DNA of 41,106 nucleotides. It comes from a virus. This document shows positions 1 to 41,106 of the stretch, piece by piece. Each line of letters opens with the position of its first letter. The first letter of the stretch is position 1. Where the stretch lies: positions 1 to 41,106 of IMG/VR virus record IMGVR_UViG_3300025921_000043. One strand, written 5' to 3'. The notes beneath the pieces were generated by a model. The model was given only the letters and a program-made list of their open reading frames with translations. It searched no databases and was not told the DNA's origin. Made by a program: the position numbers and the translations under genes.

Positions 1-2
1 AG

Positions 3-89
3 CCGAAGCGCATGGAATGGGTCTGGGATGTCGAGCCGACCGTCGAGTGGCTCGAGGCCGAGCTCGAGCGCAGGAGGGGCGATGCCTGA
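3..89 (+). CDS. C-terminal fragment of an unidentified protein, cut by the window edge
   Basis: This frame is open from the left edge to a TGA at 87-89 and encodes 28 residues with an internal Met at position 12. The tail WLEAELERRRGDA is charged and probably helical. The stop overlaps the ATG of the next gene by 9 bases, as is usual for translationally coupled phage genes here. I do not recognise the family. If the genome is circular the N-terminus should lie at the right edge, but the open frame there arrives in a different phase, so the missing part cannot be assigned. Confidence 0.5.
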   Translation, partial: PKRMEWVWDVEPTVEWLEAELERRRGDA

Positions 90-219
90 CAACGCGACTC
101 GTCATCCCATGGTGACGCGCTACCGGCGCCTGCGGAACCGCTACCGCCATGCGATGCGCACGACGCTGCCGCGCTCGCGCGTCCTATCCCTGCTGTGGGC
201 CATCGAAAGGAAGCCATGA
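81..219 (+). CDS. small basic protein of unknown function
   Basis: A 45-residue protein rich in Arg (RYRRLRNRYRHAMR) with no Cys motif or membrane segment. It could bind nucleic acid by charge, but there is no recognisable domain. It overlaps the preceding fragment by 9 bases, and its TGA overlaps the ATG at 216. This tight coupling is the main reason for calling it real. Confidence 0.5.
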
Positions 220-434
220 GCATCTGCTGCCATTACGACGAGGGATACGAGGACGGCCTCGACGCCGCGAAGACGGACGGTATGGGAGAAGGCTTGTCGA
301 ACGACTGCGCCGATCTGCTCGAGCGTGTAGCCGAGGCGCTGTACGCCGTCGACCCGCTCAGCATGATCGCGCTCGAGTGCCAGCAACTCCGCAAGGAGAT
401 CCGCGAGTGTCTACGCCCCGGAGCGCGCCTGTGA
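216..434 (+). CDS. hypothetical protein, acidic, 72 aa
   Basis: The ATG at 216 overlaps the previous stop (ATGA) and follows AAAGGAAG, a fair ribosome site; this start is preferred over the longer frame opening at 195. The protein begins MSICCHYDEGYEDGLDAA and continues with helical, Leu/Glu-rich segments. The two N-terminal Cys followed by His are too few for a confident zinc site. The family is not recognised. Its position in a run of small same-strand genes suggests an early accessory gene. Confidence 0.6.
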   Translation: MSICCHYDEGYEDGLDAAKTDGMGEGLSNDCADLLERVAEALYAVDPLSMIALECQQLRKEIRECLRPGARL

Positions 435-465
435 ACCATGGGTCTTCGCATTGTGCGGTGACTCT

Positions 466-681
466 GTGAGCCTCGCACACCCCAAAGTGGGGATGGACGT
501 CGAGATCCGCGACACCGCCGGCCGGTGGATGATCATCGCCTTCGGAGCTAGCCGCGCTGTGCGGGTGGCGAGTCTTGAGTGGCCGGGCGACGTCAGGTGG
601 GTGGGGTTGGGCGAGTTGCGGGAGGCGTGGCCGCCGAGCTACCTCTCGCCGATCGAAAGGCTTGCGGATGCCGGTCGTTAG
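466..681 (+). CDS. small beta-rich protein of unknown function
   Basis: About 71 residues from the GTG at 466; a TTG at 451 in the same frame would add five. The pattern VGMDVEIRDTAGRWMIIAF followed by alternating hydrophobic strands and WVGLGELREAW resembles a small SH3-like barrel, but I cannot name a family. Neither start has a strong ribosome site. A 7-codon ATG frame at 438 overlaps the region and is probably chance. Confidence 0.45.
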   Translation: MSLAHPKVGMDVEIRDTAGRWMIIAFGASRAVRVASLEWPGDVRWVGLGELREAWPPSYLSPIERLADAGR

Positions 682-724
682 ACTGGCCGTGGCGAGCGTG
701 CGCCCTGGCGCGACCGCTCGTCCG

Positions 725-790
725 CCCCTCGCTGTGAGAGGCGAGGGGTACCGGGATGGACGGGCCGGGGGACGCTACCCGCGCCCGTCC
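725..790 (+). terminator. two tandem hairpins between early genes
   Basis: The first hairpin pairs CCCCTCGC (725-732) with GCGAGGGG (741-748) around an 8-base loop. The second pairs GGACGGGC (758-765) with GCCCGTCC (783-790). Neither has a T-run, so classical factor-independent termination is not certain. They fill most of the 183-base gap between the genes ending at 681 and starting at 865 and could end the upstream message or act as an attenuator. Confidence 0.45.
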
Positions 791-864
791 GCCCGGTCGT
801 CTATTCTGTGTATCGCGAACGCCTGTTCGCCCCGCTCTCTCACGCGGGACTGCCAGGAGAGGAC

Positions 865-1347
865 ATGCCGGTGAGCGGCTATATCGTCATCCCGAACTGG
901 GAGCGGTTCCAGCAGGCGCGCCCGAACGCGACGTGGATCAAGCTCCATCTCGACCTGCTCGGAAACGATGCATGGTTCGACCTGTCGCCGGCCGACCGAT
1001 GCCTCCTCATAACCATCTGGATGCTCGCTGGAAGGTACGGCAATGGCCGCGTCAAAGCCGACCGAAGGTGGCTCCAAGGGCAGGCTAACTTGCCTCTATC
1101 GAACCGCTATCGCGGTCTTGAACGGCTCAACCATGCGGGTTTCATCGAGTTTATTGGCGTCCCTCGCGCGGGCGCGACTAGAGAAGAAGGTTCTAAAGAA
1201 CCTATAGAGGAGAAGCGCGCGCGCCCGGATGCCGCAAAGAGCGGCACCGAGCGGCGCTCAGAGGAAGAGCCCGCGGCGTGGTCGACCGCGCCGGATGGTC
1301 TTGCCAGGCTCGGCTCCGTTTTCAACCGCGGCGACCTCGCCGCCTAA
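865..1347 (+). CDS. winged-helix replication-initiator-like phage protein
   Basis: A 160-residue protein starting at the ATG 865 behind CAGGAGAGG; the frame is open from 808 but that extension lacks a ribosome site. The N-terminus (YIVIPNWERFQ, WIKLHLDLLGNDAWFDLSPADRCLLITIW) matches the N-terminal winged-helix region of phage replication or replisome-organiser proteins, where such a domain binds origin DNA or primes loading of host helicase. The C-terminal third is charged and looks disordered. No helicase or primase gene is seen, so the phage probably uses the host replisome. Function is inferred from family resemblance. Confidence 0.6.
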   Translation: MPVSGYIVIPNWERFQQARPNATWIKLHLDLLGNDAWFDLSPADRCLLITIWMLAGRYGNGRVKADRRWLQGQANLPLSNRYRGLERLNHAGFIEFIGVPRAGATREEGSKEPIEEKRARPDAAKSGTERRSEEEPAAWSTAPDGLARLGSVFNRGDLAA

Positions 1348-1362
1348 CCCGAGGGACACCAC

Positions 1363-1485
1363 ATGATCTGCTGGACGATCATTGACCAACCACTGCGACG
1401 CGGAGACACGATCAGCGTCGACGCCGACGGCCTGCGGATCAGCCGCACGCGGTGGCACCGCATCCGGAACCGGGGCGGCCTGTGA
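1363..1485 (+). CDS. small basic protein of unknown function
   Basis: A 40-residue protein whose ATG follows directly on the GAGGGACACCAC leader motif (1351-1362) that recurs before other genes in this window. The sequence MICWTIIDQPLRRGDTISVDADGLRISRTRWHR looks like a short beta-hairpin followed by a basic tail. Its TGA overlaps the GTG of the next gene. The shared leader motif and coupling are the support; no family is recognised. Confidence 0.55.
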   Translation: MICWTIIDQPLRRGDTISVDADGLRISRTRWHRIRNRGGL

Positions 1486-1652
1486 CTCGCCTCCGCGAAG
1501 TCCAAGCCCGGATCGTCCACCTGTCGCCGCGGTTGGAGGTCATCGTCCGGCCGAACGGGAGCCTGACGTTCATCCGCGACGGCCGTGACGGCTACCCGTT
1601 GAGCGACCGCGAGGCGAAGCTGCTCCGAGCCGCGTTGGAGGAGGGCGAGTGA
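1482..1652 (+). CDS. small hypothetical protein, 56 aa
   Basis: The GTG at 1482 overlaps the previous stop (GTGA). The protein alternates short strands (RIVHLSPRLEVIVRPNGSLTF) with a C-terminal helix (SDREAKLLRAALEEGE). Its stop overlaps the ATG at 1649. Family not recognised; probably a small DNA- or protein-binding accessory factor, but nothing in it shows which. Confidence 0.55.
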   Translation: MTRLREVQARIVHLSPRLEVIVRPNGSLTFIRDGRDGYPLSDREAKLLRAALEEGE

Positions 1653-1921
1653 AGCGTCGGAGATGGACGCGCGACGACGCCATCCGGGCGCTCCAGGCTC
1701 ACGCCGAGCGGACAGGACGCACGGCGACGTGTCGCCAGCTCCACCCGCCGCTACCGACGCAGGGGACGCTCGAACGGTTGTTCGGGTCGGTGAATGGGGC
1801 GATGCGGGCGGCGGGGTTGCCGACTCGTGGTGTGGGCAGGCCGCGCTTGTCAGGCAGGCCGCCGACGGCGGAGTCCTTCCATTCGGAGCCGGTGTTACGG
1901 AAAGCGGATCGGGCGGCTTGA
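1649..1921 (+). CDS. homeodomain-like helix-turn-helix DNA-binding protein
   Basis: A 90-residue protein with the pattern WTRDDAIRALQAHAERTGRTATCRQL followed by TLERLFGSVNGAMRAAGLP. This is the common actinobacterial and phage module in which a helical bundle of about 55 residues forms a homeodomain-like HTH, often found with homing-type or phage regulatory proteins. A second protein with the same layout is encoded at 38630. The TGA lies inside the -35 hexamer of the next promoter, so the gene end and the promoter overlap. It probably binds phage DNA; the target is unknown. Confidence 0.65.
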   Translation: MKRRRWTRDDAIRALQAHAERTGRTATCRQLHPPLPTQGTLERLFGSVNGAMRAAGLPTRGVGRPRLSGRPPTAESFHSEPVLRKADRAA

Positions 1922-1946
1922 CAAGCGGAGTAGAAGTGTGTATTCT
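1918..1946 (+). promoter_or_regulatory. sigma70-type promoter (TTGACA-N17-TATTCT)
   Basis: A perfect -35 TTGACA (1918-1923), a 17-base spacer and -10 TATTCT (1941-1946), with TGTG immediately before the -10. The last part of the spacer, GAAGTGTG, is identical in the reverse-strand promoter at 12321-12349. The transcript would begin near 1953, carry GAGGGACACCAC (1964-1975) and enter the gene at 1994. This is the best host-type promoter in the window. Confidence 0.8.
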
Positions 1947-1993
1947 TGGTGGTGATGAACCTAGAGGGACACCACGATCACCAGGAGGACACC

Positions 1994-2248
1994 GTGGCCG
2001 ACACCACGACTCCCTTCGGGAACAAGGCCGACGACGAATCGCCCTTCGTCGAGTCAGAGCCGCCCGACGACTACCCCAGCCACCCCGCCGACGACTCGTA
2101 TTGGCAGGAGATGCAGCGCGCCGAGATCGGCGAGGAGATGCGCCAGTTGTGGGGCGACGGGCCGTCTGGGCGGATGCTCAGGGGCGCAGAGTTGAAGCGG
2201 TGGGAGCAGCTCGAAGAGCAGCTCTCCAAGTTGGACGAGGCGGCGTGA
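1994..2248 (+). CDS. acidic hypothetical protein, 84 aa
   Basis: The GTG at 1994 follows AGGAGG (1983-1988) by five bases; the same frame is open further upstream but that part contains the leader. The N-terminal half is Asp/Glu/Pro-rich (SPFVESEPPDDYPSHPADD) and probably disordered, and the C-terminal half is helical (ELKRWEQLEEQLSKLDEAA). It is the first gene after the strong promoter at 1918-1946 and heads a coupled series. Small acidic early phage proteins often bind host proteins, but nothing here shows a target. Confidence 0.65.
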   Translation: MADTTTPFGNKADDESPFVESEPPDDYPSHPADDSYWQEMQRAEIGEEMRQLWGDGPSGRMLRGAELKRWEQLEEQLSKLDEAA

Positions 2249-2388
2249 TGAAGCGCCAGCACCACAGCGACCTCACCCGCCGCCTCGCCCTGAGCCTCGT
2301 GCAGAAGGTGGGCGAGGAGCAAGCGAGCCGCCGGTTGGGCATCAAGAAGACGCAGCTCCGCAGGTGGGCGCACAAGGTGGAGGCGTGA
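2248..2388 (+). CDS. small helix-turn-helix protein, 46 aa
   Basis: The ATG overlaps the previous TGA (TGATG). The sequence SLVQKVGEEQASRRLGIKKTQLRRWAHKVEA fits a short transposase-like or Cro-like HTH: a first helix, a turn around LGIKK and a recognition helix TQLRRWAHK. At 46 residues there is room for nothing else. It probably binds DNA as an oligomer and could regulate this early operon; that role is an inference. Confidence 0.6.
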   Translation: MKRQHHSDLTRRLALSLVQKVGEEQASRRLGIKKTQLRRWAHKVEA

Positions 2389-2391
2389 ACG

Positions 2392-2538
2392 ATGTTCAAC
2401 TACCTCATCGGCTGGATGGCCATCCTCGTAGTCGCCGCGCTGATCGTCTGGACGTGGCCGACGAGCGGCCTCATCATCACGGGCGCAGCCGTCATGGCGA
2501 CGCTGGGCGTCCACCTCTGGGCGGCGGTGCGACGGTGA
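2392..2538 (+). CDS. small membrane protein with two predicted helices
   Basis: A 48-residue protein from ATG 2392. Two hydrophobic stretches, NYLIGWMAILVVAALIVW and SGLIITGAAVMATLGVHLW, are joined by TWPT, followed by AVRR, giving a helical hairpin with a positive C-terminus. It starts 3 bases after the previous stop, and its TGA overlaps the next GTG. Function unknown; small hairpin proteins of this type in phages include holins, superinfection-exclusion proteins and envelope-stress factors. Its early-gene position argues against lysis. Confidence 0.6.
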   Translation: MFNYLIGWMAILVVAALIVWTWPTSGLIITGAAVMATLGVHLWAAVRR

Positions 2539-2741
2539 GCCGGTTCACATTCGAGCATCCGCCCGGCCCCGGCGACGCGATCTACGACGAGGCGAAGGGC
2601 GACGAGGCCGGCCCCGCCGCCGTCGCCAAGATCGGCCACGCCCAGACGTGGATCGCTGGCGTCGCCTACGAGCATGACCGCATCCTCGACCTGCTGCACC
2701 GCGAGGGGATGACGGCCGCGATCCACCTGATCTCCGCCTGA
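2535..2741 (+). CDS. hypothetical protein, 68 aa
   Basis: The GTG overlaps the preceding TGA (GTGA). The sequence opens SRFTFEHPPGPGDAIYDEAKG and ends in two amphipathic helices (WIAGVAYEHDRILDLLHREGMTAAIHLISA). No family is recognised. It belongs to the operon begun at 1994, and the hairpin at 2767-2785 lies just after it. Confidence 0.55.
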   Translation: MSRFTFEHPPGPGDAIYDEAKGDEAGPAAVAKIGHAQTWIAGVAYEHDRILDLLHREGMTAAIHLISA

Positions 2742-2766
2742 ATGAGGCCCACCGGCAAGGGCCGAA

Positions 2767-2785
2767 ACCGCCGATTAGCGGCGGT
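2767..2785 (+). terminator. perfect 7-bp hairpin between early genes
   Basis: ACCGCCG (2767-2773) pairs with CGGCGGT (2779-2785) around ATTAG. No T-run follows. It lies 20-32 bases before the GAGGGACACCAC motif (2805-2816) of the next gene, so it may partly terminate or shape the message end between two gene groups. Confidence 0.4.
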
Positions 2786-2817
2786 CGCGGAAGCCACAGA
2801 AAGCGAGGGACACCACA

Positions 2818-2982
2818 ATGCACAAGGACTCCGCACAGACGAAGACTCCCGGTTGGGAGGGCACACAAGAGATCGACGAGCGGTGGATGCAGGACTGGGT
2901 CGAGTACGGCCTGTCGCAGCTCGGCGTCTACCTCGGCAACCACGCCCGCTTCCAGGCGTGGCGTTTGGAGAACGGGCGATGA
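2818..2982 (+). CDS. hypothetical protein, 54 aa
   Basis: The ATG at 2818 follows the leader motif GAGGGACACCAC (2805-2816) by one base. The protein has a polar N-terminus, then a helical, aromatic-rich segment (DERWMQDWVEYGLSQLGVYLGNHARFQAWRLENGR). The TGA overlaps the next ATG. A frame starting at 2742 runs across this gene in another phase and is rejected. Function unknown. Confidence 0.55.
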   Translation: MHKDSAQTKTPGWEGTQEIDERWMQDWVEYGLSQLGVYLGNHARFQAWRLENGR

Positions 2983-3164
2983 CCGTCCTCCTCGAATCGA
3001 ACCTCCCCGACGGGACGCGCCTCTTCCTGACCGCGCTCGGCGACGGCGAGACGTTCATCACCGGCATCGAGCACGACGGCGCGATCACAGACACGCGCGT
3101 CTTCCCGCTCGGCGAACTCAAGGAAGCCATCCACGACTGGCAGGCGCGGCGGGTCGCGTGTTGA
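2979..3164 (+). CDS. hypothetical protein, 61 aa
   Basis: The ATG overlaps the previous stop. The protein alternates short strands (TVLLESNLPDGTRLFLTALGDGETFITGIEHDG) with a final helix (LGELKEAIHDWQARRVAC), giving a plausible compact beta-beta-alpha fold. No named family. Its stop overlaps the GTG at 3158. Confidence 0.55.
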   Translation: MTVLLESNLPDGTRLFLTALGDGETFITGIEHDGAITDTRVFPLGELKEAIHDWQARRVAC

Positions 3165-3391
3165 CCGCCGCCCTCCTCTTCCTCGGCGTGTCGGGTGGCG
3201 TCGTCGTCGGCTGGGTCGCCGCGTGCGAGTGGTACGAACGCCACCCAGTCCAGATCACCCCGCCAGGCCAGCGCTACGCGGACGACTTCGCTGAGCACCT
3301 CAGCGGCCGGGTCTACGACCAGGCCATCTACGCCCCCCAGACGAACGGCCCGCTCGCAGAGCGGTGGGGATGTTACCGCGACGCCAGCTAG
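3158..3391 (+). CDS. N-terminally anchored small membrane protein
   Basis: A 77-residue protein from the GTG at 3158, overlapping the previous stop by 7 bases. Residues 3-25 (TAALLFLGVSGGVVVGWVAACEW) form one hydrophobic segment; the remaining 50 residues are polar and soluble. With no basic N-terminus, topology is unclear. It precedes a secreted protein gene, so the pair may act at the envelope. Confidence 0.55.
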   Translation: MLTAALLFLGVSGGVVVGWVAACEWYERHPVQITPPGQRYADDFAEHLSGRVYDQAIYAPQTNGPLAERWGCYRDAS

Positions 3392-3422
3392 GCGTCGGAC
3401 ACCACACAGAAGGGCACCCGAC

Positions 3423-3848
3423 ATGCACCGCATCACCACCATCATCGCCACCCTCCTCGTGGCGCTCACCCTCAGCGCCATCGCCGTCGCGGCGACGCAC
3501 GAGACGGCGAGCTTCATCCCGACGGGCGCACCCGCCGGCTACCTGAAGATCAACCCGCAGACGTGCCGGTTCCTCCACCCAGAGATCGACGTGCGGCCGA
3601 ACGCGATGGAGCGCTACGCCCGCGCCGAAGACTCGCGCGACGACGTGAAGCTCTCCTGCCTGACGCGGAAGCTGGACACGCCGCCGAAGATCACGCCGCC
3701 GCCGGCCGACACGTGTTGGACGACGCCGCCGCCCGTCACCGAGGCGAAGCCGGATCGGCAGGGCTTCCACGACGAGACCGGCGCCAAGGCGCTCGACGCG
3801 TGGGCCGTCAGCCTCGCAGCGTGTGAGGCCGCCCGCAACGCCCGCTAG
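3423..3848 (+). CDS. secreted hypothetical protein with signal peptide
   Basis: A 141-residue protein whose first 23 residues (MHR, then TTIIATLLVALTLSAIAVAA) form a classical signal peptide with probable cleavage near AVAA. The mature part has four Cys (one in TCRFLHP, SCL, TCW, AACEA), suggesting two disulfides outside the cell, and a Pro-rich stretch. The upstream leader has GGACACCAC (3397-3405) and GAAGGGCAC. It ends the first early gene block. As a secreted product of an early or accessory operon it may be a cargo gene that alters the host surface; no family is recognised. Confidence 0.6.
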   Translation: MHRITTIIATLLVALTLSAIAVAATHETASFIPTGAPAGYLKINPQTCRFLHPEIDVRPNAMERYARAEDSRDDVKLSCLTRKLDTPPKITPPPADTCWTTPPPVTEAKPDRQGFHDETGAKALDAWAVSLAACEAARNAR

Positions 3849-3866
3849 GCCGCAACCTTTCCCACC

Positions 3867-3921
3867 TCCCGCGACTCGACGCGGGATAGTCAGGTAGGAA
3901 CCGGCCCACGGCGCCGCCGTG
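3867..3921 (+). repeat. two perfect hairpins downstream of the first early block
   Basis: TCCCGCG (3867-3873) pairs with CGCGGGA (3880-3886) around ACTCGA, and CACGGC (3907-3912) pairs with GCCGTG (3916-3921) around GCC. They sit in the 324-base gap between the genes ending at 3848 and starting at 4173. The rest of that gap holds a longer hairpin, a GC-rich stem and a promoter, listed separately; I see no gene in it. Confidence 0.5.
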
Positions 3922-3956
3922 TCCTGATTGGGATTGCCGGGTGGGAATCATCACGA

Positions 3957-3989
3957 CGAAGGGCCGCTCCACATCGGGGCGGCCCTTCG
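3957..3989 (+). terminator. strong stem-loop, probable terminator
   Basis: CGAAGGGCCGC (3957-3967) pairs perfectly over 11 bp with GCGGCCCTTCG (3979-3989), with an 11-base loop. No long T-run follows, but high-GC hosts often terminate on such stems. It separates the first early gene block from the sigma-factor operon, so it probably isolates their transcription. Confidence 0.6.
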
Positions 3990-4056
3990 CGTTGGGCGAC
4001 TAGCAGGCGCAGAGCCCGGGGGCTCTTCATCGCCCTATGGAGACGACGGTGGGGGC

Positions 4057-4091
4057 GTGGGCGGGGACACCACGTCACACAGCCCCCGCCC
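4057..4091 (+). promoter_or_regulatory. GC-rich stem with the GGGACACCAC motif in its loop
   Basis: GGGCGGGG (4059-4066) pairs with CCCCGCCC (4084-4091), with partial pairing beyond. The loop includes the ACACCAC part of the recurring leader motif GCGGGGACACCAC (4061-4073). Unlike other copies of the motif, no start codon follows nearby. This copy therefore suggests a DNA or RNA site function rather than a simple ribosome site. Confidence 0.35.
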
Positions 4092-4136
4092 CCACACCCC
4101 ACAGGATACCCGAACGGCGCGATGAGCGGATCGGGT

Positions 4137-4165
4137 GGGTGGAAATCCGGCGCGACTGTTACGCT
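4137..4165 (+). promoter_or_regulatory. promoter of the first sigma-like gene, probably leaderless
   Basis: GGTGGA (4137-4142), a 17-base spacer and TACGCT (4160-4165); GGAAATCCGG starts at 4141. The ATG of the gene is at 4173, seven bases after the -10, where transcription should begin. The same arrangement, with GGAAATCCGG, TACGAT and a start codon 8 bases later, occurs at 12367-12404. The following bases read TACGCTTTTCG, similar to the putative repressor operator at 36658-36670. Confidence 0.6.
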
Positions 4166-4172
4166 TTTCGTC

Positions 4173-4736
4173 ATGCTCACCACCTGGGAGCGCGAAGAGC
4201 TCGCCGGCCGGATCTCGCGGAGCATCCACCACATCGCGCATCGCCACCACCCGATGATCCCGCTCGACGCGGACGACCTCTACCAGGAGGGCATGGTGCG
4301 CGTCCTCGCCCTCCTCGACAGGATGGACTCGCCGCCCGCGGATTGGTTGGAGTGGCGGTCGGCGGCGATGAGTGCCGCGAACTTCGGGATGGTCGACGCG
4401 ATCCGCAAGGCCCGGTGGGGACGCAAGAACAAGGGCGGCGTCGACGGCCTCCCCCCGCCACTCCACCTTGAAGCGATCACCAACGACGATGGCGACCCGC
4501 TCCTGGGAGACCTCCTCGCCGACCCCAACGTCGACATCGAGGGCGACGCCGTCCGCCAGGCTCGCGTCCGCGAAGCCGTCGCCGTCCTGTGCCGGATGGG
4601 GAACCGCAGACGCGCGCAGATGATCGCGTTATGGGCGAACGGCGCGTCTATGACCCAGATCGCGGACAGGTACGGCGTCACCGAGAGCCGCGTGTCTCAG
4701 ATCATCGACCTGGGCGGCTCGCGTGTCACCCGCTGA
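4173..4736 (+). CDS. sigma-70 family sigma factor-like protein
   Basis: A 187-residue protein. Residues 10-82 look like sigma region 2 (DADDLYQEGMVRVLALLDR, then MVDAIRKARWGRK, the FliA/WhiG-style end of region 2). Residues 131-180 look like region 4, with the HTH MIALWANGASMTQIADRYGVTESRVSQI. It should direct RNA polymerase to phage promoters. The ATG 4173 lies 7 bases after a -10 element and has no ribosome site, so the mRNA is probably leaderless; the open frame to 4122 would extend through the promoter. It overlaps the HNH gene by 14 bases. It is shorter than typical FliA (about 240 aa), so it could act as a transcription regulator instead. Confidence 0.7.
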   Translation: MLTTWEREELAGRISRSIHHIAHRHHPMIPLDADDLYQEGMVRVLALLDRMDSPPADWLEWRSAAMSAANFGMVDAIRKARWGRKNKGGVDGLPPPLHLEAITNDDGDPLLGDLLADPNVDIEGDAVRQARVREAVAVLCRMGNRRRAQMIALWANGASMTQIADRYGVTESRVSQIIDLGGSRVTR

Positions 4737-5037
4737 CCCGAAACCCGAGCGGCGCATCGTCAACCCCGCCGCGTGCCGCGCCAAAGTCTTGCTCGAAGGC
4801 GTCTGCCGCCTCTGCCCCCAACAGCGCTACCTCGAAGGGCACCACATCGTCGCGCGCAGCAGGGGCGGAGACGACATAGCCGACAACATCGTCACGCTCT
4901 GCGACCGTTGCCACGAAGCCATCGAACGCCGCCGCCCCGGTTGGCGCTTCCGACTCCGCATCGCCCTCGAAGCACCCGAGCAAGCCTACGCGGTGGCGAA
5001 GTGCGGAGAGGCGTGGCTCGACCGGGTGTACGCATGA
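4723..5037 (+). CDS. HNH endonuclease-like zinc protein
   Basis: A 104-residue protein with C28-x2-C31, the H40-H41 pair in LEGHHIVARSRGGDD, N55 in DNIVTLC and C60-x2-C63-H64. This is the full HNH beta-beta-alpha-metal arrangement with a structural zinc. HNH proteins nick or cut DNA; in siphoviruses they often assist packaging or act as homing nucleases. Here the gene sits in a replication/recombination block, between the sigma-like gene and RusA, not next to terminase. GTG start 4723 overlaps the sigma gene, and the stop overlaps the next ATG. Confidence 0.75.
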   Translation: MSPADPKPERRIVNPAACRAKVLLEGVCRLCPQQRYLEGHHIVARSRGGDDIADNIVTLCDRCHEAIERRRPGWRFRLRIALEAPEQAYAVAKCGEAWLDRVYA

Positions 5038-5438
5038 CGCCGCCGATCCGCCAACGCCCCCAACCCGAACACACCCACCCCCAAGTCTTCGTCGTCGCCG
5101 GCCGTCCCCGCCCGAAAGCCCGACCCCGCATCGTCCACACCAACCAGGCGACCGTCCGCGTCTACACGCCCAGCAGCGCACACGAGCACGCGTTGGCGTG
5201 GGAGTTCCGCGCCCAACGCTCATACAAAGCCAGCGGCCCGGTCGGCGTCACGATCACCATCGTCGAACGCAAATGGCGCGGCGACATCGACAACCTCGCC
5301 AAACTCATCCTCGACGCCCTCGTCAAAGCCGAAGTTCTCGGCGACGACCGGCAGGTCGAGAGCCTCGTCTGCGCCCGCCATCACGGCGACGAAGAGTTGA
5401 CCCGCGTCGTCGTGACGCCGGCCGTGGTGCCGCGGTGA
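5034..5438 (+). CDS. rusA: RusA-type Holliday junction resolvase
   Basis: A 134-residue protein, close to the usual 120-140. It carries GRPRPKARPR near residues 23-32 and the key acidic residues D84 and D86 in the motif DIDNLAKLILDAL, plus D104/D105 in LGDDRQVE, which correspond to the RusA catalytic aspartates. It should resolve four-way junctions formed during phage recombination and prepare branched DNA for packaging. It is coupled by ATGA overlaps to the HNH gene and by a GTGA overlap to the methyltransferase, and would work with the Rad52-like protein at 37544. Confidence 0.85.
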   Translation: MTPPIRQRPQPEHTHPQVFVVAGRPRPKARPRIVHTNQATVRVYTPSSAHEHALAWEFRAQRSYKASGPVGVTITIVERKWRGDIDNLAKLILDALVKAEVLGDDRQVESLVCARHHGDEELTRVVVTPAVVPR

Positions 5439-6034
5439 AGTACCGCACCATCGTCGCCGACCCGCCGTGGCCCTACCCGGATGGCTGGGGCCGGCCGCCC
5501 GGCGGACACGGCGCGAACATGGCCGTCCGCCGTGGGCTCGCCTTGCAACTCCGCGAGCGCAAGCCGCTGCCCTACCCGTCGATGACCCTCGATGAGATCA
5601 GCGCCCTGCCGGTGCGCGACCTCGCCCATCCCGAAGGTGCCCATGTCTACATGTGGACGACGAACCGCTACCTTCCGGACGCGTTCGGCATCTTCGAGGC
5701 ATGGGGAGTCCGGTATGGGCAGACGCTCGTGTGGTGCAAGACGCCGATGGGCAACGGCCTCGGCGGCGACTACATGGTGTCGACAGAGTTCATCCTGTAC
5801 GGGCGCATCGGTACGCTGAAGCGCCTCGGCGTGCGGGTCAACTCGACGTGGTTCAACTGGCCGCGCATGTATCGCCAACACAGCCGCAAGCCGGACGCCT
5901 TCCTCGACATGGTCGAACGGGTCAGCCCCGGGCCTTACCTTGAGATGTTCGCTCGCCGGCAACGCCTCGGTTGGGATACGTGGGGGAACCAGGCGCTCGG
6001 CCATGTCGACCCGGGCGTCCTACCCGCCGCCTAA
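5435..6034 (+). CDS. MT-A70 family adenine methyltransferase
   Basis: A 199-residue protein from GTG 5435. It has the catalytic DPPW (residues 9-12) after a short strand VKYRTIVA, then MTLDEISALPV, HVYMWTTNRYLPDAFGIFEAWG and HSRKPDAFLDMVE with PYLEMFARR, the conserved order of MT-A70 enzymes. It should transfer a methyl group from S-adenosylmethionine to N6 of adenine, most likely in phage DNA, which can block host restriction. RNA as substrate cannot be excluded from sequence alone. It follows RusA with a 4-base overlap. Confidence 0.8.
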   Translation: MKYRTIVADPPWPYPDGWGRPPGGHGANMAVRRGLALQLRERKPLPYPSMTLDEISALPVRDLAHPEGAHVYMWTTNRYLPDAFGIFEAWGVRYGQTLVWCKTPMGNGLGGDYMVSTEFILYGRIGTLKRLGVRVNSTWFNWPRMYRQHSRKPDAFLDMVERVSPGPYLEMFARRQRLGWDTWGNQALGHVDPGVLPAA

Positions 6035-6281
6035 CAGCATCCGACCCGACGGTGTGTCTAGCGACGCTGTCGGCCTCTTCTTCGCGCTCATCGTCCTCGC
6101 CTATTGGGGCGTCCCCATCTTGCACGCCCGCCATCTTGCGAACATGGCGAAGCGCGAGGAGTGCCAGCGGATCGGCCATGTGTTCGGCGAGCCGTTCTTC
6201 GCGATGGGATCCAAGATGCGCAACTGCCGGCGCTGCAAGCATCAGCAACATTGGCGATCGGAAACCCAGGAGTGGGTGTGA
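6003..6281 (+). CDS. small membrane protein with a CxxC motif
   Basis: Up to 92 residues from ATG 6003, which overlaps the methyltransferase by 32 bases; a GTG at 6054 would give a 75-residue protein starting just before the membrane segment. One hydrophobic helix (VGLFFALIVLAYWGVPIL) is followed by a soluble tail with the Cys pair NCRRCKHQQHW, possibly a metal site. The start remains undecided because neither has a clear ribosome site. The stop overlaps the next GTG. Function unknown. Confidence 0.5.
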   Translation: MSTRASYPPPNSIRPDGVSSDAVGLFFALIVLAYWGVPILHARHLANMAKREECQRIGHVFGEPFFAMGSKMRNCRRCKHQQHWRSETQEWV

Positions 6282-6418
6282 ACCACAAACGCGGACGCTG
6301 CAAGAACCGTCGCGCCGGTTGCCTGCTCTGCAAGCCGCACAAGGCGAACGGCGCCGACCGCCGCACCGTGCAGGAGTTGCGACGCGACCATGCAGACGCC
6401 GCGGATCAGCGTGCGTAG
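6278..6418 (+). CDS. small Cys-rich, basic protein
   Basis: A 46-residue protein with the pattern HKRGRCKNRRAGCLLCKPHK, a compact set of three Cys and two His that could bind zinc and nucleic acid. The GTG overlaps the preceding stop. I know the pattern from short phage and actinobacterial proteins but not its function. It closes the early block before the virion genes. The 149 bases after it hold a short direct repeat and the first late-type promoter, and no gene. Confidence 0.5.
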   Translation: MNHKRGRCKNRRAGCLLCKPHKANGADRRTVQELRRDHADAADQRA

Positions 6419-6431
6419 GCCGCGTGCGTAG
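6409..6431 (+). repeat. 10-base direct repeat
   Basis: GCGTGCGTAG occurs at 6409-6418, ending the preceding gene, and again at 6422-6431. The 13-base phase suggests a small local duplication. No function is apparent. Confidence 0.5.
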
Positions 6432-6506
6432 CCCACGACCACTCCACTAGACCACGACGCCACATCGCGGGTTCGACGGCGGAGACGGCGATCTACAGCG
6501 TCGGCC

Positions 6507-6532
6507 TACCCATCCGCGCCCCGACCTCCGAC
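6507..6532 (+). promoter_or_regulatory. late-type promoter motif TACC-N16-TCCGAC (copy 1)
   Basis: TACC (6507-6510), 16 bases, TCCGAC (6527-6532). It is preceded by GGCC, as in the strongest copies. It lies upstream of the first virion-block gene (6568), which would have a leader of about 28 bases with GGAGG. The spacing matches the FliA/WhiG class (TAAA-N15/16-GCCGATAA). Confidence 0.55.
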
Positions 6533-6567
6533 ATGCGGGCATCCCGACGAACGCTTGGAGGCCGAAC

Positions 6568-6804
6568 ATGCCCGCAACCACACTCAAGAACGAGCCCGGC
6601 ACCTACGCCAGGAACGGCCTCATCGTCATCCACGACGAGAAGCGCCTCGGCCGCGCCAGGATCATCCTCCGCCGCGGCCCTGACAACCACATCGACCTGT
6701 CGGCCTGGGTGCAGCGCGTCGAGACGATCTGCCAGGTCGATGACGTCGACCGGCACGTCGTCACGTTCATCAGCGGCGTCATGCCCGATGGCGAACAGGC
6801 GTAA
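6568..6804 (+). CDS. hypothetical protein at the head of the packaging operon
   Basis: A 78-residue protein from ATG 6568, which follows GGAGG (in TTGGAGGCC). Beta-rich pattern: RNGLIVIHDEKRLGRARIILRRGPDNHIDLSAWVQRVETI. No family recognised. It is the first gene after late-type promoter copy 1 and overlaps the small-terminase gene by 17 bases, so it is likely co-expressed with packaging proteins. Confidence 0.6.
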   Translation: MPATTLKNEPGTYARNGLIVIHDEKRLGRARIILRRGPDNHIDLSAWVQRVETICQVDDVDRHVVTFISGVMPDGEQA

Positions 6805-7237
6805 CTCGAAGGCCGAGGCGGACGAGGTACGAGCCGCCGAACTTCGCAGCCACGCCGTCGACCTCAAGAAGGCCGGTCACACCTACCGCGAGATCGCCTC
6901 CCAACTCGGCGTCAGTCTCGCCGCCGCTCACGGCTACGTGAAGCAGGCCGTCGCCGACCTCGCCGAGCATACGTTGGAGGAGACTGAGGACATGCGCCGC
7001 TTGGAGAACGAGCGGTTGGAGGCGATCCAGGTGAAGTTGTGGCCCGAGCGCGGCGACCCGAAAGTCGCATCCGTCCTCGTCCAACTCTCGCGCAGGCGCG
7101 CGGCGATCAACGGGTTGGACAGGCCGAAGAAGCTTGAGGTGGGTGGCGACCTCGGTCTCCGCGTCGACGTCTCCAGGTTGACGCCCGAGCAGCAGGCCCA
7201 ACTCGACGCGCTCCTGGCTGACGCTGGCGTCGAGTGA
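6788..7237 (+). CDS. terS: terminase small subunit-like DNA-binding protein
   Basis: A 149-residue protein from ATG 6788. Residues 15-55 form an HTH (LKKAGHTYREIASQLGVSLAAAHGYVKQAV), followed by a long helical region and a C-terminal tail (LTPEQQAQLDALLADAGVE). This layout, and the position directly before the large subunit with a 4-base overlap, fit the small terminase that recognises the packaging site and loads the motor. Sequence similarity in this family is weak, so the call rests largely on layout and context. Confidence 0.75.
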   Translation: MANRRNSKAEADEVRAAELRSHAVDLKKAGHTYREIASQLGVSLAAAHGYVKQAVADLAEHTLEETEDMRRLENERLEAIQVKLWPERGDPKVASVLVQLSRRRAAINGLDRPKKLEVGGDLGLRVDVSRLTPEQQAQLDALLADAGVE

Positions 7238-8700
7238 CGCTCTACCTCGGTACCGGCATGGCGACCCGCGCCGCCCTCGCCCTGGACAATTTGGGGATCT
7301 TCGTCCGCCAAGCGTGGGAAGTGATCGAGCCGGGCACGCCCTACGTGTCTGGCGACCACGTCGACTTGATGTGCCGCGCGCTGGAAGAGCTCGACCGCGG
7401 CGAGATCAAACGCCTCCTCATCAACGTCCCGCCCAGGCACATGAAGAGCCGCCTCGTGTCCGTGTTCTACCCGGCGTGGGCGCTCGCCCGAGACCCGACG
7501 CGACGCCTCATGTTCGCCAGCTACGCCAGCGACCTCTCCAGGCGTGACTCGATCGACACGCGCACCATCATCGAATCCTCGTGGTATCAGGAGCGGTGGG
7601 GCGCGAAGGTGAAGCTCACGCATGACCAGAACACGACGACCAGGTTCGCGACGACGGAGCGCGGCTACCGCATCGCCACCTCGGTCGGCGGGTCGGTCAC
7701 CGGGCTTGGTGGCGACGTCCTCGTCATCGACGATCCGCACAAGGCGGACGAGGCCGCGAGCCAGGCGAACCGCGAGGCGGTGATGCGGTGGTTCGACCAG
7801 GCATGGTCGACGCGCCTGAACGATCCGAAAACCTCGCGGATGGTCATCATCATGCAGCGCCTCCACGAAGAAGACCTCGCCGGCCACGTCCTCCAAAAGG
7901 GCGGCTGGGAACACCTCTGCCTCCCCGCCGAGTGGGATGCGAAACATCCGTACCGGTCGGTGCGCGACTGGCGCACCACCGACGGCGAGCTCCTCTGGCC
8001 GGCACGGGTTGGCCCGGCGGAGATCGAGCAGCAGAAGCTCGACCTCGGATCCTATGGCGCGGCCGGCCAGCTCCAACAGCTCCCAGCGCCGGGCGAGGGC
8101 GGCGAGGTGAAGCGCGAGTGGTGGCGCTACTACAAGGAACTCCCGGCGGAGTGCGACCGGATCATCTGCTCATGGGACACCAGTTTCACCGACGCGAAGA
8201 CGAGTGATTATGCGGTCGGCCAGGTGTGGGCTCGTGTCGGCGCGCGCTACTACCTTCTCGCCCAGATCCGCGAACGGATGACGTTCACCGAGGCCCGCGA
8301 CGCGACGATCCAGCAGTATGCGAGCGTCGTCGACGAGGCCGGGAGCTGCGACCTCGTGCTCGTGGAGAAGGCGGCGAACGGCCCCGCGTTGATCGACGTC
8401 CTCCACTCGGTGATCCCGTGCGTCCTCCCCGTCAAACCAAGGGACTCGAAGGTGGCGCGCGCCAGGGCCGTCGCGCCGACGATCGAAGCCGGCAACGTCT
8501 ACCTGCCCGACCCGAGTATCGCGCCGTGGATCGGCGACTACGTCAACGAGTGGAGCGTCTTCCCGCTCGGCGCGCACGACGACCAGGTCGACGCCACGTC
8601 GCAGGCGTTGCAGTGGTTGAAGCTCGACACTCCCGCCGGCACGACGACGCTGCGCAGGGCCGAGATCATCGACGGCGACGCCGACCCGCGCATCTCCTAG
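7234..8700 (+). CDS. terL: terminase large subunit
   Basis: A 488-residue protein. The ATPase domain has a Walker A-type loop VPPRHMKS (residues 65-72) and Walker B VLVIDDP (162-168). The C-terminal nuclease domain (about 305-470) shows the acidic residues D315 in CSWDTSFTDAKTSDYAV, E378 in LVLVEKAANG and the GAHDDQVDA motif near 447-454. It powers translocation of DNA into the prohead and cuts the concatemer. GTG 7234 overlaps the small subunit; an ATG at 7258 is an alternative. A late-type promoter motif lies directly after the stop. Confidence 0.95.
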   Translation: MTLYLGTGMATRAALALDNLGIFVRQAWEVIEPGTPYVSGDHVDLMCRALEELDRGEIKRLLINVPPRHMKSRLVSVFYPAWALARDPTRRLMFASYASDLSRRDSIDTRTIIESSWYQERWGAKVKLTHDQNTTTRFATTERGYRIATSVGGSVTGLGGDVLVIDDPHKADEAASQANREAVMRWFDQAWSTRLNDPKTSRMVIIMQRLHEEDLAGHVLQKGGWEHLCLPAEWDAKHPYRSVRDWRTTDGELLWPARVGPAEIEQQKLDLGSYGAAGQLQQLPAPGEGGEVKREWWRYYKELPAECDRIICSWDTSFTDAKTSDYAVGQVWARVGARYYLLAQIRERMTFTEARDATIQQYASVVDEAGSCDLVLVEKAANGPALIDVLHSVIPCVLPVKPRDSKVARARAVAPTIEAGNVYLPDPSIAPWIGDYVNEWSVFPLGAHDDQVDATSQALQWLKLDTPAGTTTLRRAEIIDGDADPRIS

Positions 8701-8703
8701 GCC

Positions 8704-8729
8704 TACCCGGCCGCTAGGGCCGCTCCGAC
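8704..8729 (+). promoter_or_regulatory. late-type promoter motif (copy 2), leaderless portal start
   Basis: TACC (8704-8707), 16 bases, TCCGAC (8724-8729), starting right after the terminase stop within TAGGCCTACCC. The portal ATG comes 9 bases after the motif and no ribosome site can be seen, so transcription would start at or next to the start codon. Confidence 0.6.
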
Positions 8730-8738
8730 CGGCGCGGT

Positions 8739-10220
8739 ATGGCTCGTATGCCCAAGGTGCTGAACCGCGACCAAACCCCGGGCTACATCTCGGAGCACTC
8801 CCCAGCCTACCGCGGCGGCTACGTCACCGACGTCAACCGCGACTACACGCCGGGCATCCTCCTCCAAGCCCTCGTCGACGCGCTCACCCCCCACGGCAAA
8901 TACAGGGCCGCCGTCCACGCCAAGGCATGGGCCGCCTACAACGGCGAACACCCCCGCAGCTTGCAGAAGGACACGACGGACAACACCGACGACGACGTCC
9001 GCATCAACTTCCCGCGCCTCGCCATCGAGACGGGCGTCACCTACTTGTTCGGCAAGCCGTTCACCATCCAAACCGGCGACGAGACGCAGACCGACATGCC
9101 CGAGGAAGAGCTTCTCGACGCGTTTTGGAAGCCGACGGGCGACGGCCTCGTCCGCCTCCAGAAGGCGAGCAAGTATGGCGGCATCAGCGGCCACGTCGTC
9201 GTGAAGCTCCAGCCCGACCCGGACAAGCCCGGCCCGCCGCGGTTGATCGTGTGTAACCCGACGGCGTTCGAGGCGAAGACGGAGCGCGACGACGCCGACC
9301 TCGTCTACGAGTACGACCTCCTCTGGGCCTACGACGACGCGAGCGGCACGATCCTCCGCCGGCAGCGCCACGTCAAGAACGACTCGGGCCTGTCGTGGAC
9401 GATCGTCGACGAGCAAGCCTTCATCGAGACCGCCGGCCAACCCCCCATCTGGATCACGCTCGACTCGGTGACGTGGGCATGGCCGTTCCCCGCGGTGTAC
9501 GACTGTCAGAACCTCCCCGACGTCGGCTACTACGGCGCGCCAGACTTGACGCAAGACGTCATCGACCTCGCCTACTCAGGCAACCGCAACGCGAGCAACC
9601 TGAACCGGATGGTGCGCCTCTTCGCCCACCCCCGATATGTGGGGATGGGGTTGGGGACGCTTGGTGCGGTCACGATGCGGCCCGGCGAGTTCCTCAACTT
9701 CCCCAGCGACGAGGCGAAGGTGCAAGCCCTCGCCGAGTATGGAGACATCGCGGGAGCCCTCCAGTTCGGAGACTCGCTGCGCCAGGCGTTCATGATGCTC
9801 GCCCACACCCCCGAGGTCGCGACCGGGAAGCTGGAGAACATCGGCCAGCTCTCCGGCCTTGCGATCCAGATCCTCTACGGCCCGCTCGTCGCCCGCATCG
9901 AGTTGAAGCGCCTCACCTACGGCGGACTCATCGACAAAGTCTCCGCGGCCGTCCTCGCGATGGGCGGATACGACCCCGAAACGCCGGTCGCGCTCAACTG
10001 GCCCGAAGTCGTCCCCACCGACCCGGTCGCCGAGGGCCAGTCTCTGATCCAGGATGAGCAGCTCGGCGCGTCGAAGCGGACGCTCCTCCAGAAGCGCGGC
10101 TATGACCCGGATGTGGAGGAGCAGCAGCGCGGCGCGGAGCAGGATGCGGCGATCGAAGCAGCGCAGCACTTGGCGGATCGCGGCGAAGGGCCGGGCGGCC
10201 TCGCCCCGCAGGCTGAATGA
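8739..10220 (+). CDS. portal protein (SPP1 gp6-like)
   Basis: A 493-residue protein. It has the usual portal features: an N-terminal alpha/beta region with INFPRLAIETGVTYLFGKPF (about residues 88-107), a central beta-rich part, and a long helical C-terminal half with TGKLENIGQLSGLAIQILYGPL, typical of SPP1 gp6-type portals. Twelve copies should form the ring through which DNA passes and to which terminase docks. The tail (EEQQRGAEQDAAIEAAQ) is polar and coiled. It begins leaderless after late promoter copy 2 and overlaps the minor head gene by 4 bases. Confidence 0.9.
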   Translation: MARMPKVLNRDQTPGYISEHSPAYRGGYVTDVNRDYTPGILLQALVDALTPHGKYRAAVHAKAWAAYNGEHPRSLQKDTTDNTDDDVRINFPRLAIETGVTYLFGKPFTIQTGDETQTDMPEEELLDAFWKPTGDGLVRLQKASKYGGISGHVVVKLQPDPDKPGPPRLIVCNPTAFEAKTERDDADLVYEYDLLWAYDDASGTILRRQRHVKNDSGLSWTIVDEQAFIETAGQPPIWITLDSVTWAWPFPAVYDCQNLPDVGYYGAPDLTQDVIDLAYSGNRNASNLNRMVRLFAHPRYVGMGLGTLGAVTMRPGEFLNFPSDEAKVQALAEYGDIAGALQFGDSLRQAFMMLAHTPEVATGKLENIGQLSGLAIQILYGPLVARIELKRLTYGGLIDKVSAAVLAMGGYDPETPVALNWPEVVPTDPVAEGQSLIQDEQLGASKRTLLQKRGYDPDVEEQQRGAEQDAAIEAAQHLADRGEGPGGLAPQAE

Positions 10221-11161
10221 CTGTCCGCGAAGCCGCGGAGCGTTACCGCGAGCGCCTCGCCGGCCACGACCAAGCCGCCGCGCGCACCATCACGCTCGCA
10301 TGGCGCGGCCACCTCGCCGAACTCCACACCCGCCTCCAAGCGCTGATCCGGGAGATGGAGGAGCATCCCGAGCTCGCCTACCCCGCCATCCGACGCCTCG
10401 CCTCGTATCAAGCGCTCGACGCGGAGATCCTGCGAGCGATGACCAGCGTCGGCGTGGCGGCGGCTGACGCGACGATCCGCGGCCAGGCGCTCGCCATCGA
10501 CACGAGCCTCACCGCCGCGCGCCGGTTGACGTTGTTGCAGGGCGAGGAGGAGTGGACTCCGATCGAGCGCCTCGCCGCCGTCTCGCTCGGCGACACCGCC
10601 GAGACGATCCAACTCTTGCGCGCCACATGGTCAGCCGGCGGGGATGATGCTCGGAGGACGCTGGCCGGCGCGATCCTCTCCAGGCAGTCACCCCGACGGG
10701 TGGCCGTGCTCATGAACCGCGCGTTCGGCACGCCCCTCCCCCGCGCTTTGACCATCTCCAGGACGGAGATCCTCCGCGCCGCCCGCGAAGCCTCACGGCA
10801 GAGCTACATCCAGAACCGGCACCTGTTGGTCGGCTGGACGTGGCTGAGCGCGATGGACGACCGCACCTGCCCATACTGCTGGAGCCAGACGGGCACCCAC
10901 CACCCCGTCACCGACGAACTCGTCAGCCACCCCAACTGTCGGTGCGTGATGGTGCCCGACACGGGTCGCCTCTCGATGCCGAACGGCGTCGAAGCGTTCG
11001 GCCGGCTATCGGCGGCGCGCCAAGCGAAGATCCTCGGCCCGAAAGCGTACGCCGCCTATAAGAGCGGCGAGATCACGCTCGCCGACCTCGCCGGCACGCG
11101 GGTGGATCCAAGGTGGGGCGAAGTCGGCTACACGCGGTCGGTCTCAGCCGCGCGATCCTGA
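10217..11161 (+). CDS. minor head protein (SPP1 gp7 / Mu gpF-like)
   Basis: A 314-residue protein, mostly helical, with the family signature near residues 177-250: TISRTEILRAAREASRQSY, WLSAMDDRTCPYCWSQTG and HPNCRCVMVP. The CPYC and CRC cysteines probably bind zinc. Members associate with the portal and enter the capsid; some are thought to protect or inject with DNA. Its 3' end overlaps the convergent reverse-strand gene at 11128 by 34 bases, which marks the edge of the inserted reverse operon. Confidence 0.85.
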   Translation: MTVREAAERYRERLAGHDQAAARTITLAWRGHLAELHTRLQALIREMEEHPELAYPAIRRLASYQALDAEILRAMTSVGVAAADATIRGQALAIDTSLTAARRLTLLQGEEEWTPIERLAAVSLGDTAETIQLLRATWSAGGDDARRTLAGAILSRQSPRRVAVLMNRAFGTPLPRALTISRTEILRAAREASRQSYIQNRHLLVGWTWLSAMDDRTCPYCWSQTGTHHPVTDELVSHPNCRCVMVPDTGRLSMPNGVEAFGRLSAARQAKILGPKAYAAYKSGEITLADLAGTRVDPRWGEVGYTRSVSAARS

Positions 11162-11316
11162 GCTTCCAGCGCGGGCATCGGGCAGGCCGGGTCATCCCAC
11201 TTCTCGCCATCCCAACACGACTCCCACAGGAACCCCTCGACCTCGTCGCCGATCGCGCCGCACACCGGGCACGGCTTGCCTGCTGCCAGGAAGTCGTCTA
11301 CGGCCACAGCGCCCAC
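11128..11316 (-). CDS. small zinc-ribbon-like protein
   Basis: A 62-residue protein from a GTG at 11316. It has CPVCG near residues 16-20 and two more Cys in SCWDG and PACPM, which together could bind zinc. It is the last of three coupled reverse-strand genes and starts inside the end of the small membrane gene. Its C-terminus overlaps the minor head gene convergently. Function unknown. Confidence 0.5.
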   Translation of the reverse strand: MGAVAVDDFLAAGKPCPVCGAIGDEVEGFLWESCWDGEKWDDPACPMPALEAQDRAAETDRV

Positions 11317-11423
11317 ACCATGAAGCCGATGAACAGGATGAAGCAGAGCGCGAAGAAGCAGGCGGTAATCGCCTTCCCCACGTCCGCGACCTGCTGACCC
11401 CGGTTCGGCACGCCGCCGATCAT
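11298..11423 (-). CDS. single-pass small membrane protein, 41 aa
   Basis: The sequence opens MIGGVPNRGQQVADVGKAI and is followed by one hydrophobic helix (CFFALCFILFIGFMVWALW) at the C-terminus. The ATG overlaps the stop of the glycosidase gene (ATGA), and its own end overlaps the next GTG by 19 bases, so the three genes are translationally coupled. It may anchor or support the secreted partner at the membrane, or be a short holin-like or exclusion protein; neither is proven. Confidence 0.55.
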   Translation of the reverse strand: MIGGVPNRGQQVADVGKAITACFFALCFILFIGFMVWALWP

Positions 11424-12277
11424 AGCGGCCTCGCGTTCACGATGATCGCGTCGGGGATCCGGCGCTTCCACGCCGACCCAACCGTCGCGCCCACCAAATG
11501 GCCGACCTGGGTGCGCGACCCCGTGTTGTGCGAGCCGCGGAGCGTCCACATCAACGCCGCGCCGCCCGAGTCGAACGTGATCGCCGTCTTGGCTCCCATA
11601 TTGACGAGGATCTGCGCAGCCAACGGCATCGATGCGTGACTGATCTCGACCAGGCCGACGCGGCCGTTCCGGAAGACGACGAGGTTCGACCGGCTGCACC
11701 CGTAGACGCCGTCGGTGCCGCGAGCTCCACAAGCCCACTGTTTCGGCGTCACCCACGGCGCGGTCAAAAACGATTGGGCGCGCCCGGCGACGACGAGGTA
11801 GGCGAGGCCATTCATGATCGACGCCGCTCCATGCCGGCGAGCGGCGCGGGCACCGAAGACGACGCGGCCGTTCCGGAGAAAGCCGACGGCGGGCGCGTCC
11901 ATCACGCCGCGGATCCTGCGGCCCTGCGCGAAAACCGTGCCCGACGGCCGGTAGGTGGCTGGGCGCGTCTGGTACGTGCCGCCGTTGATCGCGCAGACGG
12001 CGCGCGAGCGGTGCTGGCCGGCCATCGCCCAACCCGGAACGGTGTGGAGGCGTTTGGAGTAGCGGACGAGGCCGCGGACGCGGTTGTCGCCGGGGCGCCA
12101 TGAGCAGACGCGGACGTGGTGGCCGTAGACGATGAGGCCGTGCGTGCGGATCGTCGTCTTGGCGTTGAGGAAGGTGGCGGTGGGGTGGGCGTAGCTGGGC
12201 GCGGCGAACGCGGTGGCGAAGACGAAGACGCCGAGCGCGCAGCCGAGCAGGTAGCGGCATGTGGCAGTTTGGAGCAT
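11420..12277 (-). CDS. secreted phosphodiester glycosidase-domain protein (NAGPA/DUF2233-like)
   Basis: A 285-residue protein with a signal peptide (residues 1-30, LLGCALGVFVFATAFAAPSYA). The mature part has AINGGTYQT (about residues 96-104), VGFLRNGRVVFG, NLVVFRNGRVGLVEI and ITFDSGGAALM near 234-244, the order and motifs of the phosphodiester glycosidase family, whose members cut sugar-phosphodiester bonds. In Gram-positive hosts the likely targets are wall polymers or decorated surface glycans. ATG 12277 follows the leader motif GAGGGACACCAC (12281-12292, reverse); upstream in-frame sequence is the promoter. On the opposite strand to its virion neighbours, with its own promoter, it looks like a lysogeny-expressed cargo gene. 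Confidence 0.7.
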   Translation of the reverse strand: MLQTATCRYLLGCALGVFVFATAFAAPSYAHPTATFLNAKTTIRTHGLIVYGHHVRVCSWRPGDNRVRGLVRYSKRLHTVPGWAMAGQHRSRAVCAINGGTYQTRPATYRPSGTVFAQGRRIRGVMDAPAVGFLRNGRVVFGARAARRHGAASIMNGLAYLVVAGRAQSFLTAPWVTPKQWACGARGTDGVYGCSRSNLVVFRNGRVGLVEISHASMPLAAQILVNMGAKTAITFDSGGAALMWTLRGSHNTGSRTQVGHLVGATVGSAWKRRIPDAIIVNARPL

Positions 12278-12280
12278 GGT

Positions 12281-12292
12281 GTGGTGTCCCTC
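12281..12292 (-). promoter_or_regulatory. GAGGGACACCAC leader motif
   Basis: Read on the reverse strand, GAGGGACACCAC ends 3 bases before the glycosidase ATG. The GAGG part can pair with the 16S rRNA tail, but the conserved ACACCAC is not explained by that pairing. The same motif occurs at 1351-1362, 1964-1975 and 2805-2816, with close variants at 21401-21411, 35922-35934 and 36792-36804. Confidence 0.6.
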
Positions 12293-12299
12293 GCTAGTT

Positions 12300-12322
12300 G
12301 TCGGGTGGCGATACAACCCGAC
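12300..12322. repeat. 7-bp inverted repeat at the cargo operon transcription start
   Basis: GTCGGGT (12300-12306) and ACCCGAC (12316-12322) are separated by 9 bases. The repeat spans the expected +1 and the edge of the -10 of the reverse promoter, so it could be an operator or a 5' mRNA hairpin that protects the leader. Confidence 0.5.
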
Positions 12323-12349
12323 TATACACACTTCCGGGATGGTGCGCAA
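12321..12349 (-). promoter_or_regulatory. sigma70-type promoter of the glycosidase operon (TTGCGC-N17-TATAGT)
   Basis: On the reverse strand TTGCGC (12349-12344), 17 bases, TATAGT (12326-12321). The spacer ends GAAGTGTG, identical to the promoter at 1918-1946. A host-type promoter here would let the operon run in the lysogen independently of the late genes. Confidence 0.75.
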
Positions 12350-12366
12350 CGATAAACGGAGTGATC

Positions 12367-12395
12367 GTGTGGAAATCCGGAGCGGGCGCTACGAT
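12367..12395 (+). promoter_or_regulatory. promoter of the second sigma operon, probably leaderless
   Basis: TGTGGA (12367-12372), 17 bases, TACGAT (12390-12395), with GGAAATCCGG at 12371-12380, as in the promoter before the first sigma-like gene (4137-4165). The GTG at 12404 lies 8 bases after the -10. This repeated promoter suggests both sigma operons are switched on together. Confidence 0.55.
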
Positions 12396-12403
12396 TAGTG
12401 CCG

Positions 12404-12673
12404 GTGGACGAGGCTCACGCCGACGCGCTCAAAGCATGGCGACACTCAGTCATGGACGCCTTACAGGCGTGCGGGCCATGCCCATCTGAGCGCGACGATG
12501 CGATCGAGGGCGGCATCCTCAGCCGGTGGATCGTGGTGCAGGAGTGGGTCGACCATGACGGGTCGGAATGGCTGCACGCTACGACGGGGCAGGGGGATGG
12601 GACGTGTACGCCGCCGTGGTGGACGGAGGGAGCTCTCGGCTACGCCTTCCGCGACACGGGAGACGACGATTGA
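12404..12673 (+). CDS. hypothetical protein upstream of the sigma gene
   Basis: An 89-residue protein from GTG 12404, the codon placed at the expected transcription start; a GTG at 12398 would overlap the promoter. A helical N-terminus is followed by ILSRWIVVQEWVDHDGSEWLHATTGQGDG, a beta-rich pattern resembling small actinophage proteins (DUF7213-like), though I hold that loosely. Its TGA overlaps the TTG of the sigma gene, so the two are translationally coupled. It might modulate the sigma factor, as anti-sigma genes often adjoin them, but no anti-sigma domain is visible. Confidence 0.6.
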   Translation: MDEAHADALKAWRHSVMDALQACGPCPSERDDAIEGGILSRWIVVQEWVDHDGSEWLHATTGQGDGTCTPPWWTEGALGYAFRDTGDDD

Positions 12674-13428
12674 GCACGATCGAGCGGCCACACACCCAGC
12701 CGCTCCGCCGGCCGCATGACCCGAACCGGCTGGCTGAGGAACACCTCGGCCTCGTCCATAGCGCGCTTCGCCGGCACCGCGCCGTCTACCCCGTCACGAT
12801 GGACGACCTCGAATCCGCCGCGATGCTCGCCCTCGTCCAAGCGTCGAGGCGGTGGAACTCTGAGCGCGGCGTCCCGTTCACCGCCTACGCGCGCAGAAGG
12901 ATCGACGGCGCGATCGTCGACGAGATCCGAAGGGTCAGGTACGGCCACACTCACGGTGAAGCTGACCCTCAGCCCGTCAGTACGAGCGACCACGAGTCGG
13001 CGGGCGCGACGACCGACAAGCCGGTGGAGGATCCCCAGCCGCTGCTCGACCAGATGACGCCGAGGCAGCGCCTCGTCGTCCAACTCCGCGAAGAGGGCTA
13101 CTCCACCCACGAGATCGCCGAACGCCTCGGCGTGTCGAGCCGCGCGGTGCGGGCGGTGTCGTGGGCGGGGATGTGGCGCGCCGGCATCATGCCCAGCCGC
13201 CCACACCTCATCACCCGCGAAGACCTCTACGTCCTCGCCATGAACGCGGAAGGCGTCCCATTGTTGGAGCAGGCGGCGAGGGTGGGGAAGACGTATGAGG
13301 GCGTGAAGAAGCAGCGGATCCGCGTGATGCAGAAGCTCGGCGCAAGGTCGATCAGCGACGCGGTGGAGAAGGCGCGCGCTCTCGGCTTGCTCGATGCCGG
13401 CGAGGGGCAGCAACAGCTTTTCGGGTAG
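12670..13428 (+). CDS. FliA/WhiG-like sigma factor with extra C-terminal HTH
   Basis: A 252-residue protein. Region 2 spans about residues 20-90, with VTMDDLESAAMLALVQASRR and the FliA/WhiG hallmark GVPFTAYARRRIDGAIVDEI. Region 4 spans 128-168 (PRQRLVVQLREEGYSTHEIA, ERLGVSSRAVRAV). A third segment (180-242, VPLLEQAARVGKTYEGVKKQ, VMQKLGARSISDAVEKA) looks like a LuxR-type HTH, unusual after region 4. TTG 12670 overlaps the previous stop; no better start exists in the frame. It probably redirects host RNA polymerase to the TACC-N15/16-CCGAC sites in the virion block. A strong terminator follows. Confidence 0.75.
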   Translation: MSTIERPHTQPLRRPHDPNRLAEEHLGLVHSALRRHRAVYPVTMDDLESAAMLALVQASRRWNSERGVPFTAYARRRIDGAIVDEIRRVRYGHTHGEADPQPVSTSDHESAGATTDKPVEDPQPLLDQMTPRQRLVVQLREEGYSTHEIAERLGVSSRAVRAVSWAGMWRAGIMPSRPHLITREDLYVLAMNAEGVPLLEQAARVGKTYEGVKKQRIRVMQKLGARSISDAVEKARALGLLDAGEGQQQLFG

Positions 13429-13474
13429 GCATTCTGCGCACCAGGGGTCTGTTCCCCCTTCACCAGAATGTCTC

Positions 13475-13513
13475 GCGGGCGCTCGGCTACCAACCGGGCG
13501 CCCGCGGCTTTTT
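13475..13513 (+). terminator. strong factor-independent terminator
   Basis: GCGGGCGC (13475-13482) pairs with GCGCCCGC (13498-13505); an inner CGG/CCG extends the stem. GGCTTTTT follows (13506-13513). It is the clearest terminator in the window and ends the sigma operon just before a late-type promoter, so sigma and scaffold/capsid genes are transcribed separately. A smaller GGGG/CCCC hairpin lies at 13443-13456. Confidence 0.85.
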
Positions 13514-13526
13514 CTGGGTAGGTGCC

Positions 13527-13551
13527 TACCGCCTAGTCCTCGTGTTCCGAC
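13527..13551 (+). promoter_or_regulatory. late-type promoter motif (copy 3) before the scaffold gene
   Basis: TACC (13527-13530), 15 bases, TCCGAC (13546-13551), immediately downstream of a strong terminator. That position makes promoter function likely, because the scaffold and capsid genes would otherwise have no obvious promoter. The leader is about 50 bases and contains AGGAGG before the ATG. Confidence 0.65.
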
Positions 13552-13606
13552 ACGGGGTCGATACGAAGCACCCACGTATGGGTGACCCCAGGAGGGAAGG
13601 AACACG

Positions 13607-14326
13607 ATGACCGCACCTACGCACACCCAGGACGCAGCCGCCACCGCTTGGCGGATCGTCGGCTGCGACCCGTCTGACCCCTACATCGCCGAGCTGATCC
13701 AGCGCGGCGCGGGGCCGATGTGCGGCGGTGCCCCCGAGACGCTCACCCCAGAACAGGAAGCCGCCGCAGCCGCCAAGGCCGCGGAGGACGCCGCCGCGGA
13801 AGCCGCGAAAGCTGCCGCTGAGGGCGAGTCGGCGAAGCTCATCAAGGAACTCCGCGCAGAAGCCGCCGCCCGCAGGGTGGAGGCGAAGGAGCTCCGTGAT
13901 CGGCTGAAGGTCATCGAGGACGAGCGCAAGACGCAGGAGCAGCGCGACGCCGAAGCAGCCCAGGCGGCAGCCAAGGCCGAGCGTGACCGCGAAGCCCAGG
14001 AGGCGAAGCGATGGTCAGCCCTGCGCGACCAGGCGATCCGCGGACAGATCCGCGGCCTCGCCACCGAACTCCAGATCCACGACGCGGACGCCGTCCAGGC
14101 GCTCCTCCCCAAGGACTTGGAGGTCGACGACCTCGGCGTGCCGATCAACTTGGACGCCGCGGTTCGGAAGCTCGTTCAGGACAAGCCGTTCCTCGCCAAG
14201 ACGGGCGCAGGATCGGCCGGCAATCCGTCACGAGAGTCGCAGACGCCGACGGCGGCCGACCTCGCCAAGATGACCCCGCACGAGAAACTCGCACACGCGT
14301 ACGCGCAGGGGTCAACCTCCTCCTGA
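13607..14326 (+). CDS. capsid scaffolding protein
   Basis: A 239-residue protein behind AGGAGGGAAGG. Residues 46-140 are a long Ala/Glu/Lys-rich coiled coil (EAAAAAKAAEDAAAEAAKAA and onward), followed by a smaller folded part and a polar tail (AGNPSRESQTPTAADLAKM). This composition and its place directly before the capsid gene are typical of phage scaffolds, which template prohead assembly and then leave. No protease motif is seen in it. Confidence 0.85.
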   Translation: MTAPTHTQDAAATAWRIVGCDPSDPYIAELIQRGAGPMCGGAPETLTPEQEAAAAAKAAEDAAAEAAKAAAEGESAKLIKELRAEAAARRVEAKELRDRLKVIEDERKTQEQRDAEAAQAAAKAERDREAQEAKRWSALRDQAIRGQIRGLATELQIHDADAVQALLPKDLEVDDLGVPINLDAAVRKLVQDKPFLAKTGAGSAGNPSRESQTPTAADLAKMTPHEKLAHAYAQGSTSS

Positions 14327-14346
14327 CCCTGAAAGGGCACTAGATC

Positions 14347-15312
14347 ATGGCCGTTACCCTTGCACAGTCCGCCAACCTCTCGCTGAACACGCTTCAGCGC
14401 GGCGTGATCGAGACGTTCGTCGAGCTCTCGCCGATCCTCGACCGCCTCCCGCTCATGGAGGTCGAAGGCAACGCCTACGCCTACAACGAGGAAGCATCGC
14501 TGCCCGCGGTCGCGTTCCGCGCCGTCAACGGCTCCTACACCGAGGCGACGGGCACCGTCAACCAGAAGACGGAGATCCTCACGATCCTCGGTGGCGACGC
14601 GTACGTCGACCGGTTCATCGAGCAGACGCGGTCGAACTTCAACGATCAGCGCGCCGTCCAGACGCGGCTCCTCGCCAAGTCGGCTGTCCAGCGGTTCCAG
14701 TGGCAGTTCTTCAACGGTGACTCGTCGTCGGACGCCAACTCGTTCGACGGCCTGAAGAAGCGCCTCACGGGCGGCCAGGTGCTGACCGCCGGCACGAACG
14801 GCCTCCCCGTCGTCGGGAACGGCACGACCGACTGCGACGCCTTCTTCGACCAGCTCGACCAGCTCATCAACGCCGTCCGCCTCTCCGGCGGTGGCGACCC
14901 GGACGCGATGTACGCCAACTCGTCGATCATGACGAAGATCCGCGGCGCGATGCGCAGGAAGCTGCTCTACCAGAACTCGGCCGGCGTCGACCAGTTCGGC
15001 AAGACGGCCGTCGTCTACAACGGCATCCCGATCCTCGACGCGGGCCTCGACGGGCAGGGCAACCTGTCTCTGCCGCAGACGGAGACGCAGGGCACGAGCG
15101 CCGGCATCTGCTCGTCGATCTACGCGGTGAAGTGGGGGCAGGGCGAGGGCGACATCGGCGTCACCGGCCTCACCAACGGCGGCGTGTCCGTCCGCGATCT
15201 GGGCGAGCTCCAGACGAAGCCGAGCTACGCGACGCGGATCGAGTTCTACGTCGGGATGGCGATCTTCAACGGCAAGTCGGCTGCCCGCCTCCAGGGCATC
15301 CTCAACTCGTAG
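14347..15312 (+). CDS. major capsid protein
   Basis: A 321-residue protein from ATG 14347 behind AAAGGGCAC. It contains RGVIETFVELSPILDRLPLM near the N-terminus, VDRFIEQTRSNFNDQRAVQT, an internal loop with FDGLKKRLTGGQ, and MYANSSIMTKIRGAMRRKLL, a pattern of HK97-fold capsid proteins. No long N-terminal delta domain is apparent, in keeping with a separate scaffold gene. It should form the icosahedral shell. A hairpin lies just after the stop. Confidence 0.88.
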   Translation: MAVTLAQSANLSLNTLQRGVIETFVELSPILDRLPLMEVEGNAYAYNEEASLPAVAFRAVNGSYTEATGTVNQKTEILTILGGDAYVDRFIEQTRSNFNDQRAVQTRLLAKSAVQRFQWQFFNGDSSSDANSFDGLKKRLTGGQVLTAGTNGLPVVGNGTTDCDAFFDQLDQLINAVRLSGGGDPDAMYANSSIMTKIRGAMRRKLLYQNSAGVDQFGKTAVVYNGIPILDAGLDGQGNLSLPQTETQGTSAGICSSIYAVKWGQGEGDIGVTGLTNGGVSVRDLGELQTKPSYATRIEFYVGMAIFNGKSAARLQGILNS

Positions 15313-15334
15313 CCCATACCCCACCCCAAAGGGA

Positions 15335-15361
15335 GGCGGGTCGCCCCGACAGCGGCCCGCC
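15335..15361 (+). terminator. hairpin after the capsid gene
   Basis: GGCGGG (15335-15340) pairs with CCCGCC (15356-15361), with three more inner base pairs after one mismatch. No T-run follows. A weak stem here may lower transcription past the abundant capsid message or protect its 3' end. Confidence 0.45.
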
Positions 15362-15389
15362 CCCCCGGATAATCGAAGGGAGCCACACG

Positions 15390-15563
15390 ATGGCGTCAGC
15401 AACGAAGGCGAAGGGCGGCGGCGTGACCGTCGCGTTCGAGGCGGAAGAGGTCGAGGCGCTCCTCCACGCCGCGAAGGGCAGCATCCTCCACGACGTGTAC
15501 CTCGCCGTCAAGGCGCTCGGGTTCGAGCACGTCGACGGCGGCGCTCCGCAGGACGAGGCGTAG
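15390..15563 (+). CDS. small protein between capsid and connector genes
   Basis: A 57-residue protein from ATG 15390 behind GAAGGGAG. The sequence VTVAFEAEEVEALLHAAKGS, then VYLAVKALGFEHVDG, is mostly helical. It may be a capsid-associated or head-completion accessory, judged only by position. Confidence 0.55.
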   Translation: MASATKAKGGGVTVAFEAEEVEALLHAAKGSILHDVYLAVKALGFEHVDGGAPQDEA

Positions 15564-15566
15564 ATC

Positions 15567-15842
15567 GTGGCCGACCCGACCTGCCACAACTGTCCCGAGG
15601 GGAAGCGCGTCGAGCGGTACGACCATCCGTGCCACGACTCGGCGAGCGGCCAGATCACCCACTACGTCCACGTCGCGCGGTGCCAGGAGTGCGGCAACCA
15701 GACGGTGAACGATGAGCCCGCCGAGTCTCCGAACATGACGCGGAGTTTCGAGGAGACGGTGAGCGGCGGCGAGCGCGTCACCCGCAAGTCGCGGCGGGGC
15801 GAGCCGATCGGCCCGCCGGCCGGCGCGATCCGCGGTGCCTAA
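15567..15842 (+). CDS. zinc-ribbon protein in the head-completion region
   Basis: A 91-residue protein from GTG 15567, three bases after the previous stop. It has CHNC near residue 6, HPCH and CQEC (residues 39-42), which could form one or two zinc sites. The C-terminal half is polar and likely disordered. The stop overlaps the next GTG. Zinc-ribbon proteins are common between capsid and connector genes in actinophages; function unknown. Confidence 0.6.
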   Translation: MADPTCHNCPEGKRVERYDHPCHDSASGQITHYVHVARCQECGNQTVNDEPAESPNMTRSFEETVSGGERVTRKSRRGEPIGPPAGAIRGA

Positions 15843-16038
15843 CGCGATCGGCATCGGCCGCAGAGTAGGCGGCGTCCTCGCCGGCTCGCTGCCCAACCCG
15901 ACGTTCGAGCAGATCCGCAGCGGGACGACGGCGCAGCGCGGCGACCCCGCCTCCTACCTCGGCCGCCTCTACGCGGACAGGACGACGCTTCAACTCCTCC
16001 AGAGCGACGGGACGAGTTGGAACGTCATCGCCGGATAG
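15835..16038 (+). CDS. small protein, possibly a virion component
   Basis: A 67-residue protein. The Gly-rich N-terminus (IGIGRRVGGVLAGSLPNPTF) is followed by SYLGRLYADRTTLQLLQSDGTSWNVI, a beta-hairpin pattern seen in phage fibre and decoration proteins. GTG 15835 overlaps the previous gene by 8 bases. The role is inferred from pattern and position only. Confidence 0.5.
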   Translation: MPNAIGIGRRVGGVLAGSLPNPTFEQIRSGTTAQRGDPASYLGRLYADRTTLQLLQSDGTSWNVIAG

Positions 16039-16052
16039 CCGGCGTAACGGCC

Positions 16053-16077
16053 TACCTCTTGCCGTGTGGTGGCCGAC
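16053..16077 (+). promoter_or_regulatory. late-type promoter motif (copy 4), leaderless start
   Basis: TACC (16053-16056), 15 bases, GCCGAC (16072-16077); here the -10-like element is exactly GCCGA, as in WhiG promoters. The ATG of the next gene lies 8 bases later with no ribosome site. Confidence 0.55.
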
Positions 16078-16085
16078 CCGCGGCT

Positions 16086-16244
16086 ATGCCGCCGCGCCTC
16101 CACGCCGACCGCCTCAACGCTCTCGAACTCCAGGTCGACCAGCAAGACGCGCGGATCCTCGAACTTGAGGCGGCGATGGCGATCCTCCTCGCCGCGCCCA
16201 ACTGGACTGACCTCCCCGCACCCCCGGCCGAGGAGGCGGCATGA
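16086..16244 (+). CDS. short coiled-coil protein, 52 aa
   Basis: The ATG at 16086 lies 8 bases after late promoter copy 4. The sequence LHADRLNALELQVDQQDARI, then LELEAAMAILLAA, has heptad spacing of Leu/Ile and should form a helix that oligomerises. A Pro-rich tail follows, and the stop overlaps the connector gene start. A head accessory role is inferred from position. The upstream open frame to 16017 would read through the promoter and is rejected. Confidence 0.5.
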   Translation: MPPRLHADRLNALELQVDQQDARILELEAAMAILLAAPNWTDLPAPPAEEAA

Positions 16245-16801
16245 GCCGCGCGACGATGGCACCGCTCATCCTCCGCGTCCGCCAAGAAGCCGGCGACCCG
16301 CTCACGAGCGTCTTCACGGACGACGACTTGCAGCAGGCGTTGGAGGAGCACAAGTTCGTCGCCGTCGACCTGCCGCTCGAACCCGTCTGGGCGCGCGACG
16401 GGTCGGTACCCCAGTTCTGGGCTCCGATCGGATATTGGGAAGGCGACGGAGACGGCACCATCCCCACCTTCAAGTCCTCGTCGCTCGCGCCGCTGACGGC
16501 GACGACGACGGATCTCATGTCGGGCGTCTTCACCTTCACCGGAGCGCAGCCGCCCGTCTACATCACCGGCTCCGCCTACGACCTGTACGCCGCCGCCGCC
16601 GACATCTGCGAGCGGTGGGCGTCGAAGCTCGCGCGCGCGTATGACATGTCGGACGACAAGATCAGCCTCTCCAGGTCGCAGATGGCCGCCGGCTTGCGCG
16701 ACCAGGCGCGGCTGCTCCGCCAAAGGGCGTACCCGAACACGATCCAGACGGGGCGGGGCGACATGGGGTCGGGGAACGTGCGTCCGTACGGAAGCTGGTA
16801 G
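16241..16801 (+). CDS. head-tail connector (adaptor) protein
   Basis: A 186-residue protein. The N-terminal helices (MSRATMAPLILRVRQEAGDP, FTDDDLQQALEEHK) and the later YDLYAAAADICERWASKLA and RSQMAAGLRDQARLLRQRA match the helical-bundle adaptors of the HK97 gp6 / SPP1 gp15 type. It would form a ring under the portal. It is followed after 3 bases by the stopper candidate, the usual order. Confidence 0.7.
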   Translation: MSRATMAPLILRVRQEAGDPLTSVFTDDDLQQALEEHKFVAVDLPLEPVWARDGSVPQFWAPIGYWEGDGDGTIPTFKSSSLAPLTATTTDLMSGVFTFTGAQPPVYITGSAYDLYAAAADICERWASKLARAYDMSDDKISLSRSQMAAGLRDQARLLRQRAYPNTIQTGRGDMGSGNVRPYGSW

Positions 16802-16804
16802 CCG

Positions 16805-17179
16805 GTGTTGGAGCAGTGGGAACTCGACGCGGCCCGCGCGGATGTGCAGGACGTGATGCCCGACTCGTGCCAACTCCAGACGGCCGCGCTCACGAACGAC
16901 GGCCAGCTCGGCCGCAACGCCAGTTGGAGCACGGTGGCGACGGTTGCGTGTCGGCTGGTGGAGATCAAGCCGGGCGTCCGCATCGGCTACGAGAAGTTGG
17001 TCGGCAGTCGCTTCGAGGCAACCTTGCTGTGGAAGCTCATCCTGCCCTACGGAACCGTGGTTGGTGAGGGGCAGCGCGCCATCGTCAGCGGGCGGACGTT
17101 CATGGTGATCTCAGTCCCCCAAGCCATGTCGGATCGCCTCACGGTGGTTGCGATCGTGGCGGAGCAGGACGCCCAGTAG
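16805..17179 (+). CDS. head closure / head-tail stopper-like protein
   Basis: A 124-residue protein from GTG 16805. The pattern DSCQLQTAALTNDGQLGRNA, CRLVEIKPG and WKLILPYGTVVGEGQRAIVS is typical of the small beta-barrel head-completion proteins that follow the adaptor and close the DNA exit. Identification combines fold pattern and gene order. Its stop overlaps the next GTG (TAGTG). Confidence 0.65.
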   Translation: MLEQWELDAARADVQDVMPDSCQLQTAALTNDGQLGRNASWSTVATVACRLVEIKPGVRIGYEKLVGSRFEATLLWKLILPYGTVVGEGQRAIVSGRTFMVISVPQAMSDRLTVVAIVAEQDAQ

Positions 17180-17568
17180 TGGGGATGACCGTCGAGACGA
17201 GGGTGGAGTGGAACGGCGCGCCCGAACTCGTCGCCGCGATGAGCGAGGCGGTGCATGAGGCGACGCAGGACGGCGCAGCATTGACGAAGCAGTGGATCGT
17301 CGCGATGGGTGCCGTCGACACCGGCAACATGCTCAACTCGGTTGACGGCCATCTCGCCGCGCCCGGCGAGGGCGGCCCGCTCGTCGGCAAGATCGAAGTC
17401 CAAGCGCCGTACGCCGTCTACGTCCACGAAGGCTACCACTTGGTGGCGTGGGGGCATCCGACCGGCCGGTACATCTCGGGCCGTCCATTCCTCGCGAACG
17501 CGTTGGTGGCGACGCGGGCGATCCTGTTGGCGAAGCTGCGAGCGTTGGGGTTGCGCGGTGGACGCTAG
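17179..17568 (+). CDS. HK97 gp10-like tail completion component
   Basis: A 129-residue protein from GTG 17179, with an ATG at 17185 as alternative. The sequence TVETRVEWNGAPELVAAMSE, then AVDTGNMLNSVDGHL, PYAVYVHEGY and SGRPFLANAL contains the D-T-G-x-L-x-x-S and Y-A-x-Y-V-H-x-G motifs of the HK97 gp10 family. Such proteins act in head-tail joining or tail completion. It overlaps the terminator-like protein gene by 11 bases. Confidence 0.75.
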   Translation: MGMTVETRVEWNGAPELVAAMSEAVHEATQDGAALTKQWIVAMGAVDTGNMLNSVDGHLAAPGEGGPLVGKIEVQAPYAVYVHEGYHLVAWGHPTGRYISGRPFLANALVATRAILLAKLRALGLRGGR

Positions 17569-17983
17569 ACAGGCCATCGAGCGGAACCTGAACACGCTCC
17601 TCGGAGCGGACGCGACGCTGCTCTCGCTTGCCACCGGGGGAGTCTTCATCGACCCGGTACCGCCGGGCGCTGCGCGGCCGATGGTCGTCGTCGCCGTCCA
17701 AGCCCCCCAAGCCGACACGTACACCCTCCGCAAGCGCATAGAAGAGGTCACCGACTACCAGGTCAAGGCGATCACCGACGGCGAATCCAAGGTGGTCGGT
17801 CAGACGATCGCCGCGCGCATCGACGCCATCCTCAACGACGCGACGCCCACCCTCGAAGCCGGGTGGATCGTCCTCAACATCCGCCGCGTCCGCGCTGTCG
17901 ACTACGCGGAGGTGCCTACCGCGACCGACCAGCCGATCCGACACCAGGGCGGCATCTACCGCTTCGAGGTCACCCAGCCATGA
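17558..17983 (+). CDS. tail terminator-like protein
   Basis: A 141-residue protein from GTG 17558. The segments ARQAIERNLNTLLGADATLL, SLATGGVFIDPVPPGAARPM, VVVAVQA and TDYQVKAITDGES follow the pattern of DUF3168/gpU-like tail completion proteins: a helix, a loop with the short-sequence GGVF, then strands. It would cap the tail tube and join it to the head. It sits directly before the tail tube genes, as expected. Confidence 0.7.
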   Translation: MDARQAIERNLNTLLGADATLLSLATGGVFIDPVPPGAARPMVVVAVQAPQADTYTLRKRIEEVTDYQVKAITDGESKVVGQTIAARIDAILNDATPTLEAGWIVLNIRRVRAVDYAEVPTATDQPIRHQGGIYRFEVTQP

Positions 17984-18150
17984 CGACCACCGCCACCAAG
18001 TATCGAGCCCTCGCCGGCTTCAACTATCGCCCCGTCGCCAGCGAGGAGCACGAAGTCCGCGTCGAAGCGGATGAGGTCGTCCACCTCCCCGACCACGTCG
18101 TGAAAGAGCTCCGCCCGCAGGGCGTCGTCGAAGCTGAGAAGAAGGCCTAG
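17980..18150 (+). CDS. small protein before the tail tube genes
   Basis: A 56-residue protein with ATGA overlap upstream and TAGTG overlap downstream. The core KYRALAGFNYRPVASEEHEV, then RVEADEVVHLPDHVVKEL, suggests a small beta-rich domain. Short genes of this type occur in front of tail tube genes in many actinophages, but the role is unknown. Confidence 0.55.
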   Translation: MTTTATKYRALAGFNYRPVASEEHEVRVEADEVVHLPDHVVKELRPQGVVEAEKKA

Positions 18151-18881
18151 TGGCGTTCGTTCATGGCAAGCAGGGCGCCGTCTACATCGGCGGGTACAAC
18201 CTCACGAGCTACGTCGCGAAGCATGACGTGAAGGCGCAGAAAGACGTCGCCGACGTGTCAGTCCTCGGAGCCGCCAGCAAGGCGTACGTCGCGGGGCAGA
18301 GCGACGCGCAGATCAGTTTCGACGGGTTCTTTGACGGGTCTCCGAACGCGGTCATCGCGCGCCTGAACGCGCTCTTCAACGTCGACACGATGGACAACTG
18401 GCTCGTCCTCCCCCAGGGCGACCAGGCTGGAGCCCCAGGGTATGGCATCTCGGGTTGCGTCACCGACTATGAACCGTCGGGGGATGTCGGGTCGGCGGTC
18501 GCGGTGACGTTCACCGCCCAGTCCGTCGTCGATATCGACCCGGTCACCGTCCTCCAGCCCCTCGCCCTCCAGTCGGCCGGCGGCAACTCGGTCGGCCAGG
18601 ACTATGGCGGCGGCGGCGCCCGCACGAACGGCCTCGCCTCCTACCTCGTCGTCACCGCCGGCACCGCCGTCACGACGGCGACGGTGAAGGTGCAGCACTG
18701 CACCACCCTCGGCGGCACCTACGTCGACCTCCTCACCCATACGGCGGTCGTCCAGGCCGGCATCCCCCTCAGTGAGCGGCTCACCGTCCCGGTCGGGACG
18801 ACGATCAACGAGTTCATCCGGAGCCTCTGGACGATCACCGGCACCAACATCACCTTCCACCACTCGGTTGCACGCTTCTAG
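18150..18881 (+). CDS. major tail protein, long form (tube plus C-terminal domain)
   Basis: A 243-residue protein. Residues 1-130 match the next gene product: HGKxG, DVKxxKDxADVSxLG, SKAYVAG and YEPSGDxGSAV are shared, which marks a tail tube fold. Residues 140-243 form an added beta-rich domain (YLVVTAGTAVTTATVKVQHC, TTLGGTYVDLL) of Ig-like or decoration type that would project outside the tube. Start is GTG 18150 in TAGTG. The pair probably arose by duplication. Which copy builds most of the tube cannot be told from sequence. Confidence 0.8.
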   Translation: MAFVHGKQGAVYIGGYNLTSYVAKHDVKAQKDVADVSVLGAASKAYVAGQSDAQISFDGFFDGSPNAVIARLNALFNVDTMDNWLVLPQGDQAGAPGYGISGCVTDYEPSGDVGSAVAVTFTAQSVVDIDPVTVLQPLALQSAGGNSVGQDYGGGGARTNGLASYLVVTAGTAVTTATVKVQHCTTLGGTYVDLLTHTAVVQAGIPLSERLTVPVGTTINEFIRSLWTITGTNITFHHSVARF

Positions 18882-18890
18882 GAGGCGACG

Positions 18891-19298
18891 ATGGCTTTCT
18901 CCCACGGCAAGAACGGCGTCTTCAAGATCAACGACACGGTGTCGCTGCGAGACATCTCGCAGTACGTGACGAAGGTCGACGTGAAGCGGAACAAGGACAC
19001 CGCCGACGTCTCCGCCCTCGGCAACTCCAGCAAGGCGTATGTGGCGGGCATGAGGGACGGCCAGATCTCGATCGACGCGTTGTGGGATCCGACGCTGATC
19101 GGCTTCCTGAACACGATCTGGAACCAGGACGCGGCGACGGCGTTCGAGTGGGATCCAGCCGGCACCGCGACCGGCCAGCCGAAGCTGACCGGCAACTGCA
19201 TCCTCACCGACTACGAACCGTCGGGCGACACCGGGTCGGCCGTCACGCTGAGCATCACGCTCCAGGTGACGGGCGGCGTCACGGACGGCACGAACTAG
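18891..19298 (+). CDS. major tail protein paralogue, short form
   Basis: A 135-residue protein from ATG 18891 behind AGGAGG. It keeps only the tube domain shared with the preceding gene (SHGKNGVFKI, DVKRNKDTADVSALGNSSKA, DYEPSGDTGSAV). Its length suits a minimal tail tube subunit. A mixed tube, or one protein forming the tube and the longer one decorating it, are both possible. Confidence 0.75.
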   Translation: MAFSHGKNGVFKINDTVSLRDISQYVTKVDVKRNKDTADVSALGNSSKAYVAGMRDGQISIDALWDPTLIGFLNTIWNQDAATAFEWDPAGTATGQPKLTGNCILTDYEPSGDTGSAVTLSITLQVTGGVTDGTN

Positions 19299-19301
19299 CC
19301 G

Positions 19302-20093
19302 ATGCGCCACTCGGCGGTCAAGGGCCACCCGTACAACTTCAAGCGCCTCGAAGGCGCAGAGCCGTTCCGGGCGGCGACGACGGATGGGATGACCATCCTC
19401 CCCGAAGTCGACCCCAGGGGCGATCGGTTCATGCCCGCCGTCTTCGACCAGGGCCAGCTCGGATCCTGCACGGCGAACGCGGTCGAGGCCTGCTTCCAGC
19501 GCGCCTGCGGCCAGCATATCAACCGCAAAGCGCGCCGCCGATCCCGGCTCGACATCTACCTCGGCGAGCGGTTGATCGAGGGCCAGCCCGCCGATCAGGA
19601 TACGGGCGCGTATGGCCATGACGGGTTCACCTTCTTGCAGCAGACGGGGGCTCTCCTCGAAGCCGACTGGCCCTACGACATCTCGACGTTCGCCGGCCCC
19701 GCGCCGGCAGGGCATCGACTGAAGCTCCCCGCGACGCTCCCCGTGCGCGCCGTCGCGCAGGACGAGGTTCAGATCCGTCAGGTGCTCAGCAACGGGCAGA
19801 TGGTCGCGTTCGGCTTCACCGTCTACGACAGCTTCGAGGCGCCGGCCACGCTCCAGAGCGGAGTCGTCCCGATGCCGGGCCGGTTCGAGCAGGAGTTGGG
19901 CGGCCATGAGGTCGTCGCGGTCGGCTACCTCGCCGCGTATCCCGACCACGTCCTTGTCCGCAACTCGTGGGGCGCAGACGTCTACCAGGGGTTGGCCGGG
20001 GCGGATGTGCATGGCGGCGGCTACTTCCTGTTCCCGTGGCAGTACCTCCTCGACCCGAGCCTCGCGAGCGACCTGCGGACGATCGTCGTATGA
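19302..20093 (+). CDS. papain-like (C1 family) cysteine peptidase
   Basis: A 263-residue protein with the full papain set: Q52 and C56 in FDQGQLGSCTANA, H202 in GGHEVVAVGYL and N221 in VLVRNSWG. It lacks a signal peptide and any long inhibitory propeptide, so it acts in the cytoplasm, in the virion or after lysis. It begins 3 bases after the short tail tube gene and is followed by three secreted-protein genes. Substrates could be virion proteins or host proteins. It is not a normal siphovirus tail gene, and I treat it as cargo. Confidence 0.8.
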   Translation: MRHSAVKGHPYNFKRLEGAEPFRAATTDGMTILPEVDPRGDRFMPAVFDQGQLGSCTANAVEACFQRACGQHINRKARRRSRLDIYLGERLIEGQPADQDTGAYGHDGFTFLQQTGALLEADWPYDISTFAGPAPAGHRLKLPATLPVRAVAQDEVQIRQVLSNGQMVAFGFTVYDSFEAPATLQSGVVPMPGRFEQELGGHEVVAVGYLAAYPDHVLVRNSWGADVYQGLAGADVHGGGYFLFPWQYLLDPSLASDLRTIVV

Positions 20094-20473
20094 AGCGCAT
20101 CCTCCTCCTCGCCGCCCTCGCAGCCGCCGCCGTCCTCGGCACCGCCTCGCCATCGGACGCCGCTATCGGCTGCACCGTCGCCGGGAAGATCCCCGTCGTC
20201 AACAGCCAGGGCCACCTCAACACCCACTTCGCCGTCAACTGCACCAACGGCCAGGCGTGGACGGTGTTCGCGACGGTACAAGCAGACGTGAACGGCACAT
20301 GGGGCCGCGCCGCGAACACGAACGAGATCACCGTCGCCAACTCGGGCGACAAGGAAGTCGAGGCGGAGGTTGAGACGGGCCAGTGGAGTTGCACGCCGGG
20401 ACGTCTCTACCGCAGCCACGCCGTGCTTGAGAACGGCAACACCGACAACTCGTCGCCGGTCACGCTCTGTTGA
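20090..20473 (+). CDS. secreted hypothetical protein
   Basis: A 127-residue protein with a signal peptide (MKRILLLAALAAAAVLGTAS, cleavage near SDA-AIG). The mature part is beta-rich with four Cys (GCTV, NCTN, SCTP and the C-terminal Cys), fitting two disulfides in a small exported domain. ATGA overlap with the peptidase gene upstream and a 1-base overlap with the next ATG imply one operon. Function unknown. Confidence 0.65.
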   Translation: MKRILLLAALAAAAVLGTASPSDAAIGCTVAGKIPVVNSQGHLNTHFAVNCTNGQAWTVFATVQADVNGTWGRAANTNEITVANSGDKEVEAEVETGQWSCTPGRLYRSHAVLENGNTDNSSPVTLC

Positions 20474-21402
20474 TGCGGTTCCTCGCAGGCATCGTTGTTC
20501 TCGTTGTTCTCGTTGTTCTCGTTGCTTGTGCCGCTGCCCATTCGGACGCCGCCACGAGTCTCGTGCCGAGCGTCAGGGGCGGGAAGTTCGAGGTGACGTG
20601 CAAGCCGAACGCGATCCCGCCGCAGGCGGTCGACCCGATCGTCGCGCCGGGCGTCACGAGCTCGCACCAACACACCTTCTTCGGCTCCAAGAGCGTGTCG
20701 AGCACGAGCACTCCCGCGACCCTCCAAGCGAGCACGGCAGGAACGACGTGTGTCCTCGCGGCGGATGGCGCGGCGTACTGGGTGCCGACTGCCTGCGATG
20801 GGCCATGCGTCGACGCGGCCGGCCTGCCAACCAAGGGGACGGATCCGGCCGATCCGATCGCGAACACCGTCAAGCCGGTCAAGATCTTCGCCTACTACTT
20901 CGGCACGCCCGGTGTGGTCGAGGCGCAGTACCCCGCCAACCTCCAGATGGTCGGCGGGAACGCGGCGGCGACCGTGCCCGACGCGCAGATGATCGGCTTC
21001 TCCTGCGGCAACGGCGGCTCCCACTCATCGCCGACCCGGAGCCTGCCCTACGACTGTACGGCTGCGAACGGAGTCAGCGGCTCGGATGGCGTCGTCGCGA
21101 TCGTCAAGTTCCCCTACTGCCTCGAACCATCGGGCGGCGTCGAGTACGGAGCTGTGGTCGGCGGCGCGTGCCCCACAGGCGATTCGACGTTGGGCCAGGT
21201 TCAGATCCACGTCCACTACGGGTTGAACGCGACCGGCTACCAGACGGGGAGCCGCCTCAACTTCACGTCAGGCCCCGCCTACACGTTCCACGGCGACTGG
21301 CAGAACGGGTGGCAGCAGGCCAAGCTCGCCACCCTCGTCAGCGGCTGCCTCGACATCGACCACGACTGCGGCTTCCTCACCACGTCCAACCCCGGCCCCT
21401 GA
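20473..21402 (+). CDS. secreted DUF1996-like protein
   Basis: A 309-residue protein from ATG 20473, with a signal sequence built on a DNA tandem repeat (VVLVVLVVLVACAAA). The mature protein has DPIVAPGVTSSHQHTFFGSK, a pattern of DUF1996 with clustered His, then IFAYYFGTPG, VQIHVHYG and NGWQQAKLATLVSGCLD. The family is mostly secreted, from fungi and actinobacteria, with unknown activity. Cys in the signal region (VAC) could suggest a lipoprotein, but the lipobox is imperfect. It is an unusual gene for a tail module and is probably cargo acting outside the cell. Confidence 0.7.
   Translation: MRFLAGIVVLVVLVVLVACAAAHSDAATSLVPSVRGGKFEVTCKPNAIPPQAVDPIVAPGVTSSHQHTFFGSKSVSSTSTPATLQASTAGTTCVLAADGAAYWVPTACDGPCVDAAGLPTKGTDPADPIANTVKPVKIFAYYFGTPGVVEAQYPANLQMVGGNAAATVPDAQMIGFSCGNGGSHSSPTRSLPYDCTAANGVSGSDGVVAIVKFPYCLEPSGGVEYGAVVGGACPTGDSTLGQVQIHVHYGLNATGYQTGSRLNFTSGPAYTFHGDWQNGWQQAKLATLVSGCLDIDHDCGFLTTSNPGP
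20493..20528 (+). repeat. 9-base tandem repeat inside a signal peptide
   Basis: CGTTGTTCT occurs three times exactly (20493-20519), followed by a diverged copy (20520-20528). Each unit adds VVL to the hydrophobic core of the signal peptide. Slippage would change core length in steps of three residues without breaking the frame. Confidence 0.8.
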
Positions 21403-21411
21403 AGGGACACC

Positions 21412-21849
21412 ATGAAGCGACTCCTCACCCTCACCTGCACCCTCGCCACGCTCGCCGCGCTCTCGATCGCCGCGCCCGCCATCGCCTCAGCCGCATCATG
21501 CTCGCCGAGTGCGGCGGGCGGCGAGAAAGCGCCAGCCCTGTCCGGCCCCGGCATCGCCGAATCCGCGCTGGGCGGGTATAGCTGCACCGTCGCGTGGCGC
21601 GCCCTCGTCACCCCCCAATACGAGGTGAGTGGTGTGTGGCACACCGCGACCGAAGTCGCCCCCCGCGTCCACGGCGACTACGCCGCGGGCAGCGGCCATA
21701 ACTGGCTCGACGGCGAGTGGGATCCCACCGCCACCGCCGACACGCCCGCCTGCTCCGTCAGGTGGCGGCTGAACGTCGACTTCGTGAACACCGCGACCGG
21801 CTCGAACTTTCAGAGCACGGTGTCTGCGCTGCTCGCCGCGACCTGTTGA
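21412..21849 (+). CDS. secreted hypothetical protein
   Basis: A 145-residue protein with a signal peptide (MKRLLTLTCTLATLAALSIA, then APAIASAAS). Four Cys remain in the mature part (SCSP, SCTV, ACSV and the C-terminal Cys). ATG 21412 directly follows GAAGGGACACC, a variant of the recurring leader motif. Its composition and Cys spacing resemble the secreted protein at 20090 in style, though not clearly in sequence. It ends the cargo set, just before a strong hairpin. Confidence 0.6.
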   Translation: MKRLLTLTCTLATLAALSIAAPAIASAASCSPSAAGGEKAPALSGPGIAESALGGYSCTVAWRALVTPQYEVSGVWHTATEVAPRVHGDYAAGSGHNWLDGEWDPTATADTPACSVRWRLNVDFVNTATGSNFQSTVSALLAATC

Positions 21850-21854
21850 AAGGT

Positions 21855-21887
21855 TGCCCCGCCGCCCTGTCGGGTGGCGGCGGGGCA
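21855..21887 (+). terminator. 12-bp stem-loop closing the cargo set
   Basis: TGCCCCGCCGCC (21855-21866) pairs perfectly with GGCGGCGGGGCA (21876-21887) with a 9-base loop. It lacks a T-run but is the longest perfect stem seen. It separates the secreted-protein genes from the tail chaperone genes; some read-through must occur, or a promoter must lie nearby, to express the latter. Confidence 0.65.
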
Positions 21888-21922
21888 GCACTACCCGACA
21901 CCCGACCATGAATGGAGACCCG

Positions 21923-22453
21923 ATGAACAACGACACAGATCAGCCTCTCAGCCCGGACACCCCCGACGAGGCGTCGGACACCACCGATGGCGTCGTGACG
22001 GACGTACGCGGCTCCCACATCGCCCTCGACGCGATCCCCGCGCAGCCGGACGATGCGGATCGACCGCTCGGCCCGAGCCCGATCCAGGATCGCACCCTCA
22101 GCATCGACGACGTCTTCAAGGCGTCGGACGTGCGGGAGGAGGAGTTGGAGGTCGCAGAGTGGGGCGGCAAGATCCGCATCCGCAGCCTGGGCCTCGACTC
22201 GATGCGCCGCGTCAACAGCCAGAGCATCCAGCCCGACGGCACGACTGACCTCCTCGAAGCGATGGTGTGGATGGTCATCGAAGGGTGCGTCGACCCCGCC
22301 TTCGGCCCCGAACACCGCAAGGCTTTGGGCGAGAAGGGGCTGGACGTCCTGTCCAAGATCAGTGATGCGGTCACCGCCCTGTCGGGCATGGGCGAGGAGG
22401 CCATCTCCAACGCGGAGATGAGCTTTCGAGCTGCATCCGAATCTGGCGTTTGA
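21923..22453 (+). CDS. tail assembly chaperone, unshifted form (gpG-like)
   Basis: A 176-residue protein from ATG 21923, preceded by TGGAGA; an ATG at 21908 in frame is less well placed. An acidic, disordered N-terminus (about 65 residues) precedes the conserved part: WGGKIRIRSLGLDSMRRVNS, TDLLEAMVWMVIEGCVDPAF. Position just before the tape measure and the overlapping +1 reading frame identify it as the gpG-like chaperone that coats the tape measure during tail assembly. Confidence 0.75.
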   Translation: MNNDTDQPLSPDTPDEASDTTDGVVTDVRGSHIALDAIPAQPDDADRPLGPSPIQDRTLSIDDVFKASDVREEELEVAEWGGKIRIRSLGLDSMRRVNSQSIQPDGTTDLLEAMVWMVIEGCVDPAFGPEHRKALGEKGLDVLSKISDAVTALSGMGEEAISNAEMSFRAASESGV

Positions 22454-22574
22454 CCACGTCCTCGCCCGCGACCTCAAAATGACCGTCAGAGAGTTGGGGC
22501 AGCGGATGACGGCGGGCGAGTACCTGCGGTGGAAAGCGTTCTATGCGTGGGAGGCGAAGCAGCACGCCGAATAG
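22422..22574 (+). CDS. tail chaperone frameshift extension (gpT-like part)
   Basis: The +1 frame opens after a TGA at 22419-22421 and ends at TAG 22572-22574. Conserved-looking coding starts before any ATG: FELHPNLAFDHVLARDLKMT, VRELGQRMTAGEYLRWKAF. The best slip site is TTT-C at 22424-22427, with a rare CGA codon waiting in the A site. Phe tRNA (GAA) would move from UUU to its better match UUC. The fused product would be about 216 residues, ending KQHAE. Independent initiation at the internal ATG (22480) would lose the N-terminal half of this domain, so frameshifting is favoured. Confidence 0.65.
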   Translation, partial: AFELHPNLAFDHVLARDLKMTVRELGQRMTAGEYLRWKAFYAWEAKQHAE

Positions 22575-22577
22575 GCC

Positions 22578-22602
22578 CGCCCCTCGCCCGCCCGCGTCCG
22601 AC
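22578..22602 (+). promoter_or_regulatory. late-type promoter motif (copy 5, degenerate) before the tape measure
   Basis: A TAGGCCCGCCC block replaces TAGGCCTACCC; CGCC (22578-22581), 15 bases, TCCGAC (22597-22602). The tape measure ATG is 8 bases further on, the same spacing as other leaderless copies. The upstream half is a weak match, so confidence rests on the second half and the spacing. Confidence 0.45.
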
Positions 22603-22610
22603 TAGCCGCC

Positions 22611-25600
22611 ATGCCCGAATACGAAGTCGGCAGTCTCTACGCCCTGATCGGCGTTGATAACAAGCCGTTCATGGCCGGCATGGCGCAGAGCCAGGCGGCG
22701 ATGGACGCGACGGCGAAGAAGATGTCGGCGACGGCCGCGAAGACGCAGAAAGCGACCGACCTCAGCATGAAAAAGGTCGCGAAGGGCATGACCCGCGTCG
22801 GCGCGTCGATGTCGAAGTGGGTCACCCTCCCCGTCCTCGCCGCCGGAGTCGCCAGCGCGAAGTTCGCGGTGGACTTCCAGAAGCAGATGGAGATGGTCAG
22901 GACGCAGGCCGGCGCGTCTCAGGCCGAAGTCGACCGGATGAGCAAGGCCGTCCTCCGCCTCGCCGCGTCGGGGAAGGTGTCGCAGGGGCCGGACGAACTC
23001 GCCAAGGGCCTCTTCCACCTCGAATCGGTCGGGTTGCGGGGCGCGCAGGCGTTAGACGCTTTGCACGTCGCGGCGGACGGCGCCGCCGTCGGCGGGTCGA
23101 ACCTCGAAGACACCGCCTCCGCTTTGGCCGGCGTCATCATCACCGGCATCAAGGGTACCCAGGATTACTCGAAGGCGATGGGGATCCTGAACGCCACCGT
23201 CGGCGCCGGCAACATGCGGATGCAAGACCTCGTCGACGCCCTCAAGAGCGGTATCGCGCCCGTCGCGAAGACGGCCGGCATGAACCTCCGATCACTCGCC
23301 GCGGGGTTGGCGATGATGACCGACGAGGGCGTCCCCGCCGGCACCGCCGCGAACAGGTTGCGGACGGCGATCTTCATGATGACGAACCCGACGAAGAAGG
23401 CGCAGGGCGTCCTCAAAGACCTCGGCCTTACCACAACGAGCTTGGGCCATGACTTGCGCCAGCCGGACGGGCTCATGGTCGCGATGGAGGACTTGCAGAA
23501 GCACCTCCAGAAGATCCAAGACCCCACCAAGCGCCTCGCCGCGCTCGGCGAGATGTTCGGCGGCTCTCGGTCGGCCGGCACGATCGCGATGCTCCTCAAC
23601 AACCTGTCCCGGTTGGGGATGAAGTATGACCAGATCGGCCGCACCGCCGGCAACTTCAACAAGGACGTCTTGAAGACGCAGGAGACGGCGTCGTTCAAGC
23701 TGAAGGCGGCGTGGAGCCAGTTGCAGGCGGCGATGGTGAAGGTGGGAGCCGTCGTCGTCCCCATCTTCGCCAGCATCGCCCAGAAGGTCGCGTCGGCCGC
23801 CGCCGCGTTCTCGAACCTGTCCAGCGGCGTCCAGGGCACGATCCTCGTCATCGCGGGCGTCGCCGCCGCCGCAGGCCCCGTCGTGTTCGTGATCGGGAGC
23901 CTCATCAAGCTCTACCAAGGACTCGCCGCCGCCGCGGGCTTCGCCGGCAGGGCGATGGGCCTCGCGAACGCGGAAGGCGTGGGCGGCGCGGCGAAGCTCG
24001 GCCCGATCGCAGCCATGAGCGGCGAGACGGCGGCGGCGGGGGAGACGGCGGCGGAAGGCACGGCCCTCGGTGGCGTCTCGGCGGCGGGCGTGTCGGCTAC
24101 GGGCGTGATGCTCGCCCTCGCGCCCGCCGTGGCGGCAGTGGGCGCAGCGATGTACCTGAACAGCCATGTCGCCGACGTCCTCTCCGGCGCATACCAGCGC
24201 GCGCAGGGAGCCGTAGCCGGCCTCTCCGTCAGCGAGGGCCACCTGAAGGATGCGCAGAACCAGGCGACCGTCGCGAGCCACCAGAACACGGCGGCGCAGC
24301 ACGGCGTCGAAGCGGCGCAGCACCAGGTGAACAAACTCGTGAAGGATGGGCAGAAGGGGACGCTCGTCTACAAGCAGGCCGTCGACCAACTCAACGCGGC
24401 GCAGGACACGGCGCGGACGGCGTCGGCGAACAACGCGCTTGCCCAGGCGAACCTGAAGCGGCAGACGGCTGCGACGGCGCGCGAGGTGAAGGCGTCGAAG
24501 GACGCATTTGACCGGCTGACCGAGGCGACGAAGAAGCACCTCCAGAGCGTGAAGACCCTCAACGCTGCCAACCAGACGGGTGACACGATCAGCCGCGCCA
24601 GCGAGCGCCAGTCGGCGTCGAACACCGCCGTCATCCAGAACTATGCGTCGAAGATGGACACGCTGTCGCAGGCGTACACCACGTCGGCGCAGAATCTCAG
24701 AGCGTCGAACCCGATTCTGGCTGCGAACAAGGCGCACATGGCGCAGGTCGCGGCGGCGGCGGCGAACGTCGCCAGGCAGATCAACGCGATCCCGACGATG
24801 AAACAGATCAACCTCGACATCCTCATCAACACGGAGGGGAACGCTGCGATCATCGGCGGCGGCCCGCACGGCACCGCCGGCAACCCGCACGGCGGACACG
24901 GCGGCGGTGGAGGCGGCGGTGGTGGGAAGCAGTCGCCGACGTTCATGCGGCCGACCTCCGTCGGCGCGACGGGAGCCGCGATCGTCGCGAACGTCGTCGC
25001 GAACGCCCGCGCAGCGGCTCCCTCTGGGGCGGCGGCGTTCGACCGGATCATCGCCTACATCATGGCGAAGATGCGCAAGGCCGTCGGCAAGTATGGCCCG
25101 CAGACGGTGCAGGAGTTCCGCAACCTGGGCCGCCAGATCACGGATGCGTTCGACGCTCAGACGGCGAAGATGCAAGCCGCGCTCGACAAGCAGTTGAACG
25201 GCATGACGGCCGCCGGCAAGGAGTTGCAGGCTCTCCAGGCGGCGCATGACGAGGCGGCGCGCCAGCAGGCAATCACCGACGCGCGGTCAGCCCTCGCGCT
25301 CGCGCAAGCCCAAGGGGATCCGGCGGCGATCCTCGCCGCGCAGCAGCAACTCGACGACGCCCTCTACGCCGAACAGGTCGCCACCCTCGAAAAGCTCGAC
25401 GCGGCCGAGCAGAAAGCCCGCGCGAAGAAGGTCGCCGCCGAGAAGGCGGCTCTCGCGAAGCAGCGCGCCGAGCTGAAGCGGCACATCGAGAAGGTGCTCG
25501 CGATGCTGAACCGCGCCGAGCAGCACCACGCCTCCAAGAAGCGCATCAAGGCGTTGGAGACGCTCCTTCACAAGCTCCTCAACGAGTCTGGCGGCGGCGG

Positions 25601-25796
25601 AGGCAAGAGCGGCGGCGGCGGCAAGAAGGCGCACGTCGCTACTGGCGGCGGGATCGTCCTGGAGAAGGGCGCGATCGAGAAGGGCGCGATCATCGCCGTC
25701 GGTAAGAACAACCGCGAGTTGCAGGACTTGATCGCGGGCGCGCTCCTCGCGGCGGCGAAGCGGAACCCGCAGGTCGTCGGCGGCATCGTCACCTAG
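22611..25796 (+). CDS. tail tape measure protein
   Basis: A 1061-residue protein, the longest in the window. It has an N-terminal region with repeated helical Ala/Lys-rich sequence, the TP901/PhageMin_Tail core at about residues 60-330 (FAVDFQKQMEMVRTQAGASQ, VRLAASGKVSQGPDELAKGL-like segment, MFGGSRSAGTIAMLL), hydrophobic segments near 400-440 and 490-510, then long coiled coils. Two Gly-rich linkers (about 765 and 995) divide the C-terminal part. It sets tail length and takes part in DNA entry; at roughly 1.5 angstrom per residue the tail should be near 150-160 nm, an inference from the general rule. Confidence 0.92.
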   Translation: MPEYEVGSLYALIGVDNKPFMAGMAQSQAAMDATAKKMSATAAKTQKATDLSMKKVAKGMTRVGASMSKWVTLPVLAAGVASAKFAVDFQKQMEMVRTQAGASQAEVDRMSKAVLRLAASGKVSQGPDELAKGLFHLESVGLRGAQALDALHVAADGAAVGGSNLEDTASALAGVIITGIKGTQDYSKAMGILNATVGAGNMRMQDLVDALKSGIAPVAKTAGMNLRSLAAGLAMMTDEGVPAGTAANRLRTAIFMMTNPTKKAQGVLKDLGLTTTSLGHDLRQPDGLMVAMEDLQKHLQKIQDPTKRLAALGEMFGGSRSAGTIAMLLNNLSRLGMKYDQIGRTAGNFNKDVLKTQETASFKLKAAWSQLQAAMVKVGAVVVPIFASIAQKVASAAAAFSNLSSGVQGTILVIAGVAAAAGPVVFVIGSLIKLYQGLAAAAGFAGRAMGLANAEGVGGAAKLGPIAAMSGETAAAGETAAEGTALGGVSAAGVSATGVMLALAPAVAAVGAAMYLNSHVADVLSGAYQRAQGAVAGLSVSEGHLKDAQNQATVASHQNTAAQHGVEAAQHQVNKLVKDGQKGTLVYKQAVDQLNAAQDTARTASANNALAQANLKRQTAATAREVKASKDAFDRLTEATKKHLQSVKTLNAANQTGDTISRASERQSASNTAVIQNYASKMDTLSQAYTTSAQNLRASNPILAANKAHMAQVAAAAANVARQINAIPTMKQINLDILINTEGNAAIIGGGPHGTAGNPHGGHGGGGGGGGGKQSPTFMRPTSVGATGAAIVANVVANARAAAPSGAAAFDRIIAYIMAKMRKAVGKYGPQTVQEFRNLGRQITDAFDAQTAKMQAALDKQLNGMTAAGKELQALQAAHDEAARQQAITDARSALALAQAQGDPAAILAAQQQLDDALYAEQVATLEKLDAAEQKARAKKVAAEKAALAKQRAELKRHIEKVLAMLNRAEQHHASKKRIKALETLLHKLLNESGGGGGKSGGGGKKAHVATGGGIVLEKGAIEKGAIIAVGKNNRELQDLIAGALLAAAKRNPQVVGGIVT

Positions 25797-25803
25797 CTAG
25801 GCC

Positions 25804-25828
25804 TACCCGGCGGCTTCCACGTTCCGAC
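25804..25828 (+). promoter_or_regulatory. late-type promoter motif (copy 6), leaderless start
   Basis: TAGGCCTACCC with TACC (25804-25807), 15 bases, TCCGAC (25823-25828). The next GTG is 8 bases after the motif. CCACG/CGTGG flank TTCCGA and could pair, but similar pairing is only partial in other copies. Confidence 0.6.
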
Positions 25829-25836
25829 GTGGGGGC

Positions 25837-26811
25837 GTGGCATCGAACATCACGATCCCCGCTACCGGCACGGGCGACGCGACGCCGAAGGTAGCCACCG
25901 ACCAACTCGGAACCGGTGAGCACGCCCAGTACGTGAAGCTCATGGACGGCACCGTCGGCGGCACGTCGAAGGCAGCCGTCGACGCGCACGGGTTGAACGT
26001 GTCGATGGTCGCCAGCGCCCAGGCCGACGGCCACTCCGCGTCTATCGGGTCGACGACGGACGCCGCCGCGACCACTACGGGATCGGTGATCGCCCAGCTC
26101 CGGCGGATCGCGAACCTCCTCGCCGGCACCATCGGCATCTCGGGGACGGTCACCGCGAACGCCGGCACGGGTACGCTCGCCACGTCGAACGCCGCCTCGT
26201 CTCAGGCGGATGGCCATTCGGCGTCGATCGGCGCGACGACGGACGCGGCGGCGACGACGACGGGCAGCGTCATCGCGCAACTCCGCCGCGTAGCGAACCT
26301 CCTCGCCGGGACGCTCACAGTGTCCGCGGCGAGCCTCCCGCTCCCCTCGGGCGCGGCGACGGCGGCGAAGCAGCCCGCGCTCGGCACCGCCGGCACTCCC
26401 AGCACCGACGTCCTTACCGTGCAGGGCGCGTCGAGCGGTACGGCGCTCGCGACGACGCAGACGCCGAGCACGAGCGGCGGCTACCTCATCAACCGCCTCC
26501 TCGCCGCCGCCTCCACCAACGCGACGTCGGTGAAGGCGAGCGCCGGCCAGGTCTACGGCTTCTACCTCTATAACAGCGCCGCCTATACCGTCTTCCTGAA
26601 GCTCTACAACAAGGCGTCAGCGCCGACGGTGGGCACGGACACGCCGGTCATGACGATCCCCGTCCCGGCCGGCGGCGGCGCGGTCGCAGACTTCGACGGC
26701 GGCATCGCATTCGGCACGGGCATCGCGTTCGCGGTCACGAAACTCATCGCCGACACCGATACGACCGTCGTCGCCGCGAACGACCTGGCCGTCAACCTAC
26801 TTTACAAGTAG
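25837..26811 (+). CDS. repeat-containing virion protein (tail or fibre-associated)
   Basis: A 324-residue protein from GTG 25837, low in Cys and rich in Ala, Thr, Gly and Ser. A 37-residue block (residues 62-98) is repeated at 123-159 with 35 identical residues. The C-terminal part (VYGFYLYNSAAYTVFLKLYN, VTKLIADTD) looks like a beta-sandwich. Its place after the tape measure and its composition suit a distal tail or adhesin-like structural protein; the usual distal-tail family motifs are not obvious. Confidence 0.65.
   Translation: MASNITIPATGTGDATPKVATDQLGTGEHAQYVKLMDGTVGGTSKAAVDAHGLNVSMVASAQADGHSASIGSTTDAAATTTGSVIAQLRRIANLLAGTIGISGTVTANAGTGTLATSNAASSQADGHSASIGATTDAAATTTGSVIAQLRRVANLLAGTLTVSAASLPLPSGAATAAKQPALGTAGTPSTDVLTVQGASSGTALATTQTPSTSGGYLINRLLAAASTNATSVKASAGQVYGFYLYNSAAYTVFLKLYNKASAPTVGTDTPVMTIPVPAGGGAVADFDGGIAFGTGIAFAVTKLIADTDTTVVAANDLAVNLLYK
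26020..26313 (+). repeat. internal 37-codon duplication within the tail protein
   Basis: Codons at 26020-26130 and 26203-26313 encode nearly the same peptide (QADGHSASIG to NLLAGT; two substitutions), yet many third positions differ. The protein repeat has been kept by selection while the DNA drifted, which argues for a functional structural module rather than a recent copying error. Confidence 0.8.
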
Positions 26812-26817
26812 GCCGGC

Positions 26818-27540
26818 GTGGCTGTGACGCCCGTCAAGATCGGTGGGGCCGGGTCGACCACGTCGGCGCAGACGAGCATCGTCGCCGCCCTCACAGCTGG
26901 CGCATCGGTGGGCGACCTTGTCGTGTTCATCGCTTCGATCGGCACGGCGAAGCAGGGCACCGTCCCGACCGACACGAAGGGCAACACGTGGCACCTCATC
27001 GCCCAGCCGCAGAGCGGAGTCGCCGCCGTCTGCAACATGTGGTACAGCGTCCTCACGGCCGCGTTGACCACGAGCGACACGATCACGACGACGTGGACGG
27101 GCAGCGTCGCGCGCAGGGCGTGGACGGTGCTGAAATGCTCGGGCCTCACTAGCACTCCGCTCGACCTTAGCGGCACCGCTAACGCGGCTACCGCGACGAG
27201 CCTCAGCCTCACCACCGGCTCGGCGATCAGCCAAGCCGACGAACTCATCCTCGCGGCATACGGCTGGGACGAGACGGCCTTGACGACGAACGCGGTCATG
27301 TCGGCCGACACGGGTTACACCGTGATCGACCAGGAGTTGGCGGGTGGGGGTGGGACGAACCAGATCGGCGTCGGTGTCGAGTGGCAGGAGACGGCCGCGG
27401 TCGCGACGGTCACGGCGTCGCCGACGATGAACGAGGCTTGCGCGGGCCTGGCTGGGGTGATCGCGACGTTCCTCGTGGCCGGCGGCGGCGGGGGTGGCGC
27501 GACGCCGCATCCGCTGCTCCTCGTCGGCGTCGGAGGCTAA
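26818..27540 (+). CDS. beta-sandwich tail protein, unknown family
   Basis: A 240-residue protein from GTG 26818. Repeated strand patterns (GDLVVFIASIGTAKQ, NTWHLIAQPQSG, WTVLKCSGL, DELILAAYGWDE) and a Gly-rich C-terminus suggest a jelly-roll or similar sandwich. The first 200 residues of the next gene product have the same order of elements (GDTLFLVCATRG, SWDIYTKKHA, VAMLLGVPGL). It is probably a surface-exposed tail protein with a role in adsorption; this is inference. Confidence 0.6.
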   Translation: MAVTPVKIGGAGSTTSAQTSIVAALTAGASVGDLVVFIASIGTAKQGTVPTDTKGNTWHLIAQPQSGVAAVCNMWYSVLTAALTTSDTITTTWTGSVARRAWTVLKCSGLTSTPLDLSGTANAATATSLSLTTGSAISQADELILAAYGWDETALTTNAVMSADTGYTVIDQELAGGGGTNQIGVGVEWQETAAVATVTASPTMNEACAGLAGVIATFLVAGGGGGGATPHPLLLVGVGG

Positions 27541-27543
27541 CCC

Positions 27544-29733
27544 GTGAGTCTCCTCACCCTCCTCGCGCCCGCCGGAACCGGCGGTGGTGGCGGCGGCGGG
27601 ATCGGCACGCCCTACAACGCCAGCGCGCCGTTGGCGAACGTGAGCAACGGCAACACGTTCACCATCACCACGACGGTCACCGTCCCGCAGGGCGACACGC
27701 TCTTCCTCGTCTGCGCCACCCGCGGCACCAACCCGGCAGTCGTCGCCAGCATCCTCGGGGCGTCCGGCTCGTGGGACATCTACACGAAGAAGCACGCGAC
27801 GAGCTCGCTCGGCTCGTCGATCTGCCGGCTCGTCGCCGGGGCCGGCGGCATCCCATCGGGGACTGTGCTGTCGGTGACGTTGGATGCGGTGACGATCCGG
27901 AAGGTCGCGATGCTGCTCGGCGTCCCCGGCCTCCTGAACGCGACGGCGGACGTGTCGATCGGAGCGAGCGGCGGCGCCGGCACACCCGACACCGGGAGCT
28001 CGGCCTCCACGTCGCAGGCAGTCGAGTTCGCCGTCGCGTGCTTCTCCAAAGTCGCCGCCACCGCCGGAGAATCGGGCTCGCCCGACACTGTGCATGGCAC
28101 CTACACCGAGTTCCTCGACCAGGTAGCCGGCGCGGCGACCTATGGCTATGGGTATGCCGAGTGGCAGATCCTCGCCGCGACCGGCTTCCAAGAAGCCACC
28201 TTCACGCCCAGCGACCTGACCAACAACTGGGTCGGCCTCTTGCTCTGCTTCAAGGGCGTGACCGGGTCGCCGCCCGCGAACACCGTCCTCCCCGTCCTTT
28301 CGGGCACGCCAGCGGTGGGCAACACGCTCTCCGCGTCGCAGGGGTCATGGTCGAACTCGCCCACCTCGTATGCCTACCAGTGGCAACGCTCGGCGACGGG
28401 CGTCGGATCGTGGGCGGATATCGCGAGCGCGACCGCACCCTCGTATACGTGCAACGCGATCGACGCCAACAACTTCTTGCGCTGCACCGTCACCGCTTCC
28501 AACGCCGCCGGCCAGACGGCGGCTTCTTCTCTCGCGACTGTGAGGTTGCCCGTGCCCCCGACCACCAGCTACCCCAGCCTGATCGTCGAGTGGTCGCCGA
28601 CGACGAATCCCGGCGCGACGCCCGTCTGGGTCGACATCACGAGCCTCTGCCGCTCGATCTCGACGCAGCGCGGCCGGCAGGACGAAACCGGGTCGGTGCA
28701 GGGCGCAACGATGACGCTCATCCTCGACAACTCGTCGGGCGCCTTCGACCCGCTCTTCTCGTCAGGCCCGAACTTCGGCAACGTTCTCCCCATCCGCCAG
28801 GCCAGGGTCAGAGCCGTCTACAACGCCGTCACCTACCCCGTCTGGCGAGGGTATATGCAGGCGATCAACCCGCAGTGGCCCGACCTCACCAAGAACGACC
28901 AGGTGGAGGTCGACTGCGTCGACGCGTTCGAGGCTCTCAACTTGGCGGCGATCGACGGTCTCAACACCGTCCTCGAAGACTCAGGCTCTCGCGTGGCGAC
29001 GGTGCTCGGCTTCGTCGGCTACACCGGAGCCACCTCGCTCGAAACGGGCATCTCGCAGATCATCGGCGACTTCATGCAAGGCTCGGCCCTCAGCCACCTC
29101 CAGGATGTGGAGACGACCGAAAACGGGATGCTCTTCGTCAGCCGCGACGGGACGCTCGCGTTCCAGAACCGTCAGCATCGCATCCTCCACGAACAGACGA
29201 GCCAGGGCGTGATCGGAGACGGCGGCGGCAGCGAAGTCGGGTACAGCAGCACCGACCCGGCCTACGACACCGCCTTCATCTTCAACGACGTCACCGCGAC
29301 GACGAAGGACGGCATCCCCGCCAACAGCTCAGACGCGACGAGCCAACTCCAGTATTGGAAGCGGAGCCTCCCCCGCAGCCTTCTCATCGCCGGGGTCGAC
29401 GAAGCCCAGTCGTGCGCCGATTATCTGCGCAGCCGGTATGCCCAGCCCGTGCTCCGCTTCCCGACGATCACGATCAACCCCGCCGCCCAACCCACGATCG
29501 CATGGCCCTTGATCCTCGGCCTTGAGTTGTCGAATCGGGTAACGGTGAAGCGTCGCCCGCCGCACGGCGGCACCATCTCGGTCGACTGCTACCTGGAGGG
29601 CGTCGGCCACACCATCACCCCCCAAGGCTGGCAGGTCACGCTCAACCTCTCGCCCGCATCGAACCAGGCGGTGTGGGTGCTCGGAGACTCGGTGAACGGC
29701 GTCCTGGGGTCGACGACGGTGCCGGGGTACTAG
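27544..29733 (+). CDS. large minor tail protein with Ig-like domain
   Basis: A 729-residue protein from GTG 27544. Residues 10-240 form a beta-sandwich related to the preceding gene product; 245-340 an Ig-like domain (PAVGNTLSASQGSWSNSPTS, YAYQWQRS, LRCTVTASNAAG); the rest (WVDITSLCRSISTQRGRQDE, LILDNSSGAFDPLF, WRGYMQAINPQWP) matches the baseplate/minor tail proteins of actinophages that start with a D-I-x-x-x-V/C hub motif. The order suggests a hub with fused host-binding modules at the N-terminus, which is an uncommon arrangement. Confidence 0.75.
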   Translation: MSLLTLLAPAGTGGGGGGGIGTPYNASAPLANVSNGNTFTITTTVTVPQGDTLFLVCATRGTNPAVVASILGASGSWDIYTKKHATSSLGSSICRLVAGAGGIPSGTVLSVTLDAVTIRKVAMLLGVPGLLNATADVSIGASGGAGTPDTGSSASTSQAVEFAVACFSKVAATAGESGSPDTVHGTYTEFLDQVAGAATYGYGYAEWQILAATGFQEATFTPSDLTNNWVGLLLCFKGVTGSPPANTVLPVLSGTPAVGNTLSASQGSWSNSPTSYAYQWQRSATGVGSWADIASATAPSYTCNAIDANNFLRCTVTASNAAGQTAASSLATVRLPVPPTTSYPSLIVEWSPTTNPGATPVWVDITSLCRSISTQRGRQDETGSVQGATMTLILDNSSGAFDPLFSSGPNFGNVLPIRQARVRAVYNAVTYPVWRGYMQAINPQWPDLTKNDQVEVDCVDAFEALNLAAIDGLNTVLEDSGSRVATVLGFVGYTGATSLETGISQIIGDFMQGSALSHLQDVETTENGMLFVSRDGTLAFQNRQHRILHEQTSQGVIGDGGGSEVGYSSTDPAYDTAFIFNDVTATTKDGIPANSSDATSQLQYWKRSLPRSLLIAGVDEAQSCADYLRSRYAQPVLRFPTITINPAAQPTIAWPLILGLELSNRVTVKRRPPHGGTISVDCYLEGVGHTITPQGWQVTLNLSPASNQAVWVLGDSVNGVLGSTTVPGY

Positions 29734-29736
29734 GCC

Positions 29737-29761
29737 TACCCGCACAGCGTCGTGTGCCGAC
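29737..29761 (+). promoter_or_regulatory. late-type promoter motif (copy 7), leaderless start
   Basis: TAGGCCTACCC with TACC (29737-29740), 15 bases, GCCGAC (29756-29761); the GTG at 29770 is 8 bases downstream. This spacing moves the next gene's start from 29752, which lies inside the motif, to 29770. Confidence 0.6.
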
Positions 29762-29769
29762 TGGTGGGC

Positions 29770-30171
29770 GTGGAGCGTCCAATCATCACGCGCGCGCGGG
29801 TCGGCCACACCTTCGCCTCGCTCCTCGCGAACAACTGGCCCCCCGGCGTCCCCGTGTTCCAGCCCGGCCTGCCGCAGGACGGCGACCCGAAGGCCGCCGT
29901 CCTCGTGAACCACGGCAGGTGGGCCGCGTTCTGCCCACACTGCACCGGGGCATCGTTGGCCGACCCGGCCGACCACCGCTTCTTCTGCGTCGACTGCCTC
30001 AACATGCATGTCGACGGCCGCGTGATCTATGCAAGGTGGCCGAAGGACTGGCAGGAGATCGAACAGCGCCTCCTCCTGCGCCCCGACGCCGACACGCGTA
30101 ACTGGATGCCCGGCGAACGCCTCGCCGACCTCGACGCAGAGAACATCGAGCACGGGCTGGTGAAGGCGTAG
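29770..30171 (+). CDS. zinc-binding protein of the tail region
   Basis: A 133-residue protein from GTG 29770, chosen because it lies 8 bases after late promoter copy 7. A CPHC (about residue 56) and CVDC (about 75) pair form a probable zinc ribbon in HGRWAAFCPHCTGAS and FFCVDCLNMHVDGR. A helical C-terminus includes DWQEIEQRLLLRP. Comparable zinc-ribbon proteins occur in actinophage tail regions without assigned function. Its stop overlaps the next GTG. Confidence 0.6.
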   Translation: MERPIITRARVGHTFASLLANNWPPGVPVFQPGLPQDGDPKAAVLVNHGRWAAFCPHCTGASLADPADHRFFCVDCLNMHVDGRVIYARWPKDWQEIEQRLLLRPDADTRNWMPGERLADLDAENIEHGLVKA

Positions 30172-30680
30172 TGGCGTGGACAACTCCCATTTCCTGGGTC
30201 ACCGGATCGGTCGTCACCGCCGCGCAGCTCAACCAGCAGCTCCGCGACAACCTCAACTTCCTGTTCGACCCGCCCGAGGCGCGCATCTTCAATGCTGCGG
30301 TGAGCGTCGCGAGCGGTACCGTGCCGGGCGCGTTGAGCCTCCCTACCGTCGTCTGGGACAGCACCGGGTCGACCATGACGAGCGCGGCGGGGAAGATCAC
30401 CATCCCCCTCGCAGGGGTCTACGAAGTGAACGGCGGCGGCGTGTGGGGAGCGTCGGCGACCGGCGTCGTCAGGCGTCTCGGCTTCCTCTACCCCGGCCCG
30501 ACGAGCGGCGGCACGAGCCTCGTCCAGAACTCGAACAACATCACCGTCGAGCAGACGGCGAGCGACATGACGAAGTTTGCGGCGAACGACACCGTCCAGC
30601 TCGCCGGGGCGCAGAACTCTGGCGGCGCTTTGAACCTTACGAACGCCGTCCTCATCGTGGCTTGGGCGGGGGCAGGGTGA
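30171..30680 (+). CDS. phage fibre-type protein with C1q/TNF-like C-terminal domain
   Basis: A 169-residue protein from GTG 30171. The start AWTTPISWVTGSVVTAAQLN, then QQLRDNLNFLFDPPEA, is a recurrent opening in phage structural proteins. The rest (TSAAGKITIPLAGVYEVNGG, VVRRLGFLY, TKFAANDTVQLAGAQNSGG) follows the strand order of trimeric C1q-like heads. It could be a receptor-binding tip. Coupled by GTG/TAG overlap upstream and a 4-base overlap downstream. Confidence 0.7.
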   Translation: MAWTTPISWVTGSVVTAAQLNQQLRDNLNFLFDPPEARIFNAAVSVASGTVPGALSLPTVVWDSTGSTMTSAAGKITIPLAGVYEVNGGGVWGASATGVVRRLGFLYPGPTSGGTSLVQNSNNITVEQTASDMTKFAANDTVQLAGAQNSGGALNLTNAVLIVAWAGAG

Positions 30681-31021
30681 CGCTCACCCTTACCCTCGTG
30701 GTGGTTGCGCTCGTCAGCGCCGTCGCCACCGGGTACGCCTACTTCCGCAGCTCGGCGGTGAAGGTGTGGGAGCAGAACTCGGAGGCGTACCGCGCTCGCG
30801 TCGAGTTGCTTGAGAAGCAGAACCGCGAGCTGGAAAGCAAGTTGCGGTGGATGGAGCAGCGCATCCACGAGCTCGAAGCCCGTCCGGATTGGACGCAGGT
30901 CGTCGCCGTCGTCGGCGTCACCGAGCGGAACATCATCGCGGCGATCAAGGAGATGCGCGCCGAGATCACGACGGAACGCACCCGCGTTCACCTCAAGGAA
31001 GGTGAGAAGAATGGAGCCTGA
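30677..31021 (+). CDS. membrane-anchored coiled-coil protein
   Basis: A 114-residue protein from GTG 30677. Residues 2-22 (TLTLTLVVVALVSAVATGYA) form one membrane segment; residues 30-65 (YRARVELLEKQNRELESKLR, WMEQRIHELEA) form a coiled coil; the end is charged. This layout, just before another single-pass protein and the endolysin, suits a lysis accessory such as a holin partner or spanin-like factor, but it could also be a virion anchor. Confidence 0.6.
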   Translation: MTLTLTLVVVALVSAVATGYAYFRSSAVKVWEQNSEAYRARVELLEKQNRELESKLRWMEQRIHELEARPDWTQVVAVVGVTERNIIAAIKEMRAEITTERTRVHLKEGEKNGA

Positions 31022-31331
31022 ACTTCGCCGGCCGACGACCGCCGTCATCGTCGCCGGGGTGAGCATCGTCCTCCTCGTGGCCGCGTTGATCTGGGGTGTC
31101 GCCCAGGCCCGCGACGCGGCCGAGAAGGGCTCCGTCGCCCACGCCGCGCTGTGCATCCAATACGAGGCGTACGTCGCGCAGCGCGCCCAAGGCGAACACC
31201 TGCTCGCCACCCAACATGGGCGGCTGATCCATTACGCCGGCCTCGCGCTGACCCGGTCGGCGATCGAGCGCAGCGTCCGCATCGAGACGACGCAGATCAA
31301 CGCCCTCGCCATCCTCCACTGCTCGAAGTGA
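31011..31331 (+). CDS. single-pass membrane protein near the lysis genes
   Basis: A 106-residue protein from ATG 31011 behind AAGGTGAG. A hydrophobic helix at residues 10-30 (AVIVAGVSIVLLVAALIWGV) is followed by a soluble helical domain. It overlaps the preceding gene by 11 bases. It may pair with the preceding coiled-coil protein as holin or anti-holin; a second holin candidate is at 33732. Confidence 0.6.
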   Translation: MEPELRRPTTAVIVAGVSIVLLVAALIWGVAQARDAAEKGSVAHAALCIQYEAYVAQRAQGEHLLATQHGRLIHYAGLALTRSAIERSVRIETTQINALAILHCSK

Positions 31332-31462
31332 AGCAGCTCGCCACGCTATGCGAGTGGTGCGGCCAGTGGGTGATCGGCCGCGGCTACCACGTCAACGGGC
31401 GCACGTTCTGCTCATGGGCGCACTACCTCGCTTGGCTCACCCGTCGAGACAGAGGCCGCTAG
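31328..31462 (+). CDS. small zinc-finger protein, 44 aa
   Basis: The sequence opens with VKQLATLCEWCGQWVIGRGY and continues HVNGRTFCSWAHYLAWLTRR. C-x2-C followed by H and C could bind one zinc (treble-clef or MYM-like style). The GTG overlaps the previous stop. It ends the tail block, and late promoter copy 8 starts right after its TAG. Function unknown. Confidence 0.55.
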   Translation: MKQLATLCEWCGQWVIGRGYHVNGRTFCSWAHYLAWLTRRDRGR

Positions 31463-31465
31463 GCC

Positions 31466-31491
31466 TACCCCGCACTTCCGATGGTTCCGAC
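31466..31491 (+). promoter_or_regulatory. late-type promoter motif (copy 8) before the endolysin
   Basis: TAGGCCTACCC with TACC (31466-31469), 16 bases, TCCGAC (31486-31491). A GTG lies 7 bases after it, but this opens a 14-codon frame; the endolysin ATG is at 31522 with GGAGG in front. The lysis genes therefore have their own late promoter. Confidence 0.6.
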
Positions 31492-31498
31492 CAGGGGC

Positions 31499-31543
31499 GT
31501 GATGACCCGACTCGGAGGTACATGGTGCGAACGCTCCACCTGA
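31499..31543 (+). CDS. putative leaderless leader peptide overlapping the endolysin start
   Basis: GTG-ATG opens a 14-residue frame (VMTRLGGTWCERST) that begins where copy 8 should start transcription and ends 22 bases inside the endolysin gene in another frame. Its translation would cover the endolysin ribosome site, so it could tune endolysin synthesis. It may equally be chance, since no conservation can be tested here. Confidence 0.3.
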   Translation: MMTRLGGTWCERST

Positions 31544-32331
31544 CCACGCCCCACATGCACGACGGCGGCGACAAAGACCACCCCGACGACGTCTCCCACA
31601 CCCAGCGGCTCTTGCATGGCAACAGGTGGGGCCGGTTCTACTTTGGCCGCATCGACGGCGAGTACGGCGAGGCATCGAGCCACGCCGCGTTCGACGCGAA
31701 GATGCACCTCGGCTACCGCAAGGCGGTCGCTCGGAAGGGTTCGTGTGGCGACCGCCTCCGCGCCTATCTCGGCGGCGAAGCGAAGCTGCCGCTCCACTAT
31801 CGGGCGCGCCGAGCGTTCCGGCTCCGCGTCTGGGCCGCCCGTGCCGCGCGCAGAGCCGTCGGCGAGCGCATCTACGCCGCGGCGGCGGGGCAGATCGGCG
31901 AGACGGAACACCCCGCCGGGTCGAACGTCTGCAAGTTCTCGACGTGGTACGGGATGGTCGGCCCGTGGTGCGCCATGTTCGTTTCGTGGTGCGGCTGCCA
32001 GGCGAAGAGCAGAGCCTTCGTCAGGGGTAGCCGATGGGCGTACGTGCCGTACCTCCTCGACGACGCCAAGGCGCACAGGAACAACCTCGCCATCACATCG
32101 AACCCGCGCAGGGGCGACCTCGTGTGTTACGACTGGGACGGCGACGGGGTTCCTGACCACGTCGGCGTGTTCGAGGGGTGGGTGAGCGGCCAGCCCGGCA
32201 TGTTCACCGCCATCGAGGGCAACACGAGCCTTGAGACTGACCCGAACGGGTCGCAGAGTAACGGCGGGATCGTGTGTCGCCGCTCTCGGGTGCGGAGTCT
32301 CGTCTCCGGCTTCGTCCGGGTGCAGGCTTGA
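31522..32331 (+). CDS. CHAP-domain endolysin with N-terminal binding-like region
   Basis: A 269-residue protein from ATG 31522 behind GGAGG. Residues 20-70 (VSHTQRLLHGNRWGRFYFGR to DAKMHLGYR) resemble a peptidoglycan-binding fold. The CHAP domain spans 115-265: C150 in GPWCAMFVSWCG, H213 in PDHVGVFEGW and an N in EGNTS give the catalytic triad. It should cleave peptide bonds in wall peptidoglycan at lysis. There is no signal peptide, so release needs a holin. The longer upstream frame would include the promoter and is rejected. Confidence 0.85.
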   Translation: MVRTLHLTTPHMHDGGDKDHPDDVSHTQRLLHGNRWGRFYFGRIDGEYGEASSHAAFDAKMHLGYRKAVARKGSCGDRLRAYLGGEAKLPLHYRARRAFRLRVWAARAARRAVGERIYAAAAGQIGETEHPAGSNVCKFSTWYGMVGPWCAMFVSWCGCQAKSRAFVRGSRWAYVPYLLDDAKAHRNNLAITSNPRRGDLVCYDWDGDGVPDHVGVFEGWVSGQPGMFTAIEGNTSLETDPNGSQSNGGIVCRRSRVRSLVSGFVRVQA

Positions 32332-32342
32332 GGCGACACCGC

Positions 32343-32561
32343 ATGGCGGGGTGTACGTGCCCGACGTGTGAAGGCCAGCGCGCCTACCAACGCCGCCCCG
32401 AAGTCCTAGCGCGGCACGCCGCGAATGAGCGGCGGCGCATGGCTCGCCTCGACGAGATCGCACACGCCCGCGTGCTCGCCCAGAAACGCGGCCAGAAGCG
32501 CAGAGCGGCCGAACGCCGAGACCAGCAACTCTCCGACGCCCTCCAAGGAGGACACCTGTGA
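32343..32561 (+). CDS. small Arg-rich protein with CxCxxC motif
   Basis: A 72-residue protein from ATG 32343, which follows GAGGCGACACCGC, a variant of the leader motif; a TTG at 32328 overlapping the endolysin stop is an alternative. CTCPTC near the N-terminus could bind metal with help from other residues, and the rest is a very basic helix (HAANERRRMARLDEIAHARV). It probably binds nucleic acid. Its end overlaps the next GTG. Confidence 0.55.
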   Translation: MAGCTCPTCEGQRAYQRRPEVLARHAANERRRMARLDEIAHARVLAQKRGQKRRAAERRDQQLSDALQGGHL

Positions 32562-32872
32562 GTACCGGCACCCGCCGACAAGACCATGACCGCGCCGACG
32601 CCTACGACGCCGCCCGGTCAGGCATCAACCTCGAACTTCGGAAATACAGCCGCCGCCTCAAGGCCGCCGCCGAGGCATTCATCGACGAGGAGTTCCAGCG
32701 CCACAGCGCGGCCGGCCTCCTCTTCGACGCCGACACCGTCGCCGTCCAAGCGCTCGAACACGCGCGGCAGATGTACGTCTCGCGCGAGGCGATCGACGCG
32801 CCGGCCTTCGAGGAAGGCGACGTGGACGCCAAGGATCGGCGGAACACGCCGATGACGCCCGAGGGCTTCTAG
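32558..32872 (+). CDS. hypothetical helical protein, 104 aa
   Basis: GTG 32558 follows GGAGGACACC. Mostly helical with balanced charge (LRKYSRRLKAAAEAFIDEEF, TVAVQALEHARQMYVSREAI). The C-terminus is polar. It ends exactly before the GTG of the exonuclease gene at 32873, so the two are probably co-translated. No family recognised. Confidence 0.55.
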   Translation: MSTGTRRQDHDRADAYDAARSGINLELRKYSRRLKAAAEAFIDEEFQRHSAAGLLFDADTVAVQALEHARQMYVSREAIDAPAFEEGDVDAKDRRNTPMTPEGF

Positions 32873-33541
32873 GTGCTCTACAAGCTCCGGCCGATCCAGC
32901 ACCCGCCGCGCCCCACGCCGCGGCCCGACAGGCCCGTCCAGGGAGTCCCGCGCCTCCCCGCCCTCCCGGCGCCGCATGAGAAGCGAGTGCTGGATTTCGA
33001 CATCGAAAACCGGCCCCTCTCCTACCGCGGCTACGACAAGACGAGCGCAGAGGTGACCGCCATCGCGTGCCGCTTCATCGGCGAGGAGGAAACCCACGTC
33101 TGGCTGCTCGGCGTCCACCGCGTCAAGTCGATGCTCGAAGAGTTCCGACTGCTCTACGACGAGGCGGACATGGTGACCGGCCATTTCATCCGCCGCCATG
33201 ACCTGCCGATCCTCAACGCCGCGCTGATCGAGAACGGCCGGCCGCCGCTCGCGTCGAAGCTAACGTCGGATACGTGCCTCGACCTCGTCCGGTTCTCCGA
33301 GCTCGCCCGGAGCCAGGAGGCTCTCGGAGCGATGTTGGGGGTGGAGGCGCCGAAGGAGCAGATGACGCAGACGGATTGGCGCGAAGCGAACCGCCTGACG
33401 CCGGACGGGATCCGCCAGACGATGCGGCGCGTCGTCGGCGACGTCGACCAGCACATCCAACTCCGCGCCGTCCTCCTCGAGCGGGGGCTCCTGCGCCCGC
33501 CGAAGATGTGGAACCCCGGCGGGTTCCGGGTGGCGGCATGA
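32873..33541 (+). CDS. DEDD-type 3'-5' exonuclease-like protein
   Basis: A 222-residue protein. A Pro-rich N-terminus (about 36 residues) is followed by Exo I D43 and E45 in LDFDIENRP, Exo II D110 in VTGHFIRRHDLPIL and Exo III D192 in GDVDQHIQLRAVL, with TCLDLVRF between. This is the RNase H-like exonuclease fold of the DnaQ/Pol I proofreading group. It stands alone without a polymerase, so it may process DNA ends in recombination or degrade host nucleic acid. Its place between endolysin and holin genes is unusual. Confidence 0.75.
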   Translation: MLYKLRPIQHPPRPTPRPDRPVQGVPRLPALPAPHEKRVLDFDIENRPLSYRGYDKTSAEVTAIACRFIGEEETHVWLLGVHRVKSMLEEFRLLYDEADMVTGHFIRRHDLPILNAALIENGRPPLASKLTSDTCLDLVRFSELARSQEALGAMLGVEAPKEQMTQTDWREANRLTPDGIRQTMRRVVGDVDQHIQLRAVLLERGLLRPPKMWNPGGFRVAA

Positions 33542-33726
33542 GCCAACTCGCCGACATCGCCGACGATTTCGAGCGGATGGTGACCATCGCTGTCGCCCAC
33601 CTCCAGCGCGCCGAGGCGTCGGCGCCGGATGAGTGGTCGCGCAGGATGGTGGAGTGCGCCACCTTCAACGCGCGGCGCACCCTCCCCACCCACAAGTCTG
33701 CCCTCGAACAGCGAGAAGGGAGGTGA
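33538..33726 (+). CDS. small helical hypothetical protein, 62 aa
   Basis: The ATG overlaps the exonuclease stop. The sequence LADIADDFERMVTIAVAHLQ, then RRMVECATFNARRT, suggests two helices. It ends 5 bases before the holin-like gene start. No family recognised. Confidence 0.5.
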   Translation: MSQLADIADDFERMVTIAVAHLQRAEASAPDEWSRRMVECATFNARRTLPTHKSALEQREGR

Positions 33727-33731
33727 AGCAG

Positions 33732-33938
33732 ATGCCCTTTTCCACTCCCAGCATTACGGGCGCCCAGATCATCGCGCTCGTCACAGCTGCCCTCGCGACG
33801 GCGACGTCGTTCGGGTTCAGCCTGAGCGCCGCGCAGCAGCACGCCGTCCTCGCCGACGTCGCGCTCGTCGTGGCGATCGTGTTCGGCGACGCCGTCGTCC
33901 GGCACGGCCGCGCCACCGGCAACGCCAACCGCAGCTAG
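33732..33938 (+). CDS. holin-like small membrane protein
   Basis: A 68-residue protein from ATG 33732, which follows GGGAGG by nine bases; a GTG at 33723 is an alternative. Two hydrophobic helices, AQIIALVTAALATATSFGF and AVLADVALVVAIVFGDAVV, with a short turn and a basic C-terminus (RHGRATGNANRS), give a class II holin layout. Placed two kilobases after the endolysin, it is the best holin candidate and the last gene of the late block. Confidence 0.65.
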   Translation: MPFSTPSITGAQIIALVTAALATATSFGFSLSAAQQHAVLADVALVVAIVFGDAVVRHGRATGNANRS

Positions 33939-34148
33939 CCGCTGTGTGGCGGGACACAATCGTCCTGCGGTATGGTGCCCGTTGGCAGGAAGCGCAGGGC
34001 CAGGGGCACGGCCTGTCGGGCAGGTGTGAGACTGCGAGGGACGGCGCCGAGGGACACCACATCGCCACGGTACGCCGCCCCTCGCACCCCCTCCCTCCCG
34101 CTGGAGTGCGCCTTCGCATTGGGACGGCTAGCCGAGTATACGGCCAGC
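33939..34148. other. non-coding gap with an orphan GAGGGACACCAC motif
   Basis: This gap of about 210 bases lies between the holin-like gene and a terminator. It contains GAGGGACACCAC (34049-34060) without a following start codon (ATCGCC comes next) and a possible -10 TATGGT at 33971 without a convincing -35. No supported gene is present. It could hold a short RNA or an attachment-linked regulatory site. Confidence 0.35.
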
Positions 34149-34190
34149 GGCCGGGACGCGCATCCGCGAAGAAGGTTGCGCGCCCCGGCC
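34149..34190. terminator. bidirectional terminator between convergent late and integrase transcripts
   Basis: GGCCGGG (34149-34155) pairs with CCCGGCC (34184-34190), and CGCGC (34157-34161) with GCGCG (34178-34182), giving a 12-bp stem with one mismatch. It lies between the rightward late genes and the leftward integrase group, where a shared terminator is expected. T-runs are absent. Confidence 0.6.
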
Positions 34191-34194
34191 TCTG

Positions 34195-34398
34195 CTAGGC
34201 GAGTGAAAGCCCCGCTGGGCGGGCGAAGCGATTCTCGCCTTCCTCGCGGACAGTCTGCGCCACATGCTCCAAGTAGCAGCGCGTCGTCTGATCCGCGACG
34301 AACTCGGCGGCTCCATAGTCGAGCCACTTCGCGACGTGATGCCACTCCTGAAGCCTGATCCGAGCCTCGTGTTGCGCGTCCATCATGCCCCCCAGCAT
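34195..34398 (-). CDS. small protein downstream of the integrase gene
   Basis: Up to 67 residues; the start may be at 34398 or at Met codons at 34386 or 34383. The core DAQHEARIRLQEWHHVAKWL, then DYGAAEFVADQTTRCYLEHV, is helical with several His and Glu residues. It lies on the same strand as the integrase, 70 bases after it, with the large inverted repeat between. Short genes here can encode excision directionality factors or exclusion proteins; nothing in the sequence decides. Confidence 0.5.
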   Translation of the reverse strand: MLGGMMDAQHEARIRLQEWHHVAKWLDYGAAEFVADQTTRCYLEHVAQTVREEGENRFARPAGLSLA

Positions 34399-34400
34399 TC

Positions 34401-34447
34401 CGGTTCGCCAGACGATAGCAGGCGCGGCGGAACGCGCCTGCGAACCG
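34401..34447. repeat. large compound inverted repeat next to the integrase (attP or terminator)
   Basis: An outer repeat CGGTTCGC (34401-34408) / GCGAACCG (34440-34447) encloses an inner perfect 9-bp repeat GCAGGCGCG (34418-34426) / CGCGCCTGC (34433-34441). Its position 22 bases past the integrase stop fits an integrase terminator; the nested symmetric arms also suit a serine-integrase attP, which usually contains imperfect inverted repeats about 50 bases long next to the integrase gene. Confidence 0.45.
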
Positions 34448-34468
34448 TGGTCGTTGGATGACTGCGCG

Positions 34469-35869
34469 TCAGAGCGCCCACACCACTCGTGCCCGGTCGC
34501 GAGGCGCGCCGCGGCCGTTGCGGATGGTGACGCGCGCGACGACCGTCCGCACCAACCCCTGCCGCTCCAACAGGGAGAGCTTCCGCCAGTCGTGCGCCCA
34601 CATCACCGCCGGACGTTCCGCCAGGTCGTCGAGCCGGGCCTGCGCCTGCTCTCTCCGCTCGACCAGGCGCAGGAGTTGGCGTTCATACTCCTCGACGGAC
34701 AGGCTCCCGATCAGGTACCGCTCGTCGCTCAACCTGTCGATCGCGCGCGTGGCTTCGTCGACGCGACGCTGGAGGTGTGGCCGGTGGTCTCGCCCGCGGT
34801 GCCGGCCCTGGTGCGGCATCCGGGCCGGGTCGAGGCGACGCGCGACCTCGTCCTCCAGGTAGGCGTCTAGGGGGTCGGCCGTGATCTGCGCCGCCGCGTC
34901 ACACGCTCGCGAGTGGCGATAGGCGGTGCAGCGGTACACGCGCCGGCCGCCCGAGGTGGCGCGCGCCATGTGGTAGTCACAGCCGGCGCAGACGACGAGG
35001 CCAGACGCGAGGCCCGTCCCGAACCGTGCGAGGCGCGCATGGCGCGGATGGAGCGCCTGCACCTGCTCCCAGACGGGGCGCGGGATGATAGCTGGGTGCT
35101 GCGCCTCGATGAGCTCGTCGCCCTGGCTGACGAGGCCGGCGTAGAGAGGGTTGCGGAGGATGTTCGCGAGCGTCGTCTGCCCCCACCGCGGCTCGCCGCG
35201 GGGGCTCGATATGCCCATCTGTTCGAGGCGGTCGCTGATCTGCCGCCACGACTCGCCCGCCAACCGGCCCCGATAGATCCCCTCGATCACGGCCGCCCTC
35301 TCCGGGTCGATGCCGGTGATGCTCGCGCCGTCCACGACATAGCCGTAGATGCCGCGGCTGACGTGCGCCAAACCCCGCCCCCGGCGGTTGGCGTGGACGC
35401 TGGCCCATTCCTCGCCGATGCGTTCCGACTCGAACTCGGCGAGCGCGAACAGCATGTTCTGGAGGAGCTTCCCGCCGGCCGTCGACGTGTCCAAGTCTTC
35501 GGTCACGCTGGCGAGGCCCACGCCGAGCGCTTGGAGCTCGGAGTACCGCGCGGCGGTGTCTTTGACCGACCGGCCGAACCGGGTCAGGCGGTAGACGGCG
35601 ACCATCTCGAAGTGGCCGGCGGCGGCGTCCTGCATCATCCGCTCGAACTCTGGACGCCGTACGCCGCTCCGACCAGACACGTCGAGGTCGACGTACCACT
35701 CGGTGATCGTGTAGCCCCTGTAGGCCGCCCACGCGGTGATCCGGTCGCGCTGCAAGTCGGGGCTGAGGAAGCTGTCGCCCGACCTGCCGCCGACCTGGCT
35801 CACCCGTATGTACCCGGCGGCTTTACCCCGATTGGGGGATTTTGGGAGGGTTGACTGTTTACGCGTCAT
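34469..35869 (-). CDS. int: large serine integrase
   Basis: A 466-residue serine recombinase. The catalytic domain (residues 15-160) has YIRVS with probable catalytic S24, then LQRDRITAWA, YRLTRFGRSVKDT and FALAEFESERIGEEW. A recombinase domain follows, with IYGYVVDGASI and NILRNPLYAGLV. The zinc ribbon (residues about 300-340) has CAGCDYHMA and CTAYRHSRACDAA. A coiled coil (360-420) is last. It integrates the phage between attP and attB by double-strand cleavage. The start ATG 35869 lies just downstream of GAAGAGG. It is read away from the immunity region. Confidence 0.92.
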   Translation of the reverse strand: MTRKQSTLPKSPNRGKAAGYIRVSQVGGRSGDSFLSPDLQRDRITAWAAYRGYTITEWYVDLDVSGRSGVRRPEFERMMQDAAAGHFEMVAVYRLTRFGRSVKDTAARYSELQALGVGLASVTEDLDTSTAGGKLLQNMLFALAEFESERIGEEWASVHANRRGRGLAHVSRGIYGYVVDGASITGIDPERAAVIEGIYRGRLAGESWRQISDRLEQMGISSPRGEPRWGQTTLANILRNPLYAGLVSQGDELIEAQHPAIIPRPVWEQVQALHPRHARLARFGTGLASGLVVCAGCDYHMARATSGGRRVYRCTAYRHSRACDAAAQITADPLDAYLEDEVARRLDPARMPHQGRHRGRDHRPHLQRRVDEATRAIDRLSDERYLIGSLSVEEYERQLLRLVERREQAQARLDDLAERPAVMWAHDWRKLSLLERQGLVRTVVARVTIRNGRGAPRDRARVVWAL

Positions 35870-35885
35870 CCTCTTCGGCTATCGT
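35857..35885 (+). promoter_or_regulatory. possible rightward promoter divergent from the integrase
   Basis: GTTTAC (35857-35862), 17 bases, TATCGT (35880-35885), with TTGACT just upstream at 35851. It would transcribe the leader motif GGTGGGACACCAC (35922-35934) and the gene at 35951. On the reverse strand TACGAT (35886-35881) could be an integrase -10. It overlaps the start of the integrase gene, so the two transcripts would compete. Confidence 0.45.
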
Positions 35886-35950
35886 AGCCCTAGCCACACG
35901 TCTTCGGGGTCACGACTGGCGGGTGGGACACCACAAGTTGAAAGGGCACA

Positions 35951-36208
35951 GTGTTGCTCCAACTCGCTCTCCCCCGTACTGCCTTGGCGTGGGCCGCCAC
36001 GCTCGTCGCCGTCCGCATGATGCGCGGCGCGCTCCACCTCTTCCCAGCCGCGAGCGAGACTCGCCAGCTCTGGCTTGGCGTTCTCGACCGCCCCCCGTTC
36101 GAGTGGGCGAACTTCGCGACGGCCGTCAGAGCAGAGGTTCGGGCCACAGCGGCCGTGCCGAGCGGTCTTCCCGCTTGCGACGCCGCTGACGCGGCCCCCG
36201 CGTCCTAG
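35951..36208 (+). CDS. small hypothetical protein beside the integrase
   Basis: An 85-residue protein from GTG 35951, behind AAAGGGCACA and a copy of the leader motif. The N-terminal half is hydrophobic to amphipathic (LLQLALPRTALAWAATLVAV, RMMRGALHLF) and the C-terminal half Ala-rich. It overlaps the 3' end of the reverse-strand repressor by 83 bases. As a small gene divergent from the integrase it could be a recombination directionality factor or an immunity modulator; both are guesses from position. Confidence 0.5.
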   Translation: MLLQLALPRTALAWAATLVAVRMMRGALHLFPAASETRQLWLGVLDRPPFEWANFATAVRAEVRATAAVPSGLPACDAADAAPAS

Positions 36209-36581
36209 GGCCGTCCCACCCGCTAAACAGTTCGGCGGCCTGATCCGGTGCGGCCTCGAAGATCGCCACGGCGTCGACGTACCGCTTGAAGTAGGCGGGG
36301 TCGACTTCGAGCAACTCGGCTAGCCGCTCGATCTGTTGGGGACTCGGCATCTGTTTGCTCTTCGGGTTGCGCCAGCGGCGCAGCGTCTCGAAGTTGCGCT
36401 TGCTGAGCGCGCCGTCTTCGGCGGCCGTCTTCGGGTTATCGGCGAAGACGACGCCCCGTTCGGCTGATAGGTCGGCGAGCTTCGTAAGCGTCGGCTCGCC
36501 GCCCGATCGGTAGAACTTCTCGTTCTGGGCGAGCGCGATGTTCAGGGCCACGTGGAATGGCCTGTCTGGCGTGTCGGGCAA
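36126..36581 (-). CDS. XRE-like transcriptional repressor (probable immunity repressor)
   Basis: A 151-residue protein from TTG 36581, which follows GGAGGG by ten bases. The longer frame to 36716 runs through the operator and promoter and is rejected. The N-terminal part, PFHVALNIALAQNEKFY, EPTLTKLADLSAERG, then LSKRNFETLRRWRN and PSPQQIERLAELLEVDPAYF, is the pattern of actinobacterial XRE-type HTH proteins. The C-terminus is basic (PRQRRRKREDR). It stands divergent from the early operon, between integrase and early genes, so it should hold the lysogenic state. No cleavage domain is present, so induction is not by the usual LexA-type self-cleavage. Confidence 0.7.
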   Translation of the reverse strand: MPDTPDRPFHVALNIALAQNEKFYRSGGEPTLTKLADLSAERGVVFADNPKTAAEDGALSKRNFETLRRWRNPKSKQMPSPQQIERLAELLEVDPAYFKRYVDAVAIFEAAPDQAAELFSGWDGPRTRGPRQRRRKREDRSARPLWPEPLL

Positions 36582-36630
36582 TGTCGGGTAGCCCTCCGGT
36601 ATTGCTCCCCCGTCCGTGGGCGAGCGGCGG

Positions 36631-36670
36631 CACAAAGCGTACACCCGTATCCGGACGTACGCAAAGCGTA
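36631..36670. promoter_or_regulatory. putative repressor operators (TACGCTTTGCGTA and half-site)
   Basis: A perfect 13-base palindrome-like site TACGCAAAGCGTA (36658-36670, arms TACGC/GCGTA) and a partial copy CACAAAGCGTA (36631-36641) 29 bases away. They overlap the -35 and -10 of the repressor promoter on the reverse strand, so the repressor may control its own synthesis. Confidence 0.6.
36636..36664 (-). promoter_or_regulatory. repressor promoter (TTGCGT-N17-TACGCT)
   Basis: On the reverse strand TTGCGT (36664-36659), 17 bases, TACGCT (36641-36636). The -35 resembles the TTGCGC of two other promoters here. The message would start near 36629 and reach the TTG start at 36581 after about 48 bases. 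Both hexamers lie inside the operator copies. Confidence 0.6.
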
Positions 36671-36746
36671 GCCTGCCGCTTCTGCCCTCGGCTGCCGAGG
36701 ATCGTAGCAGATCCACCGATGAAAGGGGTAGGCGCGACGTTCATCC

Positions 36747-36775
36747 TTGCGCACGTGTGTTTTTGCGGCTATGCT
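36747..36775 (+). promoter_or_regulatory. early rightward promoter (TTGCGC-N17-TATGCT)
   Basis: TTGCGC (36747-36752), 17 bases, TATGCT (36770-36775). The leader then carries GAAGGGACACCAC (36792-36804), one base before the ATG at 36806. It drives the early operon and diverges from the repressor promoter, about 80 bases away, as in a lambda-like switch. Confidence 0.7.
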
Positions 36776-36805
36776 GATCTGGCACCGCGACGAAGGGACA
36801 CCACA

Positions 36806-37132
36806 ATGACGCGCAACGAATGCCTCGCGCTCCTCGCCGGAGCCGGGGCAGCCCCCCAACGAGTCGTCCTCGACTACGCCAACGCGAAGGACGAGGACGC
36901 CTACCGCCGCGCCGTTGACGCGCTTGACGCGCTCGGCATCCAGATGCACGCCACGTGGAAGTACGCCGACCAGGAGACGATCCAGGTCTGGCTGGGCGAC
37001 CACCGCGAACTGGTGTTGCACGGCCCGCCCCGCGTTTTCACCCAGACGCCGATCGAGGTGCTCGCCAAGCGCACCATCACGCCGACCTACGTCGACGACG
37101 GCGCGATCGTTCCGTCGCCGGACGCCGCGTAG
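36806..37132 (+). CDS. first early gene, hypothetical protein
   Basis: A 108-residue protein from ATG 36806. An alpha/beta pattern: CLALLAGAGAAPQRVVLDYA, YRRAVDALDALGIQMHATW, then strands QETIQVWLGDHRELVLHGPP. No family recognised. As the first gene behind the early promoter it might be a Cro-like or host-takeover factor, but it has no HTH. The stop overlaps the next GTG (TAGTG). Confidence 0.6.
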   Translation: MTRNECLALLAGAGAAPQRVVLDYANAKDEDAYRRAVDALDALGIQMHATWKYADQETIQVWLGDHRELVLHGPPRVFTQTPIEVLAKRTITPTYVDDGAIVPSPDAA

Positions 37133-37413
37133 TGGACGAACTCAGAGACGTCCGCGACCCGGCCACGAAGGCCGCGGCCGACCAGATGAAATCCGAGGCG
37201 GGCGACGCCTTGCGGAAGAGCCTCGCGTTCATGCTCATCACCCTCGACCCCGACGGCACGCCCCGCCTGCGAGCGACGGCGACGGCGACGCTCTCGATGG
37301 GCGAGACGGCGAAGTGGGCGCGCGGCATCGCGTGGGGCTCGGCCAAGACAATCGCCACGCTGGAGAAGGGCATCGCCCTGTCGATCAAGCGCCACGAAGA
37401 CGAGGCGGCGTGA
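37132..37413 (+). CDS. early hypothetical protein, 93 aa
   Basis: From GTG 37132 in TAGTG. The sequence KAAADQMKSEAGDALRKSLA, then FMLITLDPDGTPRLRATATA, ends in a long helix (KTIATLEKGIALSIKRHEDE). Both ends overlap the neighbours by one base. No known family; placed just ahead of the recombination genes. Confidence 0.55.
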   Translation: MDELRDVRDPATKAAADQMKSEAGDALRKSLAFMLITLDPDGTPRLRATATATLSMGETAKWARGIAWGSAKTIATLEKGIALSIKRHEDEAA

Positions 37414-37547
37414 TGGATCCCGTCGAACTCCTCGACCAAGCCGCCCACGACCGCTTCTACGCCGAGTTCTGCCGCCTCGTCGACGCGCGGATGGAAGCGG
37501 CGGAGCAGCGCGACCGCGACGACCAAGCGGACGAGGAGGCGGCATGA
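37413..37547 (+). CDS. small acidic early protein, 44 aa
   Basis: ATG 37413 overlaps the previous TGA. The sequence MDPVELLDQAAHDRFYAEFC, then RLVDARMEAAEQRDRDDQAD, is a charged helix. Its stop overlaps the start of the Rad52-like gene by 4 bases. Function unknown. Confidence 0.5.
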   Translation: MDPVELLDQAAHDRFYAEFCRLVDARMEAAEQRDRDDQADEEAA

Positions 37548-38182
37548 GCGACCTGACCGATCGTCAGATCGAGATGCTCTCCCAGCCGCTCGACACGCGG
37601 CGTGTCCGTCAGCGCGAAGGGTCGGGCCGGCAGAAGCTGTCCTACCTCATGACGCACGACGTGAAGCGGCACGCCAACCACGTCTTCGGCTTCGACGGGT
37701 GGTCATACCACGTCGCCGACCTCCAACTGATCGCCGAGGAGCCCGTGAAGAAGGGTGACCGCGAAGGGTTCCGGGTCGGGTATCGCGCGATCGTCGAAGT
37801 CCGTGTCGGCCAGGTGCTGCGCGGCGACACGGGGTACGGCGACGCGCTCGAATACACCGGCAACCGGATCACGCCGCACGAGCTCGCGTCGAAGGAAGCC
37901 GTGTCGGACGCGTTGAAGCGGTGCCTCGCCTCGTTCGGGAGCCAGTTCGGCCTCGACCTGTACGGCGAGGATCCCGCGCCCGCCAAGCCCGAGCCCGTCG
38001 AGCAGCCGTCCGACGACCAGATGCGCGAGTTGATCGCGAAGGCGCAGGCGCGTGGCTACGGCCGCGACACGATCAGCGGCTTGCTCTCGAAGGAGCGGGA
38101 GACGCACGGCCACTACCGCCAGTCGTGGTGGGACGAGCAGATGACTTTCCTCGACACGCTCGCCGTCAAGGACGCCGCATGA
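37544..38182 (+). CDS. Rad52-like single-strand annealing protein
   Basis: A 212-residue protein. Residues 28-145 (LSYLMTHDVKRHANHVFGFD, GWSYHVADL, RAIVEVRVGQVLRGDTGYGD, ASKEAVSDALKRCLASFG, GLDLYGEDP) follow the Rad52/22 core, including the KEAVSDALKR helix. The C-terminal quarter is a separate, helical tail. It should anneal complementary single strands in phage recombination and replication-dependent repair, with the Gam/Gp157-like protein (39157) and RusA (5034) as partners. No 5'-3' exonuclease partner gene is obvious. Confidence 0.82.
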   Translation: MSDLTDRQIEMLSQPLDTRRVRQREGSGRQKLSYLMTHDVKRHANHVFGFDGWSYHVADLQLIAEEPVKKGDREGFRVGYRAIVEVRVGQVLRGDTGYGDALEYTGNRITPHELASKEAVSDALKRCLASFGSQFGLDLYGEDPAPAKPEPVEQPSDDQMRELIAKAQARGYGRDTISGLLSKERETHGHYRQSWWDEQMTFLDTLAVKDAA

Positions 38183-38439
38183 CCGGCTTCAAGGATCTCC
38201 CGCGTCCGAAGGATGCGACGCCTGCCGCTGCGCCGCTGGGGAGCGGCGCGCCGGACGCGGGAGAACACCCCCTCCTCGCCCACGCCCCCGCCGCGCTCCG
38301 GCCACGCCTCAGCCAAGTCATCGCCGCCGGCAAACCCTACCCCGACATGACGGACGAGGAGAAGCAAGCCGAGGCGAAACGGCTCATCGCGGCCGAGGAC
38401 GCGGAGCTTGCCCGGGGCGAGCAGTTGGGCCTCTCGTGA
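38179..38439 (+). CDS. early hypothetical protein, 86 aa
   Basis: ATGA overlap with the Rad52-like gene. A Pro/Ala-rich disordered N-terminus is followed by helices (RPRLSQVIAAGKPYPDMTDE, EKQAEAKRLIAAEDAELARG). Unknown function; the coupling suggests it supports the annealing protein. Confidence 0.55.
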   Translation: MTGFKDLPRPKDATPAAAPLGSGAPDAGEHPLLAHAPAALRPRLSQVIAAGKPYPDMTDEEKQAEAKRLIAAEDAELARGEQLGLS

Positions 38440-38633
38440 AGATCCACATCGACTACGGCGAGGGGCGCTGCCCACGCGGCGGGAAGATCCAGTACGCCAC
38501 GCCCGCCAAGGCGAAACGCGCGAGCCGCATCCCCCTCCCCCACGACGACGGGCGAGCCAGGCGCGTCTATCGGTGCCCCTACTGCCTGTTCTACCACTTG
38601 ACCCGCCAGCCACAGCGAGAGGAAGCGGCATGA
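38436..38633 (+). CDS. small zinc-finger protein, 65 aa
   Basis: From GTG 38436. It has an N-terminal Cys (EGRCPRGGK) and the CPYC pair in VYRCPYCLFYHLTRQP with a nearby His, which would give a zinc finger. Basic central part. Probably binds nucleic acid. Coupled on both sides by 4-base overlaps. Confidence 0.6.
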   Translation: MKIHIDYGEGRCPRGGKIQYATPAKAKRASRIPLPHDDGRARRVYRCPYCLFYHLTRQPQREEAA

Positions 38634-39160
38634 GCACAGGCGCACCGATCAGCCGCACCGCTGCGATCGCACAGCTCCAAGAGTTCTATGAGAAGCATGG
38701 CCGCTCGCCGTCGTGTCGCGAACTGAAATCTCCGAGCGCGTCGGGGTGTCCGCACACGCGGACGCTCACGCGCCTGTTCGGCGGCGAGAAGGCGGCGCTC
38801 GAAGCCGCCGGCCTACCGCCACGCCCGCGGAACGTCACGCCGCCGTACAAGCCGCCCAGAGACCCGACGCTCACCCCCCTCGAACACCAGTGGTATGAGA
38901 CCAGGCGCGTCGTCGAATACATCGAGGGCGCGAACGTCGGCCCGGTCTACTCGCAGCTCGCTTGGCAGAGCGAGGCGTCTGCGCGGCGGTGGAATGCGAT
39001 CAAGCACGGAGGCCAGCCGTATGCGCGTCTCGACGTCGTCGACAAGATCTTGACGCTCCTCGGCCTGCACATCTGGCATTTGGGCGACCCCGACCTCATC
39101 TCCGCCGCGCCGCCTCGTGCGCGCAGCGACTACCAACTCTCCATCGAGGAGGCTGCATGA
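38630..39160 (+). CDS. HTH DNA-binding protein, paralogue of the 1649 gene
   Basis: A 176-residue protein. Residues 10-62 (AAIAQLQEFYEKHGRSPSCR, TRTLTRLFGGEKAALEAAGL) match the layout of the protein at 1649. A second helical part follows (WYETRRVVEYIEGANVGPVY, WNAIKHGGQPYARLDVVDKI, LTLLGLHIWHLG), which looks like another DNA-binding fold with an HTH. Two such domains suggest an early regulator. It lies between the zinc-finger and Gam-like genes in one operon. Confidence 0.6.
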   Translation: MSTGAPISRTAAIAQLQEFYEKHGRSPSCRELKSPSASGCPHTRTLTRLFGGEKAALEAAGLPPRPRNVTPPYKPPRDPTLTPLEHQWYETRRVVEYIEGANVGPVYSQLAWQSEASARRWNAIKHGGQPYARLDVVDKILTLLGLHIWHLGDPDLISAAPPRARSDYQLSIEEAA

Positions 39161-39633
39161 TCCCCGAACTGGCCGAAGACCCGTTCCGCCTCACCCCCGA
39201 GGACATGACGCCAGCCGACGAGCTCGGCGTGCGGAACCTCTTGATCGCGTACCACTTGACGGTGGAGAAGAGGGAGCGGTTGGACGCGGTGGCGCAGGCC
39301 GTCGCCGCCAGCTACCGCGACCGCCTCACCACCATCGAGGCCGAGTTGGCCCAGATCCGCCAATCCCTCACCAACTATGTGACCGTGAACGGGAGCGTGA
39401 GCTTCCCCGACGCGGGCGGGTGCCATCTCACCCACCGCAAGGCGGGGATCCACGTCGTCGACAAGGACGCGCTCGCCGAGTGGGCCTTTGAGGAGGGGAT
39501 CGTCGAGACGGTGCCCGACATCCGATCGGCGAAGGCCGCCGCCGGCAATCGGTTCACGCGGGACGGCGAACTCGTGCCCGGCACCGAGTGGCGCGAGCCC
39601 GACCCCTCGCTCACGATCCGGCGCGCTGCGTGA
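39157..39633 (+). CDS. Gam/Gp157-like nuclease-inhibitor-type protein
   Basis: A 158-residue protein. A helical N-terminal half (VRNLLIAYHLTVEKRERLDA, VAASYRDRLTTIEAELAQIR) forms a coiled coil of the kind seen in Gam and siphovirus Gp157 proteins, followed by a compact part with GGCHLTHRKAGIHVVDKDAL. Gam-type proteins coat DNA ends and block host RecBCD-like nucleases. Near a Rad52-like gene this is plausible. The similarity is one of layout, so the name is tentative. Confidence 0.5.
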   Translation: MIPELAEDPFRLTPEDMTPADELGVRNLLIAYHLTVEKRERLDAVAQAVAASYRDRLTTIEAELAQIRQSLTNYVTVNGSVSFPDAGGCHLTHRKAGIHVVDKDALAEWAFEEGIVETVPDIRSAKAAAGNRFTRDGELVPGTEWREPDPSLTIRRAA

Positions 39634-39791
39634 CCAGCCGCGACGCCTACGTGACGCGGCTCTGCGAAGAGTGGATGCAGGCCTGTGGCGACCAAGAGTG
39701 CCGCTGTGCGCTCATCCGCACCGCGTACGACCTCGGCCACACCGCCGGCCTGGCGGCGATCCGCGACGAGGAGGCGACACACAATGGGTGA
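39630..39791 (+). CDS. small Cys-containing protein, 53 aa
   Basis: From GTG 39630 (GTGA overlap). The sequence RLCEEWMQACGDQECRCALI, then RTAYDLGHTAGLAAI, has four Cys in 17 residues and helical ends. A metal site or none at all is possible. Unknown function. Confidence 0.5.
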   Translation: MTSRDAYVTRLCEEWMQACGDQECRCALIRTAYDLGHTAGLAAIRDEEATHNG

Positions 39792-39999
39792 TCGCGTGCG
39801 TATCGGCCAGACCCGGTGGTACTGGCGCAACTGCCCTAGCGGGATCGAACTCACCACCGACGAGTACCCGGATGGCGAGTATCTGTTTCTCGACCTCGGC
39901 CATATCAAGGCGATCACCGCGAGCGGCGTGACCGCTTGGGCGGAGTGGGTCGTCAACGACCTGCGTCAGATCCTCGCCGACACGGAGGCCACGCGATGA
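39784..39999 (+). CDS. early hypothetical protein, 71 aa
   Basis: ATG 39784 follows GAGGCGACACACA, a weak copy of the leader motif. The sequence RIGQTRWYWRNCPSGIELTT, then EYLFLDLGHIKAITASGVTA, alternates strands and one helix. It overlaps both neighbours. No family recognised. Confidence 0.5.
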   Translation: MGDRVRIGQTRWYWRNCPSGIELTTDEYPDGEYLFLDLGHIKAITASGVTAWAEWVVNDLRQILADTEATR

Positions 40000-40301
40000 C
40001 CAATACTGCGGTGAAGGCGACGGAGCGCCCGCTCTACGTGTACGAGCTCGTCGTCGACATCCCGCCCGACTGCCTCGTGCCCGGGTTCGCGCCGGCGGCG
40101 TGGCGCGAGGAGTACCAGGACGGTTTCCACAACTTCGCGGTGTTCTCGTGGCCGCCGAGGCGCCGCTACTTCAAGTTCGAGTCTGCCCAGCGCCGGGCGC
40201 GCCTGCTCAGTAAGTGGGGCGCGCGGGTCATCATCGAACGCCGGCCGGTCGGCCACGGAGACGACGTAGCCGTCTATGAGAAGGGTGAGGCGGTCTGGTG
40301 A
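39996..40301 (+). CDS. early hypothetical protein, 101 aa
   Basis: ATGA overlap upstream, GTGA overlap downstream. The sequence LYVYELVVDIPPDCLVPGFA, PAAWREEYQ, FSWPPRRRYFKFESAQRRAR, LLSKWGARVIIERR has a beta-alpha-beta pattern. Proteins of this form are common in actinophage early regions without known role. Confidence 0.55.
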   Translation: MTNTAVKATERPLYVYELVVDIPPDCLVPGFAPAAWREEYQDGFHNFAVFSWPPRRRYFKFESAQRRARLLSKWGARVIIERRPVGHGDDVAVYEKGEAVW

Positions 40302-40606
40302 CTGACCATGGGTTAGTGGATCGTGCGGTAGGCCAGGCAGACAGCAGAAAGGCCGCCGAAGAGGCCCTCCTGCCGGGCAATCCCGCGCGCTCAGCCCCGA
40401 AGGGCCGAGACGCCAGTGTAGCCCCGCAGCACGAGAAGTGGGAGCGCACGCACCACCACGAGTGGCCGAACCAGGCATTCCGCGTTCACCCCGACCAGGC
40501 CGCGCCTGGAAGGCCGTTTGAGTGCTCGGGGTGCGGCGTGTTCGTCGGACACCTGCACCGGCCTACGTGCCCGCTAATCGACGTTCGGGAGACCACAGGA
40601 CTATGA
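40298..40606 (+). CDS. hypothetical protein with a C-terminal Cys/His motif
   Basis: A 102-residue protein from GTG 40298. A polar N-terminal half is followed by a Cys/His part: FECSGCGVFVGHLHRPTCPL, which could hold zinc (C-x2-C, H-x-H, C). The N-terminal ten residues are poorly supported and a later start is possible. Unknown function. Confidence 0.5.
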   Translation: MTDHGLVDRAVGQADSRKAAEEALLPGNPARSAPKGRDASVAPQHEKWERTHHHEWPNQAFRVHPDQAAPGRPFECSGCGVFVGHLHRPTCPLIDVRETTGL

Positions 40607-40692
40607 CTAGTGCGGTTCGACTCTGGCGCGAGGCGCGCTACCGCGTGAAACACGCGATCCGCGTCCTTGTGGGAAAGGAGCCCTGGCTGTGA
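40603..40692 (+). CDS. very small basic protein, 29 aa
   Basis: The sequence starts MTSAVRLWREARYRVKHAIR and ends VLVGKEPWL; an amphipathic basic helix. ATG overlaps the previous TGA, and its own TGA overlaps the next GTG. Only the tight coupling supports it. Confidence 0.4.
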   Translation: MTSAVRLWREARYRVKHAIRVLVGKEPWL

Positions 40693-40904
40693 CTGACGAC
40701 CATAGGTCTGACACACATGCCCCGAGCCAAGGAGAAGCCGTGAAGTCGCAGCGCGAACGCATCGAGGACGTTCAGCAGCGTCTCTATGACCTCCTACTCG
40801 CGGACAACCCAAATGAGACGAGTGATGACGATGAGGCCATCGTCTTGATCCGGCAGGCTGACGAGGCGCTCTCGCTCGCGTGGAAGCTGGCGACCAATGC
40901 CTGA
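40689..40904 (+). CDS. small acidic helical protein, 71 aa
   Basis: From GTG 40689, which overlaps the previous stop; a GTG at 40740 behind AAGGAGAAG is equally good and gives a 54-residue protein starting VKSQRERIEDVQQRLYDLLL. The rest (DEAIVLIRQADEALSLAWKL) is helical. It overlaps the next ATG by 8 bases. Unknown function. Confidence 0.5.
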   Translation: MTDDHRSDTHAPSQGEAVKSQRERIEDVQQRLYDLLLADNPNETSDDDEAIVLIRQADEALSLAWKLATNA

Positions 40905-41106
40905 CCATACGAACCGCGCGGGCGACCCGTATGACCGTTACATCGAGTCGATGCGCTCCGAAGGGCTGCTCGATGAAGGCGACCGCACGACTGGCGCACC
41001 TGCGGTGACGGGCGCTGAGTTGATCGCGGCCGAGCGCAAGCGGCAGATTGAGGCCGAAGGCTGGACGCCCGAGCACGATGACGACCACGACGGCGGAGAA
41101 CTGGCG
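40897..41106 (+). CDS. partial phage protein of the ERxRQxxxEGWTPEHDD type
   Basis: Seventy codons from ATG 40897 run off the right edge. Residues 41-70 (GAELIAAERKRQIEAEGWTP, then EHDDDHDGGELA) match the conserved N-terminal motif of a common phage and bacterial family of unknown function, normally followed by an Ala-rich helix and a WPW segment. The stop is outside the window. The expected continuation is not found at the left end. Confidence 0.7.
   Translation, partial: MPDHTNRAGDPYDRYIESMRSEGLLDEGDRTTGAPAVTGAELIAAERKRQIEAEGWTPEHDDDHDGGELA

Follow-up and report, generated by a model that had tools for sequence, protein, structure and literature searches.

The DNA analysed in this study, here called the window, is the whole 41,106-base IMG/VR virus record IMGVR_UViG_3300025921_000043, with a G+C content of 68%. 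It encodes a terminase, portal, scaffold, capsid, major tail protein, tape measure, endolysin and serine-type integrase, and since genes of a tailed phage and an integrase are both present, the virus is a temperate tailed phage. Its capsid most resembles the capsids of Streptomyces and Gordonia phages (54-58%); taken with the G+C content, this points to an actinobacterium as the probable host. No tRNA or Rfam matches were found in the 41,106-base window. Among the tail genes, the major tail protein gene (18150-18881) is followed by a shorter gene (18891-19298) with about 72-77% DNA identity to it over two stretches, which has the look of a partial duplication, and a DUF1996 protein is encoded at 20563-21402.

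With reference to relatives, three contigs (L005, L031 and L151) were recognized as pieces of the same phage, with identity above 99.9%. No close relative was detected when the sigma factor, terminase, capsid, portal and integrase were queried against viral contigs, nor when the sigma factor was queried against genome contigs and five proteins were searched by tblastn against phage records. All that these searches gave were pieces of the same phage and distant relatives that lack the late motif described below.

We observed two kinds of repeated, promoter-like sequence in this genome. The late motif, [G]CCTACC-N15/16-[T/G]CCGAC, was recorded at ten sites, all on the + strand and spanning 6021 to 31491, while a different module, TGGAAATCCGG-N9-TACGMTT, has two copies in the whole window, one per sigma unit, with 0.02 expected. 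These features, with the two sigma genes and a terminator, are as follows.

4140..4166, + strand: promoter-like module TGGAAATCCGG-N9-TACGMTT; the ATG of the sigma gene at 4173 is 7 nt past TACGCT
4173..4736, + strand: second sigma-70-superfamily gene, the alternative candidate, upstream of RusA and terminase
6021..6045, + strand: late promoter-like site; the GTG start of 6054-6281 is 8 nt past CCGAC; overlooked earlier
6507..6532, + strand: late promoter-like site; leadered, ATG 6568 with GGAGG, 35 nt downstream
8704..8729, + strand: late promoter-like site, portal gene next; ATG 8739 is 9 nt past CCGAC
12370..12396, + strand: second copy of the module; GTG 12404 is 8 nt past TACGAT and the operon 12404-13428 follows
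12670..13428, + strand: sigma factor gene, candidate late sigma; the TTG start overlaps the preceding stop
13473..13517, + strand: intrinsic terminator, 14-bp stem and T run; closes the sigma gene, just 5' of the site at 13527
13527..13551, + strand: late promoter-like site, ahead of scaffold and capsid; leadered, ATG 13607 with AGGAGG
16053..16077, + strand: late promoter-like site; ATG 16086 is 8 nt past CCGAC
17917..17942, + strand: late promoter-like site, intragenic, ahead of 17980 and the major tail protein at 18150; overlooked earlier
22578..22602, + strand: late promoter-like site, upstream half degenerate; the tape measure ATG 22611 is 8 nt past CCGAC
25804..25828, + strand: late promoter-like site; GTG 25837 is 8 nt past CCGAC
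29737..29761, + strand: late promoter-like site; GTG 29770 is 8 nt past CCGAC
31466..31491, + strand: late promoter-like site, ahead of the endolysin gene; leadered, ATG 31522 with GGAGG

The late motif was the top over-represented spaced dyad in the window, in a search that spanned all 4-mer/5-mer dyads and was not supplied with the motif beforehand (score 9.8, rank 1, against 6.8 for the best of 12 Markov simulations). Exact matches to TACC-N15/16-KCCGAC numbered nine on the + strand and none on the - strand, with 0.35 expected, and none of 100 shuffled sequences reached nine. A weight matrix trained on nine sites, with 17917 excluded from training, placed all ten at 15.6-23.8 bits, the next match down being at 13.0 bits; 17917 was recovered blind at 20.0 bits, and on leave-one-out every one of the nine training sites ranked between 1 and 14 among 328,488. 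The spacer between the halves is 15 or 16 bases and no other length. Eight of the ten sites are wholly non-coding, compared with 4.4% of 25-bp stretches overall, the remaining two lying within a gene (17917) or partly in coding sequence (6021). RNA folding near two of the late sites revealed nothing unusual.

The original prediction had listed eight of these sites, and all eight are real, at the coordinates tabulated above and with halves 15 or 16 bases apart; the degenerate upstream half that it reported at 22578 was confirmed, CGCC replacing TACC there. The list was incomplete, lacking 6021 and 17917. Its observation that every site lies on the + strand holds for matrix matches of at least 15.6 bits, and the absence of sites from the early half holds for matches above 13.0 bits, so that the weight-matrix scan it had proposed did not return matches equally often inside genes or in the early half. 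The context that it described, TAGGCCTACCC directly after a stop codon, fits exactly in four places and is not a general rule, as it is missing at 6021, 6507, 13527, 16053 and 17917.

Beyond the window, the 16-base form of the motif that includes the start codon was found in four IMG/VR stretches only, one of them the present phage, and the 16-base TAGGCCTACC form gave as its only match in the IMG/VR scan a fragment of the present phage. The looser 14-base form gave single, scattered, chance-like hits among the IMG/VR matches listed. Besides the window, the motif was present only in contigs that are near-identical pieces of this phage; none of the IMG/VR relatives recognized by capsid and terminase carry it, and no exact match occurs in the Rowa or Nyceirae genomes. 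Streptomyces phage Rowa (L029) displays an inverted dyad of its own, CACC-N13-AGGTG, in 13 copies, possibly operator sites.

A fixed register to the start codon was also observed. At 6021, 16053, 22578, 25804 and 29737 the predicted ATG or GTG start falls exactly 8 nt past CCGAC, and at 8704 the distance is 9 nt; an RTG 8 nt past CCGAC at five of ten sites has a p of about 2.5e-6 per offset, uncorrected for the 40 offsets. At these six sites the short distance leaves almost no space for a ribosome-binding site. The starts that follow 6507, 13527 and 31466 are 30-55 bases away and have strong Shine-Dalgarno sequences, with pairing of -8.9 to -11.4 kcal/mol; pairing at the other starts is not nil everywhere (-6.3 at 16086 and -4.8 at 29770). 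In the E. coli FliA promoter aer, TAAA-N15-GCCGAC, transcription starts 6 bp past the 8-base -10 octamer (PMC2859248), about 8 bases past CCGAC, and on this measure the predicted mRNAs of the six sites would begin at or within 1-2 bases of the start codon. We infer that these six sites would yield leaderless mRNAs starting with AUG or GUG. All six predicted start codons are ATG or GTG, and in mycobacteria the leaderless position tolerates AUG and GUG only (PMC4633059).

The terminator upstream of 13527 (62-nt fold, -32.9 kcal/mol) lies directly 5' of that site, and the scaffold and capsid genes would therefore need a fresh transcription start there. A -35/-10 pair would account for the two spacings, for the presence of the motif on one strand and for its confinement to late genes. 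The features of a late promoter set read by a phage sigma factor, namely a repeated bipartite motif, late genes, one strand and absence from the early half, are all displayed.

The sites had been assigned to a variant of the FliA/WhiG promoter class, of which the geometry was upheld and the membership was not. The 15-16 base spacing between TA of the -35 tetramer and nCCGA of the -10 is as in aer (PMC2859248), the [G]CCGAC core is alike, and the start, about 8 bases past CCGAC, is likewise alike as predicted here. WhiG promoters, however, have been sought as TAAA-N15/16-GCCGATAA with no more than two mismatches of 12 (PMC8325347), and every late site has 5-7. Measured against TAAA-N15-GCCGATAA, the sites match 5-7 of 12 positions and rank within the top 0.7-10% of random positions. 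The -35 is TAAA in that class and GCCTACC here, the end of the -10 octamer is not preserved, and FliA/WhiG sigma factors possess a region 3 that is missing in the 12670 candidate. Judged by sequence, the late sites have the layout of FliA promoters, yet stand outside the FliA/WhiG promoter class.

Both phage sigma products exceed the curated cut-off of the sigma-70 superfamily. The 12670 product scores 45.8 bits for region 2, 37.5 for region 4 and 66.8 for TIGR02937, all above cut-offs, with its region 2 nearest to FliA, while the 4173 product is above cut-off for region 2 and TIGR02937 and under it for region 4, its region 2 being weaker and not FliA-like. Against TIGR02479 (FliA_WhiG), the 12670 product reaches 55.3 bits through region 2 only, the cut-off being 189.6. 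No match to sigma region 3 was detected in it; about 35 low-confidence residues separate region 2 from a region-4-like helix-turn-helix (HTH), and its C-terminus harbors an extra HTH with weak LuxR/GerE likeness by sequence. The single-sequence structure models of both sigma factors are poor (mean pLDDT 53 and 56) and gave no fold matches at E 0.001; the C-terminal domain of the 12670 model (pLDDT about 80) fits a GerE/LuxR HTH, again with no fold match at E 0.001.

The 12670 gene is situated in an insert-like cassette with its own promoter-like module and its own terminator, and in its operon (12404-13428) the small ORF at 12404 comes first and the sigma gene last. Beside it, on the - strand (11420-12277), lies the gene of a secreted-type protein that has a NAGPA phosphodiester glycosidase domain and is likewise placed in an insert-like cassette, among the head genes. 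With its own module and terminator and an opposite-strand neighbour, the 12670 gene may be accessory. Neither sigma factor, nor the NAGPA protein or the integrase, matched anti-phage-defence families. The module shared by the sigma genes formed no part of the original prediction; one possibility is a host sigma-A -10 (TAnnnT) acting with a bound regulator, another is a promoter of ECF type.

Position, strand, spacing, start-codon register and terminator context together argue for late promoters of an alternative, probably phage-encoded sigma factor, a reading that is well supported by the sequence evidence. GCCTACC would serve as the -35 and TCCGAC or GCCGAC as the -10, and transcription would begin about 8-9 bases past CCGAC, so that a gene at the start point would be expressed from a leaderless mRNA and a gene further on would use its Shine-Dalgarno sequence. 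The second promoter type would turn on both sigma genes, giving a cascade from early genes to sigma to late genes. We put at about 0.72 the probability that the ten sites serve as promoters for the late (head, tail and lysis) genes of a temperate phage, starting about 8-9 bases past CCGAC and read by an alternative sigma factor, most likely the phage's own, with the 12670 product favoured. The proposal of late promoters read by a phage sigma factor is retained in this form, minus its FliA/WhiG label. The 12670 product is favoured, and the 4173 product kept as the alternative, because region 2 of the former is FliA-like, as is the -10 core, and its downstream part is unlike FliA, as is the -35; a FliA-like match between region 2 and the -10, beside an unlike C-terminal part and -35, would make a consistent picture. 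A fuller version is offered tentatively, as one that could well fail in some part: a hybrid sigma factor that combines a FliA-like region 2 with an extra LuxR-like HTH and has no region 3 would act at ten or more late promoters, in six of which the -10 stands at a constant distance from the first codon, making much of the virion programme leaderless, and it would itself be switched on with the second sigma factor from a private promoter type.

Other explanations were weighed against this reading. It is possible, though rather unlikely, that the sites are late promoters served by the 4173 product or by both sigma factors together, with 12670 as an accessory cassette. Late regulators are usually located where the 4173 gene stands, ahead of RusA, a methyltransferase and terminase, and the 12670 unit, with its own module and terminator, adjoins the opposite-strand NAGPA gene; nevertheless, the weaker region 2 of the 4173 product is not FliA-like, whereas the -10 core is. 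We consider it improbable that a host alternative sigma factor, of WhiG/FliA or ECF type, reads the sites in place of a phage one. The spacing and the CCGA core do agree with FliA/WhiG (PMC2859248, PMC8325347), but the 5-7 mismatches of 12 to the flagellar consensus speak against it, the ECF, sigma-A and SigB consensus sequences fit the late sites no better, and the phage carries two sigma genes of its own.

Explanations outside transcription initiation were given still less weight. Mycobacteriophage L5 reportedly has stoperators, one-directional repressor sites at gene ends, and the late sites too are oriented with transcription and occupy short intergenic positions. Sites of that kind are very unlikely here, given two elements with 15/16 spacing, the fixed start-codon register and a distribution that leaves out both the early half and the integrase region. 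Phages of clusters K and EF have start-associated elements (SAS/ESAS), and the start codons near six of the sites would suit a translation-initiation or start-associated element; we regard this as the most doubtful reading, since the motif has no evident anti-SD complementarity, the start is 30-55 bases off at four sites and a separate strong Shine-Dalgarno sequence is present at three. The varying distance from motif to start fits a promoter, which needs no constant distance, better than a translation signal, which would hold to one.

If the preferred reading of late promoters under a phage sigma factor is true, this temperate phage of a probable actinobacterial host would provide a sigma-promoter pair whose start is predicted at each site, and late phage genes expressed from leaderless mRNAs. 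The short hybrid sigma factor could serve as a compact orthogonal transcription tool in high-GC hosts, and the late regulon of an orphan phage without relatives would be readable from sequence alone.

Late promoter sets read by a phage's own sigma factor are already known, and the original claim that no described phage has such a distributed set does not stand. To our knowledge, a FliA-like -10 is known in neither the T4 nor the SPO1 system. phiEco32 gp36, T4 gp55 and SPO1 gp28/gp34 are phage sigma factors that redirect host core polymerase to middle or late promoters (PMC8948821, PMC9429907), the phiEco32 promoters having one element, tAATGTAtA, as against two here (PMC8948821). The nearest system is Salmonella phage 7-11, with eight bipartite late promoters, GTAAtg-16-aCTA, read by SaPh711_gp47 with host core polymerase (PMC8948821). 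Its promoters are spread ahead of late genes as in the present phage, its transcripts start 6-9 bp from the element, and its sigma gene lies within the late cluster; it has an unrelated consensus and a single phage sigma factor, whereas two sigma genes occur here, the term leaderless is absent from that paper, and the promoters were not predictable from sequence by its authors (PMC8948821). Among actinophages, Microbacterium phages of clusters EC and EI have repeated intergenic motifs plus a sigma gene, the EC motif being 18 bp long with 12 copies (PMC7302621). As here, the EC copies are same-oriented repeats in small intergenic regions before genes of a phage with a sigma gene; in contrast, they differ in sequence, lie 21-30 bp 5' of start codons and upstream of the ribosome-binding site, and occur mainly among non-structural genes (PMC7302621). 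As far as our searches reach, what is new in the present phage is the sequence of the motif, the architecture of the sigma factor, the register that predicts leaderless mRNAs and the module shared by the two sigma genes.
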